Shown: positions 1 through 64,000, numbered from the stretch's first letter. The stretch is 64,000 bases of DNA from Sulfuritalea sp. (GCA_020853215.1 JADYZH010000075.1:1-64000), one strand, 5' to 3'. A program made the numbers and translations. The notes: generated from the letters alone by a model not told the origin.

Positions 1-44
1 GCGTAACGCAGGGATTCGCGGCTTTTACTACAGAGGAAGGCGCT

Positions 45-410
45 ATGAGCACAATCATGCTGGTAGACGATTCGGCGACGATACTGTTGTCCATCTCGAA
101 CATTCTCACCAAGGCCGGCTACACCGTTGAAAAGGCCAACAACGCGGCCGAGGGCCTGGCCAAGTTCAAGAGCGGGGTGAAGGTAAATCTGCTGATTACC
201 GACCTCAACATGCCCGGCATGAACGGCATCGAGTTCATCAAGGAGGTGCGCACCCTGCCGAACTACAAGTTCATGCCCATCCTGTTCCTCACCACTGAAT
301 CGCAGCAATCGAAGCGTCTCGAGGCCAAGGCCGCCGGCGCCTCGGGATGGCTGGTGAAGCCCGCCACCGCCGACGAATTGCTGAGCACCATCAAGCTGGT
401 GATCCGGTAA
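45..410 (+). CDS. CheY-like single-domain response regulator
   Basis: A REC-only regulator of 121 residues, the size of CheY. The acidic pair is in MLVDDS, the phospho-acceptor Asp in [11 protein letters not shown], the switch Thr in FLTTES and the invariant Lys in WLVKPA. A GAGGAAGG Shine-Dalgarno lies 4 bases before the ATG. The TAA stop overlaps the next ATG (TAATG), so the two genes are probably translationally coupled. It opens the first chemosensory cluster and is a likely target of the CheA at 2050 (inference). A more canonical CheY sits at 23861 beside cheZ, so this copy may act on a non-motor target or as a phosphate sink. Confidence 0.93.
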
Positions 411-1693
411 TGGATTTCCTGCTGCTGCTGCGGCGGATGCTCCTCGTTTCGTTCCTGGTCGGACTCGGTGCGGCGGCCACCGTCTATCTGTTCAGTGACT
501 GGTTTGACCAGGTCGTGCTGCCGGCTGTGGGGCTGTCTCGCGCGACAGGCAGCGCGCTTGGCGTCCTGATTGCGGTAATGGCGGCATTCGTCGCCCAGCG
601 CATGATCTCGACCGCGTTTTACCGCGACTGGCTATTCGGACTGGGACGGCTGCAGGATGACGCCTTCAGCCGCTCCGAGACCGTCATCAATGCCGCCGAC
701 CAGGTCGCGGGCGAACTGCGTGCCGTCAGTGGCTTCAACAACGTGGTGCGCGGCCAGTTGAACGGCGTGGTGGCGGAGACCGAAAAAGCGGCCTTCGACA
801 TCGCCAGCCGCCTGCAGGAAATTGACAGCATCATTTCGCGGCTGGGAGCCTTTGTCGAATCGACCACCGCCGAATCAAACAAGCTGCTGACCGCCTCGGA
901 AGATCGCATCGAGCACAACCGGGCCCTGATCTCCACGCTGGAGGACTACATTCGCCAGCGTGTCGTCACGGCGCAGGAGGATCGGGAGCGGATTACCCAT
1001 GTGGTCAAGGAAGCGCGTTCGCTCGGCACCCTGGTCGATCTGATCAAGCACATTTCAGGGCAGACCAATCTGCTGGCACTGAATGCCGCGATCGAAGCCG
1101 CCCGCGCCGGCGAGGCCGGCCGCGGCTTTGCCGTGGTGGCCGACGAAGTGCGCAAGCTCTCGGGTGAGACCAACAAAGCCGTCGGCCAGATCAGCATGGG
1201 CATCCAGACAGTGGCCAACTCCATCGAGACGCAATTCGAGGACAAGCTGTCCAACGACAACGCCGCTGCCGAAGCCGAGGCCCTGGAGAGCTTTGCCGCC
1301 CAGCTGGACGATCTGGGCAAGAGCTACAAGGAAGTCACCGAACACGAAGCCGAGGTGATGTCCACCATCACCGACAGCAGCCAGCAACTGGCCGGCATGT
1401 TCATGTCGGCACTGGCCAGCGTGCAGTTCCAGGACGTGACGCGGCAACAGATCGAGCAGGTGATCGATGCGCTGAACCGCCTCGATGCGCATTCGACAAT
1501 GCTGGCCAACCGGCTTGGCCAGCTCGAAGACCCGGGGTTCACATGGCAGCCGCTGTCCGAACATCTTGACCAGATTTACAGCAACTACGTCATGGATTCG
1601 CAACGTGACGTACATGACAACGCCCGTCACGGTGCGACAGGCAGCGCAGGCAAGCCGGCCACGACGACCGGGGCAAAGATCGAGCTTTTCTAG
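410..1693 (+). CDS. Membrane-anchored MCP-like protein with CheZ-like motif
   Basis: The start is the ATG at 410, which overlaps the preceding stop; the ORF-track start at 347 lies inside the upstream gene. The protein is 427 residues. Two hydrophobic segments lie near residues 10-30 and 45-65 with almost no periplasmic domain and no HAMP. A methyl-accepting signalling hairpin follows, with tip sequence [19 protein letters not shown] around residues 225-250. The region after the tip is unlike a normal MCP adaptation helix: it contains [15 protein letters not shown] near residue 345, which resembles the CheZ catalytic motif DFQDLTGQVIKKV. The C-terminus is AKIELF, close to the end of CheD in this window. 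It is probably an array component or phosphatase-like partner rather than a ligand receptor (inference). Confidence 0.85.
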
Positions 1694-1706
1694 CCTGGAG
1701 ACCATG

Positions 1707-2036
1707 ATGGAATTCGCCACCCAATCCACCCTCGGAGGCAGCACGCGCCTCACCGCCGACGGCGACCTGACCATCTACCACGCGGTCGAGATCAAGCAAC
1801 ACCTGATCGACAGCGTACGCGCCAGCAAGGGACTCGAGCTCGATCTTTCGCATGTGGGCGAGATCGACACCGCCGGCATCCAGCTGCTGATCCTGGCCAA
1901 ACGCGAAAGCCTGAAGCTCGATCACGCCTTGCGCATCGTCGGCCACAGCCCGGCCGTGCGCGAAGTCGTGGAGTTTTTCAACATGGTCGCCTTCTTTGGC
2001 GATCCGCTGGTAATTCCAGCCAACGAGCACTCCTGA
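1707..2036 (+). CDS. STAS-domain protein (anti-anti-sigma factor like)
   Basis: A 109-residue single STAS domain. The conserved loop is GEIDTAGIQLLILAK, with Thr where SpoIIAA-type proteins have the phosphorylatable Ser. Two ATGs are adjacent (1704 and 1707); GGAG at 1697-1700 is 6 bases from the second, so 1707 is preferred. It lies 13 bases ahead of cheA and after the MCP-like gene, in the same operon. STAS proteins next to cheA are known in several chemosensory systems, where they probably bind a partner in a phosphorylation-dependent way. The role here is inferred from context. Confidence 0.85.
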   Translation: MEFATQSTLGGSTRLTADGDLTIYHAVEIKQHLIDSVRASKGLELDLSHVGEIDTAGIQLLILAKRESLKLDHALRIVGHSPAVREVVEFFNMVAFFGDPLVIPANEHS

Positions 2037-2049
2037 ACCGGGGCCGACA

Positions 2050-4251
2050 ATGGACGAACTACTCAGCGTGTTTTCGGTCGAGGCCAGGGAACAGCTCGAA
2101 GCCATGGAAGCCGGGCTGATGCAGCTCGAACAGGGCGACCGCGACCCCGAGACCATCAACGCCGTATTCCGTGCCGCCCATACCATCAAGGGCGGCGCCG
2201 GCGTGGTCGAAATTCACTCCGTCGAGAAATTCACCCACATCCTCGAAAACGTCCTCGACCGCCTGCGCAACGGCGAGATCGAGGTCGACGGCGACATGAT
2301 TTCCGCCCTGCTCGCCGGCTGCGACCACATCGGCGCGCTGCTTGGCGTGGTGCAGTCGGGCGCACTGGAGCCGGATGAAGAACTGCGGCAGGCGGGCGAA
2401 ACCATTGCCGAGTCCCTGCGTCCCTTCCTCGGTAGCAAGGCTCCGGCCGGCGCCGCCGGCAATCAAGTCTCCTCCGACGCCGACGGCAACATCCAGCGCG
2501 ACAGTCGCGACGGCAGCATCAGCGATTGCTGGCACATCTCCGTCCGCTTCGGCCAGAGCGTGCTGAAGAACGGCATGGACCCGCTGGCCTTCCTGCGTTA
2601 CCTGCTCAACCTGGGCGAAGTCGCGCACATGACCACGCTGACCGACGCCCTGCCCGACACCGACGAGATGGACCCGGAATGCTGCTATCTCGGCTTCGAG
2701 ATCAGCTTTCGCAGCCACGCCAGCAAAGAGGCAATCGAGAAAGTCTTCGACTTCTGCCGCGACGACTGCGACCTGCACATCCTGCCACCCAACAGCAAGG
2801 TGGCGGATTTTCTGCAGCTCATCGAGGCGCTGCCCGAAGAGACGATGCGCCTGGGCGAGATTCTCGTCAAAAGCGGCGCGCTGACCCAAGAAGAACTCGA
2901 TGCCGGCCTGCGCCGGCAGTCCGGCGAGAAAGTCGGCAGTGGCGAGACGGCGGTCGCACCGCCGCTCGGCGAGATCCTGGTGCAGCAGAGCAATGTCCAG
3001 CCCGAACTGGTCGCCGCCGCTGCCGCCAAGCAGAAAACCGTCTCCGAGAAAAAGGCCGCCGAATCCTCCCTGATCCGGGTGCATGCCGACAAACTGGACC
3101 AGCTCATCGACCTCGTCGGCGAACTGGTGATCGCCGGGGCATCGGCCAACCTGCTGGCAAGGAAGAGCCGCGAGGCCACGCTGGTCGAGGCTACCTCGGT
3201 ACTCAGCCGGCTGGTCGAAAGCATCCGTGACTCGGCGCTGCAACTGCGCATGGTGCAGATCGGCGAGACCTTCAACCGCTTCCACCGCGTTGCCCGCGAC
3301 GTCTCCAAGGAACTGGGCAAGGACATCGAACTGGTGATCAGCGGCGCCGAGACCGAACTCGACAAGTCCGTCGTCGAAAAAATCGGTGACCCGCTGATGC
3401 ATCTGGTCAGAAATGCCATGGACCACGGCATCGAACCCACGGCCGTGCGCGCCGCCAACGGCAAGCCGGCCAAGGGCCGGGTCGAGCTCAACGCCTTCCA
3501 TGATTCGGGCAGCATCGTGATCGAGGTGATCGACGACGGTGGCGGCCTCAACAAGGACAGGATAGAGGCCAAGGCACTCGAAAAGGGCATCATCCAGCCC
3601 GGCCAGATCCTGTCCGACCAGGAGATCGTCAATCTCATTTTCGAGGCCGGTTTCTCCACCGTCGAGAAAGTCACCAACCTTTCCGGTCGCGGCGTCGGCA
3701 TGGATGTGGTGAGAAAGAACATCGCCGCGCTGCGCGGCAGCGTCGACGTGCAGACCCAGCCGGGCGCCGGTTCGCGCTTCACCATTCGCCTGCCGCTGAC
3801 GCTGGCCATCATCGACGGTTTCCTCACCGGCGTCGGCAAGTCGTCCTACGTGATCCCGCTCGACATGGTAGTCGAGTGCATCGAACTGGCGGATGCCAGC
3901 ACCGACCGCGACTACCTCAACCTGCGCGGCGAAGTGCTGCCCTTCGTGCGCCTGCGCGAAATGTTCGAAGCTCCCGGCGTCCAGCCCTCGCGTGAAAACG
4001 TGGTGGTGGTGCAGTACGCAGGGCGCAAGGCGGGCATCGTGGTCGATCAGTTGCTGGGTGAATTCCAGACCGTGATCAAACCGTTGGGCACGCTGTTCCG
4101 CAACATGCGCGGCATCGGCGGCTCGACGATCCTGGGCAGCGGTGAAGTCGCATTGATCCTTGATGTACAGGCGCTGGTCAGCCGCTGTGCGCGCGCCGAA
4201 GAGCACGCCTCGCGCGGCAACACCGGCAGTCGCCGGCTTGAGGCGCATTAA
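2050..4251 (+). CDS. cheA: Chemotaxis histidine kinase CheA (first copy)
   Basis: A 733-residue CheA. The N-terminal HPt (P1) carries the phospho-His in [11 protein letters not shown] near residue 45. A variable region of about residues 150-250 (starting [19 protein letters not shown]) occupies the P2 position. It is followed by two LGEILV repeats ([18 protein letters not shown] and [10 protein letters not shown], residues about 275-335) that resemble MshEN half-motifs. Dimerisation, ATPase ([28 protein letters not shown]) and CheW-like C-terminal domains are complete. The kinase passes phosphate to CheY/CheB-type regulators and docks to MCPs through CheW (5963). A second CheA is encoded at 25244. 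Confidence 0.96.
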
Positions 4252-4318
4252 ACGCAAACCGTCTGAACCCGCATCCTTTCGGCAATTCACTTTCGTTCGT
4301 CACAACGGAGATCACACC

Positions 4319-5947
4319 ATGTTCAAGAACCTGAAAATCGCCATCAAACTTGCCCTGGCATTCGGCCTCGTGCTGGTCCTGCTGATCGCCATCTCGCTGA
4401 CCGGCTCCTTGCGGCTGATCGATTTGAGCAAGAACACCGACGATATTACGAAGAACCTCTGGCCGAAAGTGCTGTTGCTGCAGGACGGGCTCGCCGGGGT
4501 CAATAACGTCGGTATCGGTGCGCGCGACCTGGCGCTGGCCGCCAATGCCGACGCGTTGCAGAAGGCCAAGGCCCAAGTGCTCGACGGACGCGCCGCCATA
4601 GGCAAAGCCTGGGAGGCACTAAAGCCCAAATTGGTGCAGCCCAAGGGCAAGGAAATGATGCAAAGCATATTCGACACGCGGGAGCGCTATATCGCCGCCC
4701 AGAATCAAGTCATCAAGCTGGCCGAGGAAGGAAAAAAGGACGAGGCCGTGGCCTATCTGAACGGCGATTTTCGTTCCGTCGCAGTCGAATATCGCAAGCG
4801 GGTCAACGATCTCATCAAGTACCAGGGTGAATTGCTCGATGCCGTTGGCGTCGAGGCCACCAGAACCGCCGAGATGGGCATGACAATGAACATCGGCTTG
4901 TCCATTGCCGCGATTCTGATCGCCCTGATCGGCGCATTCCTGGTAACGCGGTCGATCACCCAGCCGCTCAACCTCGCCGTGAATGTGGCCGACGAACTTG
5001 CGCAAGGCAACCTGACGGTCAAGATCACGTCCGATTCGAAAGACGAGACCGGCCTGCTGATGGCCTCGATGGCAAACCTGGCGGGCAAACTCGTGCAGAT
5101 CATCAGCGAAGTAAAAACGGCGGCGGACGCCCTGAACAACGCCGCTGCCCAGGTCTCGGCCACGGCGCAGTCGCTGTCGCAGTCGTCTTCCGAGCAGGCC
5201 GCCTCGGTCGAAGAAACCACCGCCAGCATCGAACAGATGACGGCCAGCATCACCCAGAACACCGAGAACGCCAAGGTCACCGACAACATGGCGTCGAAGA
5301 GTTCCGTCGAAGCCACCCAGGGCGGCACGGCGGTCAAGGAAACCGTGGAGGCCATGAAGTCGATTGCCGGCAAGATCGGCATCATCGACGACATCGCCTA
5401 CCAGACCAACCTGCTGGCACTCAACGCCGCCATCGAGGCGGCACGGGCCGGCGAACACGGCAAGGGCTTTGCCGTGGTCGCCGCGGAAGTGCGCAAGCTG
5501 GCCGAGCGCTCGCAAGTTGCCGCACAGGAAATCGGACAACTGGCAGGATCGTCGGTAAAGATGGCGGAGCAGGCCGGCACGCTGCTCGACGAAATGGTGC
5601 CCTCGATCAAGAAGACCTCCGACCTGGTGCAGGAAATCGCCGCCGCCAGCCAGGAACAGAGCCAGGGCGTGGGCCAGATCAATGGCGCCATGGGGCAACT
5701 CAACAAGGCCACGCAGCAGAACGCCTCGGCGTCCGAAGAACTCGCCGCCACTTCCGAGGAAATGGGCGGCCAGGCCGCGCAACTGCAGGATCTGATGGAG
5801 TTCTTCAAGATTGACGAGCAAGGAAAAGTCGGCGCTGGCGCCACGGCGAAGCGTTCGCGTTCGGCGCCGGTCGCCGCCCCCAAAGCCCGCAGCGCAGCAC
5901 GTCCGTCGGCGGTTGCCGCCGCCGAAGCCGATTTCGAACGTTTCTGA
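4319..5947 (+). CDS. Methyl-accepting chemotaxis protein (4HB type)
   Basis: A 542-residue MCP starting at ATG 4319 ([16 protein letters not shown]); the longer ORF start at 4160 lies inside cheA. The N-terminal transmembrane helix is followed by a helical periplasmic domain of about 150 residues that looks like a four-helix-bundle sensor. A second membrane segment ([19 protein letters not shown]) precedes the HAMP and the cytoplasmic signalling domain with tip [20 protein letters not shown]. Its signalling half is nearly identical to that of the MCP at 6551, suggesting duplication or gene conversion. The C-terminus ends EADFERF, not a classical CheR pentapeptide. It lies between cheA and cheW. 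Confidence 0.94.
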
Positions 5948-5962
5948 GCCTGGGAGAACGTC

Positions 5963-6514
5963 ATGGGAGAAGTCGTTCAGCAAACTGCCGGCAGGACCGC
6001 AGTCACGCCGGCAAGTACCGCCGAAATTGCCCAGTACCTGACTTTCCAGCTCAGCGGCGAGATGTACGCCGTGGGCATCCTCAACGTCAAGGAGATCATC
6101 GAGTACGGCAGCCTCACCGAGATTCCGATGATGCCGGCCTTCATCCGCGGCGTGATCAACCTGCGCGGCGCGGTGGTGCCGGTGATCGACCTGGCGGCGC
6201 GCTTCGGCGGCCGCCAGACGGAAAGCTCGCGGCGCACCTGCATCGTGATCATCGAGCTGACCACCGCTGACGAACATCACGACATCGGGGTGGTGGTCGA
6301 TGCGGTGTCCGAAGTGCTCGAAGTCTCCAGCGCCGACATCGAACCGGCGCCGGCCTTCGGCGCCAAGATCCGCGCCGACTTCATCGACGGCATGGGCAAG
6401 ATCGGCGGCAAGTTCGTCATCATCCTCGACATCCAGCGCGTGCTCTCGGTAGATGAAATCTCCGCGCTGGCGACGGTTGCGGATCGCGGCACCGAATCCG
6501 GTGCCGCAGACTAG
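5963..6514 (+). CDS. cheW: Chemotaxis coupling protein CheW
   Basis: A 183-residue single-domain CheW. Conserved segments include YLTFQLSGEMYAVGILNVKEI, the hydrophobic core FIRGVINLRGAVVPVIDLAARF and GVVVDAVSEVLEV. It couples CheA to receptor tips at the inner membrane. GGGAG lies 6-10 bases before ATG 5963, which is 15 bases downstream of the MCP stop. The N-terminal extension of about 25 residues (MGEVVQQTAGRTAV) is low complexity. No other stand-alone CheW is in the window, so the second CheA may share it or rely on the double CheV at 21883. Confidence 0.96.
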   Translation: MGEVVQQTAGRTAVTPASTAEIAQYLTFQLSGEMYAVGILNVKEIIEYGSLTEIPMMPAFIRGVINLRGAVVPVIDLAARFGGRQTESSRRTCIVIIELTTADEHHDIGVVVDAVSEVLEVSSADIEPAPAFGAKIRADFIDGMGKIGGKFVIILDIQRVLSVDEISALATVADRGTESGAAD

Positions 6515-6550
6515 GCGAAGCATCCGGTCCCACCACTTCGGGAGCCATTC

Positions 6551-8452
6551 ATGAAGATCGGTTCGATACGCGTCCGCTTGCTGCTGCTCTTCTCCTCGCT
6601 GGTTCTGGGGATGGCCTGGTACCTGTTTGCCAATGTCAGCACCGAGGTGAGCAAGCTGCGCGAAGGCGGTCGCATTGCGGCTGTCAGCGAGGTGGCGGTG
6701 GCCAGCAGCGCGCTGATTCATGAATTGCAGAAGGAACGGGGTCTTTCCGCCGGCTTCATCGGCTCCAAGGGCGGGAAGTTCGTCGACGCGCTGGAAAAGC
6801 AGCGCAGGGATACGGATGCCCGGCGCAAGGCGCTGGCCGACGTCTTCGGCGGGCAGGTCGGCGATCTGCCGCCGGCGATTGCCGAGCACATGCGCCGCGC
6901 CAACGACATGCTCGCCGCCGTCGATGGCAAACGAGGGGAAATCAGCGCGTTGAAACTGGCCGGCCCGGACTCCTTTGCGTTCTATTCAGCTTCCATCGAA
7001 AACTACCTGACGGCCGTGGGATCGATCGCGCCCAGCCTGGGCGACGCCAGGATGATGCGCAAATTTTCGGCCTATGTGATGTTCCTCGCCGCCAAGGAAC
7101 AGGCGGGGCGCGAGCGTGCCACGGTGAACGGAATGTTTGCCGCCGACGCATCGGTCAAAGTCCCGATATTCCAGCGCCTGCAAGGCCTGATCACGGCGCA
7201 GGATCTGTATCTTGCGCAGTTTCGCGGCCTCGCCGATCCGGCGGCGACCAAGGCGCTGACCGACCTCCTGGCCACCAAGCCGGCACAGGATGCCTTGCGC
7301 ATGCGCGGCATCGCCATCGAGCAGGCTTTCCTCGGCAATTTCGAAGTGGAACCGGCGACCTGGTTCACCACAATCACGGCCAAGATCGATGCCATGAAAG
7401 GCATCGAAGACCAACTTGCCACCGACATCGCCACCAGTTCGACGGAACTGACCAATGGCGCCCGGCGCGGACTGATGATTGCCATCGCGTCCACCCTGAT
7501 TGTCATCGGCCTTACCGTTGCCTTCGTTATTTTGCTGACACGCATGCTGCGCGATGTGCATACACTGGTGCTCGACGCACAAAGCATTGCCGAGGGCGAT
7601 CTTACCGTGCGCGTGCCGGTCTCCCGTCGGGACGAGATCGGCGATTTGCAGGATGCGATTGCGCGCACCGTTGAAAAACTCGCCCAGACCATTGGCGACG
7701 TGATGAATTCGGCGGAGGCACTCAACAGCGCGGCCGAGCAGGTCTCGGTCACGGCCCAATCGCTGTCGCAGTCATCCAGCGAGCAAGCCGCGTCGGTGGA
7801 AGAAACCACGGCGTCCATCGAACAGATGACGGCCTCGATCGACCAGAACACCGAGAACGCCAGGGTCACCAACAACATGGCCAGCAAATCTTCCGACGAG
7901 GCGACCAAAGGCGGCGCGGCGGTGAAGGAAACCGTGGAAGCCATGAAGCAGATCGCCGGCAAGATCGGCATCATCGACGACATCGCCTACCAGACCAACC
8001 TGCTGGCCCTGAACGCCGCGATCGAAGCAGCGCGTGCCGGCGAAGCCGGCCGCGGCTTCGCCGTCGTCGCCGCCGAAGTCAGGAAGCTGGCCGAGCGCAG
8101 CCAGGTCGCGGCACAGGAAATCGGGCAGCTCGCCGGCTCCAGCGTCAAGATGGCGGAGCAAGCCGGCAAGCTGCTCGAAGAAATGGTGCCCAGCATCAGG
8201 AAGACCTCCGACCTGGTGCAGGAGATCGCCGCCGCCAGCCAGGAACAAAGCGCCGGTGTCGGCCAGATCAACGGCGCCATGGGACAACTGAACCAGGCCA
8301 CGCAGCAGAATGCTTCGGCTTCCGAAGAACTGGCGGCCACGGCCGAGGAAATGGGCGGCCAGGCCGCACAGCTCCAGGATCTGATGGAATTCTTCAAAAT
8401 CCAGGATCACAAGGCGAACGGCAACCGCAGCCACGTAAGCGAGACAGGCTGA
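6551..8452 (+). CDS. MCP with NIT (nitrate/nitrite-sensing type) domain
   Basis: A 633-residue receptor. The N-terminal transmembrane segment is followed by a periplasmic region with [21 protein letters not shown], a signature of the NIT sensor family found in nitrate/nitrite receptors and regulators. A second membrane segment ([20 protein letters not shown], near residue 315), a HAMP and an MCP signalling domain follow. The signalling domain is almost identical to that of the 4319 receptor although the sensors are unrelated. GGGAG precedes ATG 6551. A ligand of nitrate or nitrite is family knowledge, not shown here; it would suit a denitrifying betaproteobacterium. Confidence 0.93.
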
Positions 8453-8454
8453 AA

Positions 8455-9615
8455 ATGGACATATCGACCGTGAGCCATCCCCGGCGCATTGCAATGCAGG
8501 AAGTTGCACTCACCGCCGATGCGGTAAAGGGTGCGCTGCTCTTGATCGTGGACGACGTGCCGGCGAACCTGAGCGTGCTGGGCGACCTGCTGCGCGATGC
8601 GGGCTATCGGGTGAAGGCGGCCAACTCGGGTCGCGCCGCGCTGCGCTATGCCGCCCAGGAGCCGCGCCCGTCGCTGATCCTGCTGGATGTGATGATGCCG
8701 GAGATGGATGGCTATCAAGTCCTCGCGGCGCTGCGGCAAGATCCGGCCACCCGCGACATTGCGGTGATCTTCCTCACCGCCCTGGACAACGCGCGCGACG
8801 AAGAGCGCGGATTCCAGCACGGCGCCGCGGATTACATCGCCAAACCGATCAAGCCGGATGTGGTCCTCGCCAGGGTACGCAACCAGTTGCTGGCCGGCCT
8901 GGCACGGGACTGGCTGCGCGACCAGAACACGGCACTGGAGGCGGAGGTCGACCGGCGCCTGGAAGAGAATGAGCTGATCCAGACCGTCAGCATCCGCGCC
9001 CTGGCCCATCTTGCCGAGACCCGCGACCCCGAAACCGGCAATCACATCCTGCGCACCCAGGGCTATGTGCAGTTGCTGGCTGTCCGGCTGCGGGACCATC
9101 CCCGCTTTGCAGCCACGCTGAATGAGCCTTACATCAAGATGCTGACCCACTCCGCACCCTTGCACGACATCGGCAAGGTGGGCATCCCCGACTCGATCCT
9201 GCAGAAACCCGGCAAGCTGACCGCGGAGGAGTGGGCAGTCATGAAGACGCATGCCCAGCTTGGCAGCGACGCCATCGAAGCGGCGGAAAAGGACATTGAC
9301 CGGCCGGTCGAGTTTCTCGCCCTGGCCAAGGAAATTGCCCGCTGGCATCACGAGCGCTGGGACGGCAAGGGCTATCCGGACGGCCTTGGCGAGGAATCAA
9401 TCCCGCTTTCCGCCCGGCTCATGACCCTGGCCGATGTTTTCGATGCCCTGATTTCGCGGCGCGTCTACAAGGAACCAATGCCCATCGACGCGGTCCGCGC
9501 GATCATTGCCGAAGAGCGCGGACGCCAGTTCGATCCCGACATGACCGATGCGTTTCTTTCCGGATTTTCGGAGTTCGCCGCCATTGCCGCACGCTACAAC
9601 GATGACCATTCATGA
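8455..9615 (+). CDS. Response regulator with HD-GYP c-di-GMP phosphodiesterase output
   Basis: A 386-residue RpfG-like protein. The REC domain occupies about residues 25-145 ([32 protein letters not shown]). After a coiled linker comes a complete HD-GYP domain: [34 protein letters not shown] and [15 protein letters not shown]. Such enzymes hydrolyse c-di-GMP in the cytosol when phosphorylated. ATG 8455 follows the MCP stop by 2 bases; an internal ATG at 8494 is an alternative. The TGA overlaps the start of the following hybrid kinase (ATGA), making that kinase the obvious phosphodonor. Confidence 0.95.
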
Positions 9616-12600
9616 AGCCGGACCAGAACAACGCAACGCAGGACTACACTTCGATCATGACGGTGGTGCTCGGCTACGCCATCTTCGGTGCGCTGTGGAT
9701 ACTGGTTTCCGATCGGATCGTGACCTGGCTGCTGGACCCCGATCTGATCGATATCGCCAACACGGTGAAGGGCTGGGCTTTCATCGCCATCAGTTCGCTG
9801 CTGCTCTATCGACTGATGTTGAGCCGGCTCGGTCCCGCCGACACGACGGGCGGCGCGCGGGTGCTCGTCTCCCGCTCCTCGCGGAAATTCCTGGCAAAAC
9901 CGCTGCTGATGGCCACCGGGCTTATCGTCGCCCTGACGGCAGCCGTCATCGGCTACGACACGAGCCACAACCAGAACACGGTTGAGCACCGCCTGCAGAC
10001 CATTGCCGCGCTCAAGTTCCAGCAGGTCGATGGCTGGCTTGCTGAGCGACGGGGTGATGTCGACATGTTGCAGGCCAACCGCGGCCTGGGCGAGAACTAC
10101 CGTCGCTGGCGCGAGCGCGGTGACGGCGCCAGTCGTGATCTGCTGCTCGACCACCTTGAAAAGATGCGCATCAACAAAAAGTACCAGAACCTGTGGCTGC
10201 TCGACGAGCAGGGCGAGCCGCTATGGAATGCGGCGCACGATGCGCAGACCATCGACCCGAAACTGCAGAGCGCGGCACTCCGATCCGTTGCCGACAAACA
10301 CCAGCCCCTGCTGCCCCCCGTAGGCAATGCCGGCAGCCGCCAGTACATCGACTTTGCCACCACGCTGCCGCTGCCGGGAGGCCGGCCGGGGCCGATCATC
10401 ATCCTGCGCGTCGACCCGACCACCTATCTCTCTCCATTGTTGCAGTCGTGGCCTGCGCCCAGCGCCAGCGCCGAAGTCCTGCTGTTCCGCCGCGACGGCA
10501 ACGAGGTGCTCTACCTCAACGACCTGCGCCATCGCCCCGACCCGGCCGGAACGTTCCGGCTGGCGGTAGCCACGGAAAAGCTGCTGGCCGCCCAGGTGTT
10601 GCGCGGCGAATCCGGTCCGAATGACCTGATCGACGGCGTCGATCATCGTGGCGTGCCATCGTTGGGTGCGGCGCGCGCCGTGCTCGGCACCGACTGGTTC
10701 CTGATTGCCAAGGCGGACCGGGCAGAGTTGTTTGCCGAGAGCCTGCTCAACAGCATCCGGATCGCGATGGCAGGCCTGCTGATGCTGTTCATTGCCATCA
10801 CCGGAGCACTGGTACTTCGCTCACGCCAGCGTCTGGCGGAACTCCGTCTCGCAAGCGCAGACCAGGCCGAGAAGCTGCGCAACCTGGAACTGCTTCACGC
10901 CCTCGCCAAAGCCTCGGACAATGCGATCGTCGTCAAGGACACCGAGGGCCGCTATCTGTTGCTCAACCAGGCCGCGTGCGACATGGTTGGCAAGACCGAA
11001 CAGGAACTACTGGGGCTCGATGTCAATGCAGCCTTCCCGCCCGGACAGGCGGCGGCGATCGCGGCACTCGACCAGCAGGTCATTTCGGAAAACAGGTCCC
11101 GGAGCGGCGAGGAAATCTTCCACTCACCGCGCGGGCCCAGGACCATGCGGGTCACTCGTGGACCGCTGCATGATGAAGACGGCAAGGTGATCGGTGTTTT
11201 CAGCGTTCTCGACGACATCACCGAGCGCAAGCAGATGGAGCAGGACTTGCTCGCTGCGGCAGCCATGCTGAAAGCCACGCTGTCGCGGACGCAGTTGCTG
11301 CTCGATTCATCAATGGATGCGGTGATCTGCATGGACCAGCATGGCAAGGTGGTGATCTGGAATGCGCGCGCCGAAGAGCTCTTCGGCTACCGGGAAGATC
11401 AGGTGCTGGGTCGCGAAGTGGCGGAGCTGATCGTGCCGCCTGAATACCGTGAAAGACACCGCGAGGGAATGGCGCGCTTCATCAAGACCGGCGAGCCGAA
11501 GCTGATCGGCACACGGGTGGAGGTGCCGGGCATGCGCGCCGATGGCAGCCGCTTCCCCATCGAACTGACGATCGGATCGCTTTCGGAATCGGAAACAGAT
11601 GATCCCATGTTCAGCGCCCACATTCGCGACATCACCGAACGCAAGTCCGCCGAAGCCGAACTGCGCAGACTGTCCATGGCCGTGGAACAAAGCCCGGAAA
11701 GCATCGTCATCACCAACATCGACGCAAAAATCGAGTACGTGAACGAAGCGTTCATCCGCAATACCGGCTACACGCGCGAGGAAGTGATCGGCCAGAATCC
11801 GAAAATCCTCCATTCGGGACAGACCCCGCCCGCAACCTACGCGTCGATGTGGCGGGCGCTCACCCAGGGTCAGCCGTGGCGGGGAGAATTCTTCAACCGG
11901 CGCAAGGATGGCAGCGACTATGTCGAGTTTGCCATCGTCACGCCCATCCGCCAGCCCGACGGTCGCATCACCCACTATGTCGCGGTGAAGGAGGACATCA
12001 CCGAGAAAAAACGCGCGGCCATCGAACTGGAGGAGCATCGCCACAATCTGGAGAACCTGGTGGCCCAGCGTACCTCGCAACTGGAGGAAGCGAAGAAACG
12101 CGCAGAGGTCGCCAATCTGGCCAAGAGCAACTTCCTGGCCAACATGAGCCACGAGATTCGGACGCCGATGAATGCCATCATCGGCCTCACCCATCTCCTG
12201 CGCCGCGCCCGGACGACGCCCGAGCAGGCCGACAAGCTGGCCTCGATAGCCGGCGCCGCCGACCATTTGCTGTCAATCATCAATGACATTCTCGACTTGT
12301 CCAAGATCGAGGCCGGCAAGATGACGCTGGAACAATCCGACTTTTCGCTGGCGGCGACGCTCGATCACACCTGCTCCCTGATTGCCGAGCAGGCACGGAC
12401 CAAGGGTCTGGAACTCAAAGTGGAATGGGAAGGCGTGCCGCCCTGGCTGCGGGGCGATCAGACCCGATTGCGCCAGGCGCTGCTCAACCTGGCCGGCAAC
12501 GCCGTCAAGTTTACCGAGCACGGCAGCGTTGTCCTGCGCGCCGTCCTCCTGCAGAAAAATGAAGAGCAGATTCTGGTGCGCTTCGAGGTCAAGGACACGG

Positions 12601-13931
12601 GCATCGGCATCGCGGCGGAAACCATGCCGAGCCTGTTTCGCGCTTTTGAGCAGGCCGACACCTCCACCACGCGAAAATACGGCGGTACAGGTCTGGGACT
12701 TATCATCACCCGCCGCCTGGCCGAAATGATGGACGGAGAAGTCGGCGTCGACAGCACGCCGGGCAAAGGCAGCTGCTTCTGGTTTACCGCTCGCTTGCAA
12801 CCCGGCCGCGGCATCATGCCGGCCCAGTTGATAACCGATACCACGGATGCCGAGACCCAATTGCGCAGGCACCACCGCGGCGCAAGAATCCTGCTGGCCG
12901 AGGACAATCCCGTCAACCGCGAAGTTGCTCTCGAACTGATTCACGCCACGGGCATCAATGTCGATACGGCGGAAAACGGCTTGATTGCCGTGGCCAAGGC
13001 CGCGGCCAATACCTACGACCTGATTCTGATGGATGTGCAAATGCCGAAGATGAACGGCCTGGACGCTACCCGCGCGATTCGTGCCAACCCCGGTGCCAAT
13101 GGCGGCCAGCCCGGCGGCGCGGCACTGCCCATTCTGGCCATGACCGCAAATGCCTTTGACGAGGACCGCAAGGCCTGTCTCGACGCGGGCATGAACGACT
13201 TCATTGCCAAACCGGTGGATCCCCGCTTGTTCTATGTTGCCCTGCTGAACTGGCTGCCGCAGGTGACGCCCGACCCACAGGCCGACCAGGTTGCAGCGGA
13301 TGCCGACAAGGCACCCGATGCCAGCGATGAGGGCCGGCGCCGGCGCCTTGCCGAAATACCTGGCCTGGATATTGACCTCGGTCTGACCATGGTGCGTGGC
13401 AACGTGGCGAAATACACCCAGCTCGCGGTGCTGTTTGCCGACGGTTACCATCAGCATGCGGAGCGGATTGTCGAACTGCTGGTGGCCGGCGAGCTGGCCG
13501 CCATCGAACCGATCGTGCATTCCTTGCGCGGAGCCGCCGGCATGCTGGGCGCCGTAGCCGTGTCCGAAGCCGCGGGAGACGTCCTGCTCGCACTGCGCGG
13601 TAGCGCCGGCACGAGTGCCATCGGTCCGCTTTGTACCCGGCTTGCGGAAGACCTGACAAACCTGATTTCCGGTATTCGGCGCGCGGCGACGGAACCCGTC
13701 GAAGTCGCCAAGGCCGGAGTGGTTACCACACAACTTGCCGAGGTACTGGCGCGCCTGGAGACGTATCTCACAGAGGGAGACATGGCCGCCAGCTATCTTG
13801 CCAGGGACGAGGCCGGGCTCTTGCGAACCATTTTCGGTGATGCGGCCACGCAGTTGCTGGCCCGCATCGAGGCCTTCGACTACGAGAACGCCGCCGCCGA
13901 GCTGCAAGAGTTGCGCAGGAAGTTTCATTGA
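9612..13931 (+). CDS. Large hybrid sensor histidine kinase (PAS-PAS-PAS-HK-REC-HPt)
   Basis: A 1439-residue membrane hybrid kinase. Transmembrane segments lie near residues 15-35, 50-70 and 95-115, with a large extracytoplasmic sensor and another membrane helix near residues 380-400 ([19 protein letters not shown]). Three PAS domains follow (the last containing [18 protein letters not shown]), then HisKA with [20 protein letters not shown], HATPase ([16 protein letters not shown]), REC ([20 protein letters not shown]) and a C-terminal HPt with [14 protein letters not shown]. It carries a full intramolecular phosphorelay. ATGA overlap with the HD-GYP regulator suggests the pair forms one circuit that lowers c-di-GMP. 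Confidence 0.95.
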
Positions 13932-13952
13932 ATATTTTCCAGAGGCAAGAAC

Positions 13953-15575
13953 ATGAAAATAAACACCCCTGTCACGCAAGTCGAGATTCCCTTTCCGAAG
14001 GGCCGTTACATTGTTTCCCGCACCGATCTGAAGGGTCTCGTGACTTATGCCAACGATACCTTCATCGACATCAGCGGCTTCGATCGCGATGAGCTGATCG
14101 GCAAAAGTCACAATCTGGTGCGTCATCCCGACATGCCGCCCGAGGCCTTTGCCTGGCTCTGGGACACCATCAAGGAAGGCCGGCCCTGGCGCGGCATCGT
14201 CAAGAATCGGGCCAGGAACGGCGACCACTACTGGGTGGATGCGCTGGTGGTACCGGTACGCAAGAATAACCAGACCACTGGCTACATGTCGGTACGCACC
14301 CAGCCGACCCGCGACCAGATCGCGGCGGCGGAAACGCTCTACAAACAGTTGAATGCCACCAAGACCGGACTGCCCCGACCCACCGCCTGGATGCGCCTGG
14401 CGCTGCGTACCAAGCTGAACGGACTGGTCTTCGGGCTGCTGGCGAGCCAGATTCTGGCCGCGACAAGTCATGCTTTCGGGCCGTCGCTCGGCCTGTCCCC
14501 GAGCGACGTCACACTGGTTGTGAATGTCCTCGGCGCATGCGGTATCGCCATCGGACTGTGGCTGGTGGCGATGCAGAACCAAACGATGAGCGACATAAGC
14601 GAGGTCACCGACCGCCTCGACAACATCGCCCAGGGCGATCTGACCGACGAAATTCCGCTGCATCGCGTCGATGAGCTGGGCAAGCTCAGCGACACCGTGG
14701 TGACCATGCAGACGCATCTCAAATCCATGTTGGCCGAGATCGCCGAAGCCGCCGACCAGGTCGGCGACAATGCGGCCGCCCTGAACACCGAGATGGAGCG
14801 AATGCACATCACCACCGATCAGCAATTCAGCGCGGCGACCAGCATCGCCGCTGCTGTCGCGCAACTGGTGGCTTCGGTGCAAGCGGTGGCCCAAAGCGCA
14901 GCGGAGGCGAGCCAGAGCGTGGCGGCCTCGACCACCCTGATCGACGCTGCCTCGCGCAGCATGATGGACAGCCAGGCCGCGTCACGCAATGTGGTAGCGA
15001 CCGTCGACAGCGCCGGACAAACCATGTCGGAACTGTTTCAGTCCATCGTCGACATCGGCCGGGTTTCCCAGACCATCCAGGGCATCGCCGAACAGACCAA
15101 TCTGCTGGCGCTGAACGCCGCCATCGAGGCGGCGCGCGCCGGCGAAACCGGACGGGGCTTCGCCGTGGTGGCGGATGAGGTGCGGAAGCTGGCGGAGAAA
15201 GCCGGCACCCAGACCAGGGAAATCACTTCCACGGTCGAGGACATCCAGCGCATCACCGAAGTCGCCGTGGTCAGCATGAAGACGGCCGGGACCCATGTCA
15301 GCGCCACCGAAGCCGCGATGACCCAGGCCCGCGCGGGCCTTGATTCGGTCTCCGCACACGGCGACACCGTGGTGGCGATCTCCGACCACATCGCCAACGG
15401 CACCCGCGAACAGGCTTCCGCCACCAACGACATTGCCACGCGGGTGGACGGCATTGTGGTCGGCATCGACCGCACCCATTCGGCCATGGCCGAAGTAGGT
15501 GAAAAAGCCAGCCAGATGCAGGCCACGTCTTCCGGCCTGCGAGACCTGCTTGCCTACTTCAAGTTCATTCGCTGA
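13953..15575 (+). CDS. Aer-like PAS-domain chemoreceptor
   Basis: A 540-residue receptor without an N-terminal signal. A PAS domain at about residues 20-120 ([33 protein letters not shown]) matches the Aer type, which binds FAD and reports redox or energy state. A hydrophobic hairpin near residues 150-205 anchors it in the membrane without a periplasmic sensor. HAMP-like and MCP domains follow with tip [20 protein letters not shown]. It starts 21 bases after the hybrid kinase and ends the first cluster just before a convergent hairpin. FAD binding is inferred from family resemblance. Confidence 0.92.
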
Positions 15576-15599
15576 GCCGGCCGTTCAGACGGCCCCGGC
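15576..15599. terminator. Bidirectional hairpin between convergent genes
   Basis: GCCGGCCGT and ACGGCCCCGGC pair across a TCAG loop with a two-base bulge. The hairpin begins immediately after the MCP stop codon and lies between convergent genes. The following T-rich tract is weak (TCTTTCC), so it may be a poor intrinsic terminator. Confidence 0.55.
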
Positions 15600-15611
15600 G
15601 AGCGGTCTTTC

Positions 15612-16295
15612 CTAGGTCTTGCCGGGCATGAATTCCATGTACAGCCGCACCAGTTCCGCGATCGATCCGGCCTGGAGCTTCTGCATGATGAGGTGTCGAT
15701 AGGTTTCGGCGGTACGCTGACTGATGCCAAGTTCATGTGCAATCACCTTGGTCAGCTTTCCCTCGAATACGCCTTCCAGCACCTCCCGCTCCCGCGGCGT
15801 CAAAAGCGCCATCCTCTCGCCGATTTCCCGGCTTCGATTCTGAATCTCGGCCCGCGCCCTGCCAATGCGCATGCCGTCCTGGATCCGATCCAGAACCTTC
15901 TGCGTGGAAAACGGCTTCTGGAAGAAATCCAGTGCGCCGCCGCGCATGGCACGAACCACCGACGGCACCTCCGGGTAGCTCGATATGAAAATAATCGGCA
16001 GATCGACCTCTCCGTGCCGCAACTCGTCCTGCAATTCGAGCCCGCTCATTCCAGGCATGCGCACGTCCGTCACAATACAGCCTGCCAGCGTGGACATATC
16101 CTGCTCAAGGAAGCTGATCGCATCGCCAAAAACGGCGAAGGGCAAATTCACTGACTCGACCAGATCGGTCAGAAGAAAGGTAGTTACCGGATCGTCATCA
16201 ATCAGATAGACCTTCGGCACCACGAGGTCAGGTTGTTTATTGGGCATCAAGAAGCCAAATTTCGGTAGGGTCCCGGCAAAGGGGAGTTCTTGCAC
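15612..16295 (-). CDS. FixJ/NarL-type response regulator (REC + LuxR HTH)
   Basis: A 227-residue two-domain regulator. REC is at about residues 27-140 (YLIDDDP, CIVTDVRMPGMSG, FFQKPFS) and a LuxR-type helix-turn-helix at about 160-220 (LTPREREVLEGVFEGKLTKV, LGISQRTAETYRH). The track start is a GTG at 16295 with AAGGAG 8 bases upstream; ATG 16247 is an alternative without a good ribosome site. It is the only gene on this strand between two + strand chemotaxis blocks and has no adjacent dedicated kinase, so it is an orphan. Its start is next to element copy A, which points the other way. Confidence 0.92.
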   Translation of the reverse strand: MQELPFAGTLPKFGFLMPNKQPDLVVPKVYLIDDDPVTTFLLTDLVESVNLPFAVFGDAISFLEQDMSTLAGCIVTDVRMPGMSGLELQDELRHGEVDLPIIFISSYPEVPSVVRAMRGGALDFFQKPFSTQKVLDRIQDGMRIGRARAEIQNRSREIGERMALLTPREREVLEGVFEGKLTKVIAHELGISQRTAETYRHLIMQKLQAGSIAELVRLYMEFMPGKT

Positions 16296-16313
16296 ATAAC
16301 CGGCTCCTTGAGC

Positions 16314-16379
16314 CTACGTAGAATCCGCAGTTTGCCGCGTAATTCCCGGATACACAAGATTCGACCTCTTTGCGACGAT
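16314..16379 (+). promoter_or_regulatory. 66-nt repeated leader element, copy A (upstream of cheR)
   Basis: Starts with the palindrome CTACGTAG, then AATCCGCAGTTTGCCGCG and ends CTTTGCGACGAT. It aligns without gaps to five other copies. It is 122 bases before the chosen cheR start and oriented with cheR. It contains an AGTTT and GGATAC arrangement loosely like a sigma-28 promoter. The hairpin ATATC-AGAA-GATAT follows at 16401-16414. Confidence 0.8.
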
Positions 16380-16501
16380 GGGGGCACAGGTTCAGGATAG
16401 ATATCAGAAGATATTTAACCCGAATTTTAGCTGCGTTTTACCGAATCGTGTGTGGCGCAGCTGTCAGGAACATCCGCAACTCTCGGCGTCTGCAAAACCT
16501 C

Positions 16502-17323
16502 ATGGCTGCCAACGAACATCCCGACATCAGCAACGCCGAGTTTGCCCAGTTCCAGAAGCTGATCTACAAGATCGCGGGGATCAGCCTGGCCGACAGCAAG
16601 AAGGTGCTACTGGTCGGCCGCCTCGGGCGGCGGCTGAAGCATTATCAGCTGACGAGCTTTGCCGACTATTACCGCCTTGTCGCCAGCGGCACGGCGGCCG
16701 ACGAGTTGCAGACGATGGTCGACCTGCTCACCACCAACGAGACCTATTTCTTTCGTGAAGAAGCGCATTTCGAGTTTCTGGCGAAGACCATTCTCGCCCA
16801 GCACCCAGCCGGCCAGCCATTCAATATCTGGAGCGCGGCCTCATCCACCGGCGAGGAAATCTATACGCTCTCGTTCGTGCTGGCCGACACGCTGGGCCTG
16901 GACGCGCAATGGAACATCACCGGTTCGGACATTTCCACCGCCGTGCTGGCCACGGCGGAGCGTGGCCTGTACTGGCTGGACCGGACCCGTGGCCTGCCTC
17001 AATCCTACCTGCGAAAATACTGCCTGAAGGGCGTACGCAGCCAGGAAGGCGGCTTCATGATCGCTCCCGAGATCAAGCGCCACACCAAATTCATGCAGGT
17101 GAATCTCAACCAGCCCCTGCCTGCGATGGGCAAGTTCCATGTGATCTTTCTGCGCAACGTGATGATCTATTTCGACGCCGAGACCAAGCGCCAGGTGGTG
17201 TCCCGACTGGTCGAGCAACTGCTTCCCGGCGGCTACTTCATCGTTGGCCACTCGGAAAGCCTCAACGGCCTGACCGACACGCTGCGGCCCGTCAAGCCCA
17301 CCATCTACCGGTTACCTGCGTAG
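16502..17323 (+). CDS. cheR: Chemotaxis protein methyltransferase CheR
   Basis: A 273-residue CheR if ATG 16502 is used (MAANEHPDISNAEFAQFQKL). The track ORF extends to 16370, but that part overlaps repeated element A and is not CheR-like. No strong Shine-Dalgarno is visible for either start. The N-terminal helical domain is followed by the SAM-binding domain with WSAASSTGEEIYTLSFVLAD and the CheR motif FHVIFLRNVMIYFD. It methylates glutamates on MCPs using S-adenosylmethionine. cheB follows after 9 bases and cheD after that, so the three adaptation enzymes form an operon probably expressed from the element A region. Confidence 0.95.
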   Translation: MAANEHPDISNAEFAQFQKLIYKIAGISLADSKKVLLVGRLGRRLKHYQLTSFADYYRLVASGTAADELQTMVDLLTTNETYFFREEAHFEFLAKTILAQHPAGQPFNIWSAASSTGEEIYTLSFVLADTLGLDAQWNITGSDISTAVLATAERGLYWLDRTRGLPQSYLRKYCLKGVRSQEGGFMIAPEIKRHTKFMQVNLNQPLPAMGKFHVIFLRNVMIYFDAETKRQVVSRLVEQLLPGGYFIVGHSESLNGLTDTLRPVKPTIYRLPA

Positions 17324-17332
17324 GCCACCCGC

Positions 17333-18412
17333 ATGGCAAACAAAATAACGGTAATGATTGTCGACGACTCGGCAGTCGTGCGCCAGGTGAACCGCGAAAC
17401 CCTGGAGCGCGAGCCCGACATCGAAGTCATCGGTGTCGCCGCCGATCCGCTCTATGCGCTTGACAAGATGAAGGTGCAGTGGCCGGACGTGCTGGTAATC
17501 GACATCGAAATGCCGCGCATGGATGGCCTTACCTTTCTCAAGAAGATCATGAGCGAGCACCCGACGCCGACCATCGTCTGTTCCTCGCTCGCCGAAAAAG
17601 GCGCCGCGGCAACCATGGACGCGCTGGCGGCGGGCGCCCTGGCCATCATCACCAAGCCGAAGGGTGGGGTAAAACAGTTCCTGCAGGACTCGGGGAACGA
17701 TCTGGTGTCGGCCGTGCGCGCCGCTGCGCGCGCCAACATGCGCCGCGTCACTCCCGGCGCCGCCCGGCCACTGGCGCCGCCACCCAAGCTCAGCGCCGAT
17801 GTCATGATGGCCGCGCAGGCGGCCAGCACCCGTGCCATGGCCAATACCACCGACCGCGTAGTCGCCATCGGCACATCCACCGGAGGCACCCAGGCACTGG
17901 AAGCCGTTCTCACCCGATTGCCGAATGTCGGTAGCGGCATCGTCATCGTCCAGCATATGCCCGAGAAATTTACCGCCATGTTTGCCGAACGCCTGAACAG
18001 CCTGTGCAAGCTGGAAGTGCGCGAAGCGAAGAACGGCGACCGTGTCATGCCGGGACGTGCGCTGATCGCCCCCGGCGGCCGTCACATGATGCTTCGGCGC
18101 AGCGGCGCGCAGTATTTCGTTGAAGTCGCCGATGGCCCCCTGGTGAACCGCCACAAGCCATCCGTCGACGTCCTGTTTCGTTCCGTGGCACAGATCGCCG
18201 GACGCAATGCGATGGGCGTGATCATGACCGGCATGGGCGACGACGGCGCGCGCGGCATGAAGGAAATGCACGATGCCGGCGCCCAGACCGTTGCCGAGGA
18301 TGAATCGACCTGCGTGGTATTCGGCATGCCCAAGGAGGCGATCAAACTCGGCGGAGTCGACCGGGTCGTGCCTCTCGATAGCATTCCAGCCGAAATCATC
18401 GCATACCGCTGA
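17333..18412 (+). CDS. cheB: Protein-glutamate methylesterase CheB
   Basis: A 359-residue CheB with an N-terminal REC domain ([29 protein letters not shown]), a linker of about 40 residues, and a catalytic domain containing the Ser in [12 protein letters not shown], His in [10 protein letters not shown] and Asp in [11 protein letters not shown]. It demethylates and deamidates receptor glutamates when phosphorylated by CheA, acting against CheR in adaptation. It starts 9 bases after cheR. It is the only CheB in the window despite two CheA kinases. Confidence 0.97.
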
Positions 18413-18443
18413 TGGCCAGCCGGCCCTGACAGACGACGACACC

Positions 18444-19034
18444 ATGCTGCCCATCGACCACGACCCCAAGGACCTCGAACGCCGCGCCCGGAATATCAAT
18501 CCTGGCGGCTGGACGGTCGAAACCGAACGCCCGATCACCACGCTGCTCGGTTCCTGCGTGGCGGTCTGCCTGTATGACCCGAAGCTGGGCTTGGCCGGCA
18601 TGAATCACTTCCTGCTGCCCAGTCGCGCCAAGTCGGCCGGCGATGATACCGACGTCATTCTTGCTGGCGATTATTCGATGGAGGTGCTGCTCAATACCAT
18701 GCTGACCAAGGGTGCCGCCAAGCAGAGAATCGTCGCCAAGGCCTTTGGCGGCGGCACCATCGTGACCTCGATCCTGATGGCGATCGGCCAGCGCAATGCC
18801 GATTTTGCGAGGGAATGGCTGGACCGCGAAGGCATTCGACTGACAGCGCAGGACTTTGGTGGCGCCTGGTCGCGCAAGGTGATCTTTACGCCCAAGGGCG
18901 GCGATGCCTTCTGCCGGCGGCTGCCGATCAACCAGCCCGGCGTGCAGGATGTTGTCAATGCCGAGCGGAACTACGAACAATCATTGATCCGACCGGCAAA
19001 ACCAACGGGCGAGAAAAAGATCGAGCTGTTTTGA
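18444..19034 (+). CDS. cheD: Chemoreceptor glutamine deamidase CheD
   Basis: A 196-residue CheD starting at ATG 18444 (MLPIDHDPKDLERR); the track start lies inside cheB. The catalytic region TTLLGSCVAVCLYDPKLGL holds the active-site Cys, followed by GMNHFLLPS with the conserved His. It deamidates specific receptor glutamines to glutamates. The C-terminus is KKIELF, almost the same as the MCP-like protein at 410 (AKIELF). It follows cheB by 31 bases in the cheR-cheB-cheD operon. Confidence 0.95.
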   Translation: MLPIDHDPKDLERRARNINPGGWTVETERPITTLLGSCVAVCLYDPKLGLAGMNHFLLPSRAKSAGDDTDVILAGDYSMEVLLNTMLTKGAAKQRIVAKAFGGGTIVTSILMAIGQRNADFAREWLDREGIRLTAQDFGGAWSRKVIFTPKGGDAFCRRLPINQPGVQDVVNAERNYEQSLIRPAKPTGEKKIELF

Positions 19035-19103
19035 ACGATGCCATGAGCGCCGGTCAGCGCCAGTTTCAGCCCTGCCACGTTCCACCACCCGGAGGATGAA
19101 GTC

Positions 19104-19949
19104 GTGGACGTGCAAGCGATATTGACCCACATCGCCGAAGCGGCGGCCCGGGATGAGCTGATCTTCCCGACCACCGCCGAAATGGCGCTCAAGGTCCAGC
19201 GGGTACTCGATGACCCGGACTGTTCCGTGGATCAACTCGCCAAACTGGTGCGGGCAGACCCCTTGCTGTCGGCCCGCGTCGTAGCCGTGGCCAATTCGGT
19301 GACCTACAACCGCTCCGGTCGAGCCGTCGACGATCCTAAGAGCGCCGTATCGCGCATCGGCTTCAATACCTTGAGAGTGCTGGCCGCCGCAGTCGTGGTG
19401 CGACAGATGGAAGGCATGGCACGGACTCCCGCACACCGCGAACTGGCGGTGCGCCTTTGGGAACACACGGCTCATGTCGCGGCACTATCCCAGGTGATCG
19501 CGCGCCGGGTGACCCATGTCAATCCGGATACCGCTTTTTTTTCCGGAATCATTCATGAAGTGGGCGGCTTCTATCTGATTTCCCGTGCCGGTGAATTTCC
19601 CGGCTTGCTGGAAGCCGGACATGGCAGCCTGCTGGCATGGGACGACGGAGGCGCGGCAGAGGTCGGCCACGCGGTACTCACACGCCTGGGCGCTCCCGCG
19701 GCAGTGCTGGAGGCAATTGAAGGCATGTGGCAAGGCTATCTGGCGATGCCGCCGCAAAGCCTGTCCGACACCCTGCTGCTGGCCGATCAGCTGGCTCCGG
19801 TGGAATCCCCTCTCTCCCAGCTTGCCGGCACCGGACGGGAAGGTGTCGAAGCGCATATCGATGTCGTACTGGATGACCAGACCCTGACCAGCATCCTTCA
19901 GGAGTCTGCGGCGGAGGTCGAATCCCTGATCAACGCGCTACGAGCGTGA
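19104..19949 (+). CDS. HDOD-domain protein
   Basis: A 281-residue protein dominated by an HDOD domain (about residues 15-215): FPTTAEMALKVQRVLDDPDC, LAKLVRADPLLSARVVAVAN, ALSQVIARR and FFSGIIHEVGGFYL. HDOD domains resemble HD hydrolases but usually lack catalysis and act as signalling scaffolds. The start is a GTG at 19104 with GGAGG at 19091-19095, 8 bases away, which is the best-supported start. It follows cheD by 69 bases and may be part of that operon. The precise role is unknown. Confidence 0.9.
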   Translation: MDVQAILTHIAEAAARDELIFPTTAEMALKVQRVLDDPDCSVDQLAKLVRADPLLSARVVAVANSVTYNRSGRAVDDPKSAVSRIGFNTLRVLAAAVVVRQMEGMARTPAHRELAVRLWEHTAHVAALSQVIARRVTHVNPDTAFFSGIIHEVGGFYLISRAGEFPGLLEAGHGSLLAWDDGGAAEVGHAVLTRLGAPAAVLEAIEGMWQGYLAMPPQSLSDTLLLADQLAPVESPLSQLAGTGREGVEAHIDVVLDDQTLTSILQESAAEVESLINALRA

Positions 19950-19970
19950 TTGCCAGCGAAGTCACCCACC

Positions 19971-20036
19971 CTACGTAGATACCGCAGTTCGCCGCGTAAT
20001 TTCCGGATGCACAAGGTTCGGCCGCTTTGAGACGAT
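19971..20036 (+). promoter_or_regulatory. 66-nt repeated leader element, copy B (upstream of haem-type MCP)
   Basis: CTACGTAGATACCGCAG at the 5' end and CTTTGAGACGAT at the 3' end, collinear with the other copies. CAAGG and CTTTG can pair across 8 nt. The next gene starts 79 bases downstream. A GCCCG-CAATTTTA-CGGGC hairpin (20064-20081) sits between the element and the start. Confidence 0.82.
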
Positions 20037-20115
20037 GGAGAGAATGGACGCCGGCGATAGTTAGCCCGCAATTTTACGGGCGCCGCCATTGGCTATCCAC
20101 GGGAGAAAGCAAGCA

Positions 20116-21819
20116 ATGACACCGTACGGCAAGAACAACCCTCATTCTCTGGCAAGCAGGCTGTTTCTGGCAGCTGGGTGCGTGACACTGCTGATCATGG
20201 CCGCGCTTGCATGGAACGGACTTGCACTGAAAAATGCCGCACTTGAGCAATCCGGCTTGTCTGCTGCCCGCGCCGCGCTCGCAAGCGCGGCAAATTCGCG
20301 CATGTTCTATGCCCGTGAAATAGTACCCAAGGCAACAACCAGGGGCCTCGGCATCCACCACGAGTTCAAGGACAAGGAAGATGCGATTCCCGTACCCGCC
20401 TCCTTGATCGGCGCCCTTGCGGATTCCGACAAATCGGGTAATGGTTTGCGGCTCTACTCGAAGTACCCCTTCACTTTCCGCACGGCGGCGAAGGCGCGGC
20501 TGGACGCATTCGAAGAAGAAGCGCTGGCCTGGCTGGAAAAGAATCCCAAGGGCGAGTTCTACCGGATCGAAAGCCGGGACGGCCAGCCGTTCATGCGCCT
20601 GGCCACCGCAGACATCATGGTGAACGATACCTGCGTCAACTGCCACAACAGTCACCCCGATTCGCCCAAACGCGACTGGAAGGTCGGCGACTTGCGCGGC
20701 GCACTGGCGGTTTCGATTCCTGTCGGGGTCGTCGAAGCACAAATTGTCAGCCGCTTCCAGTGGGTTGCCGCCATCCTGGCACTCTGCTTTGCTTTGGGTG
20801 CGGTGATCATTTTCCTGGTCGTACGCAGTGTCTGTCGCTCGCTCGAAAACATCGCGGATGCGGCGGAACATGTCGTTGCCAGCGACGACTTCACCCGCGC
20901 CGCACCAGAGACCGGAACGCTGGAAACGATCCGGGTCGGCCAGGCGCTCAATCACTTGCTGCAGAAATTCCGCGGCATCATCGCCGATGCCAAAACGTCC
21001 GGCGACGCCATAACCGATGCTTCGCGCGCCCTGGCGACCGCCAGCGAGCAGGTGACGCGTAGTTCGGCCACCCAGTCGGACGCATCGTCCGCGGTAGCAA
21101 CCGCCGTCGAAGAAGCGTCGGTCAGCGTGAGCGAAACGGCGGCCAATGCGCAAAGTACAAATGAAATCGTCGGCAAGGCCCGTGCCGGCATCGAACGTGC
21201 GCTGACGGTCATGTCCGACACGGTGACCAACGTCAATGGAATTGCCAGCCTGATTCGCGAATCGGGCACCAGTGTCGGACTGCTGGACCAAAGCTCGAAG
21301 CAGATTGGCGGCATTGTGCAGGTGATAAAGGAAATTGCCGATCAGACCAACCTGCTGGCACTGAACGCCGCCATCGAAGCGGCACGCGCCGGCGAACAGG
21401 GCCGCGGCTTCGCGGTCGTTGCCGACGAAGTAAGAAAACTTGCCGAGCGCACGTCGCAGGCGACCCAGGAAATCGCCGGTCTGATCGGCGAGATTCAGAC
21501 TCAGATCGGCGACACGGTGATCGGCATGCAGCAGGCCAATGAGCAGACGGCGAAAAGCCTCACCCTGGTGGGCGCCACGGAAACCGCGTTGCGTGGTATT
21601 GACCAGAATTCGGGCGAGATGGCGATGAACGTACAAGGCATCGTCGACGCCCTTCGTCAACAGGACATGGCGATCCAGCAAGTGGCGTCGAACATCGAAC
21701 GAATCGCCCGCATGACGGAGGATAACAGCGCCGCCGCGGCATCCAGCAGCGATACGGCAGTCCAGCTGGATGTCATGGCCAACCGCCTGCGTGACTCGGT
21801 GGCCCGATTCCGTGCATGA
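20116..21819 (+). CDS. MCP with periplasmic CxxCH (haem c-like) sensor domain
   Basis: A 567-residue receptor starting at ATG 20116 ([15 protein letters not shown]) rather than 20089. A membrane helix near residues 18-38 is followed by a periplasmic domain of about 170 residues containing [24 protein letters not shown] is a c-type haem attachment motif and the surrounding sequence resembles the Tll0287/DUF3365 sensor family. A second membrane helix ([19 protein letters not shown]), HAMP and MCP domain ([20 protein letters not shown]) follow. It probably senses redox state or a gaseous or haem ligand (inference). Copy B of the 66-nt element lies in its leader. Confidence 0.92.
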
Positions 21820-21882
21820 AGGTACATCGCATGCACGAGATAATCACCAGGACCTGGCTGATGCGCCCTGAAAGGTTTGACC

Positions 21883-23871
21883 ATGTCTGAACTGCTGAGA
21901 AACATCGATGCCCGAACCCGTCTGGCGGGGACCAACAAACTCGAAATCCTGCTGTTCTCGCTCGGCCTCGACGCCCGCACCGGGCGCCGCGAAACCTTCG
22001 GCATCAACGTCTTCAAGGTGCGCGAGGTCATGCACACGCCGCCGATTACCGCGGCCCCTGAAATGTCGGCCTCCGTCAAAGGCCTGGTCAGCCTGCGCGG
22101 AGCGCTGGTGCCCGTGGTCGACCTGAGCGACTACATCGGCGTCGCGCAAGACACACCGCACGAAATCATGATCGTCACCGAGTACAACCACCACACCCAG
22201 GGCTTCCTGGTCGATTCGGTCGATACCATTCTGCGCCTTGACTGGGCGCAAATGCGCGTGCCGCCGGAAATGCTGACCTCGGGCCTGGGCGGTCTGGTGA
22301 CCGCCATCACCGAACTGGAAGACGGTCGCCTGGTCATGCTGCTCGATGTGGAGAGGATTCTGGCGGAAACGGTCAAGCCGAACGACAGCATGCTGTTCGA
22401 CAACATCCCGCACCTTCAACGCGAGGATCTGGCGGTGCTGTATGCCGACGATTCATCGGTGGCGCGCGGACAGATTCAGCGCACACTCGACGCCATGGGC
22501 GTACGTTCCATCAGCACGGTGACCGGCCGCGCAGCGTGGGATGAGTTGCGACGCATTGCCGACCATGCGGAAAGGACCGGGCGTTCCGTCAGGGAGTTCG
22601 TGCAGGTGATTCTGACCGATGTCGAAATGCCGGAAATGGACGGTTACCTGCTGACCCGCAACATCAAGGCCGATCCGCGTTTCACCGGAATCCCGGTGCT
22701 GATGCACTCATCGCTTTCTTCGATGTCCAACCAGCAGTTGGGTCACTCGGTCGGGGTCGATGAGTACATTCCCAAGTTTGAACCGCACCGCCTGTCCGAA
22801 ACCCTGGCCCGCCTGTTGCTGGGAAAGGCAGTGACCCCACACGTGGGGGACACCGCGCACGCAGTGGAACCTGCGGCAGTCGGGCACGACCTGATGCCGG
22901 TTGTCACGGGTTCGAGCGCGCTGCTCGACAGCGTCGATGCGCGCACCCGGCTGGCCGGTTCCAATCGGATGGAAATCCTGCTGTTCTCACTGGGCACCCA
23001 CGAAGTATTCGGCATCAACGTCTTCAAGGTGCGCGAGGTCAGCCAGACCCCGGAAATAACCAAGACGCCGAACATGCCGCACGGGGTCGAAGGGCTCATC
23101 AGTCTGCGCGGCAGCGTCATCCCGGTTCTGTCGCTGGCTGCCGTCATGAAACTCGAAGCCGCCCCTTCCGGCCTGGGCGCCTCGATGATGGTCACCGAGT
23201 ACAGCAAGCGCACCCTTGGGTTTCTGGTGCATGATGTCGATCGCATCATTCGCGTCGATTGGGAGAAAGTCCGGGCTCCCGATTCGGTCACCAGCTCCAC
23301 CCATGGCTACATCACCGCAATTACGGAATTGGCCGATGGGCGCCTGGTATCCATCCTTGATGTCGAACAGATCATGGCCAACACCTTTGGCGATGCCGTG
23401 ATCGGTCAAATAGATCCGATGTCCGACGGCGACGCGCTGAATATCTTTTTTGTCGATGATTCCGGAGTAGCGCGCAGGAAGATTGCCGAGGTGCTCGACA
23501 AGCTCGCCGTCAGGCACAAGCACGCGCAGAACGGCATGGAAGCCTGGACGCGGCTCTCCGGCATGGCGGCGCATGCCCAGCAGACCGGCATCAGCGTGCG
23601 TGACGAACTGGATCTGATTCTGGTCGACGCCGAAATGCCGGAAATGGATGGCTACGTATTGACGAGGAACATCAAGTCCGACAAACGCTTCGACGGCATT
23701 CCGGTGGTAATGCACTCGTCGCTGTCCTCGGAAGCCAACCATGCCATGGGCAAGAGTGTAGGCGTGGATGCCTATGTGGCAAAGTTCGACGCTGATGCGC
23801 TGTCGCAAACGTTGCGTTCGCAGTTGCTGAAGCACGCAAGGAATCGAGGAGAAAGCATTCATGGCAATTGA
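21883..23871 (+). CDS. cheV: Tandem CheV (CheW-REC-CheW-REC) coupling protein
   Basis: A 662-residue protein made of two complete CheV units. Each unit has a CheW-like domain ([20 protein letters not shown] and [36 protein letters not shown] and [16 protein letters not shown]) followed by a REC domain ([19 protein letters not shown] and [19 protein letters not shown]). CheV is normally about 300-330 residues with one unit. The track start at 21877 is a TTG; ATG 21883 has AAAGG 7 bases upstream. Both REC domains keep the phospho-acceptor Asp. It overlaps the cheY start by 11 bases and probably couples receptors to CheA while acting as a phosphate-tunable adaptor. Confidence 0.95.
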
Positions 23872-24262
23872 TCCGGCAAAACTGAAATTTCTGGTGGTCG
23901 ACGATTTCTCGACAATGCGCAGGATTGTGCGCAACCTGCTCAAGGAACTGGGTTACATCAACGCCGACGAAGCGGAAGACGGGGCGGTCGCCCTGCAGAA
24001 ACTCAAGGGCGGCGGATTTGATTTCGTCGTCACGGACTGGAACATGCCCAACATGGACGGCCTGCAGCTGTTGCAGGCGGTGCGCGCGGATCCGGCCTTG
24101 CAGAATTTGCCCGTACTGATGATCACCGCCGAGGCCAAGAAGGAGAACATCATCGCAGCGGCGCAGGCCGGCGCCTCCGGCTACATCGTGAAGCCCTTCA
24201 CTGCGGCAACCCTGGGCGAAAAGCTGGCGAAGATATTTGAAAAGCTGGGATGGAACGCCTGA
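23861..24262 (+). CDS. cheY: Chemotaxis response regulator CheY
   Basis: A 133-residue canonical Che[21 protein letters not shown], phospho-acceptor Asp in [23 protein letters not shown] and Lys in [12 protein letters not shown]. Phospho-CheY binds FliM at the flagellar switch and changes rotation. Its start lies inside the 3' end of cheV (11-base overlap) and cheZ follows, so cheV-cheY-cheZ-cheA form one unit. Among the two CheY-like proteins in the window this is the better motor-control candidate because of its sequence and its cheZ neighbour. Confidence 0.97.
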
Positions 24263-24294
24263 AGGCATTCGGCAATCAACCGGGGATCGGAACG

Positions 24295-25134
24295 ATGGAA
24301 AATTCAATCAAAGATGACGACGGTAGCGACTCCGACGACCTGCAGGCCTTGTTCGACTGCATCGCCGGCGGGATGCCTGCCGCGGCATCGGCGGTTGCAC
24401 CGGCAACGGCACAATCCGTTCCGGCGGGCGATTCGGACGAATTGCAGGCCTTGTTCGACAGCGTGCAGGCGCCGCAGCAAGCGGCCGGCGTTGCGGCGAC
24501 ACCGACTATCGCGGCCGCTGCCGTCGATCCGCAGGAAGCGGTGTTCAACGGACTCGGCCTTCTCGCCCGGCAGCTGCACGACAGCTTGCGCGGGCTCGGC
24601 GTGGACAAGCTGCTGGAGGATTCCGCGCGACAGATTCCGGACACCCGCCAGCGCCTGGCGTACATCGCCCAGATGACCGAACAGGCTGCCTCCCGCGTAT
24701 TGAATGCAACCGATATCGCCAAGCCGGTGCAGGATGAATTGATTGCCCGCTCGCAAGCCCTGTCACACCGGTGGGAAGCGATGTTCGCCAGTCGGTTGTC
24801 GGTGGACGAGTTCAAGGCGCTGGCTGCCGATAGCCGGGCTTACTTTGCGGAGACGCCCGGAAAGCTCAAGCTGACCAACGATCAATTGCTGGAAATCATC
24901 ATGGCGCAGGATTTCCAGGACTTGACCGGCCAGGTGATCAAGAAGGTCGTGGAAATGGTCCAGGGGCTGGAGACCCAGTTGCTGGGCCTTTTGCTTGAGG
25001 CCATGCCGGAACAGCGCAAGGTGGAAGCGCCCGAGGGCCTGCTCAATGGTCCGGTGGTCAACGGCGAAGGGCGCATCGATATTGTAAACAATCAGTCGCA
25101 GGTGGATGATCTGCTGGAGAGCCTGGGCTTCTGA
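24295..25134 (+). CDS. cheZ: CheY-P phosphatase CheZ
   Basis: A 279-residue CheZ starting at ATG 24295 (MENSIKDDDGSD). The catalytic region is EIIMAQDFQDLTGQVIKKV with the conserved Gln, and the C-terminal CheY-binding tail is QVDDLLESLGF. E. coli CheZ is about 214 residues; the extra length is N-terminal, where an acidic motif occurs twice (SDDLQALFDCIAGG and SDELQALFDSVQA) about 35 residues apart in Ala/Pro-rich sequence. It dephosphorylates CheY. It lies 32 bases after cheY and before the second cheA. Confidence 0.95.
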   Translation: MENSIKDDDGSDSDDLQALFDCIAGGMPAAASAVAPATAQSVPAGDSDELQALFDSVQAPQQAAGVAATPTIAAAAVDPQEAVFNGLGLLARQLHDSLRGLGVDKLLEDSARQIPDTRQRLAYIAQMTEQAASRVLNATDIAKPVQDELIARSQALSHRWEAMFASRLSVDEFKALAADSRAYFAETPGKLKLTNDQLLEIIMAQDFQDLTGQVIKKVVEMVQGLETQLLGLLLEAMPEQRKVEAPEGLLNGPVVNGEGRIDIVNNQSQVDDLLESLGF

Positions 25135-25166
25135 GCCGGGCTTTTCCAGTTGTCGAGGAGTGGGCA

Positions 25167-25247
25167 ATGAGCAGTTCTAGTTTCGGCATGACGCGTGCTT
25201 CGCGCGCATTGGCCCGCTCTGAAGTCGCTCGAAGGAGATGGATGTGA
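25167..25247 (+). CDS. Possible 26-aa leader peptide coupled to cheA
   Basis: A short ORF (MSSSSFGMTRASRALA...) with GAGGAG at 25155-25160, 6 bases before its ATG. Its TGA overlaps the GTG start of the second cheA as GTGA, a typical translational-coupling arrangement. The product is basic (Arg-rich) and matches no family I recognise. It could be a translated leader or simply a gap between cheZ and cheA with chance coding potential. Confidence 0.35.
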   Translation: MSSSSFGMTRASRALARSEVARRRWM

Positions 25248-27160
25248 GCAACTTTGAGGGAATGGAAGACCTGCTCCAGGATTTTCTGGTCGAGGCCGGC
25301 GACCTGCTGTCCGGGGTTGATAACAAACTGGTCGATCTTGAGCAGAACCCAAGTGATCACAAGTTGCTGAACGAGATTTTTCGCGGCTTTCACACCATCA
25401 AGGGCGGCGCCGGCTTTCTGAATGCAACCGAACTGGTGACGCTGTGCCATTTGACCGAGAATCTTTTTGACCGCCTGCGCAACAACGAGCTCAGCATCAA
25501 TGGCGAAATCATGGATTCGATCCTCGCCGCCACGGGAGCGGTGCGCGCCATGTTCGACATGCTCGAACGCGGCTTGCAACCCGATCCGGCCGATCCCGCC
25601 TTGCTGGCGAGACTGAAAGCCGCGCTGGCCGGCGATCTGGTTGTCGCGGCAGCCGCCGCTGCGCCATCCGCTGTGCCCGCGCCATCACCATCGCCGCAGG
25701 GCGAGGCAAACAACGTCGCCCCCGACTGGAATGCCTTGTTCGCTGCTGTCGCCGGCGCCGTGGCACTGCCGGAGGCTGCGGCCGCCACCACGGCGCCAGA
25801 CACCGCCGCTGCATCGGGCTTCAGTCACAGTGTGGTCGGCGAGACGCCCGAACAGATCATTCATGCCGCCGTCGGCCGTCGTGCCACGGACAAGCCGGGA
25901 GCCTCGGCTCCCGCGGGGCGGCGCGACACCGAGAAGGCCCGCGACAGCTCGATCCGGGTCGACACGGCGCGACTGGACCAGGTACTCAATTTGTCGGGTG
26001 AAATAGGCCTGACCAAGAACCGCCTGAACGCATTGCGCACCGAGATCATCAACGGACATGTCGACAGCGACACGCTGCACGCCCTCGATCAGGCCGTGAG
26101 CCAGCTCGACCTGCTGGTTTCGGACATGCAGAACGCGGTAATGAAAACCCGCATGCAGCCCGTCGGCCGACTGTTCCAGAAATACCCGCGCATCGCCCGT
26201 GACCTCGCCCGCAGCCTGGGCAAGGATGTCGAACTGGCGCTGGTGGGTGAAGATACGGAAATCGACAAGACGATGATCGAAGACTTGTCCGATCCGATCA
26301 TTCACCTGATCCGCAATGCCGTCGACCATGGCATCGAATCGTCGGAGGATCGGCGTGCGGCAGGCAAGCCGGAAAAGTCCCTGGTTCGCCTCGAGGCACG
26401 CCAGGAGGGCGACCACATCGTCATCCTGATTGCCGACGACGGGCGCGGCATGAATGCCGAGCGGCTGCGCGCCAAGGCGATCGAAAAAGGCCTGATTACC
26501 GACGAAGAAGCCAATACGATGGATGACCGGCAAAGCTTCAATCTCATCCTGCTGCCCGGCTTTTCGACCAAGGATGTGGTATCCGACGTTTCTGGCCGAG
26601 GTGTCGGCATGGACGTAGTCAAGACCAATATCCAGAAGCTCAACGGTAGCATCGACATCAAATCGACGCCGGGCAAAGGCTCGACCTTCATCATTTCGCT
26701 GCCGCTGACGCTGGCGATTCTGCCGGTGTTGCTGGTGCAGCTTGGGCAACAGCCGTTTGCCGTGCCGCTGTCCATGGTCAGGGAGATCATGCCCATCCAG
26801 CCGGCAGCCATACAGGAAGTCGGCGGCTGCGCCACCCTGGTGGTACGTGGCGAAGTGATGCCGATGTATCCGCTGAGCCATCTGCTGGGCTGGCCCGCCG
26901 AAGGCACGCCGGGATATGGCGTGCTGATGCAGGCAGCGGAACATACCTTCATTCTCGCCATCGATGGCTTCATGGGACGTGAAGACGCCGTGATCAAATC
27001 GCTCGATGACTTCCGGCCCAAAGGAGTTGCCGGCGTCACTACCCTGTCGAACGGCAAGATTGTGCTGATTCTGGACATGAAGGAACTATTTGCGATGGCC
27101 GGCGACGTGCGAGGCGTCTCGCGCTCCGTTTTCATGCAAGCCGAAAGCCTGGTGGCCTGA
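25244..27160 (+). CDS. cheA: Chemotaxis histidine kinase CheA (second copy)
   Basis: A 638-residue CheA. The track start is ATG 25238, but GAAGGAG ends directly against that codon; GTG 25244 is 6 bases away and gives MSNFEGMEDLLQDFLVEAGD, a natural CheA N-terminus. P1 has [17 protein letters not shown] Pro/Ala-rich linker covers residues about 130-225. Dimerisation, ATPase ([28 protein letters not shown]) and CheW-like domains follow. It lacks the MshEN-like insert of the first CheA. Its position behind cheV-cheY-cheZ makes it the likely kinase for flagellar taxis. Confidence 0.95.
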   Translation: MSNFEGMEDLLQDFLVEAGDLLSGVDNKLVDLEQNPSDHKLLNEIFRGFHTIKGGAGFLNATELVTLCHLTENLFDRLRNNELSINGEIMDSILAATGAVRAMFDMLERGLQPDPADPALLARLKAALAGDLVVAAAAAAPSAVPAPSPSPQGEANNVAPDWNALFAAVAGAVALPEAAAATTAPDTAAASGFSHSVVGETPEQIIHAAVGRRATDKPGASAPAGRRDTEKARDSSIRVDTARLDQVLNLSGEIGLTKNRLNALRTEIINGHVDSDTLHALDQAVSQLDLLVSDMQNAVMKTRMQPVGRLFQKYPRIARDLARSLGKDVELALVGEDTEIDKTMIEDLSDPIIHLIRNAVDHGIESSEDRRAAGKPEKSLVRLEARQEGDHIVILIADDGRGMNAERLRAKAIEKGLITDEEANTMDDRQSFNLILLPGFSTKDVVSDVSGRGVGMDVVKTNIQKLNGSIDIKSTPGKGSTFIISLPLTLAILPVLLVQLGQQPFAVPLSMVREIMPIQPAAIQEVGGCATLVVRGEVMPMYPLSHLLGWPAEGTPGYGVLMQAAEHTFILAIDGFMGREDAVIKSLDDFRPKGVAGVTTLSNGKIVLILDMKELFAMAGDVRGVSRSVFMQAESLVA

Positions 27161-27184
27161 TTACCCGCCGGCCGCCGTCGCCAC

Positions 27185-30100
27185 TTACGCGTCCGACGCA
27201 GACAGCCAGAGCAGCAGGATCCGGTAGAAAGCCTCGGGGTTGACCGGTTTGGTAATGAAATCGTTCATGCCCGCCTCCTCGCAGGCCAGACGGTCCTCGT
27301 CGAAGGCATTGGCGGTCATTGCCAGGATCGGTGTGGTCGCCCGGCCCGGCAGCTTACGGATGGCACGGGTAGCGTCGATGCCATCCATGATGGGCATCTG
27401 CATGTCCATCAGGATCAGATCGTAATTGCGCGCTTGCGCCTTCGCCAGCGCCTCGCGGCCGTCGACCGCCGTGTCCACGGTCAATCCTGCGCCATGCAGC
27501 AATTCCAGCGCCACTTCGCGGTTGACCGGATTGTCCTCGGCCAGCAGCAGCCGCGCCGCGCCGTGATTGCGGCGCAATTCCATCTCGGCATTGGTGGCCA
27601 TGGTCGCGGCGGCCGAGGGCAAGGCGCCGTGCCCGCGTCGCAGACGCGCCGTCAACCAGAAGACGCTGCCCTCCCCCGGCGTACTGTCGGCGCCGACTTC
27701 ACCACCCATCAATTCGGCCAGCCGCCGGGTGATTGCCAGGCCGAGACCGGTGCCGCCGTACTTGCGGGTAGTCGAGACATCGACCTGTTCAAAAGCATGG
27801 AACAACAGGGCCATCTTTTCAGGCGCGATGCCGATGCCGGTGTCCTCGACCTCGAAGCGTACCAGCAATTCTTCGCCGTCTTCCTCCATCAGCCTGGCAC
27901 GCAGGATAATGGCGCCTCGTTCGGTGAACTTGACGGCGTTGCCGGCGTAGTTGAGCAGCGCCTGGCGCAGCCGCGTGGGATCACCGCGCAGCCATGGGGG
28001 AACCTTGCCGTTGTCGACATCGATGCGCAGTCCCTTGTCCTGCACCGCACCGCCAAACATGGAGGCAACCGTGTCGAGGATGGAGGAGAGCGGAAAATCG
28101 ATACTTTCCAGTTGCAGCTTTCCGGCGTCGATCTTGGACAGGTCGAGGATATCGTTGATGATCGCCAGCAGATGCCGTCCGGCACCATCGATCTTCTCCA
28201 GCCGCACGATCTGCTCCGGCGTCGCTCCGGCCTGCCGCAAGAGGTGTGTCAAGCCGATGATGGCATTCATCGGGGTGCGGATCTCGTGGCTCATGTTGGC
28301 GAGGAAGCTGCTCTTGGCCAGATTGGCCGCTTCGGCCTGCTGGCGCGCGGCGACCAGTTCGCTCGTGCGCTGGGCCACCAGATGCTCCAGATGCTGCCGA
28401 TGGCCATCCAGTTCCATGGCCAGACGCTTCTTCTCGGTAATGTCCTCCTTCACCGCAACGTAGTGACCGATCGCTCCGTTCGACTGGCGCAACGGCGTGA
28501 CGATGGCGAATTCGATATATTCGCTGCCATCCTTCCTGCGGTTGTGGAACTCGCCTTTCCAGGGCAGGCCCCGGGCCATCGCATGCCACATCGCCACATA
28601 GGTCTCCGGCGGCGTCCTGCCCGTTTGCAGGATGCGCGGATTCTGGCCAATCACCTCCTCGCGGCTGTAGCCGCTGGCCTGGACGAAGGCTTCGTTCACA
28701 TACTCGATTTCGGCGTTCACATTGGTGATGATGACGCTCTCCGGGCTTTGTTCGACGACCTGCGAGAGCTTGCGCAGCTGCTCTTCGACGGCCTTGCGAC
28801 GGGTGATGTCGCGAATCACAGCCGTATAGAAACGTCCCTGGGGGGCATGCCACTGCGCCAGCGAGAGTTCGAGCGGAAACTCGCTGCCATCCCTGCGCAG
28901 GCCATACAATTCAACCAGCACGCCCATCATGTGCGACTCGCCACCGAGATTCACGTGGTTCATCCCCGCCGCATGCGATCCACGGAAGCGCGTCGGCATC
29001 AGCAGCGTCAGCGGCTGCCCGACGACCTCGTTTGCCGGGTAGCCGAAAACGGTTTCGGCGCCCCGGTTCCATTTGACGATCATCCCCGAACTGTCGGCGG
29101 TGACAATGGCATCGTGGGCCGATTCGGATACAGCACGGAAAAGCGCCTCGCTCTCGCGCAGCGCTTCCTCCCTCTGCGACAGGACGTTCAACAAGCGGTT
29201 GAAGCCACCGATCAGTTCGCCAAGTTCATCGGGTCTGGCTACGGGCAAAGGCTGCGGGGCCAGGTTCGAATCCGACTGGGCAACCAGCGTTCTCGCCGCG
29301 GAAAGCATCGGCGAGAGCTGGCGCCTGAGCATCCACGAGGTCGCCCACCAGGTAATGCCGCCGATCAGCAGGGTCAGGAAAATCGTGGCGGCAAGCATGC
29401 GCTGCTGCATGGCCTGAATCGGGGCAAAGGCTTCCGCGGTGGGCAGCACGGTCACCAGGAACCAGCCCGCCGCGGGAATACCCTTGGCCGCGGACAACTC
29501 CTCCACGCCGCGCGAATTCACGGCAACGCCATGGCCCTCATAGCCCTGCATGTATTTGTCGTGCATGGCATTGATGCCCTGGGCGGGGATCGGTTGCAGG
29601 ATGCGGCCCTTGTCCGTGGCGGTAACGAACAGCTGATGCCGAGGATCAATCACCAGATAGCCGCCGGACATGCCATAACGGCTTCCCACAATCCTGTCAA
29701 GAAAATTGGGCTTGCCCAGATTGATCGCCCCGACCAGGGCGCCGATCACCTTGCCCCGGCCATCGCGGATGGGCACTGCCATGCCGATCACCGGCGCCCG
29801 CAGCACCTTGCCCATGACCGGACGGCCAATGGTCGCCTTGCCTTCCTTGATGGCGCCGACCATGTAGTCCCTGTCCACGTAATCGGCACTTAGTCGCTCC
29901 GCCGAGAGCGGAACACTGGCCATCGCCTTTCCATCCAGCCCGGTAATCCGTGTGCCGCCATTGAACAGCATCTGGAAAATCCGGCGCTGCTCCAGGAATG
30001 CCTGCAAAGCCCGTTCATTGCCGATGGCGGCCGGGTCAAGGGTTGCCGCAACTTCTTCGAGCACCCTCAAGCGATGCTCGATTTCATGATTCACGTCTGC

Positions 30101-30274
30101 GGCCATGAAAGAAGTCGACGAGAACTGCTGTTCGCCCTGCAAGCGCCGCATGTCCTCCTGCAACATCCTGACGGCATAGAACACCAGCAAGCAGACGCTG
30201 ACCAGGAATATGGTCAGCGTAAGGAGGGTGATTCTGACTTTGAGCGAGCGAGGTGCGCGAACGGTAAACGCCAT
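27185..30274 (-). CDS. Cache-domain hybrid histidine kinase (Cache-HAMP-PAS-PAS-HK-REC)
   Basis: A 1029-residue hybrid kinase. The start ATG 30274 ([14 protein letters not shown]) has AAGGAGGG 5 bases upstream and is preferred over 30313. A transmembrane helix, a double-Cache-like periplasmic sensor (to about residue 295), a second helix ([20 protein letters not shown]) and HAMP lead to two PAS domains, HisKA ([20 protein letters not shown]), HATPase ([16 protein letters not shown]) and REC ([19 protein letters not shown]). There is no C-terminal HPt, so it needs an external one. Element copy C lies 29 bases upstream. It is convergent with cheA. Confidence 0.94.
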
Positions 30275-30303
30275 GCGAGCCCTCCTTCGACGGCAGATGG
30301 GAA

Positions 30304-30369
30304 ATAGTCTCAAAGCGGCGGAACTTTGTCCACATGGGAGTTACGCTGCCCGCTGCGGAATCTACGTAG
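30304..30369 (-). promoter_or_regulatory. 66-nt repeated leader element, copy C (upstream of Cache kinase)
   Basis: Read on the - strand it begins CTACGTAGATTCCGCAG and ends CTTTGAGACTAT. It is the most divergent copy in the middle: the sigma-28-like GATAA is lost, but the spacing is unchanged. CAAAG-N8-CTTTG can pair perfectly. It sits 29 bases before the kinase start codon. Confidence 0.78.
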
Positions 30370-30523
30370 TGTCGAACCGGCCTTGCGCTTCCTTTCCCCT
30401 TGTGGGAGATGGGAGGAATTCGATGCCGCCGAACGTTGTGTGCATACGGCAGGCCATGGAGCGGAGAGGGCCAGTGAAACGAGGCGGAAACCCGTCTTTC
30501 ATCCGGATTCTGCCGCCGCCGCG

Positions 30524-31942
30524 ATGTCCTACAATTTCCCGGCAATGCTTGCTCCTTCGATTTCCCGCAGCGAGGCCCGCGACGATGCAGCGGCCATTGC
30601 CGCCGCCTGGTTTGCGCGCCTGTCGGCCTCGTCGCTGCTCGCCATGCAGCGCGAAGAAGCGCTGCCGGCGCGTCCCCTGCCAGCGCTTGCTGCACTGGCT
30701 GCGATTGCCCTGGCGGAGGGACGCACGCTGCTGATTCTGGTGCCGAACGACGATGATCTGCCGGAGCTCTCGAATGCGCTGGAACTGTCCATTCGGCCTC
30801 TTTGCCTGGTTTTGCCGGCTGCAGACTTCGCCGCCCGGATTGCGCTGCGCGCCACGCTTGCACTGCTGGAAAGTCGGCTCCGGCGAGACGGCGAGGACGA
30901 ACAGTCGGCGGCGTGGCGGCGCCAGCGCGACCGCATTGCCGCCAACGCAGGGCTGTGGCGGGAGACGCAAACCTGGGCGGCGCGCAACGATCGCAGCGAG
31001 AGCCCGCTCGCCGTGGCCGAACTCTTCCCGGTGCGCATCCTGCCGCCGGCCGCCTACCGCACGTTGCAGCACAAGACCGCCGACATCACCCTGCTCTATC
31101 GCTGCGATGCGCCGCCGGAACTGATTGCACCGGCCGGGCGCCTGCTGCGTATCGGCCCGCGCGCCGCGGAAGCCTGTCACCGCAAGCTCGCGCCACTTGA
31201 CGAGGATGCGCGGCTGATGATGGAAAGGGCCCAGCTCAGCCGCGATATCGCCGATCTGGAACTGGAGCTGGTAACCGTCCAGGCCGAAGTGGCTGACTTC
31301 ATGCGCGATTACTACCAGCGGGTCGGCCGCCGCATGGCCGAACACGATGCGCTGCAAGCGCGACTGGCCCGCGAAGAAGCGCAGCGCACCCCGGCAAACC
31401 CTGAAATTCGATCCGCAGCGGGAAAAAAGCAGCGGCAGGCCGAGCAGTCGGCGCACGAATCGCAGCGCTTCACCGAGGCCGCGACCGAGGAGGCACCGGT
31501 ATTCCGCCCGAGCAAGGACATCAAGCGCCTGTTTCGCCAGATCGCCCAGCAAATTCACCCCGATCGCGCCATCGACGCGGCGGACCGTGCCTGGCGCACG
31601 CAGTTGATGAGCGAGGCCAACCGCGCCTACCGCCATGGCGATGAACGCGCCTTGCGCGAAGTCGCCGCCCTGTGGGGCGAGGGACGCGGCGAGATGCCCG
31701 CCGAGGCCCGTGCCGCCGTATCGCCAGCGCCGACTTTGCGGTCCCAGGTGAAACGCCTGCGCGCCCGGCTGGCCGAAATCGAAAGCGAACTGCACCGGCT
31801 GTTCGGTTCGCGCCTTTACGAACTGTTCATCGCCGCGCGGCAGGCCAGACGACAGGGCCGCGACCTGCTCGGCGAAATGGCCGACCAGCTCGACGCATCG
31901 ATCGCGGAACTGCATCAACGCTGCCCCGCCGGCACCGCCTGA
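30524..31942 (+). CDS. J-domain protein of unknown function
   Basis: A 472-residue protein if ATG 30524 (MSYNFPAMLAPSISRSEARD) is used; the track ORF runs back to 30326 through non-conserved sequence next to element C. No clear ribosome site favours a start, and ATG 30545 is possible. The C-terminal third contains a J-domain core, DIKRLFRQIAQQIHPDRAID, with the HPD triad that stimulates DnaK ATPase. The central region is charged and coiled. A short interspersed repeat (31713-31741) encodes AAVSPAPTL after the J domain. The stop codon directly abuts the stop codon of the convergent Sel1 gene. Confidence 0.82.
   Translation: MSYNFPAMLAPSISRSEARDDAAAIAAAWFARLSASSLLAMQREEALPARPLPALAALAAIALAEGRTLLILVPNDDDLPELSNALELSIRPLCLVLPAADFAARIALRATLALLESRLRRDGEDEQSAAWRRQRDRIAANAGLWRETQTWAARNDRSESPLAVAELFPVRILPPAAYRTLQHKTADITLLYRCDAPPELIAPAGRLLRIGPRAAEACHRKLAPLDEDARLMMERAQLSRDIADLELELVTVQAEVADFMRDYYQRVGRRMAEHDALQARLAREEAQRTPANPEIRSAAGKKQRQAEQSAHESQRFTEAATEEAPVFRPSKDIKRLFRQIAQQIHPDRAIDAADRAWRTQLMSEANRAYRHGDERALREVAALWGEGRGEMPAEARAAVSPAPTLRSQVKRLRARLAEIESELHRLFGSRLYELFIAARQARRQGRDLLGEMADQLDASIAELHQRCPAGTA
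31713..31741 (+). repeat. Short interspersed repeat, copy 1 (in J-domain gene)
   Basis: Contains TATCGCCAGCGCCGACTTTG. It is read in frame as VSPAPTL. The same core occurs in the hybrid kinase at 38506, fliH at 56528, fliK at 59541 and in an intergenic copy at 38958. Confidence 0.5.
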
Positions 31943-33817
31943 TCAATCCAGCCTGTCGCCACGCTCCAGGCGATCGAGAAAAGCCCGTGCGCCAGGGTGG
32001 CCCAGCCGCGCCGCCGCGCGCAGCCATTTGGCGGCCAGGCGCAGGCTTTGCCTGACGCCTTCGCCACGAAAATAGACCAGCCCCAGCTCGTAACACGCAT
32101 CGACCTCTCCTTGCAGCGCGGCGCCGCGCAGCCAATGCGCCGCGGCATGAGCATCGCGCCGGACGCCTTCGCCGTGCAGCAAGCAATAACCGCAGCTATA
32201 CATGGCATAGCTGTCCGCATGTCGCAACGCCGCCTCCCGGTACCAATGGAAGGCCTCGCACGGATCCGGTTCGATGCCCTGGCCGAAGTAGTACAGGTCG
32301 CCCATGATGACTTTGGCATCCTGCAGCACGGCCGCCTGGCGATACCAGCCCAGCGCCTGGGGCACATCGATCGCGGCACCCGTGCCGTGCCGCAGACATT
32401 CTGCCAACAGGAAGGCGGCACGACGATGTCCGCTGGCGGCGGCTTTTCGCAAGCAGCCAACCGCCTCGACCAGCCCGGGGTCGGCCGCCGTCACGGCGGC
32501 ATGCAGCAGCGACTGGCCGCGCGCGAGCCAGTAGCGTTCGAGTTCTCCTTTCGCTTGCGCCCAGCCTGCCTGTATCGCCGCCAGCAGCAAGGCTTCGCCA
32601 CGCTCCGCGACGCACTCGCCGCCGATACCCAGCAGCAGGCAGCGGCCATACTCCGCCTGACCATGCGCGTCGCCGGCTTCTGCCGCGCGGGAATACAGTG
32701 CTCGCGCCATCGCCGCGTCTTCGGCGACGCCCTCGCCCCGTTCATGGCATTCGCCCAACCAGACCCACGCCGCGAGGTCCCCCAGCTCAGCCGCGCGGCG
32801 ATACCACGTCACGGCAAGCGCCTTGTCCTCGGCAACGCCATCGCCCCACCGATAGGCGTGGGCGATCTTGAGATGCGCCCGCACATGCCCATGGCCAGCG
32901 GCCGTCCGCCACCAAGTCACGGCGTCGGCCAGGTTGCCGCCACCGATGCCGTACGCCAGGCACTCGCCCAGTTCGAATTCCGCATCGCGGCTGCCACCCG
33001 CCGCCGCCCGCCGATACCAGGCCAGGCCAGTTTCCGGGTCGCGCTTCATGCCCAGGCCAAAACTAGCGCATTGCCCGAGGAGAAACATCGCACCGGTCAC
33101 GCCCTCGCGCGCCGCGGCATGAAAGTACCCCAGCGCGGCAACGGGGTCGGCGGCGGTACCCGCACCGGCATAAAGGCACAAGCCAAGGCAAAAGCTTGCG
33201 TTTGCCACGCCCGCCGCAGCCGCTTCGCGCCACAGGCGCAAGGCCTCGTCACGATCCTCCCGCACGCCGCGGCCGAAGAAATGGCAACGCGCCAGCAGAT
33301 CGTGCGCCGCGGCGTGCCCCTGCTCCGCGGCGCGGCGCAGCCAGTGGGCAGCCTGCCCGAAGTCACGCGCGATACCACTACCGAAATAGCACAGGCGGCC
33401 GAGCCAGTATTGCGCCAGCAGAACGTCCTGCGCGGCGGCGAGGGCAAACAGGCGCGCCGCCTCGGCGCAATCGCGGGGCAAACCACAGCCGTGATAGAGC
33501 AGCCAGCCCAGCACCGCGATACCTGCCGGACATTCCGACTCGGCGCTGTGCATGGCCCAGCGCACCGCGTCGGTCGGATTCTTTTGTGCGCGATCGCCTG
33601 TCGCATGGCGCCATGCCAACTCCGCCTGGGCGTTGCCATTCCCCCCCGCGGCCATGCGCCGCAATTCGGCCGGCGCAACGCTGTTCCAGAAATCCTCGGG
33701 ACGCCCGAGCAGCTCGAGGCCATGCGCCGCGCCGCGTTCGATCAGCGGACTTTCCAGCGCTTCACGGAAAAATCCCAACAGAGCCCCGGATGGCAGGGGA
33801 ACCAGCGACTGCTTCAT
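31943..33817 (-). CDS. Sel1-repeat protein
   Basis: A 624-residue protein starting at ATG 33817 (MKQSLVPLPSGALLGFFREA); the track ORF start at 34144 runs into the neighbouring MCP. About 14 Sel1-like repeats of 35-36 residues fill residues 60-610, for example LGRLCYFGSGIARDFGQAAH and LGECHERGEGVAEDAAMARA. Sel1 repeats form alpha-solenoid scaffolds for protein interactions. No signal peptide is visible, so it is probably cytoplasmic. It lies downstream of the CZB-type MCP on the same strand and ends immediately against the J-domain gene. The partner is unknown. Confidence 0.9.
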   Translation of the reverse strand: MKQSLVPLPSGALLGFFREALESPLIERGAAHGLELLGRPEDFWNSVAPAELRRMAAGGNGNAQAELAWRHATGDRAQKNPTDAVRWAMHSAESECPAGIAVLGWLLYHGCGLPRDCAEAARLFALAAAQDVLLAQYWLGRLCYFGSGIARDFGQAAHWLRRAAEQGHAAAHDLLARCHFFGRGVREDRDEALRLWREAAAAGVANASFCLGLCLYAGAGTAADPVAALGYFHAAAREGVTGAMFLLGQCASFGLGMKRDPETGLAWYRRAAAGGSRDAEFELGECLAYGIGGGNLADAVTWWRTAAGHGHVRAHLKIAHAYRWGDGVAEDKALAVTWYRRAAELGDLAAWVWLGECHERGEGVAEDAAMARALYSRAAEAGDAHGQAEYGRCLLLGIGGECVAERGEALLLAAIQAGWAQAKGELERYWLARGQSLLHAAVTAADPGLVEAVGCLRKAAASGHRRAAFLLAECLRHGTGAAIDVPQALGWYRQAAVLQDAKVIMGDLYYFGQGIEPDPCEAFHWYREAALRHADSYAMYSCGYCLLHGEGVRRDAHAAAHWLRGAALQGEVDACYELGLVYFRGEGVRQSLRLAAKWLRAAARLGHPGARAFLDRLERGDRLD

Positions 33818-33879
33818 ATCGCTATCGGGGCCACTCCCATGCAATGCACTGCCCAGGCGTTGGCCAGGCGCCGCGATTC

Positions 33880-35007
33880 TCAGCCTGGCTGGCAGAGCAG
33901 GACAGGATTGGTTTCGCCCGCCACGGCCATGCGCTCGAGGGCATCGACTACGCCAAAGCTGGCCTCTTCCATACGGCCGATCGCCTCGACGCCGCCCGGA
34001 ATGTCGCCGCCGCGCAAGCCTTCCAGCGCTTCCCTGCCGGCTCGGTGCACGGCGGCGTGGGGAGCATCCATCTCGCGATATCCGGGCAGCCTGGAGTAGC
34101 ACTCGCGCCCCTCGCCGGCAAAGTACCACTGGCCGAGGCGGCATTGGGTGTGATCGGAGATGTCCCCGACGCTCTTGTCGTTAAGACCGAAAAAAGCCTT
34201 GTATATCTCGAACTTGAACAACACATGGTCCATTTTTGCCACTTCGACGAAACTCCGCAGCGTGGAGGCGGCGATGGCCTGCTCCATCAGTGTCGCCAGG
34301 CCAAGCAGCCGCTGCATGTTCTCCGTCGCCGATCCGCCTTCGACGCTGGCGCGCCTGGCTTCCGCCGCCAGAGCCGTCATGCTCTCGGTGGCGCTGCCGG
34401 TGTCGGTGCCGATCTGGCCGACCAGCGAGGAAATCTCGGCCGTGGCATTGGCCGTCCGCTCGGCAAGTTTCCGCACTTCGTCAGCCACCACGGCAAAGCC
34501 GCGCCCCTGCTCGCCGGCGCGGGCGGCTTCGATGGCGGCGTTGAGCGCCAGCAGGTTGGTCTGGTCGGCTATTTCCTTGATCAGGTTCACGATGCCGACG
34601 ATTTTCGTCGCCCGTTCGCCCAGCACGGCGACACTGCCGGTGGCCGCTGCGGAACGCTCCGACAACCGCGCGAGGTCACCCGAGATGCGATCGATAGCGC
34701 TGCGGCTGACTTCTGTGACGCCGAAGGTTTCGATGGCGTTGCCGCGCTCGGTATTCATGGTTTCCGCGAGCCGGGCGAGACTCTGTTGCGAAAGGCCGAT
34801 GGATGTGCCAAAGCTGTCCAGATGTTTCATCAGACGCTGATACGCATCGAGGCGGATTTCCAGCTCGCCTGCCCTGTCGGCATGCGTGGCGACCAGCGAC
34901 TCGAGCGAGGCAATGCGGGATTGTGCAGCTGCTTCGGCCTGCCGGCTCTGCTGTAGTTGCGACCTGACCTGCTCAAGTTCATGGCGAATGGCGGAACCGA
35001 AAAACAT
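33880..35007 (-). CDS. Soluble MCP with C-terminal CZB zinc-binding domain
   Basis: A 375-residue cytoplasmic receptor with no membrane segment. An N-terminal coiled coil is followed by a signalling domain ([20 protein letters not shown]) and a C-terminal CZB domain: [31 protein letters not shown] and MDAPHAAVH supply the conserved His/Cys zinc ligands. This is the TlpD-like arrangement, which senses oxidants, hypochlorous acid or zinc in known members. ATG 35007 has AGGAG 7 bases upstream. Element copy D and a perfect hairpin lie in its leader. Confidence 0.93.
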
Positions 35008-35042
35008 GAGATGCTCCTGCAGTGGTTGGCCTGGCTGGTGTG

Positions 35043-35061
35043 CCCGACAGGCATTGTCGGG
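35043..35061 (-). other. Perfect hairpin in the leader of the CZB MCP
   Basis: CCCGACA and TGTCGGG form a perfect 7-bp stem with a 5-nt loop between element D and the start codon. It has no T-tract on the - strand, so it is unlikely to be a simple intrinsic terminator. Confidence 0.5.
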
Positions 35062-35107
35062 AAATTCAATTATTCAAAGTCGACGCGTTCTTGACCCGCG
35101 CAGCGAC

Positions 35108-35173
35108 ATGGTCTCAAAGGGACAGGGGTTTGTTTATCCGTGAATTGCGCGACAAACTGCGGTATCTACGTAG
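35108..35173 (-). promoter_or_regulatory. 66-nt repeated leader element, copy D (upstream of CZB MCP)
   Basis: On the - strand it reads CTACGTAGATACCGCAG, then GTTTGTCGCG, GGATAAACAA and CTTTGAGACCAT. It is 100 bases before the MCP start. The region from 35174 to 35404, between this copy and the + strand kinase, shows no gene or other element that I can recognise. Confidence 0.83.
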
Positions 35174-35404
35174 CTCAAAGCAATTCGAAATGGACTTGGG
35201 ACGAGCGCCGCGCTATGCTTGCTTCCGCATCGGCAAAAAAATTGACCATGCCACTCATCGGTTCGTTTTGCGGCATTCTGAGATTTTGATGGCTGACTGG
35301 ATTTACCTGATACATTCACTGACGACGACCTGCGGAGGTTCCGGGGAAATCGCCGAGGTGGAAGTCGCCGCCGCTGCCATGCACGGACCGCGGAAGGAAG
35401 TCTC

Positions 35405-38400
35405 ATGACCCATGTGCTGGTGGTCGACGACGTCGAATCGACCCGCTATATGCTGAAGGTCGTGCTCGAAGACCATGACTACCGCGTGACACTGGCCGGC
35501 AACGGGCTGGAGGCGCTGGCGGCGGCGCACGACGACACACCGGACCTGATCCTCTCCGATGCCCTGATGCCGGCCATGGACGGCTTTACGCTGTGCCGGA
35601 CGTGGATGGGCGACAGTACGCTGAAATCCATACCCTTCGTTTTCTATTCCGGCACCTACACCACGCCGGAGGACCACGAACTGGGCCGGGCATTGGGCGC
35701 CGCCCGCTACATCGTCAAGCCGCAGAAACCCGCTGCCTTGCTGGCCGAGCTGGGCGCGGTGCTGCGGGAGCGCACCGCCAGCGAAAAGCCGGCCGCGGCA
35801 CTGGACGACGCCGGCTTCCATGTCCTCCATGAGTCGGCCCTGGAGCGCCAGCTCCAACGCAAGATCGCGCAACTTGAGGCCGCGAACCGCAGTCTGGGCG
35901 AAAGCGAGGAACGTTTTCGCGCCATCTTCGAGCAGGCGGCGGTGGGCATCGCCCAGGTGGACCCGCGTGGCGCCTGGCAGGGAGTGAACCAGCGGCTGTG
36001 CGACATCGTCGGCTACAGCCGTGACGAACTGCTGGCGAGCAACGTTCAGGCCATCACCCATCCCGACGACCTGAAGGCGGATATGGCCGCGGTGGGCGAA
36101 CTGTTGTCTGGCGCAAGCCACAGCCTCAGCCGGGAAACGCGCTTTTTCCACAAGTCGGGCGAGACCATCTGGGTCAATCTCTCGGTGCGACTGGCGCGCA
36201 CTGCCACGGACGGCTCGCCGCGCTATTTCATCGCGGTGGTGGAGGACATCGACCAGCGCAAGCGCCTGGAGCAGCGCAGCCGCGAGCAACTCGAAGAACT
36301 GCAACGCCGGGAAGCCTATGACAAGGAACTGCTGGCGGCGGCGGAACGATCGCGCCGCGCGCTGCTGAAGGCGGTCGAAGACCAGGCGCTGGCGACGGCG
36401 GCGCTGCGGGCCAGCGAGCAGCGTTTCCGCAGGTTCGTCGAAAACGCCAGCGACATCATTTTCGAACTGGCGCCGGACGGCGTCATCACCTATCTCTCGC
36501 CAAACTGGCCGAGCTTCCTCGGCCTGTCGGCCGCCGATGCCATCGGCAAGCCGATCGAGACCTACCTCCATCCCGATGATGTGGCCATGTGCCGGCAACT
36601 TCTCGAAGATGCAGGCGTTACGGATAAATCTGTCAGAGTCGAATACCGGGTCGGTCCGCGCGAGGGCCCGGTACGCTGGCACGCGACCCGCGGCGTGGCG
36701 GTGCGCGACGCCGCTGGCCAGCTGGTCGGCTACCAGGGCATCGCGCGCGACGTCACCGAGCGCAGAACGGCCGAGGATCAACTGCGCAAGCTCTCGCTGG
36801 CAGTTGAGCAAAGCCCGGGAAGCATCGTCATCACCGACACTGGCGCCACCATCGAGTATGTGAACGATGCCTTTGTTCGGATCACGGGCTACAGCCGCGA
36901 AGAAGTCATCGGGCAAAACCCGCGCATCCTGCAAGCGGGCAAGACGCCGCCGGAAACCTACGCCAGCCTGTGGCAGGCGCTGAGCCGCGGCCAGCCATGG
37001 CAGGGCGAGTTCCACAACAAGCGCAAGGACGGCGGGGAATACATCGAGTTCGCCATCATCACGCCTTTGCGCCAGCCCGACGGGCGCATCACGCATTTCG
37101 TCGCGGTGCAGGAAGACATCACCGAGCGCAAGCGCCTTGGCAGCGAGCTGGACCGGCACCGGCATCATCTCGAAGACCTGGTGATCCAGCGTACGGCGGA
37201 ACTCAGCGCGGCGCGCCAGCAGGCTGAAGAGGCCAGCCGAGCCAAGAGCAGCTTTCTGGCCAACATGAGCCACGAAATTCGCACGCCGATGAACGCCATC
37301 ATCGGTCTGACCCATCTGCTGCGCCGCGACGAACGCACCCCCCGGCAAGCCGACCGGCTGGAGAAAATCGGCACCGCCGCCAAGCACTTGCTGGCCATCA
37401 TCAACAACATCCTCGACATCTCCAAGATCGAGGCCGGCAAACTCGAGCTGGAACAGACGAACTTTGCACTGAGCGCCGTCCTCGACCAGGTCCGCTCGCT
37501 GGTCTCCGATCAGGCCCACGCCAAGGGATTGGCGATCGAGGTCGATCCCGACGCCGTGCCCGCATGGCTGTGGGGCGACCCGACGCGACTAAGGCAGGCG
37601 CTGTTCAACTTCACCAGCAATGCCATCAAGTTCACCGAGCGCGGCACCATCACCCTGCGCGCCGTCCGGCTGCATGCCGGCGGCGATCCCCCGCACGAAG
37701 CCCCTCACCCCGAAGAAAGTTCTCCGGGGGAATTGGGGGAAGAGATTCTGGTGCGTTTCGAAGTCGAGGACACGGGCATCGGCATTACACCCCAGCAGAT
37801 GTCGCACCTGTTCCGGCCCTTCGAGCAGGCCGATCTCTCGACCACCCGCAAATATGGCGGCACCGGTCTTGGACTCGTCATCTCCCGGCGGCTGGCCGAA
37901 CTGATGGGCGGTGAAGTCGGTGTGGAGAGCACGCCGGGCAAAGGCAGCATCTTCTGGTTCACCGCCCACCTGCACCGTGGCACAAGCATCATGCCTGCCA
38001 CTGCGCCCACAGAGGTAGAGGATGCCGAGGGCACACTGCGCCGGCACCACACCGGCACACGACTGCTCCTGGCCGAAGACAACGCCATCAACCGTGAAGT
38101 CGCCCTGGAACTCCTGTACGCGGCAAGCCTGGCCGTCGATACTGCCGTCGATGGCCTGGAAGCCGTGGACAAGGCGCGCAGCATCGACTACGCGCTGATC
38201 CTGATGGATGTACAGATGCCCCGCATGGACGGTCTGCAAGCGACCCGCGCCATCCGCTCGCTGCCCGGTCGGGCCACCACGCCGATTCTGGCCATGACCG
38301 CCAACGCTTTCGACGAGGATCGCCGTGCCTGTCAGGCGGCAGGCATGAACGACTTTGTCGCCAAACCGGTGGATCCCGACGCCCTTTACACCGCACTGAT

Positions 38401-38917
38401 CAAGTGGCTGCCAAAGCCTGATTTTCCCTCTCCATTGACGCAGGGCCCTGCCGTGGCTGTGGCTACCTCCCCCTTGACGGAAGATGGCCTGGGAGGGGGT
38501 GCGCCCGCCGTCCCGCCAGCGCCGACTTTTGCGGCGCAAGACGACGCCTCATGGCGCCTTCGCCTGGCAGGTATTCCAGGGCTGGACATGGAGCGCGGGC
38601 TGGCGCTGGTGCGCGACAATCCGGCCAAGCTGGCACGCATGCTGGTCCTGTTCGCGGACACGCATGCGGCGGATGCCGCGCAACTCTCGGCAGGAATGGC
38701 GGCGCACGATTCCGCAAGCCTCAAAGCGCTGGCCCACTCCCTGAAGGGTTCTGCCGGCACGATCGGCCTGGCGCAGGGTGCCGGGACGGCCGCTGCCCTG
38801 CACGCGGCAATCCGCGCCGGCGCCGGGCCGGACGAGATCGACACGCACGGCGCTGCGCTCATCGACGAACTGACTTCGATCGTCGAGTGCATCAAAAACA
38901 TGTTGACCGATCGGTAG
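35405..38917 (+). CDS. Hybrid histidine kinase (REC-PAS-PAS-PAS-HK-REC-HPt)
   Basis: A 1170-residue soluble hybrid kinase with no transmembrane segment. It begins with a REC domain ([29 protein letters not shown]), so it can itself be a phosphorylation target. Three PAS domains, HisKA ([20 protein letters not shown]), HATPase ([16 protein letters not shown]), a second REC ([19 protein letters not shown]) and an HPt ([14 protein letters not shown]) follow. GGAAGG precedes ATG 35405. Its transmitter is very close to those of the kinases at 9612 and 27185. The REC-HPt linker contains a copy of the short interspersed repeat (38506-38534). Confidence 0.95.
38506..38534 (+). repeat. Short interspersed repeat, copy 2 (in hybrid kinase linker)
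   Basis: Contains CCCGCCAGCGCCGACTTTTG, read as VPPAPTF in the REC-HPt linker. It matches the copy at 31713 apart from small differences. Confidence 0.5.
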
Positions 38918-38957
38918 GCCGCGGAATTGCCCACGGGTGTTTCGCGACGCCCTGTTC

Positions 38958-38985
38958 AGCGTGTCACCGGCGCCGACTATTGCGG
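38958..38985 (+). repeat. Short interspersed repeat, copy 3 (intergenic)
   Basis: GTGTCACCGGCGCCGACTAT resembles the core of the copies in coding regions. It lies in the gap between two convergent genes, so protein-level selection cannot explain this copy. Confidence 0.4.
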
Positions 38986-39002
38986 GAGGCCCGAAGCCCT
39001 CC
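38985..39002. terminator. Possible hairpin between convergent hybrid kinase and fliG
   Basis: GGAGGC and GCCCTCC pair around CCGAA with one bulged base. It is placed as expected for a terminator of the convergent transcripts, but no T-tract follows. Confidence 0.4.
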
Positions 39003-39039
39003 ATGTGACTTTGTTGCAGTGGTGGCGAGGTCGGCCGGA

Positions 39040-40050
39040 TCAGACAAAGGCGTCGTCGGCACCGCCACCGCCGAGCTGGATTTGACCCTCCTCAGCAAGG
39101 CGACGCGCGACCTTGAGAATTTCCTTTTGTTCGTTTTCCACTTCCGAAAGGCGCACCGGACCCTTGGAATCGAGATCTTCCCTGAGCATCTCGGCCGCCC
39201 GTTGCGACATGTTCTTGAAAATCTTCTCGCGCAACTCCGGCGAAGCGCCTTTCAAGGCGATGATAAGCGCATCCGACTGCACCTCGCGCAACAGCAACTG
39301 AATGCCGCGATCATCAATGTCGAGCAGGTTCTCGAAGATGAACATCTCGTCGAGAATTTTTTGCGCCAGATCCGCATCGTACTCGCGGACGTTGTCGATA
39401 ATCGTCGTTTCGTTAGCCTGACCGACGTAGTTGAGAATTTCCGCGGCGTGTCGAATGCCGCCCATGGCGGTTTTCTTGACGTTGACCGCGGCACTGGCGA
39501 GTATGCGCGACAAGGCTTCGTTGAGTTCGCGCAATGCGGCCGGTTGCACGCCATCCAGCGTGGCGATGCGCAGCAGCACATCGTTGCGCAAGCGATCCGT
39601 GAAGTGCTTCAGGATATCGCCGGCATGATCGTATTCCAGGTGCACAAGAATGGTGGCGATGATCTGCGGGTGCTCGTTGCGAATCAGATCGGCGACGCTG
39701 GCCGCCTCCATCCACTTCAGTCCCTCGATGCCGGCCGTGTCGTCGCCCGACATGATGCGGCTGATCAGGCCGGCAGCGCGATCATCGCCCAGCGCCTTGG
39801 TCAGCATGGCCTTGATGGTTTCGTTGTCAACGGCGACCGGGGCGCCCCTGGCGGTCTGCTCGGTAAATTCGTCGATCACCGACTCGATTCGCTCGCGTGC
39901 CACCTGTTTCAGCCCGGCCATGGCGTGACCGAGTTTTTGTACTTCTTTCGGGCCCAGATTTTTCAGTACTTCGGCGGCCTCGTTTTGACCCAGGGAGAGC
40001 AGCAGAATGGCGCTTTTTTCGACGCCTTCACTTTCAGTGCCCACCACCAC
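39040..40050 (-). CDS. fliG: Flagellar motor switch protein FliG
   Basis: A 336-residue FliG, the usual length. Recognisable segments are KSAILLLSLGQNEAAEVLKN, EHPQIIATILVHLEYDHAGD and the C-terminal torque helix region LKGASPELREKIFKNMSQRA with MLREDLDSKGPVRLSEVE. It forms the rotor face that contacts MotA stators and binds the FliF ring. It overlaps the end of fliF by 17 bases, so the two are translationally coupled. fliH does not follow it, as it would in the usual fliEFGHIJ order; it lies about 16 kb away on the other strand. Confidence 0.97.
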   Translation of the reverse strand: MVVGTESEGVEKSAILLLSLGQNEAAEVLKNLGPKEVQKLGHAMAGLKQVARERIESVIDEFTEQTARGAPVAVDNETIKAMLTKALGDDRAAGLISRIMSGDDTAGIEGLKWMEAASVADLIRNEHPQIIATILVHLEYDHAGDILKHFTDRLRNDVLLRIATLDGVQPAALRELNEALSRILASAAVNVKKTAMGGIRHAAEILNYVGQANETTIIDNVREYDADLAQKILDEMFIFENLLDIDDRGIQLLLREVQSDALIIALKGASPELREKIFKNMSQRAAEMLREDLDSKGPVRLSEVENEQKEILKVARRLAEEGQIQLGGGGADDAFV

Positions 40051-41671
40051 CCACCCATTCCTTGATCATGCCGGCAACGGCTTTGGGGTCCTGTTTAGCC
40101 AGATCGCGTGCGGCGGCAAGCTTGCTCTCGTAGGTTTGGCGTGTCGCGGCCTCGCCCGCCACCGCTTCGATGCCTTGCGACGCGGGGACGGCGGCCGCTT
40201 CGATGAGTTTCTCCAGCAGCGGCTTGAGGACGCGAGTCCACAGCCAGAAGACGGCGATGGCGATGAACAGGTATTTCGCCAATTCCTTCAGGCTCGCAAT
40301 GAGCTCCGCGTTGGCCCAGAAGGGCGCATCGGGAGCTATGTCCTTCACGGCTACGGCAAAGGGCGCATTGGCGATGCTCAATGTGTCACCCCGCTCCTTG
40401 TTGAAGCCCATGGCCTCGCGTGCCAGCTCGTTGATCTGCTTGAGGTCCGCCTCGGATAGTGGCAAAGGCGGGGCTTTCGCCGGATCCTTCTCCTTTGTCA
40501 GATCCTTCTTGTGATTGACTACCACGGCGACCGACAGGCGGCGAATACTGCCCGGGGAGCTCTTGGTATGACGGATGGTCTTGTCAATTTCGAAGTTCGT
40601 GGTGGCGCTCTTGCTGTAATTCTGGGCGGCATTGGTCGCGGCGGCAGGCGGCTGGGCCGCAGCGCCGGCCGCGGGCGGCTGGGTGATAGCTGCGGTGGCG
40701 GGCGGCGGTGGCTGGTTGCTGAGGGCCCCGGGAACTCCCGCCGCCGGGGAAGAACCGGTGGCGGCTTCGTTGATCTGCTGACTGCGGATGGCGGTCTCGG
40801 GATTCGGGTTGGGCTTGTAGGTTTCCGCAACCAGGTCGGTCTGTGAAAAATCGACGTCTGCCGCGACCTGCGCTCGAACATTGCCCAGTCCGACGATCGG
40901 CGCAAGTATGGCCTCGATGCGCCTTACGTAGCCGGACTCTATTTCGCGCAGGAACTTGACTTGCGCCGGATCCAAACCGGCATCGCGTGACGGGTCCGCA
41001 TGCTGCGAAACCAGGGTACCCTCCTGATCGACCACGCTGACATTCATCGGCTTGAGCTGCGGTACGCTGGAGGCAACCAGATTGACGATGCCGACGACCT
41101 GCGCCGGCTCCAATGTGCGGCCCGGATAGAGACTTACCAGGACCGAGGCCGAAGGTTTCTGGTCGTCGCGCAGGAAGGCGGTCTGTTTTGGGATGGCCAG
41201 ATGCACGCGCGCACCCTTGACCGCGGCCAGCGACTGGATCGAGCGGGCCAGTTCGCCTTCCAGGCCGCGCTGAAAATTCACTTGCTCGGCGAACTGGCTG
41301 ATGCCCATTTTTTGATTTTCGAGCAACTCGAAGCCCACCAACCCGCCTTTGGGCATGCCCTGCGCGGCAAGGCGCAACCTGGTGTCATGCACTACGGCCT
41401 GCGGTACAAGGATGGTGTGTCCTCCTTCGCTGAAGCGGTAGGGGATATTTTGCTGCTGTAGCGCGGCGACGATCTGACCGCCATCTTTTTCGTCCTGGAT
41501 CGAGAACAACACCGCGTAAGCGGGCTCCCTGGCCCAAAGCAGACCGCCGATCAAGATTGCCAGCAACAGGGCAATGCCGGCGATGCTGATCAACTTCTGG
41601 CCGGCGCCAAGGCGGAAAAAACCCTCCATCGAGCTCGGAAAAGGTGTTCTGGCCGTCGCGGTTTCTGCCAT
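40034..41671 (-). CDS. fliF: Flagellar MS-ring protein FliF
   Basis: A 545-residue FliF. An N-terminal membrane helix (SIAGIALLLAILIGGLLWA) and a C-terminal one (YLFIAIAVFWLWTRVL) flank the periplasmic ring-building domains (NIPYRFSEGGHTILVP, FQRGLEGELARSIQSL, VRRIEAILAPIVG). A Pro/Ala-rich insert lies around residues 300-350. The cytoplasmic tail binds FliG. ATG 41671 lacks a strong ribosome site. A sigma-54-like promoter lies about 60 bases upstream on this strand. Confidence 0.97.
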   Translation of the reverse strand: MAETATARTPFPSSMEGFFRLGAGQKLISIAGIALLLAILIGGLLWAREPAYAVLFSIQDEKDGGQIVAALQQQNIPYRFSEGGHTILVPQAVVHDTRLRLAAQGMPKGGLVGFELLENQKMGISQFAEQVNFQRGLEGELARSIQSLAAVKGARVHLAIPKQTAFLRDDQKPSASVLVSLYPGRTLEPAQVVGIVNLVASSVPQLKPMNVSVVDQEGTLVSQHADPSRDAGLDPAQVKFLREIESGYVRRIEAILAPIVGLGNVRAQVAADVDFSQTDLVAETYKPNPNPETAIRSQQINEAATGSSPAAGVPGALSNQPPPPATAAITQPPAAGAAAQPPAAATNAAQNYSKSATTNFEIDKTIRHTKSSPGSIRRLSVAVVVNHKKDLTKEKDPAKAPPLPLSEADLKQINELAREAMGFNKERGDTLSIANAPFAVAVKDIAPDAPFWANAELIASLKELAKYLFIAIAVFWLWTRVLKPLLEKLIEAAAVPASQGIEAVAGEAATRQTYESKLAAARDLAKQDPKAVAGMIKEWVGGGGH

Positions 41672-41717
41672 TGTGTCTTGTGTCCAGTATTCAGGTCAGT
41701 CTACCTAGGAGGAAAGT

Positions 41718-41894
41718 ATGGAGTCCCTTAGCAAAACTGGTTCCCGCAAGAAGCGGCAATTTTTGCCGGTATATCGGCCACCCACTTCCTTGTTTGCAGG
41801 CCTAGATTCTGCCATCATCGCAACACATGGTCCTTCCGTCTGTCACCCCCAAGCCGCCAACTGCTCCCGTGCCGGGTGCGCAGGTCGCGCCTGA
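41718..41894 (+). CDS. Possible 58-aa small ORF ahead of the flagellar kinase
   Basis: An ORF too short for the track (MESLSKTGSRKKRQFLPVYR...). It has a perfect AGGAGG 5 bases before its ATG (CTAGGAGGAAAGTATG). It overlaps the first 68 bases of the kinase gene at 41827 in another frame; that kinase has no visible ribosome site. It may be a leader peptide that couples translation of the kinase. No family is recognised, and the overlap with the fliF promoter makes chance a real alternative. Confidence 0.35.
   Translation: MESLSKTGSRKKRQFLPVYRPPTSLFAGLDSAIIATHGPSVCHPQAANCSRAGCAGRA
41730..41745 (-). promoter_or_regulatory. Candidate sigma-54 promoter for fliF
   Basis: Read on the - strand, GGGAACCAGTTTTGCT has the GG-N10-GC spacing of a -24/-12 promoter, with TTTGCT matching the -12 box well and GGGAAC the -24 box less well. 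It lies inside the small + strand ORF at 41718. fliF is a sigma-54/FlrC target in related polar-flagellum systems. Confidence 0.55.
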
Positions 41895-43029
41895 AGAAGC
41901 GCTTCGCCTAGCTGAAGCCTTTCGAATTTTCAGTCAGGCGTCGGAGGAATTAAGCGGCGCCTACAGCAAATTGCAGAGCCATGTGGAGCAGCTTAGCGAT
42001 GAGCTGGCGGCTGCCAATGGCGCCCTGCGCCAGCAGTATCAGGAGAAGGCCGCCTTGACCGAACGCCTGAGCCTGTTGCTCGACGCATTGCCCGCCGGTG
42101 TGGTGGTGCTTGACGATGCCGGTAGCGTGGTGCAGTTCAATCCGGCCGCCAGCAATTTTCTGGGTGACGTAAAAGTCGGCGCTGACTGGGCGGCGATTTA
42201 TGCCAAGACGCTGGTACCCGACGCTACGCCCGGCGAGTTTCTCGGCGGCGAGCGGCACTTGGCGGTCGACGTGACGCCGCTTGATTCCACCGGCGGCCGC
42301 ATTGTCCTGCTGCATGACATTACGGAGGCACAACTGCTGAAAACCCAGGCCGAACGCAATCAGCGTCTGGCAGCGATGGGCGAAATGGCGGCCCAACTCG
42401 CGCATCAACTGCGCACACCGCTGGCCGCTGCGCTGCTCTATGCCGGCAACCTGCAAAATGCCGAACTGGCCGCGGACAATCGTGCCGCCATCGCGGAAAA
42501 GACCGTGGCCCGCCTCAAGCACATCGAACATCTGATTCAGGACATGCTGTTGTTTGCACGCGGCGAAGCGCTCGGCCGCGAACGTTTTACCGTGACCGAT
42601 CTGTTCGTCGAACTGACGCAGAATTTCGAGCCACTGGCCCAAAACAACGGCGTGCGGTTTATCGTGACCGACAAGAGTGCGGGAACGTGGCTCACTGGCA
42701 AGCGCAAATCGCTGGTCAGCGCGCTGACCAGTCTGCTGGAAAACGCGCTGCAGTCCGTCGAGGGGCAGGAAGACCGGTGCATCGAGATTTCCGCCCGACG
42801 CGAAGAGAGTACCTTGTTGCTTGCGGTAAAGGATAACGGTCGCGGCATGGACAATGCCACTGCCGCCCGTTTGTTCGAGCCTTTTTACACCACGCGCAGC
42901 GATGGTACAGGCCTCGGCCTCGCGATCGCGCGCGGTGTGGCGCGCGCCCATGGTGGCGGCATCGAAGTCATCTCCAACCCCAGTGCCGGTGCCGAATTCA
43001 TCCTCAGTCTGCCATGCCCGAAAAACTGA
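41827..43029 (+). CDS. flrB: Flagellar sensor histidine kinase, FlrB/FleS-like
   Basis: A 400-residue soluble kinase. An N-terminal coiled coil (AFRIFSQASEELSGAYSKLQ) and a PAS-like domain (ALPAGVVVLDDAGSVVQFNP) resemble FleS/FlrB. HisKA has MAAQLAHQLRTPLAAALLYA, followed by a GHKL ATPase ([28 protein letters not shown]). It probably phosphorylates the adjacent NtrC-type regulator to activate sigma-54-dependent flagellar genes. An in-frame TAG at 41803 excludes any longer start, so ATG 41827 stands despite lacking a Shine-Dalgarno. It overlaps the next gene by 16 bases. Confidence 0.9.
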   Translation: MVLPSVTPKPPTAPVPGAQVAPEEALRLAEAFRIFSQASEELSGAYSKLQSHVEQLSDELAAANGALRQQYQEKAALTERLSLLLDALPAGVVVLDDAGSVVQFNPAASNFLGDVKVGADWAAIYAKTLVPDATPGEFLGGERHLAVDVTPLDSTGGRIVLLHDITEAQLLKTQAERNQRLAAMGEMAAQLAHQLRTPLAAALLYAGNLQNAELAADNRAAIAEKTVARLKHIEHLIQDMLLFARGEALGRERFTVTDLFVELTQNFEPLAQNNGVRFIVTDKSAGTWLTGKRKSLVSALTSLLENALQSVEGQEDRCIEISARREESTLLLAVKDNGRGMDNATAARLFEPFYTTRSDGTGLGLAIARGVARAHGGGIEVISNPSAGAEFILSLPCPKN

Positions 43030-44429
43030 ATATCCTGGTCGTCGAGGACGACGATGCACTGCGCGATGCACTACAAGTCACGCTGCAGGCTGCCGGCCAT
43101 GACGTCGGCAGTGTTGATGGCGGCCCTGCGGCACTGGAAGCCCTGCGACGCAAGGCATTCAACATGGTCGTCTCAGACCTGCGCATGAGTCCGATGGATG
43201 GACTCACCCTGCTCGGTGAAATCCGCGTCCGGCATCCCGGCTTACCGGTCTTGCTGATGACGGCCTTCGGTGATGTCGACAAGGCGGTGGCTGCGATGCG
43301 CGGCGGGGCCTGCGATTTTATGCTGAAACCTTTCGAGCCGAAGGCGCTGATTGACCAGATTGCCCGCTATGCAACGCCTCCGGCACCAGCCGCCGGCGTC
43401 ATCGCCGTCGATGCCCGGACGCGAGACACCCTGCTGCTTGCCGCACGTGTGGCGCGAACCGATGCGACGGTGCTGCTGACAGGCGAGTCCGGTGTCGGGA
43501 AGGAAGTATTCGCGCGCTATATCCACGATCAGTCGGCACGCGCGACGGGCATTTTCGTGGCCATCAATTGCGCTGCGATTCCAGACACCTTGCTTGAAGC
43601 CACGCTTTTCGGTTACGAGAAGGGCGCGTTCACCGGCGCGCTGACCGCCCAGGCAGGCAAGTTCGAACAGGCCAACGGCGGCACCTTGCTGCTCGACGAA
43701 ATATCCGAAATGCCACTGGGTCTGCAGGCCAAGCTGTTGCGGGTGCTACAGGAGCGCGAGGTGGAACGCGTCGGCGGCAAGAAACCGGTACCGCTCGATA
43801 TCCGCATCCTGGCTACCTCCAACCGCGACATGGCTGGTGAAGTGCGTAAGGGACGGTTTCGTGAGGATTTGTTCTACCGGCTTAACGTGTTTCCGCTTGA
43901 GATTCCGCCACTGCGCGAGCGTCCGGGCGATATCGTGCCGCTGGCACGAAAAATTCTGGCACAAATGGCCGCAGCGGCACGGCGTGTGGCAGGATTTGCC
44001 GCTGCGGCCGAAGCACGGCTTCTGGCGCATTCTTGGCCGGGCAACGTACGCGAACTGGAAAACGTCGTCCAGCGCGCACTGATTCTCGAACCGGGTGAGG
44101 TGATCGAGGCCGAGGGTTTGCGCCTGGACTTCAAACCGGCCGTGCCATCGGCGGCGACATCCATGGCAGCGAATGCGCCGCCCGGCACCGCCCAACCCTT
44201 GTCACCAGGGTGCGTCCCCGCCGCAACCGACGTTGAAACCCCCGTCACAGCAGGCGTTCCCGCCGACATGAAAACGCTCGAGCGCCTGCATATCCAGGAA
44301 ACCCTGGCCAGTGTTGGGGGATCGCGCAAGAAGGCCGTGGCAATCCTCGGTATCTCGGAACGCACACTGCGGTACAAGCTGAACCAGTATCGCGAAGAAG
44401 GATTGCTCAATGAACGTGAAAATGATTGA
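43014..44429 (+). CDS. flrC: Sigma-54-dependent flagellar response regulator, FlrC/FleR-like
   Basis: A 471-residue NtrC-family activator. REC: VVEDDDALRDAL, MVVSDLRMSPMDG, MLKPFEP. AAA+ domain: Walker A GESGVGKEVFARYIH, the sigma-54 contact loop EKGAFTGAL, and LLLDEISEMP. A Fis-type helix-turn-helix is at the C-terminus (LASVGGSRKKAVAILGISER). It activates sigma-54 promoters, and a near-perfect one lies directly downstream before fliE. Its start overlaps the kinase gene, so the pair is an operon. No FlrA/FleQ homologue is in the window. Confidence 0.93.
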   Translation: MPEKLNILVVEDDDALRDALQVTLQAAGHDVGSVDGGPAALEALRRKAFNMVVSDLRMSPMDGLTLLGEIRVRHPGLPVLLMTAFGDVDKAVAAMRGGACDFMLKPFEPKALIDQIARYATPPAPAAGVIAVDARTRDTLLLAARVARTDATVLLTGESGVGKEVFARYIHDQSARATGIFVAINCAAIPDTLLEATLFGYEKGAFTGALTAQAGKFEQANGGTLLLDEISEMPLGLQAKLLRVLQEREVERVGGKKPVPLDIRILATSNRDMAGEVRKGRFREDLFYRLNVFPLEIPPLRERPGDIVPLARKILAQMAAAARRVAGFAAAAEARLLAHSWPGNVRELENVVQRALILEPGEVIEAEGLRLDFKPAVPSAATSMAANAPPGTAQPLSPGCVPAATDVETPVTAGVPADMKTLERLHIQETLASVGGSRKKAVAILGISERTLRYKLNQYREEGLLNEREND

Positions 44430-44444
44430 GTTGGCGCAAGCATA

Positions 44445-44460
44445 TGGCACGACAATTGCT
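44445..44460 (+). promoter_or_regulatory. Sigma-54 promoter of fliE
   Basis: TGGCACGACAATTGCT matches the TGGCAC-N5-TTGCW consensus at every defined base with correct spacing. It lies 32 bases before the fliE ATG, giving a short leader with GAGGAG as ribosome site. Confidence 0.88.
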
Positions 44461-44492
44461 TTTAGTGATTAGAATTCTCTGAGGAGCCCGTC

Positions 44493-44819
44493 ATGGCTAT
44501 CGAAACCCGTCAAATTGACCAGCTGCTTTCCGAACTGCGCTCCGCTTCCTCGCTTGCGAGTGGAAAACCCGCCGGAAATTCGGCGCCAACGGACGGGCCC
44601 GATTTTGCCGATTTACTGAAGAGCACGATTGACCAGGTCAGCGCTGCCCAACTGGACGCGAAACAAATGGCCGCGGATTTTTCCAGCGGCCAGAGCGAGG
44701 TAAATTTGCAGGACGTGATGATCAATCTGCAAAAGGCCAATCTGTCCTTCCAGCAAATGGTCCAGGTGCGCAACCGGCTGGTGTCGGCCTATCACGACAT
44801 CATGAACATGCAGGTCTGA
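44493..44819 (+). CDS. fliE: Flagellar hook-basal body protein FliE
   Basis: A 108-residue FliE. The conserved C-terminal half reads NLQDVMINLQKANLSFQQMV and VRNRLVSAYHDIMNMQV. It joins the MS ring to the proximal rod and is exported by the flagellar apparatus. GAGGAG precedes ATG 44493, and a sigma-54 promoter lies just upstream. It is detached from fliF, which is in the opposite orientation 3 kb away. About 257 bases without a recognisable gene follow it. Confidence 0.97.
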   Translation: MAIETRQIDQLLSELRSASSLASGKPAGNSAPTDGPDFADLLKSTIDQVSAAQLDAKQMAADFSSGQSEVNLQDVMINLQKANLSFQQMVQVRNRLVSAYHDIMNMQV

Positions 44820-45076
44820 TTCCGCCTCACAACCAAGCCGTTGCGGACGATAATACTGGTCGGATTCACTGGTGCAGCCGGCCGGCCCAGCGACTCCTGT
44901 GATGCGCCTCCGGCGTCCCCACCGCGGTACTCGCCGCGTTCTGTACGGCCCGACTAAAGAATTTCGGTTCGCTGCCGTAGTTGGAATAGCTCCAAAGCGA
45001 AGTTTCAGTGGAGATGGGCGGCCGCTCTGTCGACGTCAAACGTTGTGGCCGCGACCAAAATCGGAAAGCGAGAATC

Positions 45077-46639
45077 ATGTCTGCGATGAGCGTGGCGTTC
45101 ATGCCTTGGGTGGGCCTGTTTCTACTGGTGCTGCATGGCACCGCCGTTGCCGGTGGCTGGCAGAAGGTTGTCGTCGGCAAAAGTGAAATCATCGAGATCG
45201 ACACGACCAGCATCGCGCATGCGGATTCGGGCGTCACCGCCTGGAGCCGCATCACACTCGATCACACGGTCAGGGATGCAGGCGGCGTCTTTGATGCGAT
45301 ACATGCGCAGAATCTCTATGACTGCACGGGGCGTCGCTTCACCACTCTGCGTCGCGCGTATTTTAATGGTGACGCGCTGGTACGCGAGGTTGTAGTTTCG
45401 CGGCAGCGAGCAAACACGGTACAGGTCGGCAGTATCGACGAACGCTTGTTCAGTCTGGCCTGCCGTGTCGCCACGGCAGGCGACACGCTCGCATCCGCAG
45501 ATTCCACCCGCAGATCGAACGACGAGGCTTCGCATGGCGAACCAGGCGGACGTCCTGCGCCAATGCACGCAGATATGCGGACACCCAGGGCCGACCATTC
45601 ACCACCCCGGCTGACGCCGGTTGCCGATACCACTCCGGTGGCACCGTCCGAAAAGCCAAAACTGATCGTCCTGCCACCGATCGACAAGGCCGCTGCGGAC
45701 AAGGCTGCCGGGAGCATCGGGCAAACGCCGGCCATGGTGCCTGCACCGACAACAGCCAGGGTAGATCCCGCCGCGCCAGACAAGGTGCCTGTGCCGACCC
45801 TGTCGGCGACCAAGCGGAACGTCGACCGACAGGAGGTCGAAAGCAAGGCTGACAAGCGTCTGCGGGAGTTGCACTACGCCACGTCGGGCCCGCGTAAGGT
45901 GACAAAGAAAAAGTTGCCGGCGGAGCCGTCCGCGGCCAGCGGCCAAGAAAACACCGCGCGTTTGCACGGCCACTGGTCTTACGAAGGCGATAGCGGGCCC
46001 GCTCACTGGGCCAGACTGCGTGGCGACTATGCCACCTGCGACACGGGAAAGCGCCAGTCGCCAATCGATATTCGCGAGGGCATAAAGGTCGATCTCGAAA
46101 GCATCAAGTTCGATTACAAGCCTACGCAGTTTCGCATCATCGACAACGGTCATACGCTACAAGTCAGTGTCGGCGAGGGACTTGGATTGACGGTGATGGG
46201 CAAACGCCATGAGTTGCTGCAATTTCACTTCCACCGTCCGTCCGAAGAGCGGATCAATGGCCGCAATTACGACATGGTGGTGCACCTGGTGCACAAGAAT
46301 GCCGAAGGCAGGCTGGCGGTCGTCGCCGTACTCCTGGAAAAAGGCAGCGAGCATCCGCTGATCCAGACGCTTTGGAACAATCTACCGCTCGAACAGAATA
46401 TGGAAGTGGCGCCGGAAGAGTCCATCGACCTGAACAAATTGTTGCCGGAAAACCGCTCTTACTGGACCTACATGGGATCGCTGACCACCCCGCCGTGCAC
46501 CGAAGGGGTTTTGTGGATGGTGCTGAAGCAACCGGTGCAGTTGGCGGCGGAACAAGTAGCCATCTTCTCGCGTGTCTACCGGAACAACGCCCGTCCGCTG
46601 CAACCGGCGAACGGTCGACTTGTCAAGGAATCGCGGTGA
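45077..46639 (+). CDS. Secreted alpha-carbonic anhydrase fused to an adhesin E-like domain
   Basis: A 520-residue exported protein. Using ATG 45077, a signal peptide (MPWVGLFLLVLHGTAVAGG) precedes an N-terminal domain of about 100 residues (WQKVVVGKSEIIEIDTTSIA ... YDCTGRRFTTLRRAYF) resembling the surface-adhesin E family. A Pro/Ala-rich linker leads to an alpha-type carbonic anhydrase domain with RQSPIDI, zinc ligands in LLQFHFHRPSEE and MVVHLVHKNAEG, and SLTTPPCTEGVLW. All catalytic His and Thr residues are visible, so it should hydrate CO2 in the periplasm or outside. Its place beside fliE is unexpected for a metabolic enzyme. Confidence 0.9.
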   Translation: MSAMSVAFMPWVGLFLLVLHGTAVAGGWQKVVVGKSEIIEIDTTSIAHADSGVTAWSRITLDHTVRDAGGVFDAIHAQNLYDCTGRRFTTLRRAYFNGDALVREVVVSRQRANTVQVGSIDERLFSLACRVATAGDTLASADSTRRSNDEASHGEPGGRPAPMHADMRTPRADHSPPRLTPVADTTPVAPSEKPKLIVLPPIDKAAADKAAGSIGQTPAMVPAPTTARVDPAAPDKVPVPTLSATKRNVDRQEVESKADKRLRELHYATSGPRKVTKKKLPAEPSAASGQENTARLHGHWSYEGDSGPAHWARLRGDYATCDTGKRQSPIDIREGIKVDLESIKFDYKPTQFRIIDNGHTLQVSVGEGLGLTVMGKRHELLQFHFHRPSEERINGRNYDMVVHLVHKNAEGRLAVVAVLLEKGSEHPLIQTLWNNLPLEQNMEVAPEESIDLNKLLPENRSYWTYMGSLTTPPCTEGVLWMVLKQPVQLAAEQVAIFSRVYRNNARPLQPANGRLVKESR

Positions 46640-46648
46640 GCCACCCCC

Positions 46649-46666
46649 CCGGCTGCGGGAAGCCGG
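46649..46666 (+). terminator. Hairpin after the carbonic anhydrase gene
   Basis: CCGGCT and AGCCGG form a 6-bp stem around GCGGGA, 10 bases after the stop codon. No T-tract follows, so termination strength is uncertain. Confidence 0.4.
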
Positions 46667-46800
46667 CACCGGACCCTGGCATTCTCGGTTAAAGTTATCA
46701 GGCTCCGTGACACGACACGGCACCAAGAACGAGGCGGCTGAACCTTGTCCGCGAGCGAAGCTCGGTAGTGGGAATCAGACAATTCAAGGACAGGGGTTCA

Positions 46801-47292
46801 ATGGGCGCATTGATGTTTTCCGGAACGCGGACGCGAGACGGGTTGGCGCGACTCGCTATTTTGCTTTCAACGCTGTTGGTCGTGGCCTGCGGCGATACCC
46901 AGATGGCCTTTTTCAGCGGTGACGATCGCGCTCAAACGGTTTCGCTTGTTCGCGAACAGGCCTGGTTCGGTGGTCCGTGGCAAACCACCCTGATTGTCGC
47001 CAATAGCCCGAAGTGTCAGCGACGCTACTCCCTGGAAGGCTTGTCGGCCGACGAACTTGGAATGGACGTCTATCGCCCCGAGCCAAGCGTGTTCATCTTC
47101 AATACGGGCAAGCGTTGGTACGTGACGGAGTTGCAAAACTGCGGCTTTCAAACCTACAAGAAGCCGCCACCGGAACCGGGCGAAATTATCGGCAATTTCC
47201 GGATGCAGGACGGCAACTCGCGCTTTCTCGCCAAGAATTCCACCAACACCGTGGCCCGGGGCGCGGTTCGTCCGCCAGCCATCTCCAGATGA
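46801..47292 (+). CDS. Hypothetical lipoprotein
   Basis: A 163-residue protein starting at ATG 46801 (MGALMFSGTRTRDG); the track start at 46768 is a GTG and ATG 46813 is another option. A hydrophobic segment ends in the lipobox LLVVACGD, so the mature N-terminal Cys should be lipidated. The body contains two further Cys residues and aromatic residues (EQAWFGGPWQTTLIV, GKRWYVTELQNCGFQTYKK). I do not recognise the family. It lies between the carbonic anhydrase and an HD-GYP gene on the same strand, 51 bases before the latter. Confidence 0.75.
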   Translation: MGALMFSGTRTRDGLARLAILLSTLLVVACGDTQMAFFSGDDRAQTVSLVREQAWFGGPWQTTLIVANSPKCQRRYSLEGLSADELGMDVYRPEPSVFIFNTGKRWYVTELQNCGFQTYKKPPPEPGEIIGNFRMQDGNSRFLAKNSTNTVARGAVRPPAISR

Positions 47293-47343
47293 TCGTTACC
47301 ACTGCCAGCCCGCAGCAACGCGGAAACTCTCCCGGATAAAAGC

Positions 47344-48573
47344 ATGCTGAAAAAAATCGGCGTCGAACACCTTTGCCTTGGAATGCATATTCACGAGTTG
47401 TGCGGCTCATGGATGGACCACCCGTTCTGGCGCACGCGCTTTGTGCTGGACAATGCAGACGATCTCCGCCGAATTAGAGACAGCGGCATCACCGAAGTCT
47501 GGATCGATGTCAGCATCGGCCGCGACTTATCCACCGAAGAATCGACAGCGGTAGCTCATTCTGAAGCCGAAATTGCCACAGAAGTAAATCGCAGGCTGGA
47601 GCAGGCAGCAACCCAAAGTGCTCCACAGAAGCAGGTGGCGATGGTCGAAGAGGTGAGGCGTGCGGCCAGAATTTGCGTCGGAAGCAAAAGGGCGGTGGTC
47701 TCGATGTTTCACGAAGTTCGCATGGGCAAGGCGGTATCGCCCGAGGCGGCGGGAGCCCTGGTCGATGAAATTTCAAGCTCGGTAATACGCAATCCCGGGG
47801 CGCTGATCAGCCTGGCGCGACTGAAGACGGCGGACGACTACACCTACATGCACTCAGTGGCGGTTTGCGCTCTGATGGTGGCGCTGGCCCGCCAGCTGAA
47901 TCTTGACGATGCGACCGTGCGCGAACTGGGGATGGCGGGACTGCTGCACGACCTGGGAAAGGCGCTGATGCCGATGGAGGTACTGAACAAGCCCGGCAAA
48001 CTGACGGATGAGGAATTCGCCATCATCAAGGGTCACCCGGAAGCAGGACATAGAATCCTGGTCGAGGGTGCGACTGCAGGTGATATTCCGCTCGATGTGG
48101 TCTTGCATCACCACGAGAAGACGGATGGGAGCGGCTATCCGCGACGATTGAAGGGCGACCAGATCAGCCTCTACGCCCGAATGGGCGCGGTGTGCGATGT
48201 GTATGACGCGATAACCTCCAACCGCCCGTACAAGGCCGGCTGGGATCCGGCCGAATCCATTCGCAAGATGGCAGAATGGTGCAATGGTCATTTTGACGAA
48301 CGCATATTTCAGGCCTTCGTCAAATGCATCGGCATCTACCCTGTCGGTTCGCTGGTGCGGCTGGCATCGGGACGCCTGGGCGTAGTGACGGAGCAGTCTG
48401 AACAATCACTGCTTACCCCATGTGTAAAAGTATTCTTTTCTACCAAGTCGAAAACACAGATAGCTCCCGAAATCGTCGATCTATCCCGTGCGAGCGTGAA
48501 GGACGAGATCGTCAGTCGCGAGGAAGCAAGCCGCTGGGGCTTGAGGAACATCGAACAACTATGGGCACCGTAA
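47344..48573 (+). CDS. HD-GYP phosphodiesterase with DUF3391 N-terminus
   Basis: A 409-residue protein. The N-terminal DUF3391-like domain (MLKKIGVEHLCLGMHIHELC, GITEVWIDVSIGRDL) precedes an HD-GYP domain: YTYMHSVAVCALMVALARQL, LLHDLGKALMP, HHHEKTDGSGYPRRLKGDQI and VCDVYDAITSNRPYK. The metal-binding HD pair and GYP signature are intact, so it should hydrolyse c-di-GMP. It has no REC domain, unlike the HD-GYP regulator at 8455. It precedes a methyltransferase gene and lies near a GGDEF gene, giving both synthesis and breakdown of c-di-GMP in one block. Confidence 0.95.
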   Translation: MLKKIGVEHLCLGMHIHELCGSWMDHPFWRTRFVLDNADDLRRIRDSGITEVWIDVSIGRDLSTEESTAVAHSEAEIATEVNRRLEQAATQSAPQKQVAMVEEVRRAARICVGSKRAVVSMFHEVRMGKAVSPEAAGALVDEISSSVIRNPGALISLARLKTADDYTYMHSVAVCALMVALARQLNLDDATVRELGMAGLLHDLGKALMPMEVLNKPGKLTDEEFAIIKGHPEAGHRILVEGATAGDIPLDVVLHHHEKTDGSGYPRRLKGDQISLYARMGAVCDVYDAITSNRPYKAGWDPAESIRKMAEWCNGHFDERIFQAFVKCIGIYPVGSLVRLASGRLGVVTEQSEQSLLTPCVKVFFSTKSKTQIAPEIVDLSRASVKDEIVSREEASRWGLRNIEQLWAP

Positions 48574-48632
48574 GTGTCGCCATGTCGCCAGCGTACAAAC
48601 CGCGCGCCTTGAACCGCAAGCGAGTGCCGGGC

Positions 48633-49463
48633 ATGTCCAAGCAGGATGACGTATCGACCGAACCGGCGGCCAGGCGGCGCGAGAAGCGGCAGCCGCACTC
48701 CCACCATACTCGGAATCCGCTGCTTTCAGCCGTGCTTGCCCAGTTGCTCGGTGCCCTGGCGGCCGGCGGCCTCGCGCTGGCCTTTTTTCCGCCATCCTTC
48801 GTCCAGCCTCTTGCCATCGCCGCGCTGCAGGGGTCTTGCGCGCTGGTTGCGGCCTGGCGACTGCGGGCGCGAGCCTGGTGGCTACCCATCCATCTGGTTT
48901 TCATGCCGCTCGTGGTTCTGGCCCGTGGCATGGACCTGCCGTCATGGCTGTGGGCCAGTGGATTTCTCTTGCTGCTATTGATTTTCTGGCGCACCGATAC
49001 AAGCCAGGTCCCGCTATATCTCACCAATCGCAAAAGTCGTTACGCCGTGCTGTCCGTCCTGCCGGCTACGCCCTGCCGGGTGATCGACCTCGGCTGCGGC
49101 GATGGCGCCTTGTTGCGCCACCTGGCCCGCAGCCGACCGGATTGCACGTTCGTCGGCTTCGAACATGCGCCCCTCACCTGGGCCTGGGCCCGGCTGTCCA
49201 CGCACGGCCTTGCCAACGTCGACATCCGCCGCGGTGATTTCTGGACCCACCCACTTGCCGGCTACGACCTTGTGTACGCCTTTCTCTCGCCGGCACCAAT
49301 GGCAAGACTTTGGGCCAAGGCCCGTGCCGAAATGTCGCCCGGCGCCCGCCTCGTCAGCAACAGTTTTGTCGTTCCGGAACAGGCGCCGTTGGCGGTGGTC
49401 GATGTCGACGACAAGCGCCGGACACGACTCAACATTTACATTGGCGCCAGCCTGCCAGGCTGA
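48633..49463 (+). CDS. Membrane-anchored class I SAM-dependent methyltransferase
   Basis: A 276-residue protein if ATG 48633 (MSKQDDVSTEP) is used; ATGs at 48561 and 48582 are in frame and no ribosome site decides. A basic N-terminus is followed by about four hydrophobic segments (LLSAVLAQLLGALAAGGLAL to SWLWASGFLLLLLIFW, residues 30-125). The cytoplasmic C-terminal half has SAM motif I, CRVIDLGCGDGALLRHLARS, and YDLVYAFLSPAPMARLWAKA. The substrate is unknown. It follows the HD-GYP gene closely and is the last gene before element copy E. Confidence 0.82.
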   Translation: MSKQDDVSTEPAARRREKRQPHSHHTRNPLLSAVLAQLLGALAAGGLALAFFPPSFVQPLAIAALQGSCALVAAWRLRARAWWLPIHLVFMPLVVLARGMDLPSWLWASGFLLLLLIFWRTDTSQVPLYLTNRKSRYAVLSVLPATPCRVIDLGCGDGALLRHLARSRPDCTFVGFEHAPLTWAWARLSTHGLANVDIRRGDFWTHPLAGYDLVYAFLSPAPMARLWAKARAEMSPGARLVSNSFVVPEQAPLAVVDVDDKRRTRLNIYIGASLPG

Positions 49464-49526
49464 TGCAGCCCCAGAATCAGAACGCTGGGCCGGCAGCGGG
49501 TGGCTGAAGCTCAATAATACACGGGG

Positions 49527-49592
49527 CTACGTAGATACCGCAGTTTGTAGCGTAATCCACGGATAAACAAAGCCGAGTCTCTTTGGGATCAT
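49527..49592 (+). promoter_or_regulatory. 66-nt repeated leader element, copy E (upstream of GGDEF gene)
   Basis: CTACGTAGATACCGCAG, then GTTTGTAGCG, GGATAAACAA and CTTTGGGATCAT. CAAAG-N8-CTTTG can pair perfectly. It fills the centre of a 309-base gap and lies 180 bases before the GGDEF start. Similarity to copy F continues downstream through CTCCATGGGAAGCGAA. A 48-codon ORF starting at that ATG has no Shine-Dalgarno. Confidence 0.82.
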
Positions 49593-49772
49593 CCACCTCC
49601 ATGGGAAGCGAATATCCTGCCGGCTCGCATGTAAACTGCTCGAAGAAGAACATCTCGGCTGGCAATCCTGGTGATCCGGGACTCCGGCATGCAGCCGTAA
49701 TGCCGATTCATGCACGATCTTCCGCGCAGAGCCACCAGATTTACTAATGGATTAGAGACGCAATGGTGAAAC

Positions 49773-51569
49773 ATGGCTGAGCCCGGCAAACTTTCCGAAC
49801 TTGAAATCGCCCGCGAAACCCTGCGCAGTCTCGCATCGAGAAAAATACCCCCGACGCCTGACAATTACAGGGCCTTGTATTTCGAAATATCCGGCGCACC
49901 GGTCACTGCGTCCTTTCCAGCGCAGGAGTTCAAGGCACTGAACGCGGCCTTGCCGCGCACTACCCCGGAGCAAAATCGTTTCACCCGTCAGCTGGAAACC
50001 GCGATTGCCAAGGGAACATGGGAAGGGGTAGGCGCGGTACTGACCGACTTGCTGACCAAATTCGGCAGCGACCAGCCGCACTGGCCGGGCTTGATTCGCG
50101 ATCTGGTGCAACAACTTGAAGCGCATACTGCCGGCCTGACCGCCGCCCGAAAGAAGGAAGCGCTGGAGCATGTCCTGTCGGGTTCGGGAAACTCCGATCT
50201 TCTGCTCAACCGCCTGCAGTCATTGATTCGCTCCTGGAGCCAGAATCCCGCAGGTAGCGGGCCTGCCGTACTGGCCACACAGGGAGCAGACCTGGAAGCG
50301 ATCGTTAAGGCACCCGCTGCGACGCCATCCGCAACGAACCGGAAACCACTGCTCCAGCCGGTCTGGCAGGGTGGCATCGTCGATCTGCGAGAGATCATCG
50401 CCCAATTGCTCGACAATACCCTCTCGATAGTCTTGCGCGACAAACCCGAGCTCGCCAGCGAGGCAAACCAGATTGCAGCCAGCGTGCGGGCCGCGCAAAA
50501 CGCCGAAGCACTGATTGGCCTCTCGGAGCGGCTGAAGAAACTCTGCTACCGGGCCCACTTCATCGCCGAAGATCAGGCCGAGTTGAGCAATGCCCTGCTT
50601 CATCTGGTCCAGCTGATCGTGGAGAACATCGGTGAACTGGTGGTCGAAGATCAGTGGCTGACGGGTCAGATCAAGGTGGTGCGCGACCTGTTTCTTCAGC
50701 CACTCGACTTGCGCAGGCTGGATGATGCAGAACGCCGGATGAAGGATGTCATCGTAAAGCAGAGCTCGCTCAAGAAGAGCCTGAAGGAGGCTAACGACCG
50801 CCTCAAGCTGATGCTGATGACATTCGTAGACCGGCTGGCCGACTTTTCCGAGACGACCAGCGAATATCACGGCAAGATCGAAAGCTGTTCGGAGAAAATC
50901 AGTAAAGCCAAGGACATTTCCGAGCTCACCGACGTGCTGGGCGAGGTCATGCGCGAAACCCGCGTGATACAGATCAACACGGCGCGCTCACGCGATGAAT
51001 TGAACGTCATGCGCAGCCAGGTGAGCGAGTCGGAGCAGATAGTTGCCCGCCTGCAGAATGAACTCTCGCACGCCAGCGAACTGGTCCGGCACGACATGCT
51101 GACCGGGGCGCTCAATCGCAAGGGCCTGGACGAAACCATGGAAAAGGAAATTGCCCGCCTCCGACGCCAGGGCGGAACGCTCAGTCTGGCGCTGCTCGAT
51201 GTCGACAATTTCAAAAAGCTCAACGACACCATGGGACATTCCGCGGGCGATGCCGCGCTGGTGCATCTGGCTGCGGTCGTCAAGGAAGTGGTGCGCCCCG
51301 ACGATACACTGGCGCGTTACGGCGGCGAAGAGTTCGTCGTGCTGCTGCCCAATACCTCAAGCGAGGAAGCCGTTACCGTCATGAAACGCGTCCAGCGCGA
51401 GCTCACGCGAAACTTTTTCCTGCACAAGAACGACAAGGTCTTGATCACTTTCAGTTGCGGAGTAGCGGAGTTAGCCAATGAAGAAGAACCCTACGACGCC
51501 CTGAAGCGAGCCGACGCCGCGATGTATCTAGCCAAGCGCGCAGGCAAGAATCGGGTCATACCGTCGTAG
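49773..51569 (+). CDS. Diguanylate cyclase (GGDEF) with long helical N-terminus
   Basis: A 598-residue cytoplasmic protein. About 430 N-terminal residues are helical and of no family I can name (ARETLRSLASRKIPPTPDNY at the start, coiled coil near 350-430). The C-terminal GGDEF domain has DMLTGALNRKGLDETMEKEI, the active-site motif RYGGEEFVVLLP and KRADAAMYLAKRAGKNRV. The inhibitory site RPDD lies five residues before GGEEF, so product feedback inhibition is likely. It makes c-di-GMP, opposing the HD-GYP proteins. Element copy E lies in its leader. Confidence 0.94.
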   Translation: MAEPGKLSELEIARETLRSLASRKIPPTPDNYRALYFEISGAPVTASFPAQEFKALNAALPRTTPEQNRFTRQLETAIAKGTWEGVGAVLTDLLTKFGSDQPHWPGLIRDLVQQLEAHTAGLTAARKKEALEHVLSGSGNSDLLLNRLQSLIRSWSQNPAGSGPAVLATQGADLEAIVKAPAATPSATNRKPLLQPVWQGGIVDLREIIAQLLDNTLSIVLRDKPELASEANQIAASVRAAQNAEALIGLSERLKKLCYRAHFIAEDQAELSNALLHLVQLIVENIGELVVEDQWLTGQIKVVRDLFLQPLDLRRLDDAERRMKDVIVKQSSLKKSLKEANDRLKLMLMTFVDRLADFSETTSEYHGKIESCSEKISKAKDISELTDVLGEVMRETRVIQINTARSRDELNVMRSQVSESEQIVARLQNELSHASELVRHDMLTGALNRKGLDETMEKEIARLRRQGGTLSLALLDVDNFKKLNDTMGHSAGDAALVHLAAVVKEVVRPDDTLARYGGEEFVVLLPNTSSEEAVTVMKRVQRELTRNFFLHKNDKVLITFSCGVAELANEEEPYDALKRADAAMYLAKRAGKNRVIPS

Positions 51570-51598
51570 CACCGAACCACCGACCGAATCGTAGTTTG

Positions 51599-51634
51599 CG
51601 GATCGCCCGAGCGGAAATGCTTCGACGCGATCCG
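51599..51634. terminator. Strong bidirectional hairpin between convergent genes
   Basis: CGGATCGC and GCGATCCG form a perfect 8-bp outer stem. CGAGC and GCTTCG extend it inside with a bulge around GGAAAT. It lies between the convergent GGDEF and hybrid kinase genes. Confidence 0.6.
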
Positions 51635-51656
51635 TCAGAATCCGGAACAACCTCTC

Positions 51657-54600
51657 CTACCGGTGGTCCCGGCTGAGCGCCTTCAGCAGGGTCGCGAACA
51701 GCGCGTCCGGATTGAAGGGTTTGGCAAGAAAGTCAGTCATCCCTGCCTCGAAGCAGCGGGCCTGGTCCTCGGCAAATGCGTTGGCTGTCATGGCGATGAT
51801 CGGTGTGTCACGGTAGCCGATCATTTCACGAATCTGCCGCGTCGCCTCCAGGCCGTCGACGTTGGGCATCTGCATGTCCATGAAGATGACCGCATAGCAG
51901 GTCTCCTGCGCCAGAGTGACCGCTTCGGCGCCATCTTGCGCCGTGTCGATCACCAGACCGAGATCCTCCAACAGCATCCCGGCCACTTCCCGGTTCACCG
52001 GCTCGTCGTCGGCCACCAGAATGCGATAGCCTTGGAAACGCTGCCGGATCTGCGCTTCGGCATCGAGGTTCGGCGCTTGCGGTGCAGCGGTGGTGGCAGA
52101 TTTTTTCAGCCGCGCCTCGAACCAGAAAGTGCTGCCCGCCCCCGGCGTGCTGTCAGCGCCGACTTCGCCGCCCATCAGTTCGGCCAGCCGCCGCGTAATG
52201 GCCAGCCCGAGTCCGGTGCCGCCATATTTGCGCGTGGTCGAATTGTCAGCCTGCTCGAAAGCCCCAAAGAGCCGGGGCATGATCTCGGGCGGGATACCGA
52301 TGCCGGTATCCTCAACTTCGACGCGCACCCGCACCGATTCGGCGGTCTCCTCCCCCTTGCGGATACGCAGCGTCACGCTACCCGTTTCGGTGAACTTGAT
52401 GGCATTGGTGGCATAGTTGAGCAAGGCCTGCTGCAACCGCGTCGGATCGCCCACCAAGTTGGGCGGCAAGGGTTCTGTCTCGATCAGCAGGCGCAGGCCC
52501 TTGGCCGCGGCGCGTTCCGAAAGTAGCGTGCGGACATTGTCCAGAAGGCCGTCGAGGAGGATGGGCACCTCCTCCAGCGAGAACCTCCCGGCCTCGATCT
52601 TGGAAAGGTCGAGGATGTCGTTGATGATGGCCAGCAGGTGCTGGGCCGAGGCGTCGATGATGTCCAGGCGCCCTGCCTGCTGAAGCGTCACACCGCTGCG
52701 GCGCAGGATATGAGCCATGCCCAGGATGCCATTCATCGGGGTGCGGATTTCATGGCTCATGTTGGCCAGGAAGGCGCTCTTGGCGCGGTTGGCGGCTTCG
52801 GCCTGGAACTTGGCCAAGGTCAGGGACTGGTTTGCCGTTTCGAGGTCGGCGGTACGCGCAACGACACGCGCTTCGAGATCGGCGTTGAGCCTTCTGATCT
52901 CGGTCTCGGCACGCCTGCGCTCGGTAATGTCGCGACTGATGACAACCAGCCCCTCACGCCCACCCTGCTGGTCATAGATCGGCACCCTCCTCACCTCAAA
53001 ATCGTGCAAGCGACCGTCATCAGCGACAATGGCCTCATACGCCAGGGTCAACCGGCCGGCCTCCCACGCCTTTTCGTCATCCGCCAGGCCGGTTTCATGC
53101 ATGGAGCGGAACTCCGGATGCAGCTCGGCCAATTCCATTTCGGATTTTTCCTGCCAGGGAATGGCGTGCAACCGGTACAGGCGCCTGGCAGCTTCATTGG
53201 TAATGATCCACCGACTCTTTCCATCCTTGAAGAAAATGGCATCCGGGATGGCCTCGATCAGGGCACCCAGAGACTTGTGGGAGAACGCCAGATCCATCTC
53301 GCTCTGCTTGCGCTCGGTAATGTCGATGTAGCTGGTGATAAAGCCGCCACAGGGCAGGGGCATGCCGCGAATCTCCAGCACCGTACCGTTGGCGCACATC
53401 CGCTCGAACAGGTGCGGCTGGAAATTGCGGGCACGGGCGACGACGGCTGCGACTATCTGCCCGGTATCGCCGGGACCGTACTCGCCGCGCTCGGCGTTGA
53501 AGCGGATGATGTCCTCGAAATGCACCTCCGGCTTTTCAAACAGCGCATCGGACAAGTCCAGCAACTGCTTGAACTGGTTGTTGTATATGACCAGGCGCAA
53601 GCCAGCGTCGAACACCGATATGGCGCCAGGAAAATTCTCGATGATGGCGGTAAGCAGGTTGTTCTGCCGCAGCAGCTTCTCCTCGATGTTCTTGCGTACG
53701 GTGATGTCGGCGATTACGCCGATGAGACCACTTTCCTTGCCATTGGCGTCGTGGAAAGGCCTCCCCGTCAGATGCCCCCAGAATTCAGTTTGGTCGGTGC
53801 GCCAGTAGTGACTGTCCAGATCCACCGAGGGAATGGCGCCTGACAGCAACTCACTCATCTTCTGCCGACCGGCATCGTGCTCCGACGGGTGAACAAGGGC
53901 GGCATACTCGCTTCCCACCAATTCATTGAGCGCACGTCCGAACATCTCGGCCATGCGCCGGTTGGCTCGCGTGATCCGCCCTTCCTTGTCAATCAGGAAG
54001 ATTGCCACGCTGGACGTATCGAGAACCTGTTTGAGCAAGGCTTCGCGTCCCGCCAGATCGTCATTGGCCCTTCCCAGCGCCTGCGTGCGCTCGACGACCT
54101 TATGCTCAAGCTCCCCCTGGTGGGCCCGCAACTTCGCCACCAGTATCGCGACAGACGTCAGCAACAGGCTGAAGATCAGGCCGAACACGGACTTTAGCCA
54201 GAACCAGAGCGGATCACCCCAGCCCTTGATGGGCGCGACGCTCAGGGTCCAGTTACCATAGGCCAAGTCCAGGTTCTGCTCCACGGGTGCGACCAGGGCA
54301 GCGGACGACGAGGTGGCGATCACCTGCTTCTGCCCGCTATCAGGATGAATGCGCCAGAGTTCATAATCGATTCCCTGCTCGACCAGCTGCGGCAAGCGGG
54401 CACCCACCAGCGCCTCGGGGAAGCGGATCACGACGTAGGTGAATCCCCAGAAGTAGCGCTTCCCCTTTGCATCACTCAGAAACACCGGCAAGCGCCCGAC
54501 GGCACCGAGACCGCCTTGCACCAGATTCATCGGGCCGGCCAGGGTCAGTTTTCCGGTATCCCGGGCGATCGCGGCCTCCTTGTCCTGCACTGGATCGTTC

Positions 54601-54983
54601 AATTGGTCGAAACCGATGGACTTTTCGTTACCGGTCAGCGGCACGACCTGCCGAATGATGCCTCCGGGCGAGATTCCCAAGGCAGAGACACCCGGATAAA
54701 ACCGCAGCATCTCGCTGGCAACTGCATCAAACTCGGGGATGTTCCCGTTCCCATGGCGAACAAGTGCGGCCATGGCGTAGGTGGCGGATAGTGACCGTTC
54801 GATAGTGGTCTCAAGTGCGCGCGAATGGTCTTTGGCCAAACCGGCAATGCGCGCTTGTTCCTCCCGCAGGTTGTGTTGCTCGGAATGCCAGATCACGCTC
54901 GCCGCAACTGCCGCGGCCGCCAGGAATACGGCTGCCGCCATGACCAGCAAACGCTGGCTGCGTGGATGGGAATTGGCGTTCAT
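51657..54983 (-). CDS. CHASE-domain hybrid histidine kinase (CHASE-PAS-PAS-PAS-HK-REC)
   Basis: A 1108-residue membrane kinase. An N-terminal helix ([20 protein letters not shown]) and a second near residue 270 ([19 protein letters not shown]) flank a CHASE-like periplasmic sensor ([38 protein letters not shown]). Three PAS domains follow, then HisKA ([20 protein letters not shown]), HATPase ([16 protein letters not shown]) and REC ([19 protein letters not shown]). There is no HPt. ATG 54983 has only a weak ribosome site. About 215 bases without a recognisable gene separate it from the next - strand gene, whose stop is upstream of it. Confidence 0.94.
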
Positions 54984-55198
54984 ATGGATTTCATGATGGC
55001 CCGAGAGCCGAATGTTTCAGCCGCTTCAACTTGCAAGATTCGGCATATTCAAACGAACCGCACCGAGTATCCGGGACATCGATACCTCCGTCAATTGCCT
55101 GTTTTTGACTGCAAATTCCGGAGAAATCCTCATGCCGTCCCGACAGCGCTCCGGGCCATATGCGGCGGGATTCCTCACCTTTCACGACGTGCATGATT

Positions 55199-55954
55199 TC
55201 AATTGAATGGTCGCTTGATAGCCGGAGGAACCGGCAAGGTCGGCAAACTTGGCGGCGTCGGCGATATTGGCAGCGTTGGCAGGGTCTGGAAAGCCGGCTT
55301 CGGATGGGCTCCAAAAACGGCCATCCACAGCTCACCTGCATGTGGATATGAAACCGCTGGCGGATCGGACGGAAGCCTTGCTTCGTACTGGTTGGCCCAG
55401 GCTGCCGCGTTTCCGTATGCGGTTCGCCAATTATGGATCACCTGGGCGATAACGTCGTCCTTTGCCGGTACTTGCATCCCACATACCCGGGCCTGGTCCT
55501 CCCTGTCCAAACCCATCGCACGATTCATTTCATTCAGCTCTTTCAGACCTTCACATCCGTCTCTTACATCCAGCTCGGTCATCGCAACGAGTACCCCAAC
55601 GCCGATGTAGGGGATAGAAGTCCCGGCCATCGCCGAAACATTCCGGGTAACGTTCCTGGAAATCCGGTGCGCCAAATTCGACGACAGCTTTCTTCCGGCA
55701 GTGTTCGCAACCAGAACTGTTTGCCGCAACTGCTCAGCCCTTGCTTCGAGATCCCGATTGACTTTCTCCAGTTCCAGAATTCTCTCCTCGAGTTCCATAC
55801 TCACTTTTTCCAATGCAGCATATCTTTCTTCAAGGCTCACTGTCGCGGGATCGAGGTCTGCAATGGCAGTCGCTGACGTAGCAGCCTCCTGTGCCTGGGC
55901 CAAATTGCTGATTGCGAAAATACAGGCTGCCAGGACCGCGATACGCATCGTCAT
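55199..55954 (-). CDS. Secreted coiled-coil protein of unknown function
   Basis: A 251-residue protein using ATG 55954 (MTMRIAVLAACIFAISNLAQ; ATG 55948 is equally possible). The track ORF extends to 56311 through element F and is not credible there. A signal peptide ending near AQAQEA is followed by a coiled coil (SLEERYAALEKVSMELEERI, residues about 40-85), a Gly/Ala segment (GTSIPYIGVGVLVAMTEL) and a Pro-rich C-terminus with TLP/SPTPP repeats. I recognise no family. It lies immediately before the fliH block on the opposite strand. Confidence 0.7.
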   Translation of the reverse strand: MTMRIAVLAACIFAISNLAQAQEAATSATAIADLDPATVSLEERYAALEKVSMELEERILELEKVNRDLEARAEQLRQTVLVANTAGRKLSSNLAHRISRNVTRNVSAMAGTSIPYIGVGVLVAMTELDVRDGCEGLKELNEMNRAMGLDREDQARVCGMQVPAKDDVIAQVIHNWRTAYGNAAAWANQYEARLPSDPPAVSYPHAGELWMAVFGAHPKPAFQTLPTLPISPTPPSLPTLPVPPAIKRPFN

Positions 55955-56190
55955 GGCGTCACGCAAAAGTATGCATCGCTTTGCCGATGACAGAAGCGAT
56001 GTGGCCTTGATATCGATAATTGGTACTGCGCGCGTCCCGGTCACCATATTCGCCGCCTTCATATTCGGACAAGTGATTGTCCGCGGTCCGTCCAGTCGAT
56101 GGCGCAATGCAGCCGACATCGACGATAAGGCAAGTCCTGACCCGCAATGCGTGATGGGCGCCCCGTCCCCATGCCTCTTCTGCCCCGTGC

Positions 56191-56256
56191 CTACGTAGAT
56201 ACCGCAGTTTGTCGCGTATTTCACGGATAAACAAAATACCACCCCTTTGAGAGTAT
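56191..56256 (+). promoter_or_regulatory. 66-nt repeated leader element, copy F (upstream of fliH)
   Basis: CTACGTAGATACCGCAG, GTTTGTCGCG, GGATAAACAA and CTTTGAGAGTAT, gapless against the other copies. It lies in a 454-base gap between the divergent secreted protein and fliH, 152 bases before the preferred fliH start. It continues into CTCCATGGGACGCGAA, shared with copy E. The rest of the gap shows no other recognisable feature. Confidence 0.83.
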
Positions 56257-56408
56257 CACTCTCCATGGGACGCGAACATTCAGTTGCCTTTCTTTGCCAG
56301 ACGAATCGCAAGCAGTCGCGGCCTTTTTACGGGGAAATCAGCAATGAGCAGCAACATTTCCGCGACCACCCGGCAGCCGAATCATTTCCGCGACGACCCA
56401 GGATTTCC

Positions 56409-57086
56409 ATGCCTCAACCCAAACCTTCGCCGACTGCCTGGAAACGCTGGGAACTGACGCACTTCACCGAAGCTGCCAGTACAGCCACCACCAAAGCCAG
56501 GTCCGTCATGACGCACCTGCCGCCGGACGCCGTGGCGCCACCGCCGACTTTCGCTGACGAGGAAATTGCCCGTTTGCGCGAGGCAGCCCGACAGGAAGGC
56601 TATCAGGCGGGTTTCGACTCGGGTCGCGAAGCGGCTGCGGCAACCGGACACGAACTCGCCGCGCGACTGGGGCAGGCCATTTCCCGCTTCGACTCTGGCG
56701 TTTCCCAGCTCGAACAAGCCGTGGCAAGCGAAGTTCTGGCGCTGGCGCTCGAAATTGCGCGCAAGGTCGTTCACCAGACCATTGCCGTGAAGCCCCGGAT
56801 CATCCTCGACGTGATCCGGGAAGCCCTGCTGCAAATGCCTTTGCAGCACGCAATGATTCACCTCAATACGGAAGATGCCGCGCTGGTGCGCGCCCATGCC
56901 GGTGAGCAACTAGCGCATGCCGGCCACCGCATCCAGGACGACCCCCAGCTGGCGCGCGGCGATGTCGTTATCGATACCGGCGGCGCGCATCTGAACGCCC
57001 GCCTCGCTACACGCTGGCAAAACGTCATCGCCACGCTCGGCCAAGACACGCCCTGGCTTGAAGCAGACGAGACAGGGCACTCATGA
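56409..57086 (+). CDS. fliH: Flagellar export ATPase regulator FliH
   Basis: A 225-residue FliH using ATG 56409 ([20 protein letters not shown]), with CCAGGA 5 bases upstream. An in-frame ATG at 56265, in the extended part of element F, would add 48 residues of unconserved sequence. The middle has the FliH pattern [20 protein letters not shown], followed by [20 protein letters not shown] and [20 protein letters not shown]. It restrains and localises the FliI ATPase at the export gate. It overlaps fliI by ATGA. A short interspersed repeat encodes VAPPPTF in the N-terminal region (56528-56552). Confidence 0.93.
56528..56552 (+). repeat. Short interspersed repeat, copy 4 (in fliH)
   Basis: CGCCACCGCCGACTTTCGC is the shared core here, read as APPPTF. 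It is the weakest of the coding copies and is included because frame and peptide agree with the others. Confidence 0.35.
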
Positions 57087-58474
57087 ATCCGCAACGAATG
57101 GCACAGTATCTCGATCAGTGCCGCGTCCAGGTCGCCGCTGCCCAGGCCCGAAATCTTGCCGGGCGCCTGACCCGCATCAACGGACTGGTGATGGAGGCTT
57201 CCGGCCTGAAGTTGCCGCTAGGAGCCGCGGTACGCATCCAGACGCCAGGCGCCGGCATGGTCGAAGCCGAAATTGTCGGCTTTGCCGGCGACCGGCTATT
57301 CATGATGCCCGCGGAAGACGTCTATGGACTGGCCCCGGGCGCGCTTGTGCTGCCACAGGAACCGCCGCTGGGCGCTCCGGTTTTCGGGCAAAGTCCGCCG
57401 GCGAAACGCCGCGCTCGGGATCGCACCAAACACCTGCCGGTGGGCGATGAGCTGCTGGGTCGGGTGGTGGATGGCAATGGCCGGCCGCTCGACGATCTAG
57501 GCCCCATCGTTACCAGTCACCAGCATTCATTGGCGAGCCGTCCGCTTAATCCGTTGAAACGGGAGCCGATTCGTCACAGCATGGATGTCGGCATCCGTGC
57601 CATCAACGGCTTGCTGACGGTGGGTCGCGGACAGCGTCTGGGCCTTTTCGCCGGCTCGGGCGTGGGTAAGAGTGTGCTGCTGGGCATGATGGCGCGCTAC
57701 ACCGGAGCGGACCGTATCGTGGTTGGACTGATCGGCGAACGCGGCCGCGAAGTACAAGAGTTCATCGACCAGAATCTGGGCCGCGAAGGTCGCGCCCGCT
57801 CTGTCGTCGTCGCCGCTCCGGCCGATGTCAGCCCCTTGCTGCGACTGCAAGGTGCGGCCTATGCAACTGCGATTGCCGAGCACTTTCGCGATGAGGGCCA
57901 GCATGTATTGCTGATCATGGATTCACTCACCCGCTACGCCATGGCGCAGCGCGAAATTGCCCTGGCCATCGGCGAACCACCGGTCACCCGTGGTTATCCT
58001 CCCTCGGTTTTCGCCCGCCTGCCACAACTGGTGGAACGCGCCGGTAACGGACCCCCTGGCGGCGGCTCGATCACCGCTTTCTACACGGTGCTCACCGAGG
58101 GCGATGATCCACAGGATCCGATTGCCGATGCCGCGCGTGCCATCCTCGATGGCCATATCGTGCTCGGACGCCAACTGGCCGACGCCGGACACTATCCGGC
58201 CATCGATATCGAGCAGTCCATCTCGCGCGTGATGCCCCAGCTCATCACGCCGCAGCAACTCGAACTGGCACGCCACTTCAAGCAGCTCTATTCACGCTAC
58301 CAGCGCGCCCGCGACCTTCTCGCTGTCGGCGCCTACGCACCCGGCTCCGATCTGCTGCTCGACCGCGCGATAGCGCTCTACCCGAAGATCGAAGCCTTCC
58401 TCCAGCAACCCATCGAAGAACGCGCCAGCAGTGACAGTGCGGCGCAGCGCCTCGGCGAATTGTTCACGGCATGA
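57083..58474 (+). CDS. fliI: Flagellum-specific ATPase FliI
   Basis: A 463-residue FliI with Walker A in [32 protein letters not shown] and Walker B in [20 protein letters not shown], plus [20 protein letters not shown] typical of type III export ATPases. It powers unfolding and delivery of flagellar substrates together with FliH and FliJ. The start overlaps the fliH stop (ATGA). fliJ follows after 41 bases. Confidence 0.97.
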
Positions 58475-58515
58475 CATTGGCGCCAGCTGACATCACTTTC
58501 TGAAAGCCCTTCAAC

Positions 58516-59004
58516 ATGGCCTCAAACTTTCCCCTGCAATCCTTGCTCGACCTCTCCCAATTGCACCTCGACGAAGCGGCTCGCGAACTGGGCAAACTGA
58601 TCGCCGGAGAGCAGGAAGCCTCCAAGAGGCTCAGCATGCTGGTGCAGTACCGGGAGGAATATCATGCGCGGTTTCTGGCCCAGGCAAAAAGTGGCATCGG
58701 CCTGGGTGAGTGGAGCAACTACACCCACTTTCTTGCCCGCATCGATGATGCCATCGTACCGGCTGCGCTGGCCGTGACGCAGACCCAGCAGCAGACTCTG
58801 GCCGGCCAGCAGAACTGGATGGGGAAACACGGACGCGTCAGAGCCTTCGGTACCTTGGCCGACCGTCATCAGTCACACGTCGATTCGCAAGAGCAACGCA
58901 CGGAACAGAAAGCCAGCGACGAACATGGCGCGCGGCGACATGGTGCAATGGAAAGCGAGTGGAATCCCTTCCGGATGCTCGCACCAGCCCTTCCGACAGG
59001 TTAG
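58516..59004 (+). CDS. fliJ: Flagellar export chaperone FliJ
   Basis: A 162-residue, mostly helical FliJ. The N-terminus FPLQSLLDLSQLHLDEAARE and the conserved C-terminal AFGTLADRHQSHVDSQEQRT and SDEHGARRHG fit the family; the last 20 residues are extra. FliJ forms the stalk that links the FliI hexamer to the FlhA gate. It starts 41 bases after fliI and precedes fliK. Confidence 0.9.
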   Translation: MASNFPLQSLLDLSQLHLDEAARELGKLIAGEQEASKRLSMLVQYREEYHARFLAQAKSGIGLGEWSNYTHFLARIDDAIVPAALAVTQTQQQTLAGQQNWMGKHGRVRAFGTLADRHQSHVDSQEQRTEQKASDEHGARRHGAMESEWNPFRMLAPALPTG

Positions 59005-59076
59005 TTCCGAGGCCAAGAGCGTGGCACAAGCCTTGCTTGAACTAACGCATGACAATCCAGGCCGGAAGAAAATCAA

Positions 59077-60279
59077 ATGAATGAAATCCTGATGACACCG
59101 CAGTCCGGAGCCGCGCCGACCCAGGCCTCCGGCCGCAGCGCCGAATCTCGCGCCGGTGAAGCCGCCAAGGGCGACACAGAAACGGGCCCGCAAGTACTGT
59201 TTGCGGCGGTCCTGAAAGCGAAAAGCGAAAAGCAGCCGACGGAATCCGGCAAGGAAGTTCCATCCGACACGGAGTCACCGCCGATTGATGGCGCATCCGG
59301 CGTACCAACCGTTGCTGCGCCGGATCTGCTTACCATGCTGGTGGCGGAACACCCTCTCGCCGCAAAAGCGGAGCAGACGGCCTTTGCACCCGCAACCCCG
59401 CCGGCCGGCCAAGTTCAGCTTGATCCGCTCGCCGTTGTGGCGCCGGCAGCTCCGCCGACGCAAGCCCCCTCCCCGAGCGACGCCATGGCAACTTTTGATA
59501 CCTCGCGCCACCCCGCCGGGATCGATACCAATCCCGGCGACACCGTATCGCCAACGCCGACTTTCCTGTCGGCTGAGACGCCGGATGCCAAGAACAGTTC
59601 CGGCCGGCGGCAGGGAGAGCCGGGGGTCGATCACGGCAACATGGCAAGCCCTGCCCCGGACAAGCTTGCCGTCGACGCGGCAATTGCTGCCACCTCCGCA
59701 AAGGCAGGCACCGCTTCAATGGCCAATGATTTATATGAACAGGATTTCCGCACCGCCATCGATCGCGCGTCGGGCAACCCGGCAGCCATCGGGGTACAGA
59801 CCAGCGCAACATCTGCACCCATGCCGCCCGCACCCGGCCTGCGTGTGGAAACCCCATTGGGCCAGCCAGGCTGGCGCGATGAAGTCGGCCAGAAGCTGAC
59901 GTGGATGGTGAGCAATAACCGGCAACAAGCTGAACTCGTATTGAATCCACCCCAGCTCGGCCGTATAGAAGTCGCGCTGACCATCGAGGACGACCGCGCC
60001 AGCGTGAGCTTTGCCACGCCCCACGCAGCGGTACGCGAGACGCTTGAAAACTCCGTGGCGCGACTGCGTGAAATGCTCGCCGACGCCGGCGTCACGCTCG
60101 GTCAAACCCAGGTCGGCACCAACTCCGGCAATGACCCGAATCCAATGCACCCGAAAATTGATCGCTTTCTATCCACCCGCCCGGCCGGTGAAGGCCATGC
60201 CGCCACAATCGGTCTGCCTGGCAGCGAATCGGCATGGCGTTCCACCACCAGTCGCGGTATGGTGGACGTTTTTGCCTAG
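59077..60279 (+). CDS. fliK: Flagellar hook-length control protein FliK
   Basis: A 400-residue FliK. The long N-terminal two thirds is Pro/Ala/Thr-rich and low complexity, as expected of the secreted ruler. The conserved C-terminal domain contains WMVSNNRQQAELVLNPPQLG, RIEVALTIEDDRASVSFATP and LENSVARLREMLADAGVTLG. It measures hook length and switches export specificity. A short interspersed repeat (59541-59566) encodes VSPTPTF within the ruler region. A gap of 107 bases separates it from fliL, possibly containing a promoter. Confidence 0.93.
   Translation: MNEILMTPQSGAAPTQASGRSAESRAGEAAKGDTETGPQVLFAAVLKAKSEKQPTESGKEVPSDTESPPIDGASGVPTVAAPDLLTMLVAEHPLAAKAEQTAFAPATPPAGQVQLDPLAVVAPAAPPTQAPSPSDAMATFDTSRHPAGIDTNPGDTVSPTPTFLSAETPDAKNSSGRRQGEPGVDHGNMASPAPDKLAVDAAIAATSAKAGTASMANDLYEQDFRTAIDRASGNPAAIGVQTSATSAPMPPAPGLRVETPLGQPGWRDEVGQKLTWMVSNNRQQAELVLNPPQLGRIEVALTIEDDRASVSFATPHAAVRETLENSVARLREMLADAGVTLGQTQVGTNSGNDPNPMHPKIDRFLSTRPAGEGHAATIGLPGSESAWRSTTSRGMVDVFA
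59541..59566 (+). repeat. Short interspersed repeat, copy 5 (in fliK)
   Basis: CGTATCGCCAACGCCGACTT, read as VSPTPTF, is one base different from the core at 31713 over most of its length. It is in the variable FliK ruler region. Confidence 0.5.
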
Positions 60280-60386
60280 CGTGGTCAGCGCATGACGCCG
60301 GAACGGCGCCGATGTTGCGGTAGTAGCGCAAAAGCAGGAGCCGCGACGCATACCGCATATCCATGACTCTACTCCGGAGAACTTGA

Positions 60387-60965
60387 ATGGCAGATACCAA
60401 AAAGGCAGAGACGGAAGCTGCGCCACCACCGCCCAAGAAGAAGAGTAAATGGCTGCTGTTCATCATTATCGGCATAGCGGGTTTGGCACTGGGGGGGGGT
60501 GGCGCCTACTTTCTGGTGAAAAAGCAGGTGACCGAAGAAAGTGCGGACGCGCCGGCGCCGGAAGGTGCAAAGAAGAAGAAAGCCGACAACGCCGCCCCAC
60601 CCGTGTTCTACAAATTCGACAAGCCATTTACCGTCAAGCTGCAAACAGAGCAGCAGGAAGCCTACTTGCAAGCCGAGGTGCAGTTGAAACTGCCGGACGC
60701 GCAGAGCGTCGATCTGATCAAACAGTACGAGCCGGAATTGAAACATCGCATTACCTTGACCATGATGGGAAAAAAAGCGTCGGTCATCGGCACGGCCGAC
60801 GGCGTGCAACAACTGGCCAACGAATTGCGTAGCGTCACCAACAGCGTCATCGTTCCGGCATCAGTGCCGAAGGGCAAACCTGTCGCCGAAACAGACCCTG
60901 CCACGATCCCCGACGCTGATGCCCCGGTACAATCCGTGCTATTCTCAAGCTTCATCATCCAGTGA
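60387..60965 (+). CDS. fliL: Flagellar basal body-associated protein FliL
   Basis: A 192-residue FliL. A Lys-rich cytoplasmic N-terminus (PPPKKKSKW) precedes one membrane helix (LLFIIIGIAGLALGGGGAYF), followed by a linker and the periplasmic domain (FYKFDKPFTVKLQTEQQEAY, LQAEVQLKLPDAQSV). It rings the stator and supports torque. CCGGAG precedes ATG 60387. It begins the fliLMNOPQ run. Confidence 0.95.
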   Translation: MADTKKAETEAAPPPPKKKSKWLLFIIIGIAGLALGGGGAYFLVKKQVTEESADAPAPEGAKKKKADNAAPPVFYKFDKPFTVKLQTEQQEAYLQAEVQLKLPDAQSVDLIKQYEPELKHRITLTMMGKKASVIGTADGVQQLANELRSVTNSVIVPASVPKGKPVAETDPATIPDADAPVQSVLFSSFIIQ

Positions 60966-60993
60966 TTCCGCGCCCTTTCAAGGGCGAACCCGC

Positions 60994-61971
60994 ATGGCCG
61001 AGGATTTTCTCTCCCAAGAAGAAGTCGACGCACTACTCAAGGGCGTTACCGGCGAAACCGACGAGACGGCGTCGAATGTCAGTGACCCCGGGGGCGTCAA
61101 ATCCTACGACATAGGCCGTCAGGAGCGCATCGTTCGCGGCCGCATGCCGACGATGGAGCTCATCAACGAGCGTTTTGCCCGCTACCTGCGCATCGGCCTG
61201 TTCAATTTCATGCACAAGGGCGTCGAGGTATCCGTCGGCCCGATCAAGGTCCAGAAGTACAGCGAGTTCATCCGCAACCTGGTGGTTCCCACCAACCTCA
61301 ACCTGATTCAGGCCAAGCCATTGCGTGGCTCCGGGCTGATCGTGCTGGACCCGAATCTGGTCTTTCTTGTCGTCGACAACATGTTTGGTGGCGACGGCCG
61401 TTTCCATACACGGGTCGAAGGCCGCGACTTCACGGCGACCGAGCAGCGAATCATCCAGGGACTGCTCGGGGTTGTCTTCGAGGAATATCAGAGGGCCTGG
61501 CAACCGGTTTATCCGCTCACCTTCGAATATGTGCGTTCCGAAATGAACACACAGTTCGCCAACATTGCGACGCCATCGGAAGTAGTGATAGCCATCACCT
61601 TCAACCTCGAATTTTCCGGCAACACGTCGGACCTGCACATCTGCCTACCCTACTCGATGGTCGAGCCCATTCGTGACATGCTCAACAGCGCCATGCACAG
61701 CGAGCAGGCGTCGTCCGACAATCGCTGGACCAGCATGCTGACGCGACAACTGCAAACCGCGGAAGTGGAGCTTGTTTCCACGCTGGGCTCGACAAGCATT
61801 ACGTTTGGGGAGATCATAAACATGAAAGTCGGCGACGTAGTACCGCTGACGATCGAGGAAAATGTTCGGGCCACGGTGGATGGAGTGCCTGTCGTCGAGG
61901 CCCGATACGGTATTCGAAACGGACAGTACGCGCTCAAAATCAATCGCTTCCTTAGCGAAAAAGAAGCCTGA
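60994..61971 (+). CDS. fliM: Flagellar motor switch protein FliM
   Basis: A 325-residue FliM starting at ATG 60994; the track start at 60919 lies inside fliL. The N-terminus MAEDFLSQEEVDALLKGV is the CheY-P binding peptide. The middle domain (RIGLFNFMHKGVEVSVGPIK) and the C-terminal FliN-like domain (INMKVGDVVPLTIEENVRAT) are present. It receives the CheY signal and sets rotor direction. It starts 28 bases after fliL. Confidence 0.97.
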   Translation: MAEDFLSQEEVDALLKGVTGETDETASNVSDPGGVKSYDIGRQERIVRGRMPTMELINERFARYLRIGLFNFMHKGVEVSVGPIKVQKYSEFIRNLVVPTNLNLIQAKPLRGSGLIVLDPNLVFLVVDNMFGGDGRFHTRVEGRDFTATEQRIIQGLLGVVFEEYQRAWQPVYPLTFEYVRSEMNTQFANIATPSEVVIAITFNLEFSGNTSDLHICLPYSMVEPIRDMLNSAMHSEQASSDNRWTSMLTRQLQTAEVELVSTLGSTSITFGEIINMKVGDVVPLTIEENVRATVDGVPVVEARYGIRNGQYALKINRFLSEKEA

Positions 61972-62019
61972 CGACTCCATCGGGCGCTGCCGCAAGCGTC
62001 ATAAATGTCGGAGAAGTGA

Positions 62020-62448
62020 ATGAACCTGAAAACTGCACCTGCCAGCGTCGAACAACCGGTCTCGGATGACGATTGGGCCGCTGCCATGGGCGAACAGGCC
62101 ACAATCGAAGCGTCACCCGGCCCGGTCATCCAGCCAGCGCAGATTTTCGAGCAGTTTGCCGAGACAGACGGCAAGTCGCCGACGCCACAAGGTTTTGACA
62201 TGATCATGGACATCCCGGTCGCACTCACGGTGGAACTGGGCCGTACCAAGATTTCCATCCGCAATCTGTTGCAACTGGCGCACGGCTCGGTAGTCGAGCT
62301 TGACGGCATGGCCGGCGAGCCGATGGACGTATTGATCAACGGCACGCTGATCGCACAGGGCGAGGTAGTCGTGGTCAACGACAAATTCGGCATCCGCCTG
62401 ACCGACATCATCACACCGCAGGAACGCATCCGCAAACTGAACCGCTGA
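62020..62448 (+). CDS. fliN: Flagellar motor switch protein FliN
   Basis: A 142-residue FliN. The C-terminal surface-presentation domain reads IPVALTVELGRTKISIRNLL, LAHGSVVELDGMAGEPMDVL and INGTLIAQGEVVVVNDKFGI. An acidic N-terminal extension of about 55 residues precedes it. It builds the C ring with FliM and helps substrate docking. It starts 48 bases after fliM. Confidence 0.97.
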   Translation: MNLKTAPASVEQPVSDDDWAAAMGEQATIEASPGPVIQPAQIFEQFAETDGKSPTPQGFDMIMDIPVALTVELGRTKISIRNLLQLAHGSVVELDGMAGEPMDVLINGTLIAQGEVVVVNDKFGIRLTDIITPQERIRKLNR

Positions 62449-62564
62449 TAAGTCGGCGCTTACCCCCTTTGCTTCACGGCTTTTCAAGCCGTCGGGGCTC
62501 TATGCTTGCACCAATATTTCCGCCGCTGCTCCGCCACCGCGCGGTGATGCGGTTTCAGGTGCGC

Positions 62565-62969
62565 ATGCGCAAACTTATCACCTTCTTCGTCACCGGTTTC
62601 CTGCTTGCCGCGGACCTCTCGGCGCAAGCAGTAGCCCCGCCATCGGTAAGCGGTGGCCTGGCGCAGATGCTACTTGGCCTGGGCGGCGTCCTGGCACTCC
62701 TGGTAGGCAGTCTCTGGCTTCTGAAAAAACTCACGGCACCACGCGGCGCGGCAGCCGGGCTGATGCGGGTCGTCGCCGCCACCGCGGTGGGCGGGCGTGA
62801 GCGCGTGGTCATCGTTGAAGTCGGCAGCACATGGCTGGTGCTGGGCGTAGCCCCCGGTCACGTTTCCGCCTTGGCCGAGATTCCTCGTCAACCGGTTTCC
62901 GAACCCCCATCCGGAGCGGCAGCACCCCCTGTACCTGGCTGGCTGCAGCCGTTGATGAAGCGACGTTAG
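62565..62969 (+). CDS. fliO: Flagellar biosynthesis protein FliO
   Basis: A FliO-type protein of 134 residues if ATG 62565 ([20 protein letters not shown]) is used; in-frame ATGs at 62547, 62502 and 62469 are possible. CAGG lies about 6 bases upstream of 62565, and this start places a signal-like segment at the N-terminus. A membrane helix ([19 protein letters not shown]) is followed by the FliO domain with [20 protein letters not shown]. It helps assemble the FliP pore. It stops 2 bases before fliP. Confidence 0.88.
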
Positions 62970-62971
62970 TC

Positions 62972-63706
62972 ATGCCGGCGCGATTTCTCGCCATTTTTTT
63001 CCTGCTTTCACCGGCGCAGGCATTTGCCCAGGCGCTACCTGCGCTCACCAGCACCCCAATGGCGAGCGGCGGCATCCAGTGGTCACTATCGATTCAAACC
63101 CTGCTGCTACTCACCGGCATTACTTTCCTGCCGGCCCTGATCCTTATGATGACCAGCTTCACTCGCATCATCATCGTCTTCTCCTTGCTGCGTCACGCCT
63201 TGGGAACCCAAACTTCGCCGCCGAACCAGGTCCTGGTCGGATTGGCGCTGTTCCTCACATTTTTCATCATGGCCCCGGTCGGCGAGCGGATCTACAACGA
63301 AGCCTATCTGCCTCTGGCCGAAAACAAGATCAGTTTCCAGGAAGCCCTGGAGAAGGGTGCTGTGCCGCTGCGCAACTTCATGCTGAAGCAGGTCCGCGAC
63401 GCCGACCTTGCCACATTTTCAAGAATCGCCAAGCAACCCGCTCCGGTCAGAGCCGACGAGATCCCCATGCGCATCCTGATTCCGGCCTTCGTCACTTCGG
63501 AACTGAAGACGGCCTTCCAGATCGGCTTCATCGTTTTCATCCCGTTTCTCATCATCGACATGATCGTCGCCTCAGTGTTGATGTCGATGGGTATGATGAT
63601 GATGTCGCCGGTCATCGTTGCCCTGCCTTTCAAGATCATGCTTTTTGTCCTGGTCGATGGCTGGAACCTGCTGATCGGCTCGCTGGTCCTGAGTTTCGGT
63701 CAATGA
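62972..63706 (+). CDS. fliP: Flagellar export gate protein FliP
   Basis: A 244-residue FliP starting at ATG 62972 ([20 protein letters not shown]); the track start at 62831 is inside fliO. A cleavable signal peptide precedes the conserved membrane core: [40 protein letters not shown] and [20 protein letters not shown]. It forms the pore of the export gate with FliQ and FliR. It overlaps fliQ by ATGA. Confidence 0.97.
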
Positions 63707-63972
63707 CCCCGACCACCGTCATCGAAATCGGCCGTGGTGCGCTTGAGCTTACGTTGCTGATTTCCGCGCCGCTGTTCATCGCCGCGCTGGTGACCGGACT
63801 GATTGTCAGCATCTTTCAGGCGGCCACCCAGATCAATGAGGCGACACTTTCCTTCGTGCCGAAGCTGGTGGCGATTTTCGTTACCCTGATTCTCGCCGGG
63901 CCGTGGATGATCACCATGATGACCGACTACATGCAGCGCCTCTACGGTTCGATTCCCGGAGTCATCGGTTAG
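63703..63972 (+). CDS. fliQ: Flagellar export gate protein FliQ
   Basis: An 89-residue FliQ with two membrane helices ([20 protein letters not shown] and [20 protein letters not shown]) and the conserved [19 protein letters not shown]. The start overlaps the fliP stop (ATGA); the larger track ORF is a shadow of fliP. The expected next gene, fliR, would begin at or beyond the window end. Confidence 0.97.
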
Positions 63973-64000
63973 GATCCGTTCTCAATCATGCGACGGTGGC

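Follow-up and report, generated by a model that had tools for sequence, protein, structure and literature searches.

FlhDC of Escherichia coli recognizes a box with the core AAATA(A/G)CG and acts just upstream of the -35 region at sigma-70 promoters. For the response regulator FixJ, SELEX motifs (GTAMGTAG and GTAGTTTCCC) and footprints extending from -69 to -44 and from -57 to -31 have been reported (PMC4999443), and the R. palustris PfixK promoter contains the sequence GTACGTAG (PMC13327599). Regulators of this type have also been connected with motility: in Burkholderia dolosa, a fixLJ mutant shows less swimming and reduced expression of flhD, cheY and an MCP gene (PMC5234846), and AcfR, a response regulator of the NarL/FixJ family, promotes swimming motility of Azorhizobium caulinodans (PMC7945327).

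The Sulfuritalea locus studied here, a stretch of 64,000 nucleotides (in the following referred to as the window), carries a 66-nt element. In some Sulfuritalea this element most likely serves as an on-switch of fixed length, a promoter plus binding site, that governs genes for swimming, chemotaxis and signalling. A first-pass annotation of this DNA had listed six copies; their coordinates and strands proved to be exact, and they align without gaps over all 66 nt. A seventh copy is present on the same contig (C75) beyond the window.

16314-16379, plus strand: element copy 1, between cheR and a response-regulator gene that diverges from it, at a distance of 66 bp from the start codon of the latter
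19971-20036, plus strand: element copy 2, 5' of an MCP gene with a Tll0287-like sensor
30304-30369, minus strand: element copy 3 (copy C), centre diverged and both ends kept, 5' of a Cache/PAS hybrid kinase gene
35108-35173, minus strand: element copy 4, 5' of a CZB-domain MCP gene
49527-49592, plus strand: element copy 5, 5' of a GGDEF protein gene, leader akin to the cheY cassette
56191-56256, plus strand: element copy 6, 5' of fliH, leader akin to the cheY cassette
82845-82910, minus strand: seventh element copy on contig C75, beyond the window, 5' of fliA

Pfam searches bore out the identities that had been assigned to the downstream genes (CheR, the Tll0287-like MCP, the dCache/PAS hybrid kinase, the CZB MCP, the GGDEF protein and FliH); the LuxR-type response-regulator gene beside copy 1 had been overlooked.

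15612-16247, minus strand: orphan FixJ/StyR-like response regulator with REC and LuxR-type HTH domains, the proposed activator (Pfam, co-occurrence, PDB relatives)
16502-17323, plus strand: cheR (Pfam), start set by ortholog comparison (MAANEHPDI...)
20116-21819, plus strand: MCP with Tll0287-like domain (Pfam)
27185-30274, minus strand: dCache/HAMP/PAS hybrid histidine kinase (Pfam)
33880-35007, minus strand: MCP with CZB domain (Pfam)
49773-51569, plus strand: GGDEF protein (Pfam)
56247-57086, plus strand: fliH open reading frame (Pfam), true start probably further in

A degenerate 44-nt pattern, built from five copies and covering the 5' part of the element, is matched by these five with 0 mismatches and was found 0 times in 100 dinucleotide shuffles; copy C lies outside this pattern because its centre diverges. 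With a sequence model of the full element, ten good copies (E 7e-16 to 7e-20) were detected in the 3.4-Mb draft genome, seven of them on the window's own contig of 98 kb, together with one degenerate copy at C75:94854 (E 7.5e-4). Contigs C167 and C168 each carry a copy 5' of cheY, and the start of the window (1-410) falls within the leader of a cheY-type copy. Since both window and contig begin inside a cheY leader, the assembly must have broken at this repeat; two short contigs possess near-identical element-cheY ends (first 240 bases of L034 and L035). Simple promoter and terminator scans were uninformative.

Scanning 84,980 species genomes by pattern yielded 83 stretches, nearly all of them from Sulfuritalea, Rhodocyclales or beta-proteobacterial MAGs. 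Within the genus (Sulfuritalea and relatives), 20 of the 31 genomes contain the element, with 1-14 copies each; S. hydrogenivorans sk43H probably does not possess the module. Among the genomes sampled from the rest of the order, neither element nor regulator was detected, bar one marginal element match. A contig filed under 'Ca. Accumulibacter necessarius' (JAFLDL010000034.1; L129, L086) encodes a 75%-identical regulator and carries two elements, one of them degenerate and located 67 bp from the regulator; cheB, HD-GYP and hybrid-kinase genes lie close by. The regulator occurs in 0 of 27 other Accumulibacter genomes, and misbinning of this MAG is possible, yet the linkage of regulator and element on the contig holds.

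In the host and in related genomes, the genes behind the element encode CheY, CheR, chemoreceptors, PAS/Cache hybrid kinases, FliA and FliH, furthermore GGDEF, EAL, HDOD and HD-GYP proteins and FIST or Cache proteins; minor classes are some periplasmic binding proteins and one LuxR-type regulator, and some open reading frames have no Pfam match. The element had initially been proposed to be a shared cis-regulatory module, possibly a regulon-wide promoter, and this idea is supported by the relatives, in which the copies again face chemotaxis, kinase and c-di-GMP genes. Among the 59 copies with enough flank, the next gene lies on the facing strand in 54, as judged from simple composition-based gene calls to whose errors the five exceptions may be due, and the upstream neighbours are split into 32 facing versus 27 opposed. 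Open reading frames of at least 250 amino acids were present on the facing side in 45 of 57 cases versus 35 of 57 on the opposite side, so that the length of reading frames alone could not show a facing bias and the composition-based calls were used.

Across 90 copies, most of the information falls within positions 1-44 and 56-66; positions 45-55 between them are variable. The invariance of positions 1-26 in the scan is not independent, since these were partly set by the search pattern; positions 58-66 did not belong to it, and here A62 (90/90), T66 (89/90), A65 (86/90), G59 (86/90) and T58 (84/90) are conserved. Read as a sequence pattern alone, 58-66 has the hallmarks of an extended -10, namely TGn with A at -11 and T at -7, and matches the sigma-70 form except for a G at -12. 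A G rather than a T at this position is unusual for sigma-70. TnnACA at positions 38-43, 17 bp upstream of the extended -10, is best read as the predicted -35. The initial description of copy C as varied in its centre with its ends kept was correct, and it extends to the -10 and to the ACA, both of which are retained. Of the 66-nt unit originally put forward, the fixed, gapless length stands; the notion of a uniform box gives way to a predicted operator joined to a core promoter.

In the predicted operator, CTACGTAGATTCC matches GTAMGTAG at 7 of 8 and GTAGTTTCCC at 7-8 of 10 positions (8/10 for the T variant) at overlapping places, a pair of matches that arose together in 31 of 20,000 shuffles. 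With a transcription start at about position 73, the operator would span approximately -72 to -36, in agreement with the FixJ footprints (-69/-44 and -57/-31). It also holds an imperfect dyad that is wider than a FixJ site, and a second factor may thus take part.

The regulator gene at 15612-16247 is transcribed divergently from cheR. Its product contains Response_reg (5e-20) and GerE (2.5e-16) domains; the acidic pocket, the acceptor Asp and the Lys typical of NarL/FixJ response regulators are conserved relative to FixJ and StyR, which are also its closest solved relatives in the PDB. The best NCBIfam model is NF006900 (FixJ; E 1.2e-53), with 181.7 bits versus a cut-off of 255, which classes the protein as FixJ-like and not as a FixJ equivalog. 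No FixL oxygen-sensor kinase is found adjacent to it: its neighbours in the window are cheR and an open reading frame (13953-15575) that is a putative MCP by its sequence and, by its place in the gene map, not a kinase.

An ortholog of this regulator is present in 18 of the 20 element-bearing and in 0 of the 11 element-free genomes (Fisher P = 9e-7, uncorrected for phylogeny). Full-length matches in the element-bearing genomes are 81-100% identical, and the recognition helix SQRTAETYRH is identical across all aligned orthologs; element-free genomes have just 40-44% paralogs, or nothing above threshold. The two element-bearing exceptions (G020 and G021) are fragmented MAGs. This co-occurrence is partly confounded with the presence of flagella, which most element-free genomes have lost as well; the two factors are separated only by G002 and G024, which are flagellated and lack both element and regulator. 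The element-free genomes occupy several separate places on the flhDC gene tree, so that element and regulator were likely lost jointly more than once. A comparison of 17 loci within the genus placed a copy 66-93 bp from the start of the regulator gene in 16 of them, the longer gaps reflecting in part an aligned start that differs from the true one; at the remaining locus the copy is present with its 5' end changed to CTACGTAT. In one genome with the regulator (G007), the regulator-adjacent copy is the sole strong copy.

We consider it probable that the element constitutes an entire promoter of rigid spacing that depends on an activator, its operator being worked by the adjacent FixJ/StyR-like regulator. 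Positions 1-37 (CTACGTAGATnCCGCAGTTTGtcGCGtAATTCACGGA) would serve as the operator for the protein encoded at 15612-16247 on the minus strand, and TnnACA (38-43), the 17-bp spacer and TGn-GAnnAT (58-66) would constitute the -35 and extended -10 of a promoter read by the housekeeping sigma factor, with a predicted start near position 73, about 6-8 nt past position 66. The phosphorylated regulator, bound just upstream of the -35, would act as an activator rather than a repressor, recruiting RNA polymerase and jointly turning on cheR, cheY, chemoreceptors, hybrid kinases, c-di-GMP enzymes, fliA and fliH.

Co-occurrence and linkage alone cannot prove binding, and other genes could share the same profile. 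The same module might therefore be driven by a different, unlinked regulator, with the adjacent response regulator being just another target or a hitch-hiker. We hold this to be unlikely, given that the regulator-element-cheR linkage is conserved in the genomes examined, including G007 and the contig filed under another genus, and that the operator resembles a FixJ site in its sequence.

The dyad is also open to being read as an FlhD4C2 box (inverted CGTnnATnnCGC-N8-GCGnnATnnACG) that precedes a sigma-70 promoter, which would make the element an FlhDC class II promoter; flhD and flhC are present, and each half-site is similar to the E. coli core, the spacing being 10 nt. This assignment is rather improbable, since FlhDC, with about 95% identity throughout the genus, is kept in genomes without the element and without flagella. 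Flagellated G002, with a 97%-identical FlhC, shows no sign of the element over the 140 kb surrounding its flagellar genes and has no genome-wide element match better than E 0.1; a dyad scan of G002 found no FlhDC-like sites. The FlhDC box was rejected on this presence/absence pattern, flhC being found in 28 of the 31 genomes, element-free ones included.

A sigma-28 (FliA) promoter with one extra spacer base, as considered in the first-pass annotation, is very unlikely. The flagellar and chemotaxis targets would suit it, and CAGTTT ... GGATAA resembles TAAAGTTT-N11-GCCGATAA, but AGTTT and GGATAA are wrongly spaced, the hexamers differ, and the pair is missing from copy C and a subset of other copies that retain TG..GAnnAT. 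Canonical sites (TAAAGTTT-N11-GCCGTTAA and TAAAGTTA-N11-GCCGTAAA) precede flgM in G000 and G002, fliA itself is driven by one copy, and the conserved CTACGTAG and CCGCAG would be left without a role. Still less can be said for a structured leader RNA or riboswitch, the other suggestion made at the outset, which a constant, gap-free length ahead of thematically related genes, c-di-GMP enzymes included, might recall: a covariation check found 0 predicted pairs with compensatory change in either 10 or 64 sequences, Rfam has no family in the window, and conservation takes the form of an operator and a -10, with most of the element preceding the predicted start. Equally remote is a mobile repeat (REP or MITE-like) placed near these genes by chance, because, despite the copying evident from leader sequence common to several copies, 54 of 59 copies are turned towards a gene, signalling genes predominate among the targets, the boxes are fixed while the spacers diverge, and neither terminal inverted repeats nor a transposase came to light.

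Four copies, those of cheY, fliA, fliH and the GGDEF gene, have a common leader sequence past position 66, and these leaders align far beyond chance. Between the element and fliA (L032 ~2630-2911; C75 ~82.63-82.91 kb) a remnant of a cheY start is preserved, and the fliH copy has a related ATGAGCA stretch. Aligned leaders and cheY start remnant together indicate that part of the regulon arose through the copying of a promoter-leader cassette; the other copies, which lack clear leader similarity, may be older or independent. That a genus-restricted, orphan FixJ-like master switch operates in parallel to FlhDC, FleR/sigma-54 and FliA, and that its regulon grew by copy-and-paste of a promoter-leader-start cassette (from cheY to fliA, fliH and the GGDEF gene), is a proposal for which we see evenly balanced prospects; if it is true, the sequence itself gives a direct reading of how a regulon expanded. 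The open PMC literature yielded no description of this module, and the regulon, which rests on a known principle, is apparently undescribed. The candidate regulator provides a testable activator for the control of motility and chemotaxis in environmental beta-proteobacteria, and the set is a rare clear case of a regulon built from promoter modules that are near-identical and rigidly spaced; it bears traces of cassette copying and was lost jointly with the regulator in several lineages.

Some further features of these genomes deserve mention in their own right. The flhDC genes (L186:2027-2950; G000:C350), about 95% identical genus-wide, are retained in genomes without FlhA or FlgM; the keeping of highly conserved FlhDC in bacteria without flagella suggests another role beyond these organelles. 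GGCAA-N4-TTGCC-like dyads are present 5' of flgB (L031) and flhB (L032) here and in G002, the one at flhB of G000 being imperfect. They may be the enhancer for the sigma-54 activator of FleR/FlrC type whose gene lies at 43014-44429, within the region 41827-44429 of the window that was noted alongside them. Beside the flagellar genes, an open reading frame at 45008-46639 combines a eukaryotic-type carbonic anhydrase with an Adhesin_E domain.

Compared with known systems, the predicted arrangement is like that of E. coli FlhDC class II promoters in that an activator box immediately precedes the sigma-70-type promoter of motility genes; unlike these, the element does not track the presence of FlhDC. 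AcfR differs in its alpha-proteobacterial host, and no defined operator or regulon module was seen in the passages covered (PMC7945327). The FixLJ system of B. dolosa is a parallel as a beta-proteobacterial case of FixJ-type control favouring motility; a point of difference is that there the effect includes lowered flhD expression in the mutant, and a passage search of that study turned up no multi-copy promoter element of the present kind (PMC5234846). A further counterpart is the FixJ-activated fixK promoter of Sinorhizobium, Bradyrhizobium and Rhodopseudomonas, with a REC plus LuxR-type HTH regulator of the same subfamily and an operator, at about -70 to -31 of the start, whose GTAMGTAG/GTAGTTTCCC motifs the predicted operator of the element resembles (PMC4999443, PMC13327599). 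In contrast to FixJ-fixK, the regulator described here is an orphan without an adjacent FixL, its putative operator occurs in up to 14 copies per genome, and the predicted targets are not fixK but chemotaxis, flagellar and signalling genes, served by a much more rigid 66-nt module.
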